Assembly (NCBI RefSeq): GCF_019649055.1
Contig: NW_026570358.1
Coordinates: 1 to 64,000 of the forward strand
Source of the DNA: Paramacrobiotus metropolitanus
Lineage: Eukaryota; Tardigrada; Eutardigrada; Parachela; Macrobiotidae
Direction of reading: 5' to 3'
DNA: 64,000 nt
Both the position numbers and the translations under genes were made by a program. The notes under the pieces were generated by a model that was not told where the DNA came from, searched no databases, and saw only the letters and a list, made by a program, of their open reading frames with translations. Shown here piece after piece: positions 1 through 64,000 of this stretch; within the stretch, counting starts at the first letter, position 1; each line of letters starts with the position of its first letter.

Positions 1-1988
1 TTGGAATTTTGTGCGCTACAAAGTTTCTTCTGTGCGCCCAGGACTGGGTCCGGCATGATATTCCGCCGCATACTACGGATGGTTGCTGCTAAAACTTCCG
101 GGTGACGAGAATGCCCTGTCGGTTTATGCTGTCAGCTTCCAGCAATGTGCTGGAACCGAGTCTGCCGCTGAATTTTGACCTTTTTCGACTGTGTTACCAT
201 TCACGATCGCGACTGTACAAGCTGCGTAGCCAGCGCTTATAACCGGTGCATCCAGAGCTATCGCTGCCCTCGTTCTGCACCGGCTGAGGAGCTCGAAGGA
301 AACTCAAGTACAATCCTGTGCACATCATTATTAGAGTTCGCCTCGAACGGCTCACAGTCGAAATATCTGCGAAATTATAAAGAATTCGTCAGAGAGACGA
401 ATGTGCAACAGAATCTTTAAGATCATCCGTGCAGTTAATTTGAGATAGCTTTGTTCCACATCGTGCCAGGACGGCGGTCAAGGTCATATTATCCTGTGCC
501 ATCCGTGTGCGATAAGAAGTGCGGAACCCAGTGACTGCTGAACCAAAGCGACCTGATTCATTATTTTGTTTACCAAATCTGCAGCGGATGTTACATCTGA
601 CATGCCATGACGTGATCCACCGTGCTCATATGCTACGCGCTACACTTAGATCACAATGAATTACATCTGGCATGTCGGGTCCGTGACAATAATTTTCTCA
701 AAATCTGAGACTTTGGCCGGTTCAAGCGAACCCGGTATATTATCCGTTAACGGCACGTCAGCGAGTCATCAAGGTCCGGAACAAACAGTAAATGGCGGCA
801 GCAAGCGACAGCCATGTGCGAGTTGGTGCGGTGTTCTCGGCCACCAAGAGGAAGCAGTGCAGTATTAATGCGTCATTTGACCTGCATAATTACTTGGTCA
901 ATTTCAGCTTCGCAGATCTGCATTCGCGTCAGCATTTATGTCAACCTGCTGCGGGTAGTGCACTGTCTGGCTGTCCTATCTCGTACCGGTAACTTCATAA
1001 CCGAAAAGCGGCATTGCTGACCTGCTTCTCCGCGGTGCTCTTTGCCCATATGATCGAGAAGCCTGAATGTCTTCTAGACACTACTATTTCCTTTGAGTAT
1101 CTGAAGCACGATTGTCACGTAGACCCCATGAAACAAATCCTCTGGAGCATTTCAATTTTGCTCTACATTCGCTGATGTTGTTGTTCATCACCGTTTTCGG
1201 AGACGGCGAAAAAAGTGTTTCGAGGGTACGGCTTCCACAAAAACGATAACTCGGTAGCACCGTCTAGTCGGGTAACCGAAATGCGTTTTATTTCTAGTTT
1301 TCGAAATTTTTGAGATGTCGGGACGTCATTCTGATGGGAGTGGCTGTGCGATGTGCATAAGTAATGCACTCGTCTGCAGCCCGTAACGGTCTGTACTGCA
1401 CAGTATACGCAGAGTGTACAATACACTGTTAATTTATTTTGCGAAATTACCTAGTAAAATTTATATACATTGATTAACAAATTTTCGTCAATTTGGTTGG
1501 GATTTTTATTGAATAATGAACATTAGTATGCAGCTGAAAAGCATTTCCTGGTCATGTTTTTACTGCTGCTACTTAGAATCTCAGTACAGAAAGCTTAATG
1601 ATCAATTACAAATTCACAATCTGAAATTGTGTTTGTACACGGTGCGCCAAAGTACAGAGTATATTATACATATATACATAATCTTAACAACAATATCACC
1701 AGCAATTGTCTGAAAGCGGAATAATGGTAATGCTATTTGAAAAAATCGTTCTGCAAGCTCGTGTTATTTATGTATTATAGTAGGAAATGATTAAGTAATG
1801 TGGCAGTTCACAGTATGTACGGTAGATGCAGGATGACCGGAAATGAATCGCAACTAGCTAAAGAGACCTAACGTTAACTAGCTGATTGGCTGAGAAAGGG
1901 CGGCACTCATTAAACCAAACCTTTCGGTATACGCAAATATTCCACTACTAATCCGAATCAATTTTGGTATTTTACAAATGCCTTCGGC
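1..1988. other. No gene recognised
   Basis: No exon, RNA gene or element could be supported here. The first 1.1 kb is GC-richer than the AT-rich stretch that follows (1,430-1,988) and has short open frames on both strands, but none gives a recognisable protein or a conserved splice pattern. It could be a badly decayed further copy of the neighbouring immunoglobulin-domain genes, since those are tandemly duplicated, but I could not align any exon with confidence. Confidence 0.5.
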
Positions 1989-1994
1989 TTTATT
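1989..1994 (-). terminator. Poly(A) signal of Ig gene A
   Basis: The minus strand reads AATAAA overlapping the likely stop of the tail exon. The same AATAAAGCCGAA block recurs at the matching place in copy B (8907-8912), which supports it as a real 3' end. Confidence 0.5.
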
Positions 1995-3224
1995 TCCAAG
2001 TCACCAGTTTCCTACACGAGCCATATACATCCAAGATACGGCCATGCGGCTTTGTGTCGAATTTACTGTAATGCTTGACCACTGTCCAGCTGCTTGTCCC
2101 CTTATACGAAATTAAAAGCCTATAAATGTACAGTATCCCAGCATTGCTACAGGCGTGCAGTAGCGTATTAAACCCGGAAAATAACAAAACGAAACTCCAT
2201 CTAATTTATAATATTAGCAACGATTAAAAAGGTTTACTAGTATGAATGATTTCCGCAAGGATATGTGCTGAATAGGATTGAGCGCTGACTTGCTAATGTT
2301 GGTTAGCAATAGCATGGCCATGAGCAAGGGTAGCTGAAAAAAGGCGGATATTGTAGATGGTTTGGGCTAATGCCACTACGCCGCACTACGTACAATTAAA
2401 ACATTAAAGTCGCACTACAGCACACTCCATAATTGGGCAAATGGTACTACATTTGAACCATTTGGCTGTCTTTCATTTTTACTGCAGTTGTCTGTTGGCA
2501 CTACAAGTAATCAATTGTCTTCCGATCGAACATGCAACAATACGCTAAACAAATAAAGCAATACGTACTACTTCCTAACTTAATTTTGAAGCAGTACTAG
2601 TAGTGTCTGGTTATTGCCGTGATAATTATGCCTGATAAAGTATGCTGAAATACGCTACAGATACTAACAGGTTCAATATTGATTTTGAAATTACTAATTA
2701 AAATGATGCGTTTGTCATTATATATCTCTGATATCGACGCTTAGAAATAAGTAAATCAGGCCTAATCTTTAACAGTGTTTTAGGGCAATATTTTGAATGC
2801 GAAGCGGCAAGTGGCACGTAAGAAGAGCCCAATAATACGAAAATTATTTTTACATATGCTTATATTTTATGTTGGTAACATACCAGATGGCTCGTATGGT
2901 CCCACTCTAGCACCGTCCGGTTTTGCGACAGATAACCCACACCATCAGCAGTATCAGTGCCAAAACGCCCGCAACCACGGCTCCAACGACAATGACCACA
3001 ATGTTTCCTGCTGTGTTGGCGCTTTCGACTTTCACCTGCACTATTGCGGTTGCCGCGACAGTTACATCACTGGTCGGATTCGTGACTACACGTGATGTTG
3101 ACTTCCTTGTCTCCGTGTGCAGGTGTTACCATAATGCTGGCGTGTGATATTGCCCTCCTATCCAACTGTTTGCTCCTACACAGGAAATGTTCCGTTTGTT
3201 TAGGTGTTCTGGTATCAGTTTTTT

Positions 3225-3860
3225 AGAGTTTGGCCCGATGCATAACAAATTCGTGTACACCGACGGGAACTTTCGCTGTCGCGCACTCCCAAACACTTTT
3301 TGCATTGCATTATGGTATTTTGTAGGCAAAAGAATTGTGTACGTAGTTGTGAAATCCGTTTGCGCGCAACATTCAGTTGCGGAGTTATGAGGTATAAAAT
3401 TCAAAAGTTTAAATGCATTGGTGTAAAAGTCTCATTATGGACGATCCTTTCAAATTTTGCACGTAAATACATAACGATGAAGATTGTTTATTACGGATCC
3501 AGACTTCTACGATTTTTTCGAATTTTAAAATGAATTTTAAAATTTTAAAATTCATTTTAAAATTCGAAAAAATCATGAAAGTCTGGATCCGTACCAAAAC
3601 AATCTTCATGGTAATGCGCATTTATGTGCAAAATTTGAAAGGATCCTAATAGACTTTGGTACACCTGAATGCATTACTTTTTGAATATTCTAACAGCCAT
3701 AACTCCCGGACCGGATGTTGCGCGCACAAACGGATTTCACGCCTATGTACAAATCTTTTGGCTACAAACTACCATACAGCAATGCAAAAAAGTGTTGGAA
3801 ATGCGCGACAGCGAAAGTTCCATGTACGAATTTGGTGCTATACCGGCCAAATCCATAAAT
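3225..3860. repeat. Long imperfect inverted repeat (foldback element)
   Basis: Two arms of about 315 bp mirror each other around a centre at 3542/3543. The inner 60 bases are almost perfect and AT-rich, and the outer arms are diverged but clearly complementary (for example TTTGCGCGCAAC at about 3360 against its complement at about 3720). It lies where copy B has continuous coding sequence between HTDCKNG and the following lysine-rich stretch, so it is an insertion into exon 6 of gene A. No open frame of note; probably a non-autonomous foldback/MITE-type element. Confidence 0.75.
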
Positions 3861-4191
3861 GCAGTAAGTATACCCTTTTCTGCAGTCGGTGTGGTTGTGA
3901 ACTCCCCGTCCCCTCAAAGGATGTATGGACCAGGTGAATTTTATCAGTGGGTTGTTCTTTCCGGCATGACAGTAAGCTGCGAAGGTTTCGTTTGGTGGAG
4001 AGACTGATGGTGCTGTTACTAACACGGATGCTTTCTCGGGGCCATCTACAAAAAAAAGAAGGCATTATTTAATATAGTAGTTATCTGTACTTTTTAAGAT
4101 CCGAGCGCGGCGCTCATTATTTGCTCATAGAACAGGTTCGCTTTACGGTAATACAGGTTGACACCGCACTGGACCAAAAAATGCTTAACAT

Positions 4192-4264
4192 GCATGACAA
4201 TATGGTTACACAAAAACTACTCGTACTACGTGCATGACAATATGGTTACACAAAAACTACTCGT
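4192..4264. repeat. Two-copy 40-bp tandem repeat
   Basis: A 33-base unit beginning GCATGACAATATGG occurs at 4192-4224 and again at 4232-4264 with a 40-base period. A third, partial and diverged copy follows near 4290. It lies in the intron between exons 5 and 6 of Ig gene A and has no evident function. Confidence 0.8.
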
Positions 4265-6234
4265 GTCTATGACTACTCGTACTTAACGATATGGTTACAT
4301 AAAAATTCTAGATTTACAGAATTTTAACTTTAAGTACATAACACAGTACTCGAACTGCAAGTGCAAAAACTCTTAGTGGAATGATTTTGTTTAAGGACTA
4401 ATTTGATTTATTGCTTTATTCAGTGGACAAAGGCAGCTCAAACAATCTTATAACATCTTACACCGTATGTACCAAGTAAGAGATAACCTTAAATATTTTC
4501 ACTATTAGTTTTGAAAATTTGTTTCTTGCTTCATGTTTAAAATTAGATGATATTGTATTCTACGAAGTACAGAATTAAGTACGTAAGGTACATTCATACA
4601 CACGCACATATTACGCGGAGTGGCAGTTTGGCGGATGAATTGCTCATTTCTCCGTAGATTCTGTTGATGCTTTTACATTCGACAAGGGCAGTGTTATTAT
4701 CTCGGTGGGGAACGAACTGGTAAGCCACATTTAGCGGTTTGTTATCCGGGCCGCTGAATGATTCGGCAACCATCGCTTTGCCGATATACAAAGCAGCTTG
4801 GACGTGTGCTTTGCGTCCACGGAGTCCATGCACACAACAGTCGAAAGTTGACCACTATGCACCTGAATGCGCTGGTTCGTGACATTCGAGTCGGAAAACT
4901 TTGGCGTTCCTGCAACAGCCAATCAGGATCACAAACAAGTAAAAGGCAGGATGCGCATGATATACAGTTACGAGATACATACATATCTGCATGTACTTTA
5001 TAATTATGTGTCTGTACGTCTACATATATCCGTTAATGTACGAAGCCGGCAACAAGCTAGTGTTCAATTTGGGCTACTAAAAAATAGTAATACAGATGAA
5101 TTTTAAAAATTTAATGTCGATAAAAATATCCTTGACCTTTCAGTCAATAAGTAAAATCATAACCAGCATTACTCAGTGTTCACTTATTCTCGCCCATACA
5201 GATGACCTTCGCCAACGCGCCTTTGAATCTCATTGTATTTGTAACGATTCTCACTTACGCACCATATGTTACCAGTTTGATGGCTCTGACTGTTGCGCGT
5301 GGCCACCATCACCGAACACCAAGTTCGGCGCAACCAGTTGCACTGCATGCCATCAGAGGGGCGCTCTTTACGGCAGGATAATAAACGACGGCTTTCTTTA
5401 CATCCGCAGGTACATTGTCGTTTTCGATTATGCATTTCCTGTCTGTATAATGCAGATATTTATTAAACAACTACTCAGTATTTCTTCGACAAAATTCTCA
5501 GTAACACTCCCTACTCTTGCAGGTCGTTGCATTCAGCTCTGTTCCGTTATGGAACCAACTCAAGTGGGCGTTTTTCGGGACATACTTGATCGCACAGGTG
5601 TACGTCACACCCGTTGTTCTGTCAGGAACGTAGGTGGTCTCGCCAGTAACATCTTGCTGGTTTACTTTTATTTCTAGAAATGCAAGCAATAATAACGCAA
5701 TTTGTCGACCAGTAATAAAGCCATTACTTACCGAATTGGCTAACTTTAAAGGTTACCGTGTTTTCGACAAGCCCCGCCCCACTCTGCACCTGGCACATAA
5801 CGCTGCCTTGATCTTCGACCTGGACGTGTGCGATAGTGAAGGTGGACGTCCCTGGTTCTGTTGTCACATTGTATCGCGTTTTCTTGTCCTGCGTCGTGTC
5901 CATAATTTTGGCCATGTTATGCAGCCAGGACACCGTCTTATTTGTAGCGTCCGGGTGTTTGCACGTGAAGACAGCGGAAAAATTGGCAGGAACATTGTGC
6001 GCCTCGAGTGACGGCTTTGTTGCTTCCTTGGTCCCTGGACAAAATGTCGTAAATTAGCAAGACTAATTAAACTAACTTATTAACTTTATTATGAGACTCA
6101 TGCAAAAAGTTCATGCAGGAAATCCCCTTACCAGACGGTATGTTATCGGACGGCAGTAAATCGCTTTTGGCCTGTACTCGCTGGCAAAGCCCGATGGCTG
6201 TGGCACTGGCAATCCACATCCAGAGCGTCCTCAT

Positions 6235-8906
6235 TTTTTCCGTAGGTGTATGGCCTACACGTATAAATTAAGAGCAAATATGTACGAGCGGAACACAGAC
6301 ACTGACTATTTAGTGGAATTTGGAGGGCATTTTACCAAAGTGTAATACCTATGTAGAAAAATTATGAAAATTAGGCTAATAATGTGAGCCAGTGAAAATG
6401 ACATGCTAAATGTATGTAGAACACATTTAAATTTAATACTTACTTACATTTAACACACTTAAATTAATACGCACAACTAAAATAAAAGCACTTAAATACT
6501 GTGAATACGCACAACGCAAGTAAAATGAGCAATACCCGCGTGCATGCGGGTTTTGTAATGCACTGTGCACAGAATATTTCAGACGAGAGAAAGCATGGGG
6601 CTCTATGGGTGGAATCGAAGTTTCTTTTATTTTAACGTTTTTCAGAGATTGGAATGTCAGGCAGATAGTAAAACGTAGAGAATTTTTTCTACATTTAGAT
6701 GCAGAATCGATCAAGCAAAACTTTCTGAAATAGTTTCAGAAAGCATTAAACGAAAAAGTCTTGTACTGTATTGCTGCACTGAACTGCCAAACGAGGGTGT
6801 TCGCAAGGTGGTTCAGCAGTTGGAATTTTTCGGTAAAACTCTTTTTGCATTGCTCAGCTTATATTTTCCTGGACAAGTTATATACTGAATTGTAGAGAAT
6901 TAAATTTTCCTCAATTTATTATGCAGCTAACGGCTGATATAGCTCAAGAAAACGTTAGACAAGCGTAAAAGACTAGAGCTCCTGTACAGACACGGTTAAG
7001 GGTCACTGTTTTCGAGCTATTCCCGTTTTCCCAAACCCACTTTTTATTGCTAGTGATCCCCTTAAGGCTTATTAGAATATACGAGTTAACATAACACGAT
7101 AAATTTTTATTGCGACAACTTGATAACCGTATGGCGTATTTGTAGTTTTTTGCCCGTTCTGAAGGTAACAGCATTAACAGTCACCATGCATAAAAAGAGC
7201 AACAGCAATAAACATTACGAAAAGAAAATCGCTAAGCTGCCAATTATTTCAAAAAAAAAATTAAAATACTTGTAGAATTATTTGCCAGATATTGCATAAA
7301 TGAAATATTTATATCTGCATATAATTTTTTATACTGATGATAAGACCGATAGCACGCAGATGAAATAGCCACATTATTAATTATAACAAAGTCACAGTTT
7401 TCCACTTACAGGTGCGGTATGAGTGTGATGTGTCCTTCCGAAAGAAGGACTATAGTCCGAAACAAGGAAGAAAACGAATCACACCGATACACTGACACCA
7501 CACAAGTGCAATAGCCGTAAATTTACACGCTGAACCCGTGGGAACCGTATAATAAAAAACTGGAGGAGCTGGTCGTTTAATTATCACAATACTGCAGCAT
7601 GGATTCTGGACAAAAACAGGCCTAAAATCAACGGCTGATCAACGAAAAACTTCTGCAGCAACCACTAACTACTCTTGTCAGGCTAATACGCAGTGTTCAA
7701 ATACATGATAAAACGCTGCAAAATTCGAATACGCCTTTTGTACTCTCACACCTCTTGTTCCATCAAGGGTTCAGGAATGTTTTCCAGCATGCTCGCCAAG
7801 ACTTGTTTCGCAGCGACGTTCTTACCGTCGCACGAGATTCGAATTCAGACGCTATTGCAGTTTTACCAATTTACATGTAAAGTTTGATTTTCTTTTCCGT
7901 GACATTCAGTGCAGTGCTGCGTTTTGTCGCGCAAGCAAACAGTTTCTGCAGTACGGAAAACCGCGGTTTGCGACGATATCGCCGCAACGTTAAAATTAAA
8001 GTGATGTTCAGTTATTAACTAACGTTTAATATCATGTAGAGGTACCGGTATCTTTACGTATTCAAATAAAATGCTTGCATCTGAATTTGATGCTACCACT
8101 AAAGTAATTATTAATTTAGTGATAACATCACAGTTCTGATGCGCAGATGAATACGAATACGAACAGTTGCCGGTACTTCATAATGTTTTTCAGTGTGCTA
8201 GCAACAAAGAAGAAACGGAACCTGGCTGGCTTTGATAAAACGCTGACAGCCGAAATGGCTACGGGAAAATCAGGAGACCTATTACACTAAACTGTCTGAC
8301 TTACGATGAAATCATTGCTTAGTATTGCATATGGATGATGGAATAATAATATAAGAGTCGTACCGTAGTAATAAACGGTATAAGAAAACAGTACAAGTTG
8401 TAAACGGTACATGTACCGTTTACTTTTATATAATAATTCATATACATGTACCATCTACTCGCTTACTGTCGCGTTTAATGAAGAAGTTATGACTTTTATT
8501 ATTATTCCCATTCCTTTTTTATTATTTTATTATTATACTTTTATTATTATTATTCTTTTTTTTAATATTATACCTTTTATTATTCCTTTTATAATTATGT
8601 AAAAGTTAAACTCATCTGAAGACTTGTTGTAATGATGTCGCTGTGCTTTGAGAGAATTCCACCAGTACATTTTCATTCAATACGGCACTAATTAAAGTCT
8701 TTCGGTTTTTGTTACTGTAAGTACGATCAACAACGTACGACGCTATCAACCGTTATACGATTGGGAAGTGCGAATGTCTACGTAACTGCACGCACAAAAC
8801 AGCAAGTTCTACGCTTCTCTAAATTTTGTAAACCGCTTCATATGTATTAATTCGGCGATTAAAAATAATATGGATAAACGTCTGTAGTCATCAAACTGCT
8901 TTCGGC
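6235..8906. other. Intergenic, upstream of Ig gene A
   Basis: No gene recognised. Bases about 7,690-8,130 are duplicated at about 13,300-13,650 and 14,595-14,690, upstream of Ig gene B, showing that the tandem duplication carried flanking DNA with it. At 8,495-8,580 there is an AT-rich low-complexity run built of TTATTATTA. The remainder is featureless AT-rich DNA. Confidence 0.6.
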
Positions 8907-8912
8907 TTTATT
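8907..8912 (-). terminator. Poly(A) signal of Ig gene B
   Basis: AATAAA on the minus strand just beyond the tail exon stop (TGA at 8942-8944), in the same AATAAAGCCGAA context as in copy A. Confidence 0.55.
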
Positions 8913-11900
8913 TCAAGCTTTAATATCATTGGTTGAGCAAGTCACTGCAGCATTCTGGATGTCTGAAAACCATCAGTCGGGCCGTCGGCATTACCCATTT
9001 TCTTAATTGCAGTATTCCACACACCATATACAGTGTTATACGTCCATGCGGCATTCTGTCGAAATGATCGGTGCTCATCCCGCGTATACGAAAAATGTAC
9101 GCAGATTAACCAGAAAAGAGCAACAACAAAACTGCATAAGTAATGATACAATATTAACGGTAATTAAAAAGTGTACGAGTATGCATGAGTAAATTTGCAA
9201 CAATCTGCGCTGCATGACTGATCGCCGGTTGGTTAGTGCAGGTTAGCACGGCTGCTCCAACAAGGGAAACTGTAAGAAAAATGGCGAACACTGTAAATTC
9301 ACTGTCCTCATACCTGTGCTTACAAATATTTGAAACAACGTGTATTCCAAACAGTGTTTTGCGACAATTTTAGAATGCGAGGTAGCAAGCAGTACATAAG
9401 AGTGTGGTATTAAGTAAAACTGTTTTTATACGCGTTTACATTAGTGACGTACCAGTTGGCTCGCATGGTCGCATTCGGGCGCAGTCCGGCTTTGCGATAG
9501 ATGACCCACACCACCACCAGTATCACTACCAAAATGCCCGCAATCACTGATCCAACAACAATGGCGACAATGTTTTTTCCCGATTTGGCGCTTTGGGCTT
9601 TCGCATTCACTACTGCGGTGGCTGCAACGGTTACCCCGCTGACCGGATTCGTGACAACGCAGGTGACGTTGACCTGAGTGTCGGCGTAGGTGGGTGTTAC
9701 CAAAATGTTGGCGAACGATATTGTCTCCCCTGTCCAACTGTTGGGTCCTACGCAAGTAAATGTTCGGTTTTGTAGCCAGATCTTCGGTTTAATTTTTTTA
9801 GGCGCAATAACCATACCATTTTTACAATCCGTGTGGTTGACGGAACTGCTCCATCCCTCCTAGGATCTACTGTCCAGGTAAACGTTATCATCGGATTGTT
9901 TTTTCCAGCATGGCAGCGGGCTTCGAAAGTTTCGCTGGGGAAAAGACTGATGGCGCTGTCAGTATCACGGATGCGTTCTCGGGGCCGTCTGCAAAAAAAG
10001 GATATCTGATGCCTTTATCAGCCCCATTATCTGTGCATTATCTGTTCGAACAGGTGCGCTTTACTGTGATTTACATCAGTTAACACTGAACAGCGCACGG
10101 AACGACGTGCATTTTCTGACAAATTTTGTTTTCAGAATTTTTACATTTAAGCGCATTAAGCTGTACTGGAATTATACTGTAAGTGCAACGATTTAAAGTA
10201 GAATGATTTGGCTTCTAATACAATTTTAACTTATTGTCTGAGACAGCGGCAGATGTCTGTCTGTGCACTTCACAGTTGACAGAAGTGGTAAGTTGATCCA
10301 AAACATGTAGAAAATAAAATGTAGCTATAAATATTCTCGATTTTAGTTATCGAAATGATATGTTTTGTTTCAGAATTACAGGATTTTGTATTCTACTTAG
10401 AACTGTACTGGAAAATATAAACAAGAAGTACATAATGTATATACGTACATACGGTACATAAACAGAACACATGCATGACACGTACATATTACGCGGAGTG
10501 GTAGTTGGGCGGACGAATTTTCATTTCTCCGTGAATTCTGTTAATGCTTTTACACTCGAACAGGGCGTTGTGGTTTTCTCGGTCAGGAGAGAACTGGTAA
10601 ATCACATTAAGCGGTTCGTTATCCGTGCCGCTGACCAATTCGACAACCTTTGTGTTGTTGAGGTACAAAAGCAGTTTGGACGTGTGGCTTGCAAGGAGTC
10701 TGTGCACACTAAACGTGACGGTTGACCGCTTTCCACCTGAATGTAATTCTCTGCAATTGTGACATTCGTTCCGGTAAATTTCGGCTTTCCTGCAACAGCC
10801 AGTAATGACTCAAATAAAAGTCAGGATATGCATAATATACTGTAGAGTATGGTATAAAACCAACTGATTTAACAAGATATTAAAACTAATTCTAAATTCG
10901 CTTGAACGGGGCAGACACTGGGCTAGCGTTCAATTAGGTGCCATCGTTGGCATAATTTATCATGTAGAAAATACTGTCGAATGTTTCAGTCACGCATGCA
11001 GCCAGCGTTTAGTCAATCTCGCTAATATTCAAGGGCGATTTTCACCAATACGTAATTGAAATGTGCTCAAAATAATACTGTATTTACATTAATTTAAGAT
11101 CACTTGCGTACCATATGGTATTAGTTTGATGACTCCCGATAGTAGCGCTTTGTCACCAATACCGTCCGGCGACGATGTGCTGACCAGTCTACACTGCAGC
11201 TCGTCGTAAAGGACGTCTTCTATGGCAGCGTAAAGAACGGTGGCTTCCTTAACATCCGCAGTTGCAGCGCCGTTTTGGATTTCGCAGTTTTTGTCTGTAT
11301 ATGTAGTGAGAATATTAATGAACAATGTATTATGTAGTGTGAATATTGTTAAACAACAACTAATATATATCCAACAACAAATATATAAATATTATTCATA
11401 AAATAATCCTACCGTAGGTACTAGTAGTAGAATCTCACCTTTGCAGGTTGTCGCGGTCAGCTCGGTTTCCTTATCAAACCAGCTCAGTTTGGCATCTTTC
11501 GGTGCATACCGGATAGCACAGCTGTACGTCACGTTGATTGTTCCGTCAGGGATGTAGGCGGTGTCGCCTGCGACATTTTGCTGATTTACTTTTATCGCTG
11601 CAAATCAGGCAATAATAATAACTTTGTTTTCCCAGCAGTAATAAAAATGTCTGACTTACAGAGTTCGCTAACGTTAAATGCCACCGTGTCTTCGACAGTC
11701 CCTGCCCCACTCTGCACCTGGCATGTAACATTGCCTTGATCTTTGACCTGGACGCGTGCGATAGTGAGGGTGGACGTTCCTGGCTCCGTTTTCACGTCGT
11801 ATTGCGTATTCTTGTCATCCATCGCGTCCATAACCTTGGCCTTGTTATGCTGCCAGGACACCTTTTCCTTTGTAATATCCTTGTGCTTGCACGTGAAAAC

Positions 11901-12138
11901 CGCGGAAAAATTGGCAGGAACCGGGCGAGTCTCGACTAATGGTTTTACTGCTTCCTTAGTTCCTAGATTCGACCCAGCAAAATGTTGTGAGTTAGCAAAG
12001 GTTTAATACTCGTACAATACAAAACGTCCGTGCAAAGGCTTCTTCTTACCAGGTGGCAGTGGATCACTTTTTTGCCTGTACTGGCTGGCACAAGGCGATC
12101 GCTATGGCACCGGCAATCCAAACGAAGTGTGTCCACAT
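8907..12138 (-). pseudogene. Ig-domain membrane receptor, copy B (frame-damaged)
   Basis: Paralogue of copy A with matching exons: 12138-12050 (ATG, signal peptide MWTHFVWIAGAIAIALCQ), 11962-11660, 11597-11439, 11294-11112, 10789-10486, 9988-9453 and a tail exon near 9140-8942. Exon 2 carries the Ig core (FTCKHK, SWQHNKAK, DQGNVTCQV). Exon 6 encodes a final Ig domain (FTCVGPNSW to NVTCVV) and then a transmembrane helix, IVAIVVGSVIAGILVVILVV, followed by basic residues, so the protein would be type I with a short cytoplasmic tail. Breaks: exon 1 has six A where five keep the frame (a TGA follows at once), exon 5 lacks four bases and then one base relative to A, and exon 6 needs two frame changes before HTDCKNG. 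The exon 1 change could be assembly error; together the breaks look like decay. Expression or a second haplotype would settle it. Confidence 0.65.
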
Positions 12139-13656
12139 TTTCAGAAGCTGTATATCCTTACCCTACAAGCACGAAGTGCGAGTGGAAGTGGCATTAATTT
12201 TGATATTTAATTTACTTATGTTAATTGCGTCTCACAATAATAGGATCATCATATTAAAGCAACAATTAGACAGTATTTCGCGTGTATGCAGTCCTACGAT
12301 CAGGACATCTAACGCATGGGAAAATCTGCAAAATTTTCTACTAGCTGAAGCACCTGTGTAAGTAATTATAACTCTACAGAGTGTATAATCATGGTTCTGA
12401 TCACCAGGCGCATGTGATGAAATCGGCATTCTGATGACACCACATGGAACTTGCAATCCGTGACCTGTAGTTCTTTACCAACCGATGAACACGTTTCGGT
12501 TCTTCTCGAATCGACACCGACTCTGACGAGTGCGTTGGGCGTACTAGTTATATTGTATACCGTATCTCACTTACATTTTCGTTAAAATCCGTAAAACAAG
12601 AGTTTAAAATTACAAGATACCATTTCATGTCAGGATCAATTTCCATAACGCATCGTTTATTTCTTATCCGGTCTTTAGAATCTGATGATGATATTAGTAA
12701 TTAACATGCAGTTTTATGAAAAGAGCATCGGCTTAATACGTATTAGTTGTACCGTTGTACGAAAACAAAACTGAAAAGTTGGCAATTACTCTGTAATTCG
12801 GGAAAATTACAAAACTTTTTAAATAGTACTCGAGAGTATTTTGCAATTATCGCAGCGCCCTCGATAACCTTGATACACAATTATAAAATATAACAGTGAA
12901 CGTTCAAATGTAATAAAATGAAAATACCCAGTGGATGATTTGTCAGCTTGCAGAAATCAAAATTATAATGATATCGGCACCTAATGCTTTATACTAAAAC
13001 CGACAGCACTCAGATAAAACAGCCTTGTAAGTAATTTTCTCCACTTACTGACTTATAATTGTAGTAACGGGTGACTGTGATGCCCTCCAAAAACAAAAAA
13101 CAAAAAACAATATGAGGAAAGCGGATCACAAAGATCGTAAGGAGGTTTACACGCTGAACCAGTGCTGGGAAACGGGGAATCGCGTAAATCAAAACTGGCA
13201 GAGTTGGCCGTTTAATTGTCACAATACTGTAGTATGAAGTCTGGACAAAACTAAGCAGAAAACTAACGGTTGATAAACGGCAGTAATCATCAGTGACAAC
13301 TATCTTTGCAGCTCAACTGCCTCAACACGCTGGTAAAACGCTGCAAAATTCGAATGTGCCCTTTTCTGCTTCCAGACCTATTGTTCCATCGAGGGTTCAG
13401 GAATGTTCTCCCGCATGCGCGCCAAGGCGTTTTTGCAGCGTTCTTATCGTCGAACGAAATTCGAATTCAGACGCTGATGTACTTTTATAAATTGGTCTGT
13501 AAAGTTCGATTTTGTTTTCCATGACATTTCAATGCACTGCTACGTTTTGTCGCGCATGAAAACAGTTTTGCAGTACGGTAAACCGTGGTTTGCGATGGTA
13601 ATGCCGCAATGTTGAAATTAAAGTGATCTTCAGATTTTAACTAACGTTGAATGTTA
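12139..13656. other. Intergenic, upstream of Ig gene B
   Basis: No gene recognised. About 13,300-13,650 matches 7,690-8,030 upstream of Ig gene A (shared blocks such as ATTCGAATTCAGACGCT and GTTTTGTCGCGCA), so this is the upstream part of the tandem duplication. The shared block may include the promoter, but I see no clear TATA box at the expected distance. Confidence 0.55.
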
Positions 13657-14594
13657 TACACCCTGTCCACGCCAAGTTGGCGGCATGGCATTTTATTTTT
13701 CTGCTGAATCGTGTTGCGTGTTAATATCCCCTATTTTAAAAGTTTACAGTGCAGTTTTTTCTTGCGCATTTTCTGAGTGTAAATTCACTCGACTTTTTGT
13801 TGCGGTGTCGCGACCAGCACCTTCCGAAGCGAAGGCATCGATTGCACGATGCATGGCAGCGTTTAAAACGAATATAATTCACCCAGAAATTCAGGAACAA
13901 CTTTAGGCGCTTGAGATTAGGGATACTTTGAGAACAATTGAGAGGCTGTTTCGTGAGAAAAAACTGAAATTCGTTTGCTGGACCAAACCCGCAAAACGCC
14001 ACGGGGAGCAAAATCGTTTTTACTTCAAAACAAAGCTCTGCCCGAAAACAATTTAAGTGGCCATTGGGATTTCTCAGTCTCCAAGGTCGCGCTCTTAATT
14101 TGCGAACGGTGATGCAAAAGTTGACGCCCATTTCCTCCTTGACTGTATTTTGCAAAGCATGGTCAAAAGGACTTCCACGGCTGCACGGTGACCTCATGAA
14201 GGAGACCGCTCTACATTTTGACCACGCCCACCGCTAAACCGCTGACCCAGGAGGGACTTTAAGTCAAGTCTCTCAACTGCACTCTGAAGGACCACTGGGT
14301 GGGTAACTTACCCAAATTGAAGCCGGTGGACTAAAGCATTCCTGGGAATTTAAAAATAAATTTTTGAATAATGGGAAGGCAGCCACGGTAGCTAAACTGC
14401 ATCGCATTGTCAACGGAGGCTGCTCTAGTTTTGATCTTCTTGTGATTCGTCACACGCTCCAATCTTAGATACCCTGTGTTTAAAGATGTGGGATACATTG
14501 GGTGATACCGTAGAAGTTGAAAAAATTTTAAGTTTTGACCGTGGGTTAACAGAATTTTTAAAGGAAAGCTCCAACTTGGCGTGGACAGGGTGTA
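13657..14594. mobile_element. 938-bp DNA transposon with 24-bp terminal inverted repeats
   Basis: The ends are perfect inverted repeats, 13657-13680 and 14571-14594 (outer sequence TACACCCTGTCCACGCCAAG). The bases at both borders read TATA, consistent with a TA-type target duplication. The duplicated DNA upstream of Ig gene A (about 8,010-8,050) reads straight across this point without the element, acting as an empty site. Frames inside are short or broken: a 153-codon minus-strand frame (13736-14197) and a 73-codon plus frame, neither recognisable as a transposase. Best read as a non-autonomous or decayed cut-and-paste element, superfamily undetermined. Confidence 0.85.
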
Positions 14595-16232
14595 TATGTA
14601 CCTAGAGGTACCGATATCTGCACGTATTCGTATACAGTAGAATGCTGCGCATCTGAACTTGATGTTACCACTAAATTAATTTAAGTTGATAATATTTTAA
14701 ATTATATAATAGTTGTTTATGTTATTGATGTGATGGGCGTGTGATTAATAACTTTTAAATTGTCGTGCAAACCTTTGGCGTGTTTTTTTTTTAATTTTGG
14801 ATTTTGGACTTAATCCTTCCATTTTTGCTGTGATGATAATAATATTGTTAAGCAGTTTGTATTTTGTACATTCTATAACAAAGCGCTCGACGTAAAAAAT
14901 TATTATGTTGTATCAAACGAACTGATATTTAAAGGCATCAGCAGTTCTAATTTTGCTACTGTCAGATATAGTGTTTTTATGGTGCAGTAAAATAAAAAAA
15001 GTAAATCAACATCCTACGCTGTTCGAAATTCCTGCGTCAGTTTACAGTTAAACTAAGCAATAACTATATATGTACCAAAAACGTTGACCATGAATAAATA
15101 CTGTATCATGAGATACGAGTTACCTTATAGCTGTTTGAAGGTTGACGAGTCCACGTCTCATGTCTGCTACGTCTTTGGAAGTGCCTTAAGTAGCCAATTT
15201 TTGGTTTCCACCCAAAAATTTGTAGTAGTGCATACATTTTGTACATTCGGCTTTGTGCCGACTGTCGAAATGATCGCATGTCCACTGTCCAGCTGCTTTG
15301 TAGATCGAAAAGATCCTTATACTCCCAAATGTACTGCAGCCATGTGGCATAAATTTCGAAATCAGTAAACGAAACTCCATATTTTATTGATCAAATTATC
15401 AGAAAAAGAGACCGATATTAGTATTGTACTTCTCATATTGTCGTTTACAAATTATGTGTGTTTATCAACCGTTTCTGGAAAAACTTGTCGAATGCTTAGT
15501 CCGACGTAATAAGAGTTCAAGAAATATTAATTTGTGATTTTGTATCTACTCAGGCTGATATCATGGGTACGAGGTATCAGATAGCGTGCAGGGTCGTGGG
15601 TAAAGTACAGATAGTTGTGTTTCGCAACGGATGGCACCTCCGTTTACCACCATCGACCCCACCATGCCCGCACTGGTCCACCGCCATTGACGGCATCTTC
15701 ACATTGACCGCATTTACCGATGTTGTTGCCATTACGGTTAACGACGTTGATTACACTTTTTCCCGTAACTTCCTCGTTTACTGGCGACGTTCTGCGCGGA
15801 GGTAGGTGGCCATTTCCTGCAGTTTACAGGAGAGTAAAATCGTTGCGATGCGTGTGTCACTCACATAGCAAAATTTGCATCTTGAGTTTTGCAAAATTTG
15901 TTTTTCCGCACAATATTGGTAGAGATTAGTTCTGCCCGCTTGAGCACCGGCGCGTGGGCGACAATCACTATGGAGCGTTTCCGTCTCGAATTGTGGTGCT
16001 CGAGGGGGAAATCTTTTTATTCTTTTGCATTTTGGCTTTCATGCACTTTTAATGCACATTACATTGAGAAAGCATGTCTTAAAATTTACAAGCGTGGAAG
16101 TATTATGTTAATTAAGCGTTACTTTGATTTGTACTTGACCATCAATCGTTCGTGTGGGAATGCAATCAATCGGTATGTACTTAATTGGGTTTTTAGTGTA
16201 TATGCACAATGTATTCGTATTTAATATAAGCC
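14595..16232. other. Intergenic with a relic Ig-gene tail exon
   Basis: Apart from the relic at 15,186-15,380, no gene is supported. The first 100 bases continue the duplication shared with 8,030-8,130. A GC-richer patch at 15,600-15,800 has short frames in two phases, but none resembles a known protein. Confidence 0.5.
15186..15380 (-). pseudogene. Relic of Ig-receptor tail exon (third copy)
   Basis: The minus strand carries AAAGCAGCTGGACAGTGG followed by CATTTCGACAG and ACAAAGCCG, aligning with the tail exons of Ig gene A (near 2040-2100) and B (near 9050-9075). The peptide reads CDHFDSRHKAE. No upstream Ig exons were found between here and 16.2 kb, so this is a fragment left from a third tandem copy. 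Short match, hence moderate confidence. Confidence 0.45.
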
Positions 16233-16311
16233 TTTATTTATGTAAGTAAGTATTTGTGCTCCTTTGTTAGCTCTGTTGCTGCGTAATTGTTAAAAGCAGC
16301 TTTTGGTTGGT

Positions 16312-16317
16312 TTTATT
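16312..16317 (-). terminator. Poly(A) signal of secreted-protein gene
   Basis: The minus strand reads AATAAA about 130 bases after the stop codon of the 16445-16999 gene. A second AATAAA lies at 16233-16238. Confidence 0.45.
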
Positions 16318-16444
16318 AAAGACAATTTTTAAATGCGAGGCAAGTACAGGTATATTTTGCGCTTGTTCATCCAGTTATATGGTGCAGTCTATCAGTCTTC
16401 TTCCAGTCAAACAACTCCGCAAATTGCACCCTGATAAAATTTGC

Positions 16445-16999
16445 TTAAACCAAGTAATCCCAGTTAAGCAGAACGACGCTGTTGTCGGCAAAGACTTTGA
16501 CGCGCTTATCAGCACCATTCTTGGGGTCAAACCGAACACCGGCATGTTGGATCTTCAGATTCACTTCATCTTTCTTTCCAATAGCCGCCGTCAGCTTGTT
16601 GGATACATCGATGACCGCCACGATCTCCGCATAGCGATGCTGATAGGAGCGAGGGTGGAATCCGTTGATTTCGAAACCAAAGAAGACGGAGCTGTTCCTG
16701 GAGAAGCGCTGTTTGACCTTTTTAACGGCGTCCTCGATAGCGCGCGACATGGCTCCTTTGTCCGCTTGCATGTAATTGATGGGGAAGAAGCCGCTGTCGT
16801 AGTTGTCATCAGTGGTGCTATTTTCGTCGTTGGAGCATTTGATGCTGACCGGCTGGAAGTCGGGGTAGATATCAAATGCGCTAAAATTGCAGTAGTTATT
16901 CAATTTGGTCTCGGGAATCCCGGTCTCTTTAACGGCGCTGACAGTCCCGGCAAAAAGGCTGGCAACCACACAGGAAAAAACAACGACAATAGTGGACAT
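16445..16999 (-). CDS. Small secreted protein, family unknown
   Basis: Single-exon gene of 184 aa. I chose the second in-frame ATG (16999) because it gives a clean signal peptide, MSTIVVVFSCVVASLFAGTV, cut near SA/VK, and has ACC just before it; the upstream ATG at 17050 would bury this segment after 17 extra residues. The mature protein (about 160 aa) has N-glycosylation sites (NFS, NST, NSS) and two cysteines near its N-terminus. It alternates strand-like and helix-like stretches, including a basic helix (AIEDAVKKVKQRF). I do not recognise the family, and it lacks features I would need to call it a lipocalin or heat-soluble protein. A TATA box lies about 85 bases upstream and AATAAA follows the stop, so it looks like a complete, independently transcribed gene. 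Confidence 0.7.
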   Translation of the reverse strand: MSTIVVVFSCVVASLFAGTVSAVKETGIPETKLNNYCNFSAFDIYPDFQPVSIKCSNDENSTTDDNYDSGFFPINYMQADKGAMSRAIEDAVKKVKQRFSRNSSVFFGFEINGFHPRSYQHRYAEIVAVIDVSNKLTAAIGKKDEVNLKIQHAGVRFDPKNGADKRVKVFADNSVVLLNWDYLV

Positions 17000-17083
17000 G
17001 GTAAACAAGCAGTTATTACAGTAACGCAGTACAAACAGGACAGAATACAAAAACTCAGTAAAGAAAACTTACTAAGATTGCTG

Positions 17084-17091
17084 CTTTTATA
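17084..17091 (-). promoter_or_regulatory. TATA box of secreted-protein gene
   Basis: The minus strand reads TATAAAAG 85 bases upstream of the chosen ATG, a good core-promoter match leaving a short 5' untranslated region of about 50-60 bases. Confidence 0.6.
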
Positions 17092-20000
17092 CCAGTGGAA
17101 TGCTGAATGGAGCAAAGTTCATTCTTCTGTTCGAAGAAGACACACGGCTGAGTTTGCTGTTTGACATGTCTGATTGGCACTTGATAGTGCCCCTGGGCTC
17201 TAATAAAGGCAGATGTACTTGTCCGTGTCACCGGTTTATCAGGCGATTTCCGCGATTGAGACACTTGAAACGTCAGCAAAAAAAGTGGAGACGTACAAAA
17301 CGATACAACGACTCCAGTGAAGTGAACTTGTCAATGAATCACTTGCAACCGATTTGGTTACCTCGTTTCTTAATGTACATACTTCAGACTTCAGAGAACT
17401 TGTTTTGAACGGATTCCCAGAACAATATGACGAAGAATCAACTGTGCTACGGCATGTTAGCGTGGGTTACATAGTGAGTTACACTTCCCTTTAGCGCTGC
17501 GCTGCTCATTAGTATTTTGCCGGTACCTTCGCATTATTTTAATTACCGGTAAACTCTTCAGCAACAGTAGCTGGAGATTGAGAATCATAGGTTGATTGAC
17601 AGCAGGAGACTATAGATTCTTGCAGTGAACATGGCGACATGAAAATAGTAAATAGCTGCACAAACCCAGTGATCCAACTGACCAAAATAAATCCATACTA
17701 TATCATAAAATCAAAAGGCTTCAACGAAGTAAAAACTTGATGCAAATACTTTCTGGCTTACTTAAGGGAGAATCAATGACAATTTACTCGAGGGTGTTCT
17801 ATGATTTGGCGCTATATGCAACAGCGGAATGTAGGTAAGTACGCAAATTATGAAAGTGTCATCGTACATTTTATTTGTAACGACAACGTATACTTTACTT
17901 GTCACGCAGCTGTTCCCGCTGAACGTATTTGTTCAGATCTCCTATCACACTATGAAACGGTGACGAAAAGTTCTCTACATTACGTATACGAATGCAAGCA
18001 TTTATGCATAAATATAATAATCTTTATGCATACTTTTGGAGATATGCAAATTCAGTACTTGGTTCGCTTTCCCTGCGATGCACACGCAGACAGACAGTAA
18101 AATAATAAAAAATGGCGGATAAACAAAAGTTGTGACTATCGACGCCGGCTGGTTGTAATCCGGATGTCCGGACATTGAAATGTTGTACATGATCGTATTA
18201 TATGTCTGACAATTATATAATTAGGCAAGAGCCAACGATATTAATTATAGCCAAAATCTCGATGTAACGAGTCTGCCGAATGCGACGCAGCAACATACAG
18301 AAACCGAGACAAGCGGATGGCAATGAAGAGTTCCGGAAGAGGATTCATAAAAAGTAATGTATTAACATCCACAGTAAGGTATGCTGTGAAACAGTTTGAA
18401 ATATATAATTTCGGCAGGGTGGAAAATTTGTATATTACAATGCCCGGTGTGGAAATACTAAGGACAAGCTGTGTCATCATGCACACCATATATAATGGTC
18501 TTTGACGAATTCAGCGTTTCTATTGCTTAGATTGCTAGCTGAGAGATTTTTGTAAATAATTAGTTAAGTCGTAATGCGAAAGCTGTTGGCCTCTCAAGCT
18601 GCTTTGACACAGTCGGAAAATGCATTGTTGCTCACGAAAAAATCTATCAGACTAAATGGCTCCAACAGCATTAAAGTTTCGTTAATTTTAAACGCAAAAT
18701 AGTTGTACTGTATTATGGATTTGGGGTTACTGACGCCAGTTAACTTTATTTAGTTTAGTGAAGCAGTTTATATGCTGATGTAGTTTGCGGTTAATGAATG
18801 CCACTTTTGGCCAGTTTATCGCTTTAAGAAATCGACATGTCGAAGGTCTTTGTGAAGCCAAAACAATAAGTACGCCTCAGTACCTTAGTACCGTTGAAAA
18901 GTGATCAGTAGTAATTTTTACCTGACAGCGATCGTACAGATAACTTTAAGAAGCACGTTAAGCGATACGAGTACAAATATATCATGTATGTAAAGTGTAT
19001 CGGTTAACGGACTAACTAAGAGCTCCAAACTTGTTGCCGGTTAATGCACCTAACCGATGAAAGACCAAAAAATGTTGCTTCATACCGGCGACCAGAAAAC
19101 ATATATTTAGTTATTACAAAAAAATTGAGAAAATGGGCATCAGGCCAGAATAATGTGAACGAATTCGTTTGTCTGGTTTTTAAGATCCCGTATTTTTTGC
19201 GATAGTCCCTGCCGACCACAGGTTGCTCAGACTGGACTTCCGACACTAGAGCTAAGGATCTCCTTCTCCGCTGCATGTTGGTCAGGATCATCGGAGCCTC
19301 AGTATTAGCAATACAAGTCAACGAGTGCACAAACTGCAGATTAATTTCTCGCATTAAACAGTATCACTCACTGCAGGCCTCCGAGGGCACACGTAAATGT
19401 TTGTCCATGAATGGTTTATGTATTTGTCTGACCATGAGTGCGCAAGCAGCAAGTTCGGACTGGCATCGGTGAAATTGTATAATTATACGGATCGGATAAG
19501 TCCAGAAATCATGCAGAAGCGTCTTGAAAAATATTTAAATTTAAAGCGGCAACAGTTATTCTGCAAACTCAGAGAGCAAATTCTGATGCGACAAGAGTGA
19601 ATGAGTGGCGTTAGTTAAGAGTGGAGCCGGCACGCAAACGGATACTTAAAAATTTTAGCGAAGTGACACAGCTAGCGCTGATTTTGAGGCTCACGGTCAG
19701 TGATGTGCATGGAGATTTCACAGCGCATGCAGACATGACCAGCTGACGGCGCACCTTAACCTTATGCAAGCTTCTGTAATTTACTTGCTTGCCAAGGGCA
19801 AACCATTAGCAAAACAATAAATTGTGTTATAAATCAAACATGCCTGCTCAAAGTTATCGAAAATTTATTTTATGCAGCGGCTAACCAGTTATGGCATGCC
19901 TTGTCCATAAGTACATATTGATAGCTTGATACATACAACCAAGTGAATATTCTCAACGCGCCAGTCACCTTCCAGCGACGGCGCTGACACTACGGAAGAA

Positions 20001-20119
20001 ATTAACCTAAACTACTCGCTGGAAAACTTATTGCCTAATTTCTGGCATCCTGGTTGGCGTTGTCTGGCTGTTGTTCGGGCGACCAGACCGTTATTTACTG
20101 GCTGCTGTAATATTCCATT
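17092..20119. other. Intergenic; nothing supported before neprilysin 1
   Basis: About 3 kb with no recognisable exon, RNA gene or transposon. Around 19,640-19,840 the DNA resembles 54,010-54,230 upstream of neprilysin copy 4 (shared CAGCGCATGCAGA and GGCGCACCTTAACC), so this stretch probably holds conserved neprilysin promoter sequence. Confidence 0.5.
19958..19990 (+). promoter_or_regulatory. Conserved upstream block of neprilysin 1
   Basis: The block containing CACCTTCCAGCGACGGCG ends 129 bases before the ATG. Nearly the same block lies before copies 2 (25507-25539) and 3 (30673-30705) at similar distance. Sequence this well kept outside exons suggests a core promoter or 5' leader. No experimental support. 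Confidence 0.4.
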
Positions 20120-23100
20120 ATGGCTCGATTGCGTATCATTTTTGCTTCAACTATAGTTTTCTCTTGTCTGCTGTTTGCAGCGTCCGGTCAAGGTGAGCGA
20201 AATCATTTATGCATAAACAAAAATACTTAAAATACTTACAATAAAAAATACTTACATATATCCATATTTATTTAGTAGTTGGTTAATTTTTCTTGGTTTC
20301 TTTGTTTAAACAGATGCTGAAAATCAAACTGTACATGCAAACGGAAATCGCAGCGAATCGGTGTGCGATACACAAGCATGCAAAAGCGCTGGTAAACCAC
20401 TGTAAATTATTGCGTAAGCACCAAACGGTAAACTTTTGCGGTTACCTTTTGCTCTTTGTTCGATTGGATTATAGCGAAGAAGATCTTGGAGCGAATAAAC
20501 ACCACAGCCGATCCATGTGACGATTTTTATCAGTATGCCTGTGGAAAATGGATATCAGATCATGAAATTTTTGATAATGAAACGCTTATCAATGATTTCT
20601 ATTACTTAATGAAAAAGCTAGCACGAATCGGCCAAGGTATTTGATATTTCCTTTCTGCTTGTAGTGGTTCTTGTATCGAGGTTTGCGTAATATTACTGAA
20701 TTCGCAGATTTACTGGATAACACCACAAAAGAACCGTTTCCGTCCGAAGTTACAATGAAACATTTGTACCGGCAGTGCAAAGACGATGGTATTTACGGCA
20801 GTTACACAACGCAAACACCCCAACCCAGAATTATGATATAATTTAATCGAACTTTTGCGTTATAACCTGGATATTACATATCAGAACGGAAGTAGTTACG
20901 AACACAAAACTTTTATACCATATGGATTATCAATTATTCGTTAATTTCATAATATGGATTTAGCGAATAATTAATAATCCATATATTATGTGATAATCCA
21001 TATAGATAATATCGTTATCTAATCGGCTGCCCAGTACTTACCGTTGGTGCATTTTGTGATAGATTTCTAATTGTAAATCTTGATGTATTTTAATATAATA
21101 ATTTAGAAACACTTTTTGACTTGGGGTATAGTTATACAATACGTACGAATAATTTACCAACACGAAGTCGGTGTTGCTAGACGAAATTGAGCGGCAAAGT
21201 GGTAAGCCGCTACTGGAATTCTTGAATAAACAGATGGGCGGATGGCCCATCCTTACTCCCAACTGGAATGCCTCCAATTTCGACATCTTCGACTCGCTAG
21301 TCAAGTTCTACTTCGCCGGCAGTCCACACTTTTTCGAGATCACTGTCGACCAGGACGTCGTTAATCCGTTGACCAATGTGATCTTTATTAAAGAACCAAC
21401 GACCTTCGCCAGCGTAGACATATTGAGTAACCAGATCACAGGAAAACTGTACGTTGAAAGTTATTTACAACAATTATTCAACGTAACAACTTTACTGCTG
21501 CGAGAGAACAATCAGACTCATGTGGATGTCAACCAGTTGTCACCAAATCTCACGGATGTTGTCGCGACTGAAAAGTATCTCGCCATGGTGAGTTTTACGC
21601 AAAGGCAACTGATATGCAAAATAAATACCTGAATATCGAAATATCATCCAATGCTAATTGCTAAATATTGTAGGCTGGACTGTCCGCCATAGAGGCTCAG
21701 AACGACTCCATAAACCTGAACAAGATGACATTAGATGAATTTTCCAAACGAAATCAGTTCAACTCATCTATACTGAAGAACATAACGGAATATCTGAAGG
21801 CTTATTTCAAGGAAGCCAACATTACGGGCATCATCAACAATGATACTGTCGTGGTTGTGCCAAATTTATCATTTTGGTCCAAGCTAGACGCCAAATTCGC
21901 GGAGTTTGAGCAGCTGGGTGCGGAAGGAATGAAGCGCGCCGCTAACTATCTCGGCTGGAGAGGAATTCAACATGCGTTAAGATTTTTGTCCCGAGGTTAC
22001 AGGCAAACCCGAGCAGAGTACGAGCAAAAGAGGACCGGTATGAAGGCCAAAAAGGAAACGCCACCTGGCGAGCGTTGTCTTTATGTCGTTGCGGAATCAA
22101 TGCCTTTGACGATGGGAGCTCTCTTTGTGCGAGATATCATTCCTAAAGACCTTAAAGAAAAAGTACTATAAACCTCCATTAATTTCTTGCAATGTACAAT
22201 AAGTTTTAATTTGACATTAGGCCACGCTTATGGTCAGCGACATTCAAACGGGTTTTAAAGAGCTACTGGACGCTGCCAGCTGGATGGACAACAACACACA
22301 CGAAGCGGCACAAAAGAAATTGTCAGCGATGATTAACGAAGCCGCCTATCCGGACATTATGGTCAACAATATTTCCTTGATTGATTCGGAATACGCAAAT
22401 GTAAAGTATTGTACATGCTCGATCAACAGCTGAGGGCGTAACGTAAGCGATGGTGAGAGCTACCTTGGCGGTAAGAACGACAGCCATTGGCCAGTGCATC
22501 CACTGCAGTTACTTAATGCAAATTGCAATGACTGATAGCTGATAGTATCGACTTTTGCCCAGCCACCGTCCACTAGTTGAATACATGTGTGTCACATTAC
22601 AACACGTAACAACTGCTCCGTTACAAGGACAATAAACTTTCATTCATTCATTCCTTCATTAATTACATTATCACAATATGCATCACACATTTGTATCAGT
22701 ACTACATGCTCGGGTTTGTTTGTAATTTTGTCGTTCCTCTCCCTTCCTCAGATGCATGATGAATGTAACGCGTAAACGACGTGATGCGGCGCGCGACATT
22801 GTACGCGCCGTTTGGGAGCTTGTGTAAACCGTAAATTTGTGTTTCCCACTCTAGACATATGCGTCCTCAATTGTTGATCAGGCTGGTATATAAGTATCCC
22901 CTCCTGAGAAAACCTTCAGAATAAGATGAGATAACGGTTATTCTAATTTTATGTAGATCGCCATTCAAAGCAGTTATGCAGCATCCATGATGGAGATAGC
23001 CAAAAATCAGATTGTTCGCAGCCTGAAGCGTATATTGAAAGCAAATGTACGCTATGACCCGGTCAAGGACACCGGCGATATCACCGAAGTGAACGCGTTT

Positions 23101-24100
23101 TATAATCCGAATATGAATGGTTTAAGTACGTAGCGTGCAGGTATTTAGGGAGCTTATCGAACTGCCATACCAAAGCACCTGTCCAGAGTTAATAGTTCAT
23201 GATATTTTATTGCCTAAGCGGCTAAGCCTAACTGCAGATGCAAACAGTCTGTATGTAGTCTCTGTAACTGTGTCTTTAAACGCATTTTGGTTGTAGTTAT
23301 AAATGCAGCCGTTTTGCAACCGCCTTTCTATGATCCAGAAAGCCCGGAGTATTACAATTATGGCGGCATAGGTGTGGTAATTGGCCATGAAACAACGCAC
23401 GGATTTGACAGCACCGGAGCGAACTACGACGATCAAGGGGCGCGGCGGTCATGGTGGACGGACAGTACGAAAGAAGCGTACGACATCCGCACAAAGGGCA
23501 TGACAGCGCAGTACGATAATTATACCACGGCGGTTGGACGGATGAATGGGCAACTGACACTAGGAGAAAACATTGCTGACAACGGCGGTACGAGGGCAGC
23601 GTACAAGGTCAGCCGCCCCTCAATTTGAATGTCTTATATCAGAATAGAGATTAAAGCTTGTATGTTGCACTGAATGGCAGGGTTACCTTCGACACCTAAG
23701 CAGGCTAACGAAGCCTGAAGCCGTTGCCGCTGATTTGGCTCGCTACACTCCACAGCAGTTGTTCTTCCTCTCGTTTGGACAGGTATTTCGAGTTTCAAAT
23801 TCCGGACATGTCACATGAGTATCTTATTCAGCCTAATGTTGTATCGTCTTAATTTTTTGGGACTTTTTAAAGTATAAATTAATGTACTTGATAGTTGACA
23901 CTTGTAATCTAGTTATGTCATAGGTTTGGTGCGAAAAGGCCAGACCAGAGTCATCTCGCATCAAGCTCCTCAGAGATGTGCACTCACCGGCAGAATGGAG
24001 AGTCAACGGAGTCGTCTCCAACATGGAGGAGTTTTCGGAAGCATTCAACTGCTCAGTCGGTGCTAGAATGAATCCTCGCAATAAGCAGACCGTTTGGTAA
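20120..24100 (+). CDS. Neprilysin-like M13 zinc endopeptidase, copy 1
   Basis: Eleven exons: 20120-20192, 20314-20391, 20475-20636, 20708-20788, 21181-21587, 21674-22162, 22221-22400, 22957-23125, 23297-23607, 23681-23782, 23924-24100. Together 2229 nt, 742 aa, all joined by GT-AG sites without a break; neprilysins are usually about 750 aa. The N-terminus (MARLRIIFASTIVFSCLLFA) looks like a cleavable signal peptide, so the enzyme is probably secreted. Zinc site: HETTH (two histidines and the catalytic glutamate) and GENIADNGG (third zinc ligand E and D). The substrate-site HSPAEWR supplies the late catalytic His and Arg, and the protein ends in VW as the family does. NAFY and the DPCDDFYQYACG motif are also present. 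Role inferred from family: cleavage of extracellular peptides. The intron before exon 5 contains an AT-rich hairpin near 20,920-21,005. Copies 2-4 share the exon plan. Confidence 0.92.
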
Positions 24101-25690
24101 TACCCGATCTGAAATTAGTGGATAAAACCGTTCACGGTAGCAACATCGAATTTTAAACTGACTTATCAAACGGCTTGAGCATAGATGTTGTGACGCGCAA
24201 CACAGCAAGTGTGCAGCAAAATGTTACGTTGAACTTTGTTTCCGATGTAGTCTTTAGTTAGAGCTTCCCCCTTAATGTTGATGCTTGCGATTGTATTGAT
24301 TCAGCTGCTGTGCTTGCAAATTGGAGTTCAAATAATAAATCTCTCAGTAAAATATCATTGGAAGAGCAATGGATGGAATTACGGTTTGTCCGCGTTCACC
24401 TTTGGTGACACAATCATTATGATTGGCAAATCGCCCCTCTTAGATTAATAAACATGTAGAAAGCATTGCAGTTGCGCATGCAGAGTAACGAAGCAGAAAA
24501 GTAGCGGCAGAATGGGAATATCCACTGTTGATTTCGGGTCCACAAGAAATGGACAAGGACAATCAGAGACCGCTAGACCACTCAGAACAACAGCTTTAAG
24601 ATCTTTGACTCTTTAATTACCAGTGACTGTCTGGTTGCACTACGAGTATACGGCGGCCGGGAAATCCCTAGAACCATCCACGGCATTATCATAGTTTCCG
24701 GAAACCTCCGACTCTGACAGTACAGGTGCAACAACTCCGGTCTACTACAGAATTTTTAGATAGAATTAGCAAAGCTAATTCCGGTTAACGCAGCGGAGGT
24801 GATGGCAATGCCGGACGACTTGACTGGCCAGTGTCTAGCCGAGAAGAGCCATTAGGGTGCATACGTTGGGATGTACATCCCGATACTGTAGAAGCAATGC
24901 ATCGTTGATGGTGGATGTGGCATAGCAATTGTGCATCTGCGTTTTAGTAAATGTCAGTTGCGGTTGTGTTAAAGCAAAATTGCTTTACATGTAAGAAGTC
25001 GTTCTTCCCACTGACCCCCCTCTTTTGCGAGGAGATGAGGGTTGTCTTTGAAAGGACGACAGGGCCGGTAACCCTTGTCCCGGTGATAGTGCCTACACCC
25101 AATGCCCGAATGAAGTTAAATCGTTACGCGTTTGTACCTGTTGCCGCCGTATACGTAGTCCGCGTTAATTTACAGATAACATTTGACTAGAGGTCTGCAG
25201 TGGTGGTCTGAACATTTTACTTAACCGGAAAAGCCGTTTTAACGCTATTGCAGCATTTGGTTGAATTTTGATTCGATACCTGTAAATGCCTGGCGTTAAT
25301 GGAAAGAGGAGCTGGTAAACCAAACGGATAATTAATTTTACTGAAATTGCACCGCTGGCGCAAGTTATTCTGATGATCGATATTATTTTTGTTGTACTGC
25401 TCACATGCTCATATGCAGACAAAACGCGCTGTATATTTTGCAGAGTCTAACCAGTTATGACTTGTCCATGTTGCCAGCTTAATGCTGTCAAGTAATGATG
25501 TTCAATGCGCCAATCACCTTCCAGCGACGGCGCTGACACAAACGGAAAACGAAAACGTAGACTACCTACGGTGCTACACTATGAAAAACGTATTGCATGT
25601 AAATAATTTCTAGCATCGTGGTGATGTCGATGCTGTCTACCTAATGTTCCCGCTACCAGACCGGTATCTACTGCGTTGTGATATCCCATC
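24101..25690. other. Intergenic between neprilysins 1 and 2
   Basis: No gene supported. An AATAAA at about 24,330 may be the poly(A) signal of copy 1. The last 200 bases contain the upstream block shared by copies 1-3. Confidence 0.5.
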
Positions 25691-28600
25691 ATGCTTCGAT
25701 TGCGTATTATGTCTTCAACGGCCACAATTTTCTGTTCTCTGCTGTTTTCACCGTCCACCATAGGTAAGCCAATTAGTGCGCTACACCCTCAATAAAAATA
25801 TCAATGGAAAATGATAAAAATTAATTAGTGGATTAATTTTTGCTTGGTTTAAGTAGATGCTGGAAATCGAACTGAACAGGCAAACGGAAATCGTAACGAA
25901 TCGACCAATTCAGTGTGCGATACACAAGCATGCAAAAACGCTGGTAAACGGCTACTGTATAGTTACGAGTATATACCGCAAACTTTGCAGTGTCGCCTTA
26001 CTGTCTGGATTGCAGCGAAGAAGATCTTGGAGCGTATCAACACCTCAACCGATCCATGTGACGACTTCTATCAACACGCCTGCGGAAAATGGATACAGAA
26101 TCATGAGATTCTCGACAATGAAACTCTCGTCGATGAATTTTATTATTTACAGAAAAAACTGGAGAAAATCGGTCAAAGTATGTCCTTTTTTGCGTTTTCT
26201 AGCTCTTTAAACAGTTCACCGGAATATTCTCAAAATCGCAGGTTTGCTGGATAACGTCACAAAAGACCCGTTTCCGTCGGAAGTCAAAATAAAACACTTG
26301 TACCGGCAGTGCAAAGACGAAGGTACTTGCAATTGTAATAAGTTACAAAAAGGCACAAAATGAAATTCATATTTGTAATTCTGTTTCGGTTACGCTAGAT
26401 CATATTGAGCGGCAAAGTGGTACGCCGGTGCTTGATTTCCTGAATAAGCACATGGGCGGTTGGCCCGTTCTTACTGATGAGTGGAACGCTTCCAATTTCG
26501 ATATCTTCAACGCATTAGTTAACGTTCACTTCGCTGGCAGTTCCCCCTTTTTCGAAATTATCGTTGACTATGATGTCGTCAGTCCGTTGACCAACGTGAT
26601 TTATATTACCGAACCGGCGACCTTCGCCGGTGTAGACATATTGAACAACGAAATCACAGGAAAACTGCACATCGAAAGTTATTTACAACAACTGATGAAC
26701 GTAACAACTTTACTTCTGCAAGAGACAAACAAGTCACATGTGGATGTTAATCAGTTGTCACCCAATCTCACGGATATTGTCGCGACTGAAAAGTATCTCG
26801 CCATGGTGAGTTTTACGCAAAGGCAACTGATATGCAAACTGCAAAATGCCAATACCACTTTAATATTATGTTAGTGCTGCATGATTGTTAATGTTAATAA
26901 TATTGTTGTAGGCCGGACTATCCGCCATGGATGCTCAAAATGACTCCATATATCTGAACAAGATGACACTAAGTGAATTTTACCAGCGAAACCAATTCAA
27001 CTCTTCCTTGATGAAGAACATGACGGAATACATGCAGGCTTACTTCAAGGAAGCCAACATTACGGGCATCATCCACAATGATACTGTCGTGGTTGTGCCA
27101 AATTTGTCATTGTGGTCCAAGCTGGACGCCAAATTTGCGGAGTTCGAGCAGCAAGGCGCGGAAGGAATGAAGCGCGTGGCTAATTATATTGGTTGGAGAG
27201 GCATACAGCATGCACTGAGGTACTTGTCCCTTAATTATAGAAGAACCCAAGCAGAGTACGAACAGAAGACCACCGGTAGAAAAGTTAAAGAGGAACCGCC
27301 AGCTGGCGAGCGTTGTCTCGATATCGCTACGGAATCTATGCCTTTGACGATGGGGGCACTCTTTGTTCGAGATACCGTTCCTAAAGACCTTAAAGAAAAA
27401 GTACTGCAACTTTCCATCCACGTAATATGCACAGTACTGCACTTACATTTTAAAGTGCTGCCATTGTTGTTGCAGGCCACTTTGATGGTCAACGACATTC
27501 AAATGGGATTCAAGGAGCTCCTGGACGCTGCCAGCTGGATGGACAACGCCACACATAATGCAGCACAAAAGAAACTGTCAGCTATGATTAACGAAGCCGC
27601 CTACCCAGACATTATGGTCAACAATATCTCGTTGATTGATTCGAAATACGCAAATGTAAAGTATTACAGAAGCTCGATTAGCAGTTGAGGATGTCAGGGA
27701 ATAGGTAATGCAAACTGAGCGCGTTCAAGGGACTAAGCTAAGAACAATGGTCACTACACCACAAGTAATTTGCAATACTATGCACTGTCAATGTTCGTCT
27801 TCTACCACCCATGACAATGCGTAACGCATTGCGTTACGCATATGACGTATAAACAGAGTGGCGCCGCGCCGTGGTAATTAAACCGTAAATGCTGGCGTAA
27901 ACCAGGAGTATGTATTTTGTGCCCGAGCCCGCACTGTCCTCAATTGTTGCTCGGGCTGGTGCATTTGTACTACAACATATCAGTAACCGAGCGAAATGTG
28001 AGTTTTATAAGAGTTTATTCTAGATCGCCATTCAAAAGAGTTACGCAGCGTCCATGATGGAGATTGCCAAAAATCTGATTGTTCGCAATCTGAAGCTAAC
28101 CTTGAAAGCAAACTTGCGTTATGACCCGGTCAAGGACACCGGTGATATCACAGAAGTGAATACATTTTACAGTTCGAACATGAATGGTTTAAGTAAGTGG
28201 CGTGTAGCAGTTTAGTGAGCTTATTTAACCGGCTTAAAATTATTAATAATATTTCATGGCTTTCGTCTTTAAATTATGAATAATAATTATTTCATGGCTT
28301 TCTGTCGCCGATTTGAACATACTACGTATGAGTGCCGTTAAATACTCTCCGGTTGGTAGTTATTAATGCTGCGATTTTGCAACCACCGTTCTACGACCCA
28401 GAAAGCCCAGAGTACTACAATTACGGGGGCATCGGTGTGCTTATTGGCCATGAAACAACGCACGGCTTTGACAACACCGGAGGGAACTACGACGATCAAG
28501 GCGTGCGACGGTCATGGTGGACGAACAGTACGAAGGCGGCGTATGACATTCGCACAAAGGGACTGGCGGCACAGTACGATAATTACACCACGGCGGTCGG

Positions 28601-29906
28601 ACGGATGAATGGGCAGCTGACACTAGCGAAGAATATCGCTGACAACGGTGGCACCAGAGCAGCATACAAAGTCAGGCGCTGCTCAGTGATAGTGAATTTA
28701 TTAATGATATTCAATAATTGTGCATTCAGTTATAATGAATTGCAGGGATACCTTCGACACTTAAGCAGGTTAAGAAAGCCGGAACCTGTTGCCGCCGAAT
28801 TGGCTCATTACTCTCCGAAACAGCTGTTTTTCTTGTCGCTTGCTCAGGTACGGTAAGTCATTAGCACTCAGCCACTTCGCTACCGGTAGCGTATTCACGT
28901 GCCCGAGGCATATTAGGCTCTGTTCTAACCACGGTTGGCGTAGCGCGCAATTCTTTAAAGGTATCGGTCGCGCTAGTACGCGACCAGTTGGCAGTTGCGT
29001 TTCAGGTATAGAATTATGGCTGAGCAATAATTATTTGAATATGTACAGCCGTACAGGGTACATAATTTGAATAATTACGGTAAAAGGATAGACATCCTAA
29101 AATAAAGAGGTATTGGCCGCGCTGCGCGGAACCAGTTAAATATACTGACAGCAGGGTTAAAAGCTGTAAAAAACACAGAAAGAAGTTTAAAATGAAATAT
29201 TACCTACAAAATATTAACATATAATAATATTAACTACAAAATATTAAATGAATTTATCTACATATCTACATGCATTTATCTACATGAATTTATCTACATA
29301 TTGCTAAGCACTATCCATAAAGCATAGCAAAATTGTGGTGGTAAGATTATTATGTGTGACAATATGTTATGCGTGACATTTCTGCAACTTTGTAAAATAT
29401 CTCAACTGTCACAACAGTAAATTTTAAAATTTTTTCTGCATCTCAGGCTAATCAAACTATTTTAAAACCATTCAAGGCAACTTATCATTAGACATCAAAC
29501 CTAGTATTTTAAAAACTTTAATGACTTCAAACGCTGAATCTGTTATGAGTTGATTTTTCTGAAAGAAGACGTAGCGACTTCTGCAGGTGTGACTAAGTAC
29601 TTCCGCTTCGTGTATTCTGAAGCCGGACAAACCTTATATATTACTGAATTAGTGTTACTTTGCCGTATTTCATTATTTTACTTGTCTATCTTCCATAAAG
29701 ATGCACCTTGTGTATCGATTTTTGCATAGGTGTGGTGCGAAAAGGCCAGACCAGAGGCAAAGCGTATCAACCTCCTGACTGATGAGCACTCACCGGCAGA
29801 ATGGAGAGTCAACGGCGTGGTCTCCAACATGGTGGAGTTTTCGGAAGCGTTCAACTGCTCAGTCGGTGCTAGGATGAATCCTCGCGACAAGCAGACTGTT
29901 TGGTAG
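25691..29906 (+). CDS. Neprilysin-like M13 protein, copy 2, zinc ligand lost
   Basis: Exons 25691-25763, 25857-25943, 26016-26177, 26242-26322, 26399-26805, 26912-27400, 27476-27655, 28024-28192, 28360-28670, 28746-28847, 29730-29906. The coding sequence is 2238 nt, 745 aa, open throughout, with a signal peptide. HETTH and HSPAEWR are intact, but the usual ENIAD reads KNIADNGG (AAG at about 28629-28631), replacing the glutamate that supplies the third zinc ligand in this family. Loss of that ligand is expected to abolish or greatly weaken catalysis, so this may be an inactive, perhaps peptide-binding, paralogue. The preceding residue is also changed (LTLA rather than LTLG, as in the otherwise normal copy 4). 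The last intron is unusually long (882 nt). The frame is kept over 2.2 kb, which argues against plain decay. Confidence 0.9.
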
Positions 29907-30832
29907 TATCGGGCACGAGATTAATGGTTATTAATCGATCACGGTTGCACGTGGAACATCCATTTGATTAATACTGAGCAGTTTGAGCGGTTACGTTATG
30001 ACGCGCGATAGCAAGTGTGCAGCAAAATTTTACGTCAAGTTTCTTTTCCGATGGAGTGTTTAAAGTTTTAAGTTTTATTTGGCATTGCCATTATCTGGCA
30101 TCGCGGGTACCGAATAACTCTGAGAAATATAAGAACTAAGGCCACCTACATCCTTACTATTAAAAGAAGAACTACCCATGGGAAGATCAATAAAAGCTAT
30201 CTTAACTCGCAGCAGCAACCAACAGATTCTACATATTAATTGGCGACTGAGAAAGTCAAATCAGGCCTAAATAATCAAACATTTAATGCACTCGCAGGAT
30301 TTGCAATATCTCAGGTTTTATACCTGCACTACCGATACAATCATACAAGTACAAATACCTGCAGGTTGCAGCTTACTCAATGTTGATTTTCAGCGTCTTA
30401 ATTTTTCAATTATATTAGTTTTTTCGAAGTTTGATAGCACACATGCTGACAAAAAGCACGAACAGTGTATGACTGATGGTGCAACTCACCTTATGCAAAA
30501 GTTCTGTTAACTGGTTTGCTTAGCTAAAGGCAAATCATTAGGCGATGATTGAATTGTGCAACAGATTAAATTGTGTCAGCTCAAAGTCTCTGCAAATTAA
30601 TTTTATCCAGCGGCTAACCAGTTATTACTTGTCCATATTGTAGCTTAGTACTGTCAATTAATCTTGCTCAATGCGCCGATCACCTTCTAGCTACGGCGCA
30701 GACACACGCGGACGAGGAAGACTGAGACTGCTCTCTGAAAAACTTATTGCAGGTGAATCATTTCTAGAATTTCGGTGATGCTGTCTGCCTGTTGTCTACC
30801 TGACCGTTGTTTATCTTTTGTGATATCCTATC
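29907..30832. other. Intergenic between neprilysins 2 and 3
   Basis: No gene supported. The stretch 30,480-30,710 resembles the upstream region of copies 1 and 2, including the block at 30673-30705. Confidence 0.5.
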
Positions 30833-32489
30833 ATGCTTCGATGGCGTATTGTTTTTGCATCGGCCACAATTTTCTGTTTTCCGCTGTTTTCAGCGTCCGC
30901 CGAAGGTAAGCTGCAATTTATACGCTAACCATAAAATAAAAATACCCATGAATAGTCATCAAAATTAATCAGTAGGCCGTTTAATTTTTGCTTGGTTTCA
31001 GCAGATGCAGGAAATGCAACTGAACAGGGAAACGGAAATCGTACCGAATCGACCAATTCGGTGTGTGATACACAAGCTTGCAAAAACGCTGGTTAGCCGT
31101 TATAATTATTTTCCGCAAGCTTTGCGTTTACACATGATTGTCTCTTTGTCTGGATTGCAGCAAAGAAGATCCTGGAGCGTATTAACACCACAGCCGACCC
31201 GTGTGATGACTTCTATCAACACGCCTGCGGAAATTGGATGCAGAATCACGAGATTCTCGACAATGAGACCCTCGTCGATGAATTTTACTATTTACAGAAA
31301 AAACTGGAGAAAATCGGTCAAAGTAAATATGTCCTTTTTTTGCGTTTTCTAGCACTTTAAACAGTTCACCGGAATATTCTCAAAATCGCAGATTTGCTGG
31401 ATAACGTCACAAAAGACCCGTTTCCGTCGGAAGTCAAAATGAAACACTTGTACCGGCAGTGCAAAGACGAAGGTAGTAAATTACTTACCAAACGCATAAA
31501 TGTGATCTCGTGTTTCACTAGACCAAATTGAGCGGCAAAGTGGCAAGCCGCTGATCGGTTTCCTGGACAAATACAGTACATGGGCGGATGGCCAATTCTC
31601 ACTCCCAACTGGAATGGTTCCAGTTTCGACATCTTTAACGCGCTCGTCAAATTTCACTTCGCCGGCAGCGCGCACTTTTTCGAAATTCTCGTTTACAAGG
31701 ATGTCGTCAATCCGTTGACCAACGAGATCGTCCTTGCCGAACCGACGACCTTCGCCACTGTCGACTTATTGGCGAATGAAATCACGGGAAAATTATATTG
31801 AGAGTTATTTACAACTACTGTTGAACGTAACATCTTTACTGCTGCGAGAGACGAAGCAGACGAGTGTGGATGTCAACCAATTGTCACCGAATCTCACGGA
31901 TATTGTCGCGACTGAAAAGTATTTTGCCATGGTAAAGTTTTGTGGAAAAAAATAATTCCAGTACCGAATTATTATTGTAATGTTGTTGCTAATAATTGCA
32001 GGCTGGACTGTCCGCAGTAGATTCTCAGAACGATACCATATTTCTGAACAAAATGACGCTACGTGAATTTGCCCAACGATACCAGTTCAACTCTTCCTTA
32101 ATGAAGAATATGACGGAATATCTGAAGGCTTATTTCAATGAAGCCAACATTGCGGGTGTCATCCACAACGATACTGTCGTGGTTGTACCAAATTTGTCAT
32201 TTTGGGCCATGCTGGACGCCAAATTCGCGGAGTTTGAAAAACAGGGCGCGGAAGGGATGAAACGCGCGGCCAATTATATCGGCTGGAGAGGCATACAACA
32301 TGCGCTGAAATATTTGTCCCTTGATTACAGAAGAACCCAAGCTGAGTTTGAACAGAAGTCCACGGGTAGAAAAGCTAAAGAGGAACCACCAGCTGGCGAG
32401 CGTTGTCTCCGTGTCATTCGGAATCTATGCCTCTGACGATGGGCGCAATCTTCGTTCGGGATATCGTTCCGAAACTTCTTAAACAAAAA
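30833..32489 (+). pseudogene. Neprilysin copy 3: exons 1-6 only, frame-damaged
   Basis: Exons 1-6 match the other copies: 30833-30905, 31005-31091, 31161-31322, 31392-31472, 31522-31931, 32002-32489. Exon 5 has five extra bases near 31571-31580 and lacks two near 31797, so about 75 codons are read out of frame and meet a stop. Exon 6 lacks one base near 32413. Exons 7-11, with the zinc site and C-terminus, are absent: the intron after exon 6 runs 44 bases and is then replaced by the end of the 21-kb element. Beyond the far end of the element comes the upstream region of copy 4, not exon 7. The copy is therefore non-functional, whether it was disabled before or after the insertion. Confidence 0.9.
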
Positions 32490-32555
32490 GTATTGCTAAT
32501 TTTCGTCTATGTATACATTATGCAGTTAGATTTTGTGACAGCAGGCGAACAAAGG

Positions 32556-32597
32556 CTCACGATAGTGAGAGAAGGCTTTATTGTGATAGCAATAAAG
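32556..32597. other. Paired terminal hairpins; AATAAA on both strands
   Basis: CTCAC-GATA-GTGAG (32556-32569) is followed by CTTTATT, eight bases, AATAAAG (32576-32597). The second stem reads AATAAA on both strands, so it could end transcripts arriving from either side. The related element at 62.6 kb has ATCAC-GA-GTGAT and ACTTTATT-GACA-AATAAAGT at the same place, with the outer pair changed on both sides. Confidence 0.65.
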
Positions 32598-32618
32598 TAC
32601 AGAAAACCCAAACACAAA

Positions 32619-32691
32619 GGCTCGATGTGAGCTGTAGAGTAGAAATCATCGAATGTCAGCTAGTGAATGAAAATGAACGGCACATCGAGCC
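32619..32691. repeat. Subterminal stem, 11-bp arms
   Basis: GGCTCGATGTG (32619-32629) pairs perfectly with CACATCGAGCC (32681-32691) across a 51-base loop. Also present in the right terminal repeat. Confidence 0.6.
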
Positions 32692-33026
32692 GTAACATGG
32701 GAAAAAGCCTAATGCGGCACTGGGCAGATCCAACGCGAGCGAACGAACGCTGATAGGCCGAGATGTGGAAAGGAGGCGTGGCTCCGCCTACATCGAGGCC
32801 GATGATTGGCCGAGACGAAAGGCTGGGCGGAAAGCTGCCTGAGTCGAGGCCGATCTAGCGCTCGACAGCGAGTGCGACTCGGTGTGAGTCAACACACCGG
32901 AAGCGGGACTGTCGCTGGCTGCCTACTCGTAGGCTGCCATAGCGACTGGCCCAACATGCCTCTGGGCGGGAGTCCAAGCCCCTGCGAAGGACCGGCCTCG
33001 TACCGCTCCAGTGCCCGCTCCGCACA

Positions 33027-36000
33027 CGACCCTATTGGGGTCGGTGGCTGCGCCTCGGGGGTGTCCGATGACGAAGGTCTCTCGGTGCCGCGTTCTCCTC
33101 CGGACCCGTGGTGGCGATACAACTCACGGCCGAAATCCGAAGGTCGGTCGGTGGTGTTGTTGGACCGGTGTAGGCATCTGTTGGTCGTATCCGTAACGGC
33201 GAAAAGTAAAAAAAAATAAAGTATTATTCCATCTCTCTCTCTAGTAAAATAACATCACAATTCCTGGTGAGCAGGTTGGTGAAAAGATCGATAAAATTGA
33301 GAACATCATTTCGAGATTAGAAAAAGTAAACTCAAAGTCTTTGGTCCGGGGCTTTTGGTCCGGGTGCTCATTCCGACTAGAGCTGATCCGCTCACGGGGG
33401 CTCCAGTCCACAGGATATCCGGCCATCTAGGTCCGAGGCATCGGTTCTCGGGATACCCAGTGGTACCGGTTCACTTCACCGAGGGTCGGAGGTTCGACCC
33501 TCGAGGGTCAAAGGTTCGACCCTATCAGCTTCGGGTAAAGGGTATGAATCTCCGTTGTCGGGTGTGAAACGGGCGTGAAACACACTTTCCGACCGGGATC
33601 CTCCGGTAAAAGCTTGATTAGAACCATCATAGCCGGGTGAAACAAGTTCGCACTTGCATCCAGCCGAGGTTCATCGGGTAAGGTTAATGGAGAGGCACTG
33701 TCGCAGTCGCGAATACCGTAAGGTACCCTCTCTAGGTGCAGGATAAGACCTATTGGGTCTATTGAGCGGTGGATCCTCCGGGGAAGTCCGGTGATCCGAG
33801 GTTCCATCCGGGCAAAAACCGTAATTTTGTATCCTGTCGCCTATTGGGCAACAAGGACCGGTTAACGCCTGGTCTCCATAGGGTTGAATGGTCGATGGAC
33901 GTGGTTTACACTGCACCGTGCAGTGTAAACCACGTTCTGGTCCGAATGATGATATGGCCTCTGTACGGGAGTCCGACCCTGTATCCGGTTGGCTTTAAGG
34001 TTTTGAAGTCCGATGGTAGCCTCGGTAACCGAGGGTCAGCTCCGGTTGTGAAGTCAGAGTCCAAGCTCAGCCTCGGTTGCTGAGTCTAAGTCCATTGGCA
34101 GCCTCGGTACTCAAGTTAAAGTCCAGGGTGTACCCTCGGCTGCACTGGCAAATGGGTACGGAGTCGTCCCGCTCGGCTGGAAATCCTGAATTCGTCTCCT
34201 GTCACCTATTGGGTAACTCGGAGGGGATGATCGCCGAGGTTCGAAGGGTCCGAGGGTCCGAGCCTGAGGGTCGGAGGTTCAAGCCTCGGTATCCGGGGGT
34301 CCGATGGTCATTCCATCCCGGCAAAACCCTTATTCGCGGTGTAGGTCGCCTATTGGGCAACTCTACCGAGTGTCTTACCGGTAAGGTAAAGTTGCTATCC
34401 GGGGCAGCCTCCGTGTCCGGGGTAGCCTCGGTGGTGAGGTAGTCAGCATCCGCTAAGGCTGGTCCAAAGGCATTCTGCCCGGGCAAAAACCCTTTTTAAT
34501 GTCTCCCGTCACCTATTGGGTAACATGGAGAGGGTCTATGCCTCTGGACAGGGTCCGAACAAGTGTCCGAGGGTCAATCGGCCTCAGTGTCCGGGGGTCC
34601 GAGCCTCGGTAACGAGACTGGCCCAACATGCTCTGGTGGGAGTCCGCTTGATGCTGGGAGATGTCCACCGGGTGACTAGCAAAAATCATGCGAAAGAGGC
34701 TCCTCGGCGGCTATTTAAGACCTAATTGGGTCTAAGCCACGAGGTAGACACTCTAAGTTTTAAGGACGGAGTCCAAGCTGGTCCGTTCCTCGGCTGGTCC
34801 CGTGCTTCCACTTAGGCGGAAACACCCGGGATGCCGGAATATGGGGCTAAAGGCCTATTGGGCCTGTTGGCGTAGTTATGGACGTCCGTGGCCTCCTTCT
34901 GAGCGTGCAGTCGTGCCGGACTCATGAATCCTCTGCCGGGCTGTTATAGCTCTTCAGGGGACTCATGAGTGCCCTAACGTCCTGGTGCATCCTTCCGGTG
35001 ACCACGGTCCGATTCGCGGTGAAATGGTCATGCCGGTCACTCATACCATTACTCCAACACAGCGTTGTGCGTAGGGGTGAGGGCATGAGTGTGCCCTAAT
35101 GTCCCACTTCTTCCGTTCCGTTCCGGGAGTGGAAGGGAGGCCTATTGGGCCTCGATGGGCATCCACGGTGAGGTGGAGATCGTGGTTGATCCGCGCCACT
35201 TGACATGGTAACAGGTCGTGGTTGTACGCGATCTGCGAAGGCTTACATCCTCCGAGGGTCCTTCTGCCGGAGTGAGAAGCCGGGGATGTTGAACGTATCT
35301 CGCTCGACATTCTAGGCTTCTCATTTGTCGTACGACGGATTCCGCCGGAGTTACGCTGCCGAGGCCTATTGGGCACTCACACTGACTTCAAGTGGGGGTC
35401 AGTCAGCTATTACTCCGATTCCCGGGGTGTCCATGGGTCTGTTGGCAAACACGTTGCTGAAGATTGCAGTGGCTTCTTCGGGAACATGTTAGCGGAATCC
35501 TCCTGGATTAGGTTCCGGAAATTAGTCATACGGGTTCACTGACCGAGGGGGTATTTCTTCCGAGGTCGGCGTAATCCGTACTCCATTAAAGGTTCAAGTC
35601 GTGCGGATCGGGTTGTCAGGAGATATGGCTTCCTGTACCACACGGTCCGCATTCGGTTAAGGAATGGGAGCCTATTGGGCTCGGAGGGTTAGAGTTACGG
35701 AACTGTCGGTCCACCGGGTCCTTCTGCCGGCTGGGTGCGAGCAGGAGTACCCGGCAGATCATGCTGGGAACTTCTGTCCGACCTCCTTACGTGCGAAGGG
35801 TCCGATACTGAGGCTGTCACCAGGGCCTTGCTGATATAGGACGTTTTTCGCTGCCTATGTCCACGAGGTCCCGGCTGGTAAGGTTCGAGGGTAAGAGCCT
35901 ATTGGGCTCTACAGTCCAAGTTACGGAACTGATCAGCCGGGAGTCCTCTGTCGGAGGGACCTGAACAGGGACAACTGTGTTGTGCGCAGTTGTGCTTGTC

Positions 36001-36245
36001 CAGTCGCTATTCGTACGATTCGTCCCGGTGTGACGTCCCTTGGTTCACACTTTTTATCCGGGGGTCAGCCTCCAGGATCCTTCTGCCGGAGGGGCTGATC
36101 AACGACGAACAGTGTTTGCACAGTTCGCTGCTAACCGGCCGCTATTTGTGCGTTTTTTCCCGGTGAACTGAGGTTTTTCTTCGGGTTCGACCCTTCTAGT
36201 CAGAGGGTCGGGGGGTTTGGACATCGGGGTATCCCTATTGGGGTC
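33027..36245 (-). repeat. CAATA-loop hairpin array in left terminal repeat
   Basis: Thirteen boxes read CC-TATTG-GG on the plus strand, that is CC-CAATA-GG on the minus strand. Positions: 33027-33043 (arms CGACCC/GGGTCG), 33746-33760 (AGACC/GGTCT), 33835-33853, 34201-34217, 34345-34361, 34508-34524, 34716-34733 (six-base loop), 34851-34865 (AGGCC/GGCCT), 35137-35153 (GAGGCC/GGCCTC), 35363-35373 (short), 35668-35682 (GAGCC/GGCTC), 35894-35910 (AGAGCC/GGCTCT), 36232-36243 (short). The arms differ yet remain complementary. Four sites (33835, 34201, 34345, 34508) have a T-G pair when read on the minus strand (GTTGCC/GGCGAC and GTTACC/GGTGAC), which pairs only in RNA of that sense. Spacing is irregular, about 100-700 bases. 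Confidence 0.8.
33899..33935. repeat. 37-base palindrome in left terminal repeat
   Basis: Perfect 18-base arms around a single central C. The right terminal repeat has the same palindrome with central A at 52481-52517. It is possibly a protein-binding or nicking site; function unknown. Confidence 0.8.
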
Positions 36246-36381
36246 TACTCCCTAAGTCAATGGTGGGTCGGGATTCTACCACGCCCTATGATGTTCCCTT
36301 TTAGCTCCGGGGATAGCAGGTCGGCGGGGTCGCTGATCCAGCTGGAGCCAGCTAACCGTCGGGGGTCGGCTAACCCTTTAG

Positions 36382-36558
36382 TTCGGTTGCATCCCCTCGC
36401 ATCCCCAGGAGGTACTTGAAGAAGCTCAAGTGGCCGAAGATGAAGCACATAAGGACATCCTCGACAGGATCGCTGAAGGACGGGCAGAACCGGTCAAATC
36501 GACCAAACCAACAAAGAAGCCCAAAACACCAAAACCCACCACACCACAAACATAGGGC
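36382..36558 (+). CDS. Short helical/lysine-proline open frame (possible exon)
   Basis: From a CCCCAG that could be a splice acceptor (36403-36408), a frame runs 50 codons to TAG at 36556-36558: EVLEEAQVAEDEAHKDILDR, then IAEGRAEPVKS and a K/P/T-rich tail. Acidic helix followed by basic proline-rich tail matches the style of the large frames downstream, and this is the first sequence inside the left terminal repeat border. It may be the last exon of a gene whose start I cannot see, or a relic of another polyprotein copy. No ATG opens it. Low certainty. Confidence 0.4.
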
Positions 36559-36729
36559 CATAGTTAACCTAGAATAAGTTAGGGCTTAGCTAGGACATAG
36601 TTAAGAATGGACCTTTGGTGTCGGAATGGGACCTCTTCAGTTGTGCATGGAACCTTCAGTTGAACTTATTTGGCCTTATCAGAATGTTAACGAGCCGTAT
36701 CTCCTTTATCCCAATAGCCTCTCATAACG

Positions 36730-39700
36730 ATGTCTGACCGACGACGAGACCCTCCGTCGAGTGGATCGAACAGCAGCCGACGCGACAACCGACGATCTCA
36801 GCCGTTCCCGCACGACCGATCGGGCTCCCGAGCTGAAACGCGTTCGGCCACCCAAACTCCAATCCCACAGGTAACAAATCCGCATGCGAACGTAGCGGCT
36901 GATTCTTTGGCAGGTTTAACGGTCGGGTCACGGATGGTCACTCAACCCCGGACGATCCCCCTCCAGACCTTGCCACCGGGCACTATGCTCGACGACACCG
37001 GACTTTTGGTGAATGTGAGCGCGGCCACCGGTCAGAACGCACCGGCAGTACCGATTGGCCCAATAGGTCAGATCCGCCCGCCACTTGTACCGGGACCATT
37101 CATCCCCGGACCAGTCATACCACCGACGCTACCATACATCCCGATTACGGTAACGAGCATCCAGCCGGCCCCAATAGGGCCGCTGATGACTCAAGCCGGG
37201 ATGAACCCCATGCCGAACCAAATGTTCGCCATGTTCACCCAATGGTGCAACCAGATGGGTATGAACCAGCCACAAGGCGGCGCGGTCAACCCTCTGATGG
37301 GATACCCCATAGTTACTGGACCCATGGGAGCCTCGCAGCAGGCGACCTTACCGGCGGCGCCACGACAGGACGGCACAAATATGCCTCCGGTGGTATTAGC
37401 GACGGCTCGGTCGGAACGTCAACGGACACCATCCCCGTTCACTCGATACTACGAGGATGGAACGAAGGCCTTTTCGGTTCATATGCTGAAAAGACCGAAG
37501 CCTCCGACATCATCGACGGAGGCAGCCTCGGCTCAACCGACAGCCGAACCCTTGATACCCGGACCTTCCACAGCCAGACCTTCGGCAGCCGCAATTACGG
37601 TTGAACCGATCTCGGCCGCATCTTCGGCCGGATCGCGAAGGCAGATCCGACCCTCGGAAGAACTCACACTGGGTCTTATGGAAGCTGAGAGTGAATGGAC
37701 CCTCGTCCAGCGCAAGATAGAAGCTCTCAAGTTGAGCGACCCTAACTTTGCGCAGGAACTGACCCGATTGAACTCGGAAATGAAGGAACTGGAACAATAT
37801 ATCCAGGATACCCGAGCCATACTTAGAGCCCTGAAGTCAACCTCCGAGACTCCAGCTTCGGAGAGAGGGCCAGCCTTAGCAACCGCAACTACGGGGGCTT
37901 CGGCTGGATTGACCAACCCTCCTCCCCACCCTTCGACGGCCGAAGTGCATGCACTGATCGCCCATACCAGAGCCGTAATGGAACAGATGCAGGATCAGAG
38001 GCTGCTCCAGGTCGAAGCATCGGGGAGCAGACCGAGACGGGACATACAGACGTGGACCAATATCTTGACCACGGGAGTCGAAGAACTACGGAAGCTGGTG
38101 GCACAAACTCCTGCCACGGGAGGCCAACTTCAGCAACTCCGAGACCAATACCGGACTTTAGACTCCCAAATGTGGGAGGCTTCTGACTACTACTGGACCC
38201 TAAAGGGCCGACAGTCAACTCCCGGGACTTCAGCCTCGGAGAGAGGGCCAGCCTTAGCAACCGCAACTACGGGGGCTTCGGCCGGGGCGACCAACTCTCC
38301 TCCTCACCCTTCAATAACCGAAGTACACGCATTGCTCGGACAGACCGAAGCTCTTGTGAGAGGGATGAGAGGCCAGATACAGGCCGAAGGACTGGAAAAT
38401 CCGGCATCCGAACGCACGTGGATCAGTTCCCTGACCCTCGGAGTAGAAATACTCCGGAAACTGTTATCGCGAACCCCTCTCACAGAACAACAACTGCAAT
38501 TGATCCACACTCACTATTGGCTCCTGAAGGCCCAGATAGAAGAGGCCCGAGACGAACACCCTCTGGCACCCCCGAGAACGGTGGATAATGTGCCTGGATT
38601 GACGAGCCGAGGGACGGAATGGGGATCAGCCGTCGCAACCACAAGTATGGGGGCTTCGGCTGGTACAACAAGGACCCCGGAAGATAGAGAAGCGAGCCCA
38701 AGCCGGCTACAAGTTTACGCGACCTTGAGGGAGTCGGACGACTTAGCGGTGAGACTTAACCGCGAACATCAGGAAACCTTACCGACCGACCCTCGGTACT
38801 TGGATCAGGAATTGACCATCAACCGTATCATCCATGATTCCTACATGCTCCGACGGTCAACTGAAGTTACTAACTTCACCCCGCAGCAAATCCAGCAGTC
38901 CCGGCAAGCGTTCCGGAACCTGCGTAGGGTCATCGATGACAACCAAAACCTGGCATCACCAACCCCACGTGACGTAGCCAAGTCAGACGCGTTTGTGGCT
39001 ATCCGCAAAACTCGGCAACAAGGACTCGTACTCCTAACGGAACTACGCCGGCGCCGAGACCGATACCCTTTCGACTCGGAACAATGGGCGGAAACTGAGA
39101 AACTTATCATCGAGATCCAGTTGAAGCTCGGAGACATCGAACGCTTCAGCCATGACAGAATTCCAGCAAGTGTCCGTGACAGATGGACCTTGGAGGGTGC
39201 GGTGGCCTACGTCGAACAACAGGTAGCGGCTTTCAACCTAACCAAGGGAGCCGGACCGGAAGGGCAACAACCAAGCCCCGCAACCCGCCAAGCGTATGAC
39301 CGAGCCAGAGACAGAATGGCACTCTGGGAAAGAGTCAACCGAGGGAGGAGGCTCAGCGACAACATCATAATGATGTTGATAAGACGCCGTGATCAGGCCT
39401 ACAGCCTCAACGGACAGGAGGCTGCCCGACGAGTCTCCGACCTTATTACTGAAGTTAACCGGGAAACAGCCGACATCACAGGCCTCGTCTGGGAAGGGCT
39501 CCCAACAGGACCCTGGGAAACCCGCGAGCTCCCGAGACTTCTCTCTTCCATTGAGCGACGTGCCGACAATTACGGCATAGTCCTCTCCGATGACCCAGCA
39601 AACCGGCCCGATGAGGCCGAGGCAAGACTTCGGAGATGGCAACAGATCAGAGAGATCCTGGAACAGGGCCATAAGCTGCGCAAGAACCTTCAACGACAAG

Positions 39701-39849
39701 CAAGCAGCCTATCCGAAGAAGGCCCAGAGGAGACTATGGAGCAGTCCAGGGTGTACAACTACCTTAACAACATCACGCAAAACTTACGTCACGTTGCCAC
39801 GGATCCCAACCACACCAGACGAGACACGGGACTTGGAAGCCTCTCTTAG
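36730..39849 (+). CDS. ORF1: 1039-aa proline-rich and helical-repeat protein
   Basis: Intronless frame starting at the first ATG after the terminal repeat (MSDRRRDPPSSGSNSSRRDN). Residues 1-60 are Arg/Ser-rich, about 90-260 Pro/Ile/Gly/Met-rich (PIGPIGQIRPP, PGPFIPGPVIPP), and the rest mainly helical and charged. About residues 375-620 contain two tandem units of about 125 aa, each beginning SERGPALATATTGASAG, with about 48 identical bases at 37857 and 38237; a third diverged unit follows (TSMGASAGTT). Further helical hairpins continue to the end. No enzymatic motif is visible. The design (Pro-rich linkers plus repeated helical bundles) suggests a scaffold or structural protein. Two CAATA hairpins lie in the Pro-rich part (37056-37070 and 37166-37182). 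The C-terminus overlaps ORF2 in another frame. Confidence 0.8.
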   Translation: MSDRRRDPPSSGSNSSRRDNRRSQPFPHDRSGSRAETRSATQTPIPQVTNPHANVAADSLAGLTVGSRMVTQPRTIPLQTLPPGTMLDDTGLLVNVSAATGQNAPAVPIGPIGQIRPPLVPGPFIPGPVIPPTLPYIPITVTSIQPAPIGPLMTQAGMNPMPNQMFAMFTQWCNQMGMNQPQGGAVNPLMGYPIVTGPMGASQQATLPAAPRQDGTNMPPVVLATARSERQRTPSPFTRYYEDGTKAFSVHMLKRPKPPTSSTEAASAQPTAEPLIPGPSTARPSAAAITVEPISAASSAGSRRQIRPSEELTLGLMEAESEWTLVQRKIEALKLSDPNFAQELTRLNSEMKELEQYIQDTRAILRALKSTSETPASERGPALATATTGASAGLTNPPPHPSTAEVHALIAHTRAVMEQMQDQRLLQVEASGSRPRRDIQTWTNILTTGVEELRKLVAQTPATGGQLQQLRDQYRTLDSQMWEASDYYWTLKGRQSTPGTSASERGPALATATTGASAGATNSPPHPSITEVHALLGQTEALVRGMRGQIQAEGLENPASERTWISSLTLGVEILRKLLSRTPLTEQQLQLIHTHYWLLKAQIEEARDEHPLAPPRTVDNVPGLTSRGTEWGSAVATTSMGASAGTTRTPEDREASPSRLQVYATLRESDDLAVRLNREHQETLPTDPRYLDQELTINRIIHDSYMLRRSTEVTNFTPQQIQQSRQAFRNLRRVIDDNQNLASPTPRDVAKSDAFVAIRKTRQQGLVLLTELRRRRDRYPFDSEQWAETEKLIIEIQLKLGDIERFSHDRIPASVRDRWTLEGAVAYVEQQVAAFNLTKGAGPEGQQPSPATRQAYDRARDRMALWERVNRGRRLSDNIIMMLIRRRDQAYSLNGQEAARRVSDLITEVNRETADITGLVWEGLPTGPWETRELPRLLSSIERRADNYGIVLSDDPANRPDEAEARLRRWQQIREILEQGHKLRKNLQRQASSLSEEGPEETMEQSRVYNYLNNITQNLRHVATDPNHTRRDTGLGSLS

Positions 39850-40243
39850 ATACCTACAGAGGCGTATTGCTGAAGAAGGGGACTTGGATACAGACGAATA
39901 CTCCGAGTATACCCCAACCCACAGTCGGAGCCGTAGCCGTGATGGGGAACCAACAGTGACCCCCGGCCCAGGCTCACACCGAAGCGCATCACCAATGTCA
40001 GAACCTCCGTCACCGATACCCTCACCGGACATCGAGATGCTCGATGACCCACCGGAAATGGACTTCGGTATCACCATAACTACCGAAGAATTGAGGAGGG
40101 ACTTAGCCGAAACTGAGCTAACGGCGGACCTTCTGACCCAGCGGATTGCTACGCTGCAGCCGGGCGATGCGACTCTAAGGACCATCACCGAACAGCGCGA
40201 TATGGCTCGTGGGCATGCAGAAAAACTCCTGAGGAAGTTATAG
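39590..40243 (+). CDS. ORF2: continuation of ORF1 in the next frame
   Basis: Frame open over 217 codons, overlapping ORF1 by 260 bases. Only the part after about 39,810 looks like coding for this frame (RDLEASLRYLQRRIAEEGD, an acidic SRSRSRD region, a PSPIPSPDIEMLDDPPE linker, then the helix ITTEELRRDLAETELTADLL). It therefore reads like the continuation of ORF1 after a one-base shift. It ends with a single TAG (40241-40243), after which the same frame stays open to 45013. Either a programmed shift and readthrough join these pieces, or the gene is damaged. No homologue recognised. Confidence 0.65.
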   Translation: MTQQTGPMRPRQDFGDGNRSERSWNRAISCARTFNDKQAAYPKKAQRRLWSSPGCTTTLTTSRKTYVTLPRIPTTPDETRDLEASLRYLQRRIAEEGDLDTDEYSEYTPTHSRSRSRDGEPTVTPGPGSHRSASPMSEPPSPIPSPDIEMLDDPPEMDFGITITTEELRRDLAETELTADLLTQRIATLQPGDATLRTITEQRDMARGHAEKLLRKL

Positions 40244-43200
40244 GAAAGAAGCCACAAGGAGGCTCAACCTCGGACCTCCGGACCTCAACAGGCTCAACCA
40301 TCGGGGCCTCCTCAACCTCGGACCTCCGGACCTCAACAGGCTCAACCATCGGGGCCTCCTCAACCTCGGAACCCCGGACCCTCGAGGGTCAACCTAACTG
40401 AGCCACCTCAACTCCAACCAGCCCCGACGGAACAGGAGATCCAAACTCTCCGTGATGACATAGCCCTCAATGAAGGCTATGCCCGGGACTTAGCCGCCCA
40501 GGCTAATCAGTTGGAGGATCGGACCCCGGCTCAGAAGAAGCGGATCCGAGACCAGTACGTAATGGCCATGATGGATGTGGAGAGCTTAAAAGCCGACCTA
40601 GAAGTGGCACTTGCAAAAAGGAAGCATGAGGAAGAGAGCCGCAAAACGGTTCCACCTCAGCCCCCGGCCACTCAGCCGACCCAACCTTCGGCAACCCAGG
40701 CAACTCAGCCTCCGGCTACTCCGCCGACCCAAGCCTCCGCGAACCTACCGCAGCAACTGGAACGGCCGGTAGCGACCCAACAGGTTGCACCGACCCGGCG
40801 CCTTTCGCCCCGCTCAATGGTACGGGCGATGGAAAACATACCGGACCCGGGAGTTCTGCCGCCCGACGCTCAACCCTACATAGTTGAAGCCATGACTCGG
40901 GCTAATAATATCTTGACTGAGATGCGGACTCGCCGAGGCTTCTGCGACCGTCATAGCGCAGAATTCTTCAAACTGGATGGTGACATCATCGGAGTTGAGA
41001 ACCACACCAGGGCAACTCGGATACTTCTACACCCGGAAACTCCGAAGCATCAGTACAGCCAGGCTCAGCTACAATCATGCGTGCTTTGGCTCTCGGGCTT
41101 CATCCGGGATTATGAGGAAGAAAAGCAGGCCAAGGAACGGCGAGAGGCAGACCGAGCCTCCAAGGATCAGTCTCGGATTAGGCAGGTCGAACCCCCAGAG
41201 CAGGGTACATCTGACCAATCAACCCGGAGACCGACCATCAAGCCACCCTCGACGGCTACTCCACCGTCAGGAAATTGGCCACTGGCAGTACCCGGAATGG
41301 AGGAAACCATCCGGCGAGCACTTCAGCGAGCCGAGGATGCCAGCCATGAGATGCATGCCCAACTGCATGCTATGAACGCCTGGGACCCTAGGGCGGCAAG
41401 GCTCGACGTTGACACCAATACTTTGGACACGAGCCGGAAGACCATTGCCACCATATTAACCCTATCGGCAGCGAGATCTTCGGACACCGAGGAGACCCTG
41501 ATACAGGCGCTGCAAGACATTAAGCGGATCACCGAGGGTTACTACCGTAACAAGCGACGTGAAGCCGCGGAGCGTAAAGCCCAACAGGCTAAGCCACCCG
41601 CACGACCAGCTACGCCGCCCGGTGAACCTATGGATGTTCCACCCTTAGAAGGTGAAGAAGAGACCCTTGAGCCCTCCACAGCGGAACGGGAAGCTTACGC
41701 TCGGACGCGGGACTTAACCCCGGACCCACCGAGTACAAGCAAGGCACCAAGGCCAACAACACTGCCGGTACCCCCAATAGGTGGTTCGGCTCGGCCAAAA
41801 CGAACGGAACAGGTGCTCGTCATCCGACGCCCGACCGAACAGTCCGATGACCCGGAGAGAACCCCGGATGGTAGGGCTATTCATCAGCCCGGAGGCCCAG
41901 ACTCGCCCAAGTTCGCGAGGAAGCCTCGGTCTAAGGACAGGGATGAGGATAAAGGCCCGAAACGGAAGCTGTTTTCATCACCACCGAGACAAGTCCGGAC
42001 CCTCGAACAGGTCCGAGAGATTGTGATGCGGGAAACGGCTTCAGACCCATCGAAGCCCCGTCAAAAGGTACGACCGACGCCGGGTGAGAGCCACAAGACG
42101 GCCCCCCAGCCTCAGTTAGCACTACAAGCCATCCAACCGGACTTAACCGCAACGGAACGGGAAGCCCTGGCTTACCACAACCAGCTGGTAGACCAGATTA
42201 AGCAGGCCGAATTCTACCGGGTCATCCAAGAAGGTGAACTTACCGGTGGACAGCTCGAACATAAGATGTCGTCAAGAGATCGGAACCGTATAACCCAGAA
42301 AGTCTTGGATTTTGCGACCGACCGCGACGCTATTATACGAAGACTTATGACCCTCCGGAGCAGCATGCAGGTACTTCGGACACAGAGGTTACCGAGGGTG
42401 GTTTTGGACTATGTCCAGCTGTTACGGAACCCGAGGATTAACCCGGCCGTATACATCCGTGAACCACCCCTGGAGGAAGGCCAGCTTAAAACCGACCCTA
42501 TTCCTGAAATCGACCCCGACAACTCGGGAGGTAGCGACGAGGACCCTAATGTCTACGGCGCGGAGGATAGTGAAGAGGAACGACAGTGGCAACAAGCCCT
42601 GTTAAACGACCTTCGGTCAACATCAAGGCTCTCGACCGAGCCTCGGTCAACTAGTGGACGAAGCAGGTCCCCGGTGAAACAGGTGTCCCCAACTAGGGCT
42701 CTGTCTCAGCCGAACCGGATGCCTAGTATGACCCCTCTCCAGCCTCCACCACCGAGGTTTTCCCCGAAACGGACACCTCGGCAAGCCTCCCAAGAACGGA
42801 TGGACACTTCGTCTCCGGCAAAACTGGAGATAGCGGCAAAAGAGCCGGGCAGCACAGCATCGATGTCAACCTCGGTGCCGGACATAGCCGCCGAAGTGAC
42901 GGTTGAAACTCAGGTACAACCGGCTGTGCAGCCTCAATTAGGGCCCGCGGTTAGTAACCAGACCCACCGTCAGTACCATGACGACCCGGCCATGGACTCC
43001 ATAAAGGACTTGACCATGACCGAAAGGGATGACTGCATCAATAGGGCCGCGAGCGCGGAGCGTAACTATTATAACGCTCTCAAGAGTCGCCGCGATAACC
43101 TGCCCGACAACGACTCCAACGAAACCATCCGTGAGTACCATAACCTGACCCAACGGATGAAAGAGATTGTGCAGCAGATGGGCGATGACTATCGCAAGAA

Positions 43201-45013
43201 GCGAGCCTCCGGAGAAATCCCGGCGCCGCACCCCATCGCACCTTCCCCGATCAGCGGACAAGAAGCCTCGAAGGCCACGGTACCCCAAAAGGCGTCCGTG
43301 GTCCCGTCAAAACGGATGGTTGACCCTAAACGGCGGCCATCAGTGGAGATCGAAGATGAGGAAATGCCGACATTCAGCGGCTCAGTGGTCCATTCGGCCA
43401 ACTCCACCACTATGCGGAAGAAGCGCGAGGCCAAAAAGTCGACCTCAAAGAAGGAGTCTCCGAACCGACTGCCCAAGAAACCTCGCGGCGGCGGAGATAC
43501 CGATGTCTCGGACGTAGAAGTCCGTCGTAACAAGGGCCGAAGAAAGGTCCGACCCGAGCAACCATCCTCGGATAGTGAACCAGAGTCAACATCGAGCCGA
43601 CAGGAACCCGACAAGAATCGGGGGCCTAGGCCTGAGTTGAAACCCGGCCAAAGCATCGAGAGTTGGATCAACGAGATCCGCAACTGGGCCGAGGAGAAGC
43701 CTCCAAAAGAGGCACCCAAGGTCAAGAAGGAGAAAAAGGAGTCACAAGGAGACTCCTCGCTCCCACCATATCTCCAGCGGATGGTTGACAACATCCAGCA
43801 AAGGGACCGGGATTTAGAACGCTCGGCATCCCCGGAGATTGAAATGGAGGATACTCCAGTCAAGCGGAAGCTTAATGAATCGGACCAGCTGGAACCAGGC
43901 TCGGCCAAACATCTGGCCGAGGGTCCCCATGAAGAGATGTGGGACTACCATGCTGACACCGACGAGTCTGATCTCCCTGCCCCGGACAACATCCGCAACA
44001 GGCTACCGGACAGACAGCCTGGGGAACCGGAACCGACCTTCTCCAAGGCAATCTTTAAGGAAGATGTCCGGCGGATCATTACCACAGCTGACGCGGAACG
44101 CAGAGACGTCTACCAGGCCCTAGTGGAGAAGCTCACCGAAGAATACCGGGTAGAGCGAGGCCATTTCCTTACCGCACAATTCATGCGGAAGATAGTCAGC
44201 TGGATCCAGGATGAATGCATGGCCTTTATACTCCATCGATCCTGGGACCGAATGGGCGAACTGGTACTTCCGAAACCACCGGCTAAGTTAAGCCAGAAGG
44301 AAACACCAGAACAGCGGATAGTCAGAGCCATCGGCTACTACCGGAACCCAAGAGGTACCACTCGCCTCCAGATTGCACGGTTCCTCAACAAGATGTACAC
44401 CTACGGCGATAAACCGAAAGGTGAGGCCGAGATCGAGGATATCATGAGGGAAGCAAACCCTACCCTCGAGAAGATGGTGCTACGAAGGGAGCTGCAGACC
44501 ACTAACGCGCAGCGCAGAGTCCACCTTCGGTATACTGTACCGAACTTCATCCCCGAAAAGAACCGGAGGGAACAGAAGCTTCGGATGTCGTACCTCCACA
44601 CAAAGAAGTATAGCCCGGAAGGAGCTGAGGTCCAGATCAGACCAGAGGAAGACCCTGCACCCCAAGCCAAAGTATGGTTGGAGCTGGCCAGATCAACGGC
44701 AGCCTCCTCAGGTAGCAGATTTCCTCCAGAACGACCAAGAGCCCCGGGCGGCTTGCAAAGGTCCGCCTCAGCCGACCAAGACTCCGGCAGTAAACCCATT
44801 AAGCATTCGGCCCGAGACAGAAGGGGTAAATTTGTCAAGGACACACATTCAGCCCCTCCGGGATCCCAACCCCCGTCACCCATGGACTTGTCGTCTTCGC
44901 AGGCTGGAACCTCAACAAGGGGCCAGTCTTCAACTAAGAAGCGCAAGAACAAGGGTAGGACTTCGCGGAATGCTCAGTCCTCGAGGAGGAAGAAGAACCT
45001 CTTCGGAGGATGA
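40244..45013 (+). CDS. ORF3: about 1590-codon Pro/Glu/Arg-rich protein with H1-like region
   Basis: In frame with ORF2 across its TAG. The first in-frame ATG is at 40562, yet the preceding 106 codons are coding-like and include a tandem PQPRTSGPQQAQPSGP repeat, so the protein probably starts upstream. It alternates Pro-rich linkers with helical units of a common pattern (for example LTMTERDDCINRAASAERNY and LTATEREALAYHNQLVDQIK), like those of ORF1 and ORF2. A basic Lys/Arg region lies near 43,410-43,560. Near the end RIVRAIGYYRNPRGTTRLQI and the bases after it resemble a winged-helix or linker-histone fold, suggesting DNA binding. The frame ends at TGA 45011-45013, and the next coding-like sequence is one base out of phase. 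No catalytic domain seen. Confidence 0.75.
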   Translation, partial: ERSHKEAQPRTSGPQQAQPSGPPQPRTSGPQQAQPSGPPQPRNPGPSRVNLTEPPQLQPAPTEQEIQTLRDDIALNEGYARDLAAQANQLEDRTPAQKKRIRDQYVMAMMDVESLKADLEVALAKRKHEEESRKTVPPQPPATQPTQPSATQATQPPATPPTQASANLPQQLERPVATQQVAPTRRLSPRSMVRAMENIPDPGVLPPDAQPYIVEAMTRANNILTEMRTRRGFCDRHSAEFFKLDGDIIGVENHTRATRILLHPETPKHQYSQAQLQSCVLWLSGFIRDYEEEKQAKERREADRASKDQSRIRQVEPPEQGTSDQSTRRPTIKPPSTATPPSGNWPLAVPGMEETIRRALQRAEDASHEMHAQLHAMNAWDPRAARLDVDTNTLDTSRKTIATILTLSAARSSDTEETLIQALQDIKRITEGYYRNKRREAAERKAQQAKPPARPATPPGEPMDVPPLEGEEETLEPSTAEREAYARTRDLTPDPPSTSKAPRPTTLPVPPIGGSARPKRTEQVLVIRRPTEQSDDPERTPDGRAIHQPGGPDSPKFARKPRSKDRDEDKGPKRKLFSSPPRQVRTLEQVREIVMRETASDPSKPRQKVRPTPGESHKTAPQPQLALQAIQPDLTATEREALAYHNQLVDQIKQAEFYRVIQEGELTGGQLEHKMSSRDRNRITQKVLDFATDRDAIIRRLMTLRSSMQVLRTQRLPRVVLDYVQLLRNPRINPAVYIREPPLEEGQLKTDPIPEIDPDNSGGSDEDPNVYGAEDSEEERQWQQALLNDLRSTSRLSTEPRSTSGRSRSPVKQVSPTRALSQPNRMPSMTPLQPPPPRFSPKRTPRQASQERMDTSSPAKLEIAAKEPGSTASMSTSVPDIAAEVTVETQVQPAVQPQLGPAVSNQTHRQYHDDPAMDSIKDLTMTERDDCINRAASAERNYYNALKSRRDNLPDNDSNETIREYHNLTQRMKEIVQQMGDDYRKKRASGEIPAPHPIAPSPISGQEASKATVPQKASVVPSKRMVDPKRRPSVEIEDEEMPTFSGSVVHSANSTTMRKKREAKKSTSKKESPNRLPKKPRGGGDTDVSDVEVRRNKGRRKVRPEQPSSDSEPESTSSRQEPDKNRGPRPELKPGQSIESWINEIRNWAEEKPPKEAPKVKKEKKESQGDSSLPPYLQRMVDNIQQRDRDLERSASPEIEMEDTPVKRKLNESDQLEPGSAKHLAEGPHEEMWDYHADTDESDLPAPDNIRNRLPDRQPGEPEPTFSKAIFKEDVRRIITTADAERRDVYQALVEKLTEEYRVERGHFLTAQFMRKIVSWIQDECMAFILHRSWDRMGELVLPKPPAKLSQKETPEQRIVRAIGYYRNPRGTTRLQIARFLNKMYTYGDKPKGEAEIEDIMREANPTLEKMVLRRELQTTNAQRRVHLRYTVPNFIPEKNRREQKLRMSYLHTKKYSPEGAEVQIRPEEDPAPQAKVWLELARSTAASSGSRFPPERPRAPGGLQRSASADQDSGSKPIKHSARDRRGKFVKDTHSAPPGSQPPSPMDLSSSQAGTSTRGQSSTKKRKNKGRTSRNAQSSRRKKNLFGG

Positions 45014-45380
45014 TGATGACAAGGACGCCAAGTCAGACCAAGACTCTGACAAATCCGACGATTCGGATGGCGACGACGACGATAACGAAGATGGCAAAGG
45101 GCAGCCGCCAACAGCGGCACCCGAACATCCAGAACCGGAGGATGAGCCTGACAATCGGGAACAACCTCCGGCAGATGACCCGGACGATCCGATGGAAGAT
45201 GCGGGATCGACGGTCCCATCCGGACAACAAGCCTCGGGCTTTTTCGACCAAAGGACCCCGAGCCCTCCGGCCGACCAGCTACTTATGAAGTGGCATGAAG
45301 ACACAGCGCAAGTCCTGCCTCGGGAGATCCCATCGAAGCCCATCATTCGGCTTCCCGGCCAAAACAGCCGGCAACCATGC
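44990..45380 (+). CDS. Acidic linker segment between ORF3 and ORF4
   Basis: Part of an open frame (44832-45509) whose useful stretch begins where ORF3 stops: SSEDDDDKDAKSDQDSDKSD, then more Asp/Glu, a Pro/Glu linker, and DQLLMKWHEDTAQVLPREIP. This runs straight into the sense of ORF4, which is again one base out of phase near 45,380. The acidic tract follows the basic tail of ORF3, as in chromatin or nucleic-acid-binding proteins. Two opposite one-base shifts about 370 bases apart fit paired indels or assembly errors better than two programmed shifts. Confidence 0.6.
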
Positions 45381-46123
45381 GGGCATCCAGACCGAAGCCT
45401 CGGATCTCCGACACCGACCCTGGATGGGTGCATGTTCACGCTGCACTCAAGTCGCTGTCATGGTCGGGCCCAACCTACGCAACCCCGGAGTTGGCTTACC
45501 AGCTGCTGAAGCATTGGCGCGTCGACAAGGACGGAAGCTGGTTTGACCTTAGCCTCGACAGAGTGAAGATCTACTGTCGGATGGCATACGAGACTGGTGC
45601 CATCCTTCGGGTATATACCAAAACGGAACGACCGTACTACGTCTTTCCGAGGGAAGAACAAGACCCAGCGCCGAAGACTTACCTCGGATGGCGGGACGCA
45701 GTGATCGCCTGCCTGCGGACGGATCGACACCCGGAAGGATTAACTCGCCGGGAGATTTTGAACCACCTAATAGGTCGGTTCGAGTTCATACTGATGTCCG
45801 CTTACCCTCAATTGGAAGATGCACGGTACCGACCGGTCCGAAGAAAGGAAACCAACCTGTACTATCTGGCCGATGAGCTGGAGTACGTCTTGGAGCAAGC
45901 CTGCCGACAGAAAGTCCTCGGATCGAGTGAGGTTTACAAGACCCACGGGCAGCGTTTCTCCGTCTTCTACCTACCTGAAGACTTCGGACAGCACCTGCCG
46001 AAGACGCGGGCAAGCTCGGCGAGCCCACCGAAGGCTCCCACCTCGGCCGAAACGGAAGCCCAGAAGCGGTTGGCACGGGCCAAGTCAACTAACCCGGCTG
46101 ACCTGCCGAAGAAGCAAAGCTAA
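45377..46123 (+). CDS. ORF4: 248-codon protein with two winged-helix-like units
   Basis: Same frame as ORF2 and ORF3. Two segments share a pattern: HAALKSLSWSGPTYATPELA to RPYYVFP, and GWRDAVIACLRTDRHPEGLT to FSVFYLP. Each has three predicted helices and then a strand pair ending in an aromatic-rich YYVFP or FYLP, like winged-helix/H1 domains; a related unit lies in the last part of ORF3. I infer DNA or chromatin binding. The C-terminal 45 residues are disordered and basic and end at TAA 46121-46123. The first ATG in frame may not be the true start, since the sequence continues from the acidic segment. Confidence 0.7.
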   Translation: MRASRPKPRISDTDPGWVHVHAALKSLSWSGPTYATPELAYQLLKHWRVDKDGSWFDLSLDRVKIYCRMAYETGAILRVYTKTERPYYVFPREEQDPAPKTYLGWRDAVIACLRTDRHPEGLTRREILNHLIGRFEFILMSAYPQLEDARYRPVRRKETNLYYLADELEYVLEQACRQKVLGSSEVYKTHGQRFSVFYLPEDFGQHLPKTRASSASPPKAPTSAETEAQKRLARAKSTNPADLPKKQS

Positions 46124-46363
46124 ACGGAAGTACATCATCGGAGGTTCCTTGCCCAATAGGCGAGACCCTATAACCTCCGTAACGGGGATGTTTCTCTTGC
46201 CCAATAGGCGAGAAGGGAAAGGATCGGACAAGACCTGACCGTACCCGACCGTTTAAGCTTACATCTAACCATAGAACGTTTAACCCAATAGGTTTACGTA
46301 ATGACCCAAAAGGTTTAAAACAAAAATAACTTAACAATATTAAGTTAAGTGTTTTGACCATAG
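46124..46363 (+). other. Spacer with three CAATA hairpins
   Basis: AT-richer spacer between ORF4 and ORF5. It contains CTTGCC-CAATA-GGCGAG (46148-46164), TCTTGCC-CAATA-GGCGAGA (46195-46213) and AACC-CAATA-GGTT (46282-46294). TTCTCAG just after it (46366-46372) could be a splice acceptor, cis or trans, for ORF5. Confidence 0.55.
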
Positions 46364-48691
46364 CCTTCTCAGCCCCGAACGGAAGCCTACGACCCGGATT
46401 GCCAGGCGTGCAAGGCCAATAACAACTCTCCTCGGACACGCCAACCCTGCGCGGAATGCCTGTTACGACACTTGGACAGACAAGCCGGGGATCACAGAGT
46501 CACACGACGGGACCAGGCCAATGCCCTGTACGTCCAGGTCGTCACCGGGAACTTGAGTGCCTACATGCACGCCGTCCATAACAGCCGCATCCTTGATGAG
46601 TTGGACGGTCGACAACTGCTCTACATGTGGGACATGCAGCGCTACCGCAGACGTACCCACGAGCCCGGCTGGGATAACACCCCAGCAGTCCCGGACAACG
46701 CCCGATTGGTCCATGCCCGTGAACAACGACGGGAGCAGGAACGCGAGGATGACCGCCGAGAAATAGAGGCAGCCGACCGACGGATCGCTAAGGCCCAGCG
46801 TGAGCACGAAAAACGGACACGCCCGAAGGAGAACAAGAATCCCATCTTAGGCGTAGCCGGCGACTTACAGGCTAGGCTCATGGCGGAACCCAAAAGGTTC
46901 CCGGATGAGCCCTCAGCACCTCTTAATATGGACGTGCTGAATCCGGATCGGACCCTAAAAACGTCCAGCCTCCAGGATGCGTTCCAGGTCGGCCCCGCCC
47001 CACTTACCGGGTTGACGGTAACACTCATCGGACCTGACGGCCGACAATATATGGCTCAAATCCTTGACCCCCAACAAACGGAGGCTCTGCCGGCAATTCA
47101 GCGGAGCCAGGTAGAACAGCAGCTGGTAGCCCCACAAGAAGGTGGCTCACCCCAGCAAATGGACAGCGCACCTTCGCAGCCCCCGGCCCAACCAGCGGTT
47201 CGATCGGCAGAACCACCAGCGACGGCAGCAGTGACCCCAACAGGGTCCACTCCGTCTAACCGCAGAACCCAGAGTGTGTCGGACTTGGCACCAGGTGACC
47301 TGCGTCATAGGCTGGGAAGGGACCTACGACACAAGCTGGAGGCTCAACATAGGCCCGCGACTACGCGACAACCAGATGAACAGCCTTCGAAGGATCGGAC
47401 CCGACCCTCCCCCGGCAAGCGATCCGGTTCGGAGGATACCGGGCTCGTCGTGGACTCCAATAGCAAGTCCCGGCGTAACTTCACTCAGCCTGTGGCCCGA
47501 CACCAGACGGCTCGACACCCAGCCCTGCGACCACCCCCACCTTTGGAGCAGCTGGACCAGCTGCTAGTGCAACAGCGTCCATTACCAGATCCGGAACCGG
47601 TAGTGCCTAGCCAGCATGACCCTCGGTACGACCAGGCGCGCCGACAGGGTATTGCAGTGGAAATACCACACCCGACGGAACGGACGAACTATATCATGGG
47701 CACTATGCAGTACCGGGAGGATCGACGAAACCAAATCTGGCACCTGGTCAATGACCTTCGGATCTTCCTCGACCATTCCGGATACCAACAGATGTTCGAA
47801 CATCGGCAATGGTCCGAGGACTTCGAGATGAATGATCGGCTGTCCTATGGCATCGGGTTCCCATACTACCGGACGAACGGTTTGCCTAGCACAACCGACC
47901 CAGCGACTTTGGGATTGCCACTTGACCACCTGGATTGGTCTCAACTGAGCCAGCTCCCGTTGTTCTCTTCGGAACGGGAGATCACGGACCATACGGAATG
48001 GGTGGCGCAGTTCGTACTCACCGAGGCACAAGCAGCCATGGTGATCACTGCAGCCAGAGCGGCCCAGGGCTTGCCTGAATACCTTGGCAACATCGAACCT
48101 GAAGCCCGGGGAGATGCTCCGTTGGCCTTCCAAACAGCTTTGCGACTGATCTTCGCGGCCCGACTCGGCCACCATCACAGCCACAACACCCTGTATTGCG
48201 CGTACCGGAATAACAACATTCCACCCCGACTTCGAACGGCGGTGGCTCAACTGAGCGCGCCGATGCGAGACACAGTGGTGGGATTATGGCTGCGTGACTT
48301 CTTGCTGACGGCAGAGCGATGGTACAAGGAATACCAGTACCATCCGGACGAAGAAAAGGATGTCGATGAAGCCTCGACCCTCTCGGAATGGTGCCGGACC
48401 CATCGCCACTTGCCACCCGGGTTCACATCACCACCGATGCCCGAGGGCAAGTCATCCTACCGGTATAACATGTGGCCAGGTTCATCATCTTCGGGCAGGA
48501 ATCGCCGAAGACGCGAAGCCCGCCGAACCAAAGCTGAAAAGCCTGGACAGGAAGCCTCGGAATCGCAGTCAACCTGTACCCAGGAGGCTACATCCTCGAA
48601 CCACCCAGGCCGACGGGAACGGGATAAGGACGACGACTCGGAAGGCTCCCACTTCGGTGGTGGAGCCCCGGTCAACGTGGACTTGGAATAA
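46364..48691 (+). CDS. ORF5: about 775-codon protein with CxxC-CxxC motif
   Basis: The first ATG in frame comes late, near 46562, but the frame is open from 46364 and its start encodes CQACKANNNSPRTRQPCAEC, a CxxC-x12-CxxC zinc-ribbon-like motif, so translation probably starts in an upstream exon or at a non-ATG codon. Next comes a helical segment (ANALYVQVVTGNLSAYMHAV), a coiled-coil-like Arg/Glu helix near 46,700-46,820, and a Pro/Gln-rich disordered middle. A folded C-terminal half (about 47,640-48,440) contains aromatic-rich stretches such as RLSYGIGFPYYRTNG and AALRLIFAARLGHHHSHNT-like sequence. The basic tail ends at TAA 48689-48691. No known domain recognised; not a transposase by eye. 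Confidence 0.75.
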   Translation, partial: PSQPRTEAYDPDCQACKANNNSPRTRQPCAECLLRHLDRQAGDHRVTRRDQANALYVQVVTGNLSAYMHAVHNSRILDELDGRQLLYMWDMQRYRRRTHEPGWDNTPAVPDNARLVHAREQRREQEREDDRREIEAADRRIAKAQREHEKRTRPKENKNPILGVAGDLQARLMAEPKRFPDEPSAPLNMDVLNPDRTLKTSSLQDAFQVGPAPLTGLTVTLIGPDGRQYMAQILDPQQTEALPAIQRSQVEQQLVAPQEGGSPQQMDSAPSQPPAQPAVRSAEPPATAAVTPTGSTPSNRRTQSVSDLAPGDLRHRLGRDLRHKLEAQHRPATTRQPDEQPSKDRTRPSPGKRSGSEDTGLVVDSNSKSRRNFTQPVARHQTARHPALRPPPPLEQLDQLLVQQRPLPDPEPVVPSQHDPRYDQARRQGIAVEIPHPTERTNYIMGTMQYREDRRNQIWHLVNDLRIFLDHSGYQQMFEHRQWSEDFEMNDRLSYGIGFPYYRTNGLPSTTDPATLGLPLDHLDWSQLSQLPLFSSEREITDHTEWVAQFVLTEAQAAMVITAARAAQGLPEYLGNIEPEARGDAPLAFQTALRLIFAARLGHHHSHNTLYCAYRNNNIPPRLRTAVAQLSAPMRDTVVGLWLRDFLLTAERWYKEYQYHPDEEKDVDEASTLSEWCRTHRHLPPGFTSPPMPEGKSSYRYNMWPGSSSSGRNRRRREARRTKAEKPGQEASESQSTCTQEATSSNHPGRRERDKDDDSEGSHFGGGAPVNVDLE

Positions 48692-50023
48692 AAGAGACCG
48701 GTAGCTGGACCCCAATAGGGTTAGGCTAACCGTGAAACCGGTCGAACGGACATGACGACGTCTCCAATAGAGACGTATCCCATAGATGGAACCCAGCCTG
48801 TGGAGCCACAGATCGTTGGCCAACCATCTTACAGTTCGTTAAACCACATTTGCTACCAGGCCGCACCCTCAATAAGGGATACGGTCCAAGGGCAGTGCAG
48901 ATCGCATTAACCACGATTAGCTACCTAAACCGGACCCTCAACAAGGGATACGACGGTAGATTTGACCCTGTACTACGTCCAAATGGCCCGGAGCATACCT
49001 TTCACCGAGCCAACCCTCATCACCCCGCAGATTACAGCCTTAACCATAACCTTATCCTCCTGCAGATCGCAGTCTTAACCACATCTGCTACCATTAAGAA
49101 GTTACAGAGTCAGCCACAAGTATGGCTGTCCGTGGTGATCTCAGCGAGGAAGGCAACCTGCGGACCGCATCTAACCACGACTGACTAACCTGTCTTTCGA
49201 TCCGAGCAGATTGCTCGATACCTCACCGGACCCTAAAGGCTCCGGGGTATGAGGCCCAATAGGCCTCCATCTGCGAAAGGATCCAGACTTCGGCATCATA
49301 TAGGAACTTCCGTTCCTATATCTTACATAGCTCCAATCCATTACTGAACAACGGCAGCGGAAGCAGAATGCGAACCGTCTTCCATCCGAGCAGATTGCTC
49401 GATACCTCACCGGACCCTAAAGGCTCCGGGGTATGAGGCCCAATAGGCCTCCACCTGCGGACGAACATTCTAAAGTTCCGTCCCTCCGACGCGGGAAGCG
49501 ATATCACCTACATCGCAGGAACGGAAATACCTCGGATCGAAAGACAGAGTCCGAAGAAGTGAACCCGACCGGACTTAACCTCATGAAAGGCTCGACCACT
49601 ACCTTGTGAACCCAATAGGTTCCAGGGAAGGTGCCCAATAGGCCGCCAGAAGTTAGCGGAGCCTGATCCCCCGCCGACGACCGAGGCAGAAACTCCGACC
49701 TCGTCGTCAATAGAGGAAGACCGAACCGGCAACCCTCGGACTACCGTAGTTCTGGAAGAGAAGCCTCCTAAACCACGTTAGTCCGGACCTTCGCACGAAA
49801 GGCGGTTTCTCCGCGCAGATCAGCATGACCTGCTGTTCTGCACGGATAATCCACTCCGGCAGAAGACTCCGGAATCGAACATCGGATGGATCCCTCGGAT
49901 AGACCCGATAAGTACGAGTTCAACTTGAACCGTACCGGACGTCTCCCCAGGTTTCCCCTGGATGAACCGGACGGAATGTTCCGGTCTCCGGCGACAATGA
50001 CAGGAGGCGAACCGAGCCAAATA
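48692..50023 (+). other. Noncoding 3' region of the element's gene block
   Basis: 1.3 kb without a credible frame, between ORF5 and the right terminal repeat. It holds six stem-perfect CAATA-type hairpins with different arms plus one CAACA variant, and a structured module present twice (49200-49276 and 49384-49460). It is probably a 3' untranslated or noncoding RNA region of the element. Confidence 0.6.
49200..49460 (+). repeat. Duplicated 75-base structured module
   Basis: Two copies 184 bases apart. Each folds on paper into CGAGCA-GAT-TGCTCG, then ATACC(TCA)CCGGA paired with TCCGGGGTAT around a ten-base loop, then GAGGCC-CAATA-GGCCTC. Three adjacent stems preserved in both copies suggest a functional RNA structure. 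Confidence 0.65.
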
Positions 50024-51489
50024 GCGAGGGGATGCAACCGAACTAAAGGGTTAGCCGACCCCCGACGGTTAGCTGGCTCCAGCTGGATCAGCGACTCCGC
50101 CGACCTGCTATCCCCGGAGCTAAAAGGGAACATCATAGGGCGTGGTAGAATCCCGACCCACCATTGACTTAGGGAGTAGACCCCAATAGGGATACCCCGA
50201 TGTCCGACCCTCCGACCCTCTGATTGGAAAGGTCGAACCCGAAGAAAACCTCAGTTCACCGGGATACATCGCACGAATAGCGGCTGGTTAGCGGCGAACT
50301 GTGCAAACACCGTTCGTCGTTGATCAGCCCCTCCGGCAGAAGGATCCTGGAGGCTGACCCCCGGATAAAAGTGTGAACCAAGGGACGTCACACCGGGACG
50401 AATCGTACGAATAGCGACTGGACAAGCACAACTGCGCACAACACAGTTGTCCCTGTTCAGGTCCCTCCGACAGAGGACTCCCGGCTGATCAGTTCCGTAA
50501 CTTGGACTGTAGAGCCCAATAGGCTCTTACCCTCGAACCCTACTAGCCGGGACCTCGCGGACATAGGCAGCGAAAACGTCCTATATCAGCAAGGCCCTGG
50601 TGACAGCCTCGTCATCGGACCCTTCGCACGTAAGGAGGTCGGACAGAAGTTCCCAGCATGATCTGCCGGGTACTCCTGCTCGCACCCAGCCGGCAGAAGG
50701 ACCCGGTGGACCGACAGTTCCATAACTCTAACCCTCCGAGCCCAATAGGCTCCCATTCCTTAACCGAATGCGGACCGTGTGGTACAGGAAGCCATATCTC
50801 CTGACAACCCGATCCGCACGACTTGAACCTTTAATGGAGTACGGATTACGCCGACCTAGGAAGAAATACACCCTCGGTCAGCGAACCCGTATGACTAATT
50901 TCCGGAACCTAATCCAGGAGGATTCCGCTAACATGTTCCCGAAGAAGCCACTGCAATCTTCAGCAACGTGTTTGCCAACAGACCCATGGACACCCCGGGA
51001 ATCGGAGTAATAGCTGACTGACCTCCACTTGAAGTCAGCACGAGAGCCCAATAGGCCTCGGCAGCATAACTCCGGCGGAATCCGTCGTACGAAAAGCGAC
51101 GGGACGGTGCTGCGCGGCGCGATCCGCTTCACCCACCGGCCTGTCCCTCCGGCAGAAGGACCCTCGGAGGATGTAAGCCTTCGCAGATCGCGTACAACCA
51201 CGACCTGTTACCATGTCAAGTGGCGCAGATCAACCACGATCTCTACCTTACTGTGGATGCCCATCGAGGCCCAATAGGCCTCCCTTCCACCCCCGGAACG
51301 GAACGGAAGAAGTGGGACATTAGGGCACACTCATGCCTCACCCCTACGCACAACGCTGTGTTGGAGTAATGGTATGAGTGACCGGCATGACCATTTCACC
51401 GTGAATCGGACCGTGGTCACCGGAAGGATGTACCAGGACGTTAGGGCACTCATGAGTCCCCTGAAGAGCTATAACAGCCCGGCAGAGGA
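49856..51489 (+). repeat. CCGGCAGAAGG box array
   Basis: A second recurring box, CCGGCAGAAGG(A), lies at 49856, 50333, 50690 and 51149, with variants at 50467 (CCGACAGAGGA) and 51479 (CCGGCAGAGGA), interleaved with CAATA hairpins. All but the first are mirrored in the left terminal repeat near 34,936, 35,268, 35,716, 35,952 and 36,077. Possibly a binding site; function unknown. Confidence 0.6.
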
Positions 51490-53888
51490 TTCATGAGTCC
51501 GGCACGACTGCACGCTCAGAAGGAGGCCACGGACGTCCATAACTACGCCAACAGGCCCACAGGCCTTTAGCCCCATATTCCGGCATCCCGGGTGTTTCCG
51601 CCTAAGTGGAAGCACGGGACCAGCCGAGGAACGGACCAGCTTGGACTCCGTCTTTAAAACTTAGAGTGTCTACCTCGTGGCTTAGACCCAATTAGGTCTT
51701 ATATAGCCGCCGAGGAGCCTCTTTTGCATGATTTTTGCTAGTCACCCGGTGGACATCTCCAGCATCAAGCGGACTCCCACCAGAGCATGTTGGGCCAGTC
51801 TCGTTACCGAGGCTCGGACCCCCGGACACTGAGGCCGATTGACCCTCGGACACTTGTTCGGACCCTGTCCAGAGGCATAGACCCTCTCCATGTTACCCAA
51901 TAGGTGACGGGAGACATTAAAAAGGGTTTTTGCCCGGGCAGAATGCCTTTGGACCAGCCTTAGCGGATGCTGACTACCTCACCACCGAGGCTACCCCGGA
52001 CACGGAGGCTGCCTCGGGCAGCAACTTTACCTTACCGGTAAGACCCTCGGTAGAGTTGCCCAATAGGCGACCTACACCGCGAATAAGGGTTTTGCCGAGA
52101 TGAAACGACCATCAGACCTTCGGATACCGAGGCTTGAACCTCCGACCCTCGGGCTCGGACCCTCGGACCCTTCGAACCTCGGCGATCATCCTCTCCGAGT
52201 TACCCAATAGGTGACAGGAGACGAATTCAGGATTTTCAGCCGAGCGGAACATCTCCGTATCCATTTGCCAGTGCAGCCGAGGGTACAACCCGGACTCTAA
52301 CTTGAGTACCGAGGCTGCCAATGGACTTAGACTCAGCAACCGAGGCTGAGCTTGGACTCTGATTTTGCAACCGGAGCTGACCCTCGGTTACCGAGGCTAC
52401 CATCGGACTTCAAAACCTTGAAGCCAACCGGATACAGGGTCGGACTCCCGTACAGAGGCCATATCATCATGCGGACCAGAACGTGGTTTACACTGCACAG
52501 TGCAGTGTAAACCACGTCCATCGACCATTCAACCCTATGGAGACCAGGCATTAACCGGTCCTTGTTGCCCAATAGGCGACGGGACATAAAATAACGGTTT
52601 TTGCCCGGGTTAAACCTCGGATCACCGGACTTCCCCGGAGGATCCACTGATCAATAGACCCAATAGGTCTTATTCTGCACCCAGAGAGGGTACCTTACGG
52701 TATTCGCGGAAGCGACAGTGCCTCTCCATTAACCTTACCCGATGAACCTCGGCTGGATGCAAGTGCGAACTTGTTTCACCCGGCTATGATGGTTCCAATC
52801 AAGCTTTTACCGGAGGATCCCGGTCGGAAAGTGTGTTTCACGCCCGTTTCACACCCGACAATGGAGATCCATACCCTTACCCGAAGTTGATAGGGTCGAA
52901 TCTTTGACCCTCGAGGGTCGAACCTCCGACCCTCGGTGAAGTGAACCGGTACCCCTGGGTATCCCGAGAACCGATGCCTCGGACCTAGATGGCCGGATAT
53001 CCTGTGGACTGGAGCCCCCGTGAGCGGATCAGCTCTAGTCGGAATGAGCACCCGGACCAAAAGCCCCGGACCAAAGACTTTGAGTTTACTTTTTCTAATC
53101 TCGAAATGATGTTCTCAATTTTATCGATCTTTTCACCAACCTGCTCACCAGGAATTGTGATGTTATTTTTACTAGAGAGAGAGAGAAATGGAATAATACT
53201 TTATTTTTTTTTACTTTTTCGCCGTTACGGACACGACCAACAGATGCCTACACCGGTCCAACAACACCACCGACCGACCTTCGGATTTCGGCCGTGAGTT
53301 GTATCGCCACCACGGGTCCGGAGGAGAACGCGGCACCGAGAGACCTTCGTCATCGGACACCCCCGAGGCGCAGCCACCGACCCCAATAGGGTCGTGTGCG
53401 GAGCGGGCACTGGAGCGGTACGAGGCCGGTCCTTCGCAGGGGCTCGGACTCCCGCCCAGAGGCATGTTGGGCCAGTCGCTATGGCAGCCTACGAGTAGGC
53501 AGCCAGCGACAGTCCCGCTTCCGGTGTGCTGACTCACACCGAGTCGCACTCGCTGTCGAGCGCTAGATCGGCCTCGACTCAGGCAGCTTTCCGCCCAGCC
53601 TTTCGTCTCGGCCAATCATCGGCCTCGATGTAGGCGGAGCCACGCCTCCTTTCCACATCTCGGCCTATCAGCGTTCGTTCGCTCGTGTTGGATCTGCCCA
53701 GTGCCGCATTAGGCTTTTTCCCATGTTATGGCTCGATGTGCCGTTCATTTTCATTCACTAGCTGACATTCGGTGATTTCTACTCTACAGCTCACATCGAG
53801 CCTTTGTGTTTGGGTTTTCTGTACTTTATTGCTATCACAATAAAGCCTTCTCTCACTATCGTGAGCCTTTGTTCGCCTGCTGTCACAA
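50024..53888 (-). repeat. Right inverted terminal repeat
   Basis: Inverted copy of 32533-36400. The CAATA hairpins are retained at 50181-50191 (short), 50511-50527, 50738-50752, 51046-51056 (short), 51266-51282, 51684-51699, 51893-51909, 52055-52071, 52199-52215, 52563-52581, 52656-52670 and 53378-53394. The copy near 51553 has lost its loop (CACA), a difference from the left arm. Confidence 0.92.
52481..52517. repeat. 37-base palindrome in right terminal repeat
   Basis: Perfect 18-base arms around a central A, matching 33899-33935, where the centre is C. Confidence 0.8.
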
Positions 53889-54519
53889 TAGTCTGACCAG
53901 AAAAATCCTGAGCATTCCCCCTCAGCAGGGGGAACGTTTTGTGCACTGACGCAGCAATGAAAATCCTTAAGACTCAGCACGAACACGTGTAAATTCGTGC
54001 TTGAAATTAACTTTAAGCGGATACGCGAAAGAATAATTATTTTGTTGAAGCGGGAGCGCTGGCGCAAATGGTTTTGAGGATCCACAATTTTCGACATTTT
54101 ACAGCGCATGCAGATACGCGAACAACTGTTGCAAGTACAACCCACGATATAAAGGCCCGTGGCGCACCTTAACCATACGAAAGAGAGTAATTAATTGTCC
54201 TACTTGGCTAAAGGCAAAATACAAAGCGAACACATTATGGCATTATGCTACAAATCAAACTTTTTCCAGCACTCAAAATCAAGTTTTCGTTATATGCCAC
54301 GAGTCCACGACTACCCAGTTATAATATTAGTCATATTGGTATTTATTATTAATTTATGTAACACGATCATCGGTTCCCAGCGGCATTGTCGGAACATAGA
54401 GATACTCGTATACAAAAACGTAATCAGGAATTTTTAAATAGCTGACTGTTGCTGTCAGACTATCTTTACATTTTACAATAGTAAGACCGTTATTTACTGC
54501 ACTGATGTTGAATCTCATC
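53889..54519. other. Upstream region of neprilysin 4
   Basis: Begins directly at the right end of the element. A perfect 8-bp hairpin, TTCCCCCT-CAGC-AGGGGGAA, lies at 53915-53934. From about 54,010 the sequence resembles the DNA upstream of neprilysin 1 (shared CAGCGCATGCAGA and GGCGCACCTTAACC), and GATATAAAGG near 54,150 could be a TATA box. No gene. Confidence 0.5.
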
Positions 54520-57500
54520 ATGGCTCGTTTATGCAGCCTTCTTGCATGGCTCATAATTTTTTATTCGCTTCTGTTTTTAACATACGCTCAGGGTAAGCTG
54601 CAACATTCTCTAAGCATAAAATATTCAAAAATACCAAATCCCAGTTGTTGCTTTTCTGGTTTACGCAGATGCTGAAAACAAAACTGAACAGACATCTGGA
54701 AATTCTAGCGAAGCGGCCACTTCGGTGTGCGATGCACCAGCATGCAAGAAAGCAGGTAGGCCGTTACAGTAACCGTAAAATACACGTCCATACCTTACTT
54801 ACGGTTCTTTCGACTGGATTGCAGCGAAGAAGATTCTGGACCGCATAAACACCACAGCCGACCCATGCGACGATTTCTATCAATACGCGTGTGGAAAATG
54901 GATAGAGAATCACGAAGTTCTCGATAACGAGACGTCCATCACTGATTCTTATTACCTAGAGAAAACACTGGAACAAATCGGTCAAGGTACATATTTCCAT
55001 TCTGCACAATTTTGCATTGCCTACTAATTGCTTTAATGAATTAACAGACTTACTGGAAAACGTCACAAAGGAGAGGTTTCCGTCGGAAGTTAAAATGAAA
55101 CTCTTGTACCGACAGTGCAAAGATGAAGGTACATATTAGATACGGAGCGCTAACTTCTTATGGATCGTCGCTGTTAGACTGTTTTGTTTTGCTAGACACA
55201 ATTGAGCGGCAAAGCGCTAAACCATTGCTGGATTTCCTGGATAAGCATTTGAGCGGATGGCCCATCGTCACTCCCAACTGGAACGCTTCCAGTTTTGACC
55301 TCGTTGACGCGCTACTCAAATTTTACTTCACGGGCAGTGAGCACTTTTTCGGTATTCTTGTTAACCAGGATGTCGTCAATCCGTTAACTAACGTGATGAC
55401 TATTATCGAACCGGCCACCTTCGCCAGTGTGGACTTATTGACGAATGAAATTACAGAAAAATTGTATGTTGCAAAGTATTTACAACACTTGTTGAACGTA
55501 ACAACTTTGCTGCTGCAAGAGACAAACCAGTCACGTGCGGACGTCAACCAATTATCACAGAATCTCACGGATATTGTCGCGACTGAAAAGTACCTCGCCA
55601 TGGTGAGTAATACGCTAAGCAAATTGACAGGCGAACACTATACCGAATAATAACGAATTATTATTTTAGGCCGGGCTGTCTGCCGTAGATTCTCAGAATG
55701 ATTCTATATTTCTGAACAAAATGACGCTAAGTGAATTTGCCCAAAGATACCAGTTCAACTCATCCTTGATGAAGAACATGACGGAATATCTGCGCGCTTG
55801 TTTCAAGGAGGCCAACATGATGAGCGTCGTCCACAATGATACTGTCGTGGTTGTGCCAAATTTGTCATTTTGGTCTAAATTGGACACCAAATTCGTGGAG
55901 TTTGAGCAACAAGGCGCGGAAGGAATGAAACGTGCCGCTAACTATATCGGCTGGAGAGGTATCCACCATGCGCTGAGTTCCTTGTCCCTTAATTACAGAA
56001 GGAGACGCGCAGAGTACGAGGAACAGATCAGCGGTATGAAGGCTGAGCAGGAACTGCCGGCTGGCCAGCGCTGTCTACATACCGTAACGGAGTCGCTACC
56101 TTTGGCAATGGGAGCGCTATTCGTTCGAGATGTCATTCCTAAAGATCTTAAACAAAAAGTAACCTTTACCTATTTCTATCTATGCTAGGCACCACCGAGA
56201 AGACATTTTCAGTATGCAATTAGTTCTAATAATTTGTTGCGACTATTTTGTCAGGCAGCCCTTATGATCAACGACATTCAAACGGGTTTCAAAGAACTAC
56301 TGGACGCTGCCAGCTGGATGGACAACAGCACGCTGGAGGCAGCGCATAAGAAACTGTCATCTATGATTAACGAAGCCGGCTATCCGGACATTATGGTCAA
56401 CAATATCTCCTTAATCGATTCCGAATATAGAGAGGTAAGCAGTCACGGTCAAGGTTCCATTGAAGGTGTTATCTTGTAATAGAGTGTTTGTTCCAGATTG
56501 TCATCCAAGACAGCTATTCCGCATCCATGACGCAGATAGCCAGATATCAGAATGTTCGCGCTTTGAGGCGTTTGTTGACAACGAATGTACGCTATGACCC
56601 CATCAAGGACACCGGCGATATCACCAAAGTGAATGCCTTTTACGAGCCGACTTATAACGGGTTAAGTACGTAACTTGAATGGTGCTGAGCCTGTTTAAAA
56701 CAAATAGTTCCCCTGTGTTTTAACACCTAAATACACAAACAGTCTGTATACATACCTTTAAACTTTGTGTTTTGTAGTCATAAATGCAGCCATTTTGCAA
56801 CCGCCGTTCTACGACCCAGACAGCCCAGAATATTACAATTACGGAGGCATCGGTATGGTGATTGGCCATGAAACAACGCACGGCTTTGACAGTACCGGAG
56901 CGAACTACGACGATCAAGGCGCCCGGAGGTCATGGTGGACGAACACTACGAAAGCGGCTTACGATATTCGTACAAAGGGCATGGCGGCTCAGTACGATAA
57001 CTATACCACGGCGGTTGGGCAAGTGGATGGGCAGTTGACACTGGCAGAGAATATAGCCGACAACGGTGGTACAAGGGCAGCGTACAAGGTTAGCTGTTAC
57101 TCAATCAGGGTTTCTAAGCCGATTTATGAGGAAGTTATGCGCTCTATCGAGTTGTAGGGATACCTTCAACATTTAAGGAGGCAAACAAAACCCGAACCGG
57201 TTGCCGCCGAATTGGGCCGTTACTCTCCGAAACAACTGTTTTTCTTGTCGTTCTCACAGGTTTCTGATTCTGTATTGTGCACATGCCTAGTTATATCATG
57301 TTTCATGCAGTGTGAGGGACTTCGTTTAAGAACGCACCTTTTCTCGTAGGTTTGGTGCGAAAAGAGCCGGCCAGAAGTCAGCCGTACGCAGCTGCTCACA
57401 AGTGAGCACTCACCGGCAGAATGGAGAGTCAATGGCGTGGTCTCCAACATGGTGGAGTTTTCGGAAGCGTTCAACTGCTCATTCGGTGCCAGAATGAATC

Positions 57501-57526
57501 CCAGTGACAAGCAGACCGTCTGGTAA
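54520..57526 (+). CDS. Neprilysin-like M13 zinc endopeptidase, copy 4
   Basis: Exons 54520-54592, 54669-54755, 54825-54986, 55048-55128, 55196-55602, 55670-56158, 56255-56434, 56497-56665, 56778-57088, 57158-57259, 57350-57526. Total 2238 nt, 745 aa, no breaks. The start aligns with the MAR start of copy 1; an ATG five codons upstream (54505) is also possible. The N-terminal hydrophobic stretch is a signal peptide or anchor. The catalytic set is complete: HETTH, AENIADNGG, HSPAEWR and C-terminal VW, with N-glycosylation sites as expected for an extracellular enzyme. It probably cleaves signalling peptides outside the cell. Together with copies 1 and 2 it forms a lineage-specific tandem family. 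Confidence 0.92.
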
Positions 57527-58349
57527 TACCGGCCACGAGAATAATGCCGATGACGTTTGTAATAACTGGAACTCTGAGTTGCGCGACAGGAGCATAAATG
57601 TTACGACGTGCTGCCATAAATGACAGTACTATAGAATTTTACCAGGTAATTATTTCTTCTGACGTGCTACTTACTGCTAAGTACGTGCTCCTTATATAGA
57701 TTGAAGATTCCAATAAAAGTGCGCATGCAAGATAAATGTGCACGTGCATGAAATAAAGCAAAGGCACATAAAGCAAGCGCTGCGATGTCATACATGCAGA
57801 GTAATAAAGTAATAAAGATGGACATGTGACGGCAGAATCCCATAATGCCAGTAGTCGCTTTAGATTTCGGAGGCACAGGAAATGGAATAGAACAATTAAA
57901 GATTGCTATGGTGCAGACTACGCATTACAGTATATCAGCTTTAGAATTTCTGGTTTCGCTGCAAAAGCAATATCGGGCTATAACTGCCATTTATACGCCC
58001 ACTAATCGTTTCTGCTGTAATCCTCCGCGTTATAGAGTGGGAATTCCCGAAAAGCTTCACTGTCATTTTGTATGAGAGTTTCCGGTTAAGCCCTTTTGAT
58101 ATATCGGTCATTTAGGAGTGAAATAAGAAAGACGCAAGATGAGATCGCATGATTCTTTATTGTTAACACCAAAATTATTAGTCCCCATCCTCGTCAATTC
58201 ATTGTACCAAAACGGTAATAGCTCCTCGCGTTATGCGCAGAAAATATATAAAGACTGCAACGCAAGAAAATGCATTGCAAGAAAATGTCGAACTGAAATT
58301 AACTGTAGCGTACGAGCCCATACTGAAATCTCCATTATACTGTATTATC
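57527..58349. other. Intergenic between neprilysin 4 and the GPCR
   Basis: No gene supported. An AATAAA at about 57,711 and an AATAAAG at about 57,751 could end the neprilysin 4 transcript. Confidence 0.5.
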
Positions 58350-59509
58350 ATGACAGCGCGCATCTTTAATGGAAGCATACCAATTTCATCCGTTAACTTT
58401 ACGGTATACAACACGACGGTACCCGTGTGGAAGATCTACAACAACTGGCTGACAGGATGGTTCGTTATAATGCTGCTTATCTGCCTCATCGGCAGCATTT
58501 TAAACATTCTTCTCTTCCTCATTCTGACATCGAAGAAGAGCCTCTCCACCGGATCAGGCGCACTGATCGCTAATTCCATTTTCATCGAGTGTATCCACTG
58601 CATTATCAACCTTCCCTTACTGACCATCTCCACATATCTCCCGCAGTTTGGCTATCAACTAACCACGTTCTGCAACGTCGTGATGATGAGCTACTACACC
58701 ACCTTCCAAGCCGGCAACTGGCTATCCATGTTAATCGCCATTAACCGCTTCGTGGCCATCGTGTTCCCGCATGTCTACCCACAATGGACAACGAAACGGG
58801 TTCTTATTGGAATGGTCCTGTTAGCGTGGATATCCGGGATAGTGTGTAATATACCAATGTTATTTCGTATCGGTGCGAAGTTCGATGTTGCTCCACCGTG
58901 GAACGCGTGTTCAGCATTACCGACACCTGGATTTATTTATCCGCTTATAACAACGTTGAGCACATTTTTCCCTATTGCTTTTCTTGGCGCTCTTTATTCT
59001 CTGCTTTTTTTCATTATGGGAATGCGGGCGTCGATGGAGAAAACTAAAGTTAACGATAAGCACGATAAGAAACAGAAGAAAATGCAGGCGTTGTACCGAC
59101 GACGTTGCAATATGGCAAAAATGTTGTTTATGGCGTTTTATGGTACGCTCTCTGCTATCTACCGGCACCGATTGCGGCCAGTTTGTTTCGTGCGTGGTTT
59201 ATCAGCAATCCGCTGATCCAATTGGTTTTTCGAGCGTTCTTGCTAATCGGTTACGCAACCAGTCCGGTAAGGTCATGCAAGACGCAAGCAGTTTTTACAA
59301 TTATTAATTAATTCTTGCATGTTTTCTAGATGGTGTATTTGGCTATGAATGCGGAATATCGTCAGAGAATGACTGGCATTTTCCCGCGTAGAAGAATCGT
59401 TAAGCGTTCTCACGGATTGACAAAAGATCGCTCCTCGTTGGCGGTGTTTACCATGCGTCCCTCCAGTGTGACTCCATACAGCGATCATCGCCCACCGTCA
59501 GACCGATAA
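58350..59509 (+). CDS. Rhodopsin-type (class A) GPCR, orphan; one frame break
   Basis: Exon 1 is 58350-59266 and exon 2 is 59330-59509. The chosen start gives a short extracellular N-terminus with glycosylation sites (NGS, NFT, NTT). Seven hydrophobic helices follow, with GSILNILLF in helix 1, NRF in place of DRY after helix 3 (AINRFVAIVF), a long fifth helix, a basic third loop (KHDKKQKKMQALYRRR), WYALCYLPAP in helix 6 and TSPMVYLAMN across the splice in helix 7. The basic cytoplasmic tail ends at TAA 59507-59509. Helix 6 needs a one-base change of frame at about 59,130-59,140, within a TTTT run, where one more T would restore MAFLWYALC. This is either an assembly error or a recent inactivating mutation. 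Ligand unknown; divergent peptide or orphan receptors of small invertebrates are the nearest match by eye. Confidence 0.8.
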
Positions 59510-62500
59510 ACCTCTCAGCGTCAGCGATTTTGAGCATGAAATATCACGAGCCGTGCTGCATAATGAAAAAACAATAAGCTGACCTTTTCTTAAAGAATCT
59601 GAAGGATTTGTAACCAGAGTCATGTAAAACATAATGGTACAGTTTTCTTAAACCGCTATCGGAGCATACGATGAAACTTTGAAGTAATTATTTAGTACAA
59701 CTGGTTTCGTTGCTTTACTGTAAATATTTTAAGGTCTTTCATCGTTTACAGTTGCACTTCAAAGCTCCAGATTATCTAGTGTACCGTGAGCTTCTTTAAT
59801 TAATAACAGTCAGTGACTTAGTGTTTAGTAATTAATTTGTGACCACTGCACTCTGTTTGAATAAGCTGCTTTCCTCAGGTGATATGACCGCTAAAGTCCA
59901 GTATACTCCTCATGTATGACTTTACGGCGGCGTCGGCGCTTGTAGCCGGCAGATATATTGGCCTGTTTCCTATTGGCGAGCCCGGCAGGAAAGTGGTTTT
60001 CCTCCCATAAATCTGCCGAAATGCGCCCACAACTCTGCCGACCCGACCCTATGCATTACCTATAGGAACTCCAATATATCAGCCGAACCGGCGCAACTGT
60101 GAAATTTGATACTTTTCCTCAGCGCAAGCCGGCAACAGCACAGCCGGGCTGCGTCATATACAATTATACACATACAGCCGCCTAAGCATATTGTACGGCA
60201 CTAAACATGCAGAGAAGCCGGCGCTTTTTCTTGCGCCGTGTCTAATCCTTGCAGGAGAGGACATCATCGCAAAACAAAATTAATTGTTTAATTTATTTAT
60301 TTTTTTCCAGATAACCATTCTTCTAATGCATACAAACTGTGAATGGTGTACAATGTACAATACCACTAGGCACTAGCCAGCGTATAAACTGTCAGGCACT
60401 TAATTCCGTATTAGCCACTATACAAACTACTGTAGTTTGGTATGCCTCTGCATGTGCTGATGAAACTTGCAAACGAAATGAAAAACGTTTAACGAAAAGC
60501 CATAAGTACCTTAAATTCTTCAACACATAAGCAACATGACCACATTGGCAGTTTAATTGGCAAAGTCATGCAAAATGTGGACAACCAAAATTAAAAAGTA
60601 TTTTCCATACGACGACCAATATATCTGCCGAACTGCAGCCACATTTCTGCCGACCCAGCGCTATGCATTGTCTATAGGAACTCCAATATATCAGCCGAAC
60701 CGGCATCCATCCTGGGAACGGCACCGGCCTCGGCTAATTTAGATCAAATGTTCTCTGTAATCCGTCCGCATGTTTCTGCTGTTTGTTAATATTACGATGT
60801 GATGTTTCTTTTGTAAATTGTAAGCTTATCTTTGAATTCGATCAATAAAAATTTCCGAACCGGCGCAACAGTGAAATTTTGATACGAGTACCTTTTCTAA
60901 GCGCGAGCCGCCAATAGCACGGCCGGGCTGCAGCATGAGATATAGCTACCTAGGCATATATGCCTAGGTAGCTATATCTCATGCTGCAGTATTATTGACC
61001 CGGTGCTAATCAGAAAATAGTGTTAAGTGTAGTTTACTTTAAATGTAAGTTTAATCGGTTACCTATTATAATCTGCAACTTTTTATCCGCATAATCTCAC
61101 AGACTATGCATATGACCGGCCATTTTCTGAGAATTACAAAAAAACTGTACAAAGAATTTTACAAAAAACGGCTTTGTAATGCTGAAATGAAGAATTTTTC
61201 CGCTGTTTGTTCACATCAAAGCGAATTGGGCATCAGAGACCTTTTGCCACGAGTTTTCAGCTGCATAAACCAGCCACTACACAAAACGTTTAAATCCCCA
61301 GTTTTTCAAACCTCTTTTTATCCCCTCGGAAATAACAACCGAATTTCAATAAACGTGTTCTGTGTATAATCAACTTTTTGAATGTGCAACATTCATAAAT
61401 GTGAAACCTATTGAGGTGCTGCAATATCCCCGCTGGTACAATATCCCTATCTTCAGTATGTCAAGCTGCAGCACTCCCGGACAGTGGAAGCCGGCATGCA
61501 CTCATCAAGGATATCGAGTTTCACTGTTGTGCCCGTTCGGCAGATATATTGGAGTTCCCATAAGCAATGCATAGGGTCGGGTCGGCAGGAATATTGGCGC
61601 AGCTCGGCAGATCTATGGTCGTTCTTTGAAAATTACTTTCCAATTTTGGGTGCAATTTTGCATGACATCACCAGTTAAACTGACAGTATGTTGCCATATG
61701 TTGGCAATTTTTAAGTAATACGTTTTGTTAAACTTTTTTATTTCGATTACAGTTACATCAGGCGCAGGCAAATAGAATTAGTTTGAGCAGTGGGTAACAT
61801 TAACGATTTTGGGTGTTTTTTTAATGTTTAAATTAGTTATTTTAATTATTGCCCAGCGCGCAGGCATTTTTTCTTATGTAGGGGATATTGCCGAATAAAG
61901 GATATGGGAATTTTTATGTAAGGTTGTCTAAGGATAAGAGTAAGGAACATGCATGTATTGTATGCAGTAATTATACGTGTTATCAGCTAGCTCGTATCAG
62001 TTATTTGCTACCGGCATTTTTCATACACCATGTTGTTCGTTGTTTCTAATTTTGCCGTTTAATTTGCACCGAGCGCGAAGCGCGAGGTGCTGCAATAAGT
62101 CTTCGTCAAGCGCATAAAATTTGTCTGAAGCCACGAAGAGCGTACGTCACGCTTTTCAAATTCCACAAACCCAATACCATTTCCCGTTGGTACTGGCGCT
62201 CGCGCTCGTGCAATAATGTGGTTCGCAACCACCGCTAGTTAGCTTTGCCGGCTCTCCAAAAAATAACTGGTAAAATAAAATTAGTAATCCAGTAAAGCTG
62301 GTCTGAACTGATCAATTTATACCAAATCTAGATATACTGGGTTTGACAGAAGTTTGTAATTACTGCACTTTATCGCAGGTGTTAACGTACGGTAGCCATC
62401 ACAAGTTAAACCACCAAATGATTGCGCGGAAAAGATTGAAAATTCATTCATCCATCAAAAGAACCTGATTAACCCATTAAAATATCGCGCAGTTTCACGC

Positions 62501-62627
62501 TGAACCGCAAAGCGCAAGGCATATTCTTTCGGTTTGCCTTCTACAGTAGATCTGGAAGTACTGCAATTGTTTTTTAACCCGCCTCGTCATTCTGTTTTTG
62601 CGGTACTTTTCGCAAACGGCGAACAAC
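59510..62627. other. Repeat-rich intergenic region
   Basis: No gene supported. It contains three copies of a roughly 58-base repeat with core ACTCCAATATATCNGCCGAA (about 60,035-60,092 plus, 60,651-60,706 plus, 61,527-61,585 minus), two copies of a following block beginning GAACCGGCGCAAC (60,091 and 60,858), and a perfect 62-bp palindrome. Probably fragments of non-autonomous DNA transposons. Confidence 0.6.
60928..60989. repeat. Perfect 62-bp palindrome
   Basis: 31-base arms with no spacer, centre between 60958 and 60959 (GGCATA/TATGCC), immediately after the repeat block ending GCCGGGCTGCAG. Could be the fused ends of a palindromic MITE or a replication or fold-back artefact. Confidence 0.85.
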
Positions 62628-64000
62628 TATGTCACAGGCAAGCGCGAGGAGATCACGAGTGATACTTTATTGACAAATAAAGTGGGGAACAATGCTGCGT
62701 AATAGCAGGAAAGCAAGAACAAAAGCACTGATGGCTAACAAGCAAGTGAATGCTAGAAGAGCTCTTGAGCGTTCGTCAAGGCGTGAAAGAAGCAACTGGC
62801 GGCAAGCACGTGCTGTGTGCCATCAGCTGTGTGATGATGCGCAGACTGGACTCAATCCAACGCGAGCGTACGCTGAGTCATACAGCGAGAGAGGGACGAG
62901 AGAGCAAGTATGCTCAGTGTGTGCGCCGCATATATCCGCTTCAGCGGATATGAGTGCAGTGCAGCAGCACACGTACGTACAGCGAGAGAGGCGATATGGC
63001 AAGCATGAGTGCAAGTACGTCCATGGTGGGCCGTATGCACCAGGCGCAGTCATGTGCCTCTGACATGCCTCTGGGCGGGAATCCGAGCTCCTGCGAAGGA
63101 TGCTCCGACTCGGTACCGCACCAGTACCGCACAACTCTCCAGTCGGACCCAATGTGGGGTCGCTGGTACGCGTCCTCTGGCAGTGGGAGTCCGGTGTCTG
63201 GTCGACCGTCCCTTCTTCACTTCCGAACCCATGAGTGGAAGCCACTCACGGCCGAAAAATCCGGAAGCCGCTCGGGCGTTTCGTTGGACCGGTGTTGCTT
63301 CTGTTGGCTGGCTTCTTGCTTCTGTTGGCAACGGAGAACAATGTGAAAGAAAAGTGTAATGAAAGTTGTATACAGCGCGAAAGAAAGTATGAAATAAAGT
63401 TTAATCACAATTCCAGTGAGCAAAAGGGGTTACAAAACAGATCTGTCAAAGAGATCGAACTAGAAAAATACAATTCCGTTTGTTAGGAAAAATGCTAAAA
63501 AAATGCAAAAATCTGTCCGGGGGTCCTATTCCGACTAGGATGACGTCCACGGGGTCTCCTGTCCACTTTCATCCGGTAAGTTGGGTCCGGGGCATCGGTT
63601 CCCGGGTTACCCGTCGTAACCGGTTAAATTCACCGAGGTCGGATAAGCACGGTTAAACACTTACTTCCGACTCGTATCCGTCCGTTCGGGATAGAGAGGC
63701 ACTGTTGCGGTTGCAAATGCCGAGGCATCCTCTCTGAATGGGGAATAGAACCGAGGTCGGTTTGACCAAGGTCGGCCTACCGGTAAGTCGACCGGCGGCT
63801 AAGGGAATTCGGCTATGTTCCGAATTGCTAAAGTCCAGGTCGGAGAAAAGCTGTAAGTGAGTCATGCGGCCTGTGTGGTCGTCATGTACAGCAGTTCCGT
63901 TCAAAAGTGGTCGGTTACAACCGTTCAATCTGCTACCACGAGCCTGGTTTGTAGTAATCCGAGTCGAACTGGCTCGAAGGTCCGGTCGGAATTCATGAGT
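62628..64000 (+). mobile_element. Left end of a diverged relative of the 21-kb element (runs off the window)
   Basis: Alignable with 32533-33700: terminal hairpins at 62652-62683, CCAACGCGAGCG near 62,858, ACATGCCTCTGGGCGGGA near 63,063, CATCGGTTC.CGGG near 63,595 and CACCGAGGTCGG near 63,634. At 63146-63161 the arms GACCC/GGGTC remain although the loop is AATGTG instead of TATTG. The two are clearly diverged, so this is an older insertion or another subfamily. Its interior and right end lie beyond 64,000. Open frames here (for example 62692-63063) are not convincing as protein. Confidence 0.8.

What the first reader, a model, noticed from the sequence alone, without database searches (positions are those of the whole stretch)
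33027..53394. Dispersed CAATA-loop hairpins with covarying stems
About 25 distinct sites share the core CC-CAATA-GG, but the arms differ: CGACCC/GGGTCG, AGACC/GGTCT, GAACC/GGTTC, AGGCC/GGCCT, GAGGCC/GGCCTC, AGAGCC/GGCTCT, CGGCCC/GGGCCG, ACGTCTC/GAGACGT, CCCT/AGGG. Constant loop plus changing but complementary stems is the signature of a selected hairpin rather than a copied sequence. Such dispersed hairpins are known as packaging or coat-protein sites in RNA viruses and as processing signals; I know of none in a DNA transposon. This is my best candidate for an undescribed system.
Basis: partly seen in the sequence, partly recalled or inferred. Interest (0 to 1): 0.95.

Follow-up and report, generated by a model that had tools for sequence, protein, structure and literature searches.

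The report
Repeated RNA hairpins in giant retroelement
A giant LTR retrotransposon in a tardigrade genome carries dozens of small RNA hairpins with one fixed loop and ever-changing but matching stems, and related elements in the same genome carry hairpins with other loops, which looks like a self-recognition code whose reader protein is not yet known.

Summary
The hairpins are real. On the coding strand of 36401-53888, 20 of 38 CAATA have at least 5 of 6 flanking pairs, against 2.0% of other positions. 25 sites chosen on loop and closing pair alone covary at stem positions 2-6, not at 7-9. Hairpins are islands of low substitution between copies.

The carrier is not a DNA transposon. The "terminal inverted repeats" are a 423-bp LTR plus 3' UTR. 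The window holds a rearranged copy, without gag-pol, of a giant Ty3/Gypsy-type LTR element of Paramacrobiotus metropolitanus. Two related families in the same genome carry hairpins with other loops: ACANA, and (one 4.2-kb piece) ACGGA.

Best reading: multivalent, family-specific recognition sites on element RNA for an element-encoded protein, most likely Gag, in packaging or condensing the long RNA. Selection on a hairpin is well supported; RNA form is likely; reader and packaging are inferred. Against: family 2 shows no wobble preference, covariation between homologous sites of family-1 copies is weak, and no structure prediction was answered. The paper searches listed in Tried and rejected showed no such hairpins in an LTR element.

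The parts
32534..36400 (-). Left arm: inverted copy of LTR + 3' UTR (the apparent terminal inverted repeat), 96.6% identical to the right arm
   Evidence: self-BLAST; LTR match
32534..32956 (-). LTR (423 bp, TG...CA), inverted
36730..39849 (+). Accessory ORF1, 1039 aa, no Pfam match
40244..45013 (+). Accessory ORF2, 1500 aa from 40511 (1589 aa stop to stop); the 1500-aa form has no Pfam match
45299..46123 (+). Accessory ORF3, 274 aa stop to stop (scanned from 45377), no Pfam match; in family 2 the matching stretch is in one frame with the end of ORF2 (seen by eye)
46364..48691 (+). Accessory ORF4, 739 aa from 46472 (775 aa stop to stop); 36% identical to a Paramacrobiotus metropolitanus predicted protein; only a sub-threshold Pfam hit
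48692..53464 (+). Stretch of about 4.8 kb after ORF4, called 3' UTR here, with 15 hairpins of at least 5 of 6 pairs (3.1 per kb, against 0.8-1.0 per kb in ORF1, ORF2 and ORF4 and none in ORF3)
53465..53887 (+). LTR (423 bp, TG...CA)
37052..37074 (+). hairpin TTGGCC-CAATA-GGTCAG (two wobbles), inside ORF1
37163..37185 (+). hairpin CGGCCC-CAATA-GGGCCG, inside ORF1
46145..46167 (+). hairpin CTTGCC-CAATA-GGCGAG (one wobble)
46193..46215 (+). hairpin CTTGCC-CAATA-GGCGAG (one wobble)
46277..46299 (+). hairpin AACC-CAATA-GGTT (5 of 6 pairs)
46326..46348 (+). 8-bp hairpin TAACTTAA-CAATA-TTAAGTTA
48704..48726 (+). hairpin GACCC-CAATA-GGGTT (one wobble)
48756..48778 (+). 7-bp hairpin ACGTCTC-CAATA-GAGACGT; at the matching place L039 has CGGCCC/GGGCCG
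48861..48883 (+). hairpin CCCT-CAATA-AGGG
49248..49270 (+). hairpin GAGGCC-CAATA-GGCCTC
49432..49454 (+). hairpin GAGGCC-CAATA-GGCCTC (local duplicate of the previous one)
49604..49626 (+). hairpin GAACC-CAATA-GGTTC
50508..50530 (+). hairpin AGAGCC-CAATA-GGCTCT
50734..50756 (+). hairpin GAGCC-CAATA-GGCTC
51263..51285 (+). hairpin GAGGCC-CAATA-GGCCTC
51889..51911 (+). hairpin GTTACC-CAATA-GGTGAC with wobble and predicted outer stem
52052..52074 (+). hairpin GTTGCC-CAATA-GGCGAC with wobble and predicted outer stem
52196..52218 (+). hairpin GTTACC-CAATA-GGTGAC; other copies have GTTACC/GGTAAC or GTCACC/GGTGAC
52561..52583 (+). hairpin GTTGCC-CAATA-GGCGAC; four other copies have GTTACC/GGTGAC
52652..52674 (+). 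hairpin AGACC-CAATA-GGTCT; two other copies have AAGGCC/GGCCTT
53375..53397 (+). hairpin CGACCC-CAATA-GGGTCG, about 70 bp upstream of the LTR; identical over 23 bases in 39 of 44 mapped copies
33024..33046 (-). mirror in the left arm of the hairpin at 53375; one of 12 model hits on the - strand between 33024 and 36249
62626..64000 (-). 3' LTR and following 3' end of a second, related Ty3/Gypsy element (family 2, about 30 kb, runs to about C138:92600) whose hairpins have ACANA loops

Best explanation
The CAATA sites are short hairpins (6-bp stem of free sequence, loop CAAHA) in the genomic-sense RNA of a giant Ty3/Gypsy-type LTR retroelement. Selection keeps the loop and the pairing, not the stem sequence. 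They most likely act together as multivalent, family-specific binding sites for a protein made by the element itself. My first choice is Gag with its single zinc knuckle: many weak sites along an RNA of roughly 23-33 kb would let Gag pick out, condense and package its own RNA among rival elements. Shown here: the hairpins, the covariation, the orientation, the conservation, the retroelement context and different loops in related families. Likely but not proven: that RNA is the form selected. Inferred: that a protein reads the loop, that it is element-encoded, and that the step is packaging.
For: Loop-specific excess over shuffles. Covariation among sites chosen without regard to stem positions 2-6. 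Substitution between copies: loop positions 1, 2, 3, 5 at 1% or less, loop position 4 at 6.7%, stem 2.8%, flanks 10.7%. At stem positions 3-4, 40 G-U against 6 A-C in 161 distinct family-1 hairpins, 13 against 1 in 57 nonredundant ones, as expected for coding-strand RNA. A covariance model from the 25 sites gives 244 matches at E up to 1 in 211069 bases: all in the window element or family-1 loci and on the coding strand; none in family-2 pieces L040-L042, host piece L050, family-3 piece L051, or the window outside 33024-53397 (the 25 training sites match by construction). Sites occur also in gag-pol and 5' pieces. Protease, RT, RNase H and integrase by Pfam in family 2; protease, RT and RNase H in family 1. 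Family-2 loops ACAAA/ACACA and family-3 loop ACGGA head unbiased scans; 0 of 100 (L042) and 0 of 200 (L051) shuffles as high. Loops that change between families in one host fit an element-encoded reader better than a host one. Gag of the three families has CX2CX4HX4C.
Against: No binding data. Retroviral NC knuckles, as I recall, favour exposed G, and CAATA, ACAAA and ACACA have none. The densest cluster is in the 3' UTR, which would also be on any spliced accessory mRNA, so it would not by itself mark full-length RNA. Wobble preference in family 1 is confined to positions 3-4 (positions 1, 2, 5, 6: 23 G-U, 24 A-C; 7 and 13), and many T-G pairs at position 4 come from arms of the kind GTT.CC/GG.GAC. 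Family 2 shows none (12 G-U, 21 A-C). Between homologous sites of family-1 copies, one-sided changes keep a pair in 24 of 53 states (control 4477 of 11661; chance hairpins 41 of 134) and two-sided changes in 4 of 6 (531 of 1407; 6 of 16). Family 3 rests on 22 sites in one 4.2-kb piece; stem position 5 is strong, positions 2 and 4 about p 0.03, the rest not significant.
Confidence: 0.5

Rival explanations
1. The hairpins are read by one of the accessory proteins (ORF1-ORF4) for nuclear export, stability or translation of element RNAs, like Rev/RRE or CERV of Cer1, not by Gag for packaging.
For: Highest density in the 3' UTR, which every 3'-coterminal mRNA would share. Accessory ORFs of unknown function lie next to them. 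Cer1 needs its extra protein CERV for export of genomic RNA (PMC10309623, passages seen).
Against: Sites occur also in gag-pol and the 5' region, and family-2 sites are spread over the whole element (62 places), more than an export element seems to need. No RNA-binding domain was recognised in the six window ORFs scanned.
Confidence: 0.22
2. A host RNA-binding protein reads the hairpins (germline localisation, translational control, or a silencing pathway that the element exploits or suffers).
For: Some host proteins read loops on free stems (recalled); the tolerance at loop position 4 resembles a protein-read loop.
Against: Related families in the same host use other loops. No CAATA hairpin with a stem of 4 or more lies in the window outside the element.
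Confidence: 0.13
3. DNA-level sites (cruciforms or dyad protein sites) in chromatin or in the cDNA.
For: Stems are palindromic, so DNA could extrude them too; family 2 shows no wobble preference, and in family 1 it is limited to two positions.
Against: The model matches in family-1 loci carry the loop on the coding strand only; G-U is tolerated over A-C at positions 3-4; a dyad site read in duplex DNA would not let the arms vary freely.
Confidence: 0.08
4. Chance or copying: a GC-rich repeat with a copied CCCAATAGG core.
For: Two groups of sites are local copies (49257/49441; 51898/52061/52205/52570).
Against: Shuffles, covariation with three of those copies removed (22 sites; pairing p 0.009 or less at positions 2-6), and otherwise unrelated flanks.
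Confidence: 0.02

Closest known systems
Dispersed packaging signals of RNA viruses such as MS2, picornaviruses and hepatitis B virus pregenomic RNA (PMC6281560, passages seen)
   Same: Many dispersed stem-loops with a shared recognition motif on a genomic RNA
   Different: Here in a Ty3/Gypsy LTR retroelement, with a very strict loop and a 6-bp stem; no coat-protein contact is known; the loop differs between families of one host
Giant Gypsy-like LTR elements (Burro of planarians, Ogre of plants; PMC6431247, passages seen)
   Same: Ty3/Gypsy-type core with extra ORFs, total about 16-30 kb or more
   Different: Accessory ORFs without Pfam match and a hairpin-studded 3' end; the word tardigrade does not occur in that review's main text, and the uses of hairpin shown concern Helitrons
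Encapsidation of Ty3 genomic RNA (PMC4974528 and PMC11381356, passages seen)
   Same: Single CCHC knuckle in Gag, needed for packaging of genomic RNA
   Different: No repeated constant-loop hairpin is mentioned for Ty3 in the passages seen
CERV of Cer1 (PMC10309623, passages seen)
   Same: LTR element with an extra protein acting on its genomic RNA
   Different: No repeated hairpin is described in the passages seen; no sequence link was tested

Membership tests
Ty3/Gypsy LTR retrotransposon (family of the window element) | LTRs TG...CA in direct orientation at both ends of full copies | tested here: met
   Among 40 LTR matches scored (of 154 candidates), seven same-strand pairs 23.0-33.2 kb apart on six contigs, and one 9.0 kb apart on C325. 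Not met by the window copy, whose LTRs are inverted
Ty3/Gypsy LTR retrotransposon (family of the window element) | Short target-site duplication | tested here: met
   ATAC on both sides of the C68:238877-268296 copy, the only full copy checked; none at the window copy
Ty3/Gypsy LTR retrotransposon (family of the window element) | Protease, RT, RNase H, then integrase | tested here: met
   Family 2: RVT_1 53-205, RT_RNaseH 296-397, Integrase_H2C2 598-655, rve 678-769 in one ORF, protease in the ORF upstream. Family 1: protease, RVT_1 (C-terminal part) and RNase H by Pfam in L043, in overlapping frames; integrase only by tblastn similarity in L038 and L039. Absent from the window copy
Ty3/Gypsy LTR retrotransposon (family of the window element) | Gag with CCHC zinc knuckle | tested here: met
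   CX2CX4HX4C pattern in L042, L043, L051; no Pfam Gag match in the two Gag-like ORFs scanned
Ty3/Gypsy LTR retrotransposon (family of the window element) | Polypurine tract next to the 3' LTR and tRNA primer site after the 5' LTR | tested here: inconclusive
   No purine run directly upstream of the 3' LTR in the two copies looked at; PBS region not matched to a tRNA
   Inverted ends are LTR + 3' UTR; no TSD; no transposase among the six window ORFs scanned
Dispersed packaging signals | Many stem-loops with one loop motif and free stems on genomic RNA | tested here: met
   (RNA itself not observed)
Dispersed packaging signals | Bound by the coat or capsid protein and needed for assembly | not testable with these tools
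   no binding or assembly data
Rev/RRE- or CERV-type export system | Accessory protein binds the RNA and exports it | not testable with these tools
   no recognisable RNA-binding domain in the six window ORFs scanned; structure prediction not answered
Described RNA families (Rfam 15) | Match above gathering score in 32000-54500 | tested here: not met
   two hits at E up to 1, both far below gathering score

The most novel reading that the evidence does not exclude
Giant Ty3/Gypsy elements of one tardigrade genome have evolved an RNA-hairpin self-recognition code: each family studs its genomic RNA with tens of hairpins whose loop (CAAHA, ACANA, ACGGA) is read only by that family's own protein, so that rival elements of about 30 kb in one cell package their own RNA, and loop and reader co-diverge as do phage coat proteins and their operators.
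Probability: 0.4. Interest if true: 0.88.

Novelty: new variant of a known kind. Interest (0 to 1): 0.78.

Why it matters
How LTR retroelements choose their own RNA is, as far as I know, poorly defined outside retroviruses and yeast, and how an element RNA of about 30 kb is handled is open. Here the candidate cis signal is repeated tens of times, can be read from sequence, and differs between families in one genome, which makes the recognition code directly testable with short RNAs and single protein domains.

Tried and rejected
DNA transposon reading: rejected. Copied-sequence reading: rejected. Strict outer stem with a bulge beyond the 6 bp: some segments fold with an outer stem, but across 67 nonredundant hairpins only a diffuse excess beyond position 6 was seen. 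Local folding energy: 10 segments folded; four had z of -2 or lower (-2.04, -3.65, -3.48, -3.47), the other six between -0.25 and -1.63, so folding energy alone would not have found the hairpins. Kissing-loop dimers: CAATA is not self-complementary, and TATTG is rare on the coding strand (5, against 38 CAATA). Rfam: nothing above threshold. Covariation at homologous sites: weak. In the window ORF region the blind scan alone does not single out CAATA (5 of 100 shuffles as high). Homologues in the protein database (about 8000 best candidates scored each time): ORF4 gave 1 hit and Gag 2, all Paramacrobiotus metropolitanus; residues 1040-1500 of ORF2 gave none. Solved structures for Gag: none at E up to 1. 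L050, guessed as the 3' end of a family-3 copy, showed no similarity to the elements and host-like GC. Structure prediction of ORF3 and of a piece of ORF2 did not complete.

Not in print, as far as searched: paper searches (open-licence PMC only); none of the titles and abstract starts listed described repeated constant-loop hairpins in LTR elements or giant Gypsy elements in tardigrades. Papers of which I saw passages: PMC6431247, PMC10309623, PMC6281560, PMC11071193 (its main text does not name Paramacrobiotus), PMC11381356, PMC4974528; the others only as search listings.

Only the DNA-level rival's odds changed (0.07 to 0.08), because of the wobble recount.


Full report
1. The observation. 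On the coding strand of 36401-53888, CAATA loops flanked by exact stems of 5 bp or more occur 11 times; 200 dinucleotide shuffles gave a mean of 0.005 and a maximum of 1, and no loop of any sequence passed 3. With wobble and one mismatch allowed, 20 of 38 CAATA, 5 of 42 CAACA and 4 of 22 CAAAA have at least 5 of 6 pairs, against 355 of 17331 other positions. No CAATA hairpin with a stem of 4 or more lies in the window outside the element on either strand; in 104 host CAATA pairing is at most 0.12 above column expectation at any position. The - strand sites lie in the inverted left arm and are mostly copies of right-arm sites, so I count only one arm.

2. Covariation. I took all 25 CCAATAG sites of 36401-53888, chosen on loop and closing pair only. 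Mutual information at stem positions 2, 3, 4, 5, 6 has permutation p of 0.011, 0.00005, 0.00005, 0.00015 and 0.005; positions 7, 8, 9 have 0.45, 0.49 and 0.64. Dropping three sites with copied flanks leaves 22 and much the same picture, with position 6 at 0.036. Tool count on the same 25: 85.3% of cells paired against 61.0 +/- 3.0 in shuffles; cells changed on both sides 46 against 16.9 +/- 3.3; covariation score 0.604 against 0.191 +/- 0.039 (each 0 of 500). Two measures are not exceptional: pairs with a change on both sides (43 of 500) and further pair types (189 of 500). A dot matrix over 67 nonredundant hairpins (chosen for at least 5 of 6 pairs) shows a strong diagonal at 1-6 only. So the stem is 6 bp.

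3. Selection and strand. Across copies mapped to the window, the 15 hairpins after ORF4 change at 2.5% per position against 8.4% for random windows (0 of 500 sets as low); loop positions 1, 2, 3, 5 at 1% or less, loop position 4 at 6.7%, the first position outside the stem at 11-21%. Copies show pairing kept by double change (52570: GTTGCC/GGCGAC and GTTACC/GGTGAC) and through wobble (52205). Taken as a blind test at homologous sites, the bias is weak: 24 of 53 one-sided states keep a pair (control column pairs 4477 of 11661; chance hairpins 41 of 134) and 4 of 6 two-sided (531 of 1407; 6 of 16). In 161 distinct family-1 hairpins positions 3 and 4 carry 40 G-U and 6 A-C, but positions 1, 2, 5, 6 carry 23 and 24. 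In 57 nonredundant ones the counts are 13 and 1 at positions 3-4, and 7 and 13 elsewhere. This favours the coding-strand RNA as the form selected, in the inner stem only, and family 2 does not show it (point 6).

4. What carries it. The window is C138 of a 169.8-Mb genome in 533 contigs. Gag and ORF4 homologues in public proteins are Paramacrobiotus metropolitanus, and the longest-contig lengths given for the two Gag hits (50168 and 4484719) equal those of C325 and C1, so the host is that tardigrade. The inverted ends (3868 bp, 96.6% identical) begin with a 423-bp LTR, TG...CA. Of 154 candidate LTR places 40 were scored and all matched; seven same-strand pairs lie 23.0-33.2 kb apart on six contigs, and one 9.0 kb apart on C325. 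The C68:238877-268296 copy has a 4-bp duplication ATAC; the window copy has none, and its inner junction shows a short CATCCCC repeat. It therefore looks like a rearranged pair of 3' ends, not a TIR transposon. The neighbouring element at 62626 onwards (family 2) encodes protease, RT, RNase H and integrase by Pfam, a Gag-like ORF upstream and accessory ORFs related to those of the window (ORF4 36% identical). The family-1 piece L043 has a Gag-like ORF, protease, RT and RNase H. Over RNase H and integrase, family 2 is 66% identical to a piece of L043, 62% to L039, and 61% falling to 42-46% in L038. None of the accessory ORFs scanned passes a Pfam cut-off.

5. How far the hairpins reach. With exact stems of 4 or more, L031, L032, L034, L036-L039 and L043-L047 carry 4 to 22 CAANA hairpins each, all on the coding strand; L035 has 3. 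L033, mostly host-like sequence, has one in its element part and two on the other strand outside it. They occur in the gag-pol piece (5 in 10 kb) and in the 5' 2.3-kb piece (4), most densely after ORF4 in the window. A covariance model built from the 25 window sites gives 244 matches at E up to 1 in 20 sources (211069 bases; the window and 19 of 51 loci held; L001-L030, L033 and L035 were not given to it). All lie in the window element or family-1 loci, on the coding strand; none in L040-L042, L050 or L051; the 25 training sites are among them.

6. Other families, other loops. A scan of pentamers for pairing at stem positions 2-6 ranks CAATA first in the family-1 pieces tried (z 4.1-11.0; 10.7 in the 3' UTR), ACAAA or ACACA first in each family-2 piece (z 5.1-7.4), and ACGGA first in the one family-3 piece L051 (z 5.2; ACGGA occurs 22 times on the coding strand, 2 on the other). 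Shuffles reach these values in 0 of 200 (3' UTR), 0 of 100 (L042) and 0 of 200 (L051); in the window ORF region 5 of 100 do, and in 16 kb of host 2 of 60. In family 2 positions 1-5 pair beyond permutation (p 0.0002, the floor), positions 6-9 weakly or not; 62 ACANA places with at least 5 of 6 pairs are spread over the element; G-U is not preferred (12 against 21 A-C in 56 hairpins). In family 3 only position 5 is strong (p 0.0002), positions 2 and 4 about 0.03; three sites have a perfect 6-bp stem around AACGGAA. L051 is similar to family-2 gag and protease (70-77% DNA identity); the RNase H and integrase of the presumed same copy, downstream on C42, are 82% identical to family 2.

7. Mechanism. 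A loop read with little tolerance on a stem of free sequence, many times in one element and in one orientation, is what a protein-read RNA hairpin looks like. Gag is my first choice because it must pick out this RNA and carries a CX2CX4HX4C knuckle in all three families; in Ty3 the knuckle is needed for packaging (PMC4974528, passages). The main rival is an accessory protein acting in export or translation, favoured by the 3'-UTR cluster. I put about 0.95 on selected hairpins, about 0.9 on RNA as their form, about 0.75 on an element-encoded reader and about 0.5 on Gag and packaging; these are judgements.

8. Known and new. Dispersed packaging signals are known in RNA viruses and hepatitis B virus (PMC6281560, passages), and giant Gypsy elements in planarians and plants (PMC6431247, passages). 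Within the searches listed I found neither such hairpins in an LTR element nor this tardigrade element described; most subscription papers were not searchable.

Noticed in passing
62626-64000 (continues to about C138:92600; L040-L042): A second giant Ty3/Gypsy element about 30 kb long, coding on the - strand, lies about 8.7 kb from the first; its hairpins have ACANA loops.
   Followed up: yes
53425-53476 and C68:239302 region: No polypurine tract directly upstream of the 3' LTR; instead a GC-rich stretch, identical in the two family-1 copies compared.
   Followed up: partly
stem position 7 of the 25 window hairpins: Watson-Crick pairing just beyond the 6-bp stem is scarce (2 of 25), as if longer stems were avoided.
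   Followed up: partly
51880-52600: Hairpins of one copied group sit in a longer predicted structure with an outer stem and an A-rich internal loop (fold z about -3.5 for the three folded).
   Followed up: partly
19743-32513 and 54539-57530: Tandemly repeated genes that look like M13 neprilysins (named by recall from motifs, not scanned); the one left of the element seems cut off at its edge.
   Followed up: no
37835-38346 and 40263-40380: Internal repeats in accessory ORF1 (134 bp, 84%) and a 48-bp tandem repeat at the start of ORF2.
   Followed up: no
L042:5905-8592 and L043:7188-9998: An ORF of about 900 aa or more, coiled-coil-like to the eye, precedes gag in both families; I recall none such in ordinary Ty3/Gypsy elements.
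   Followed up: no
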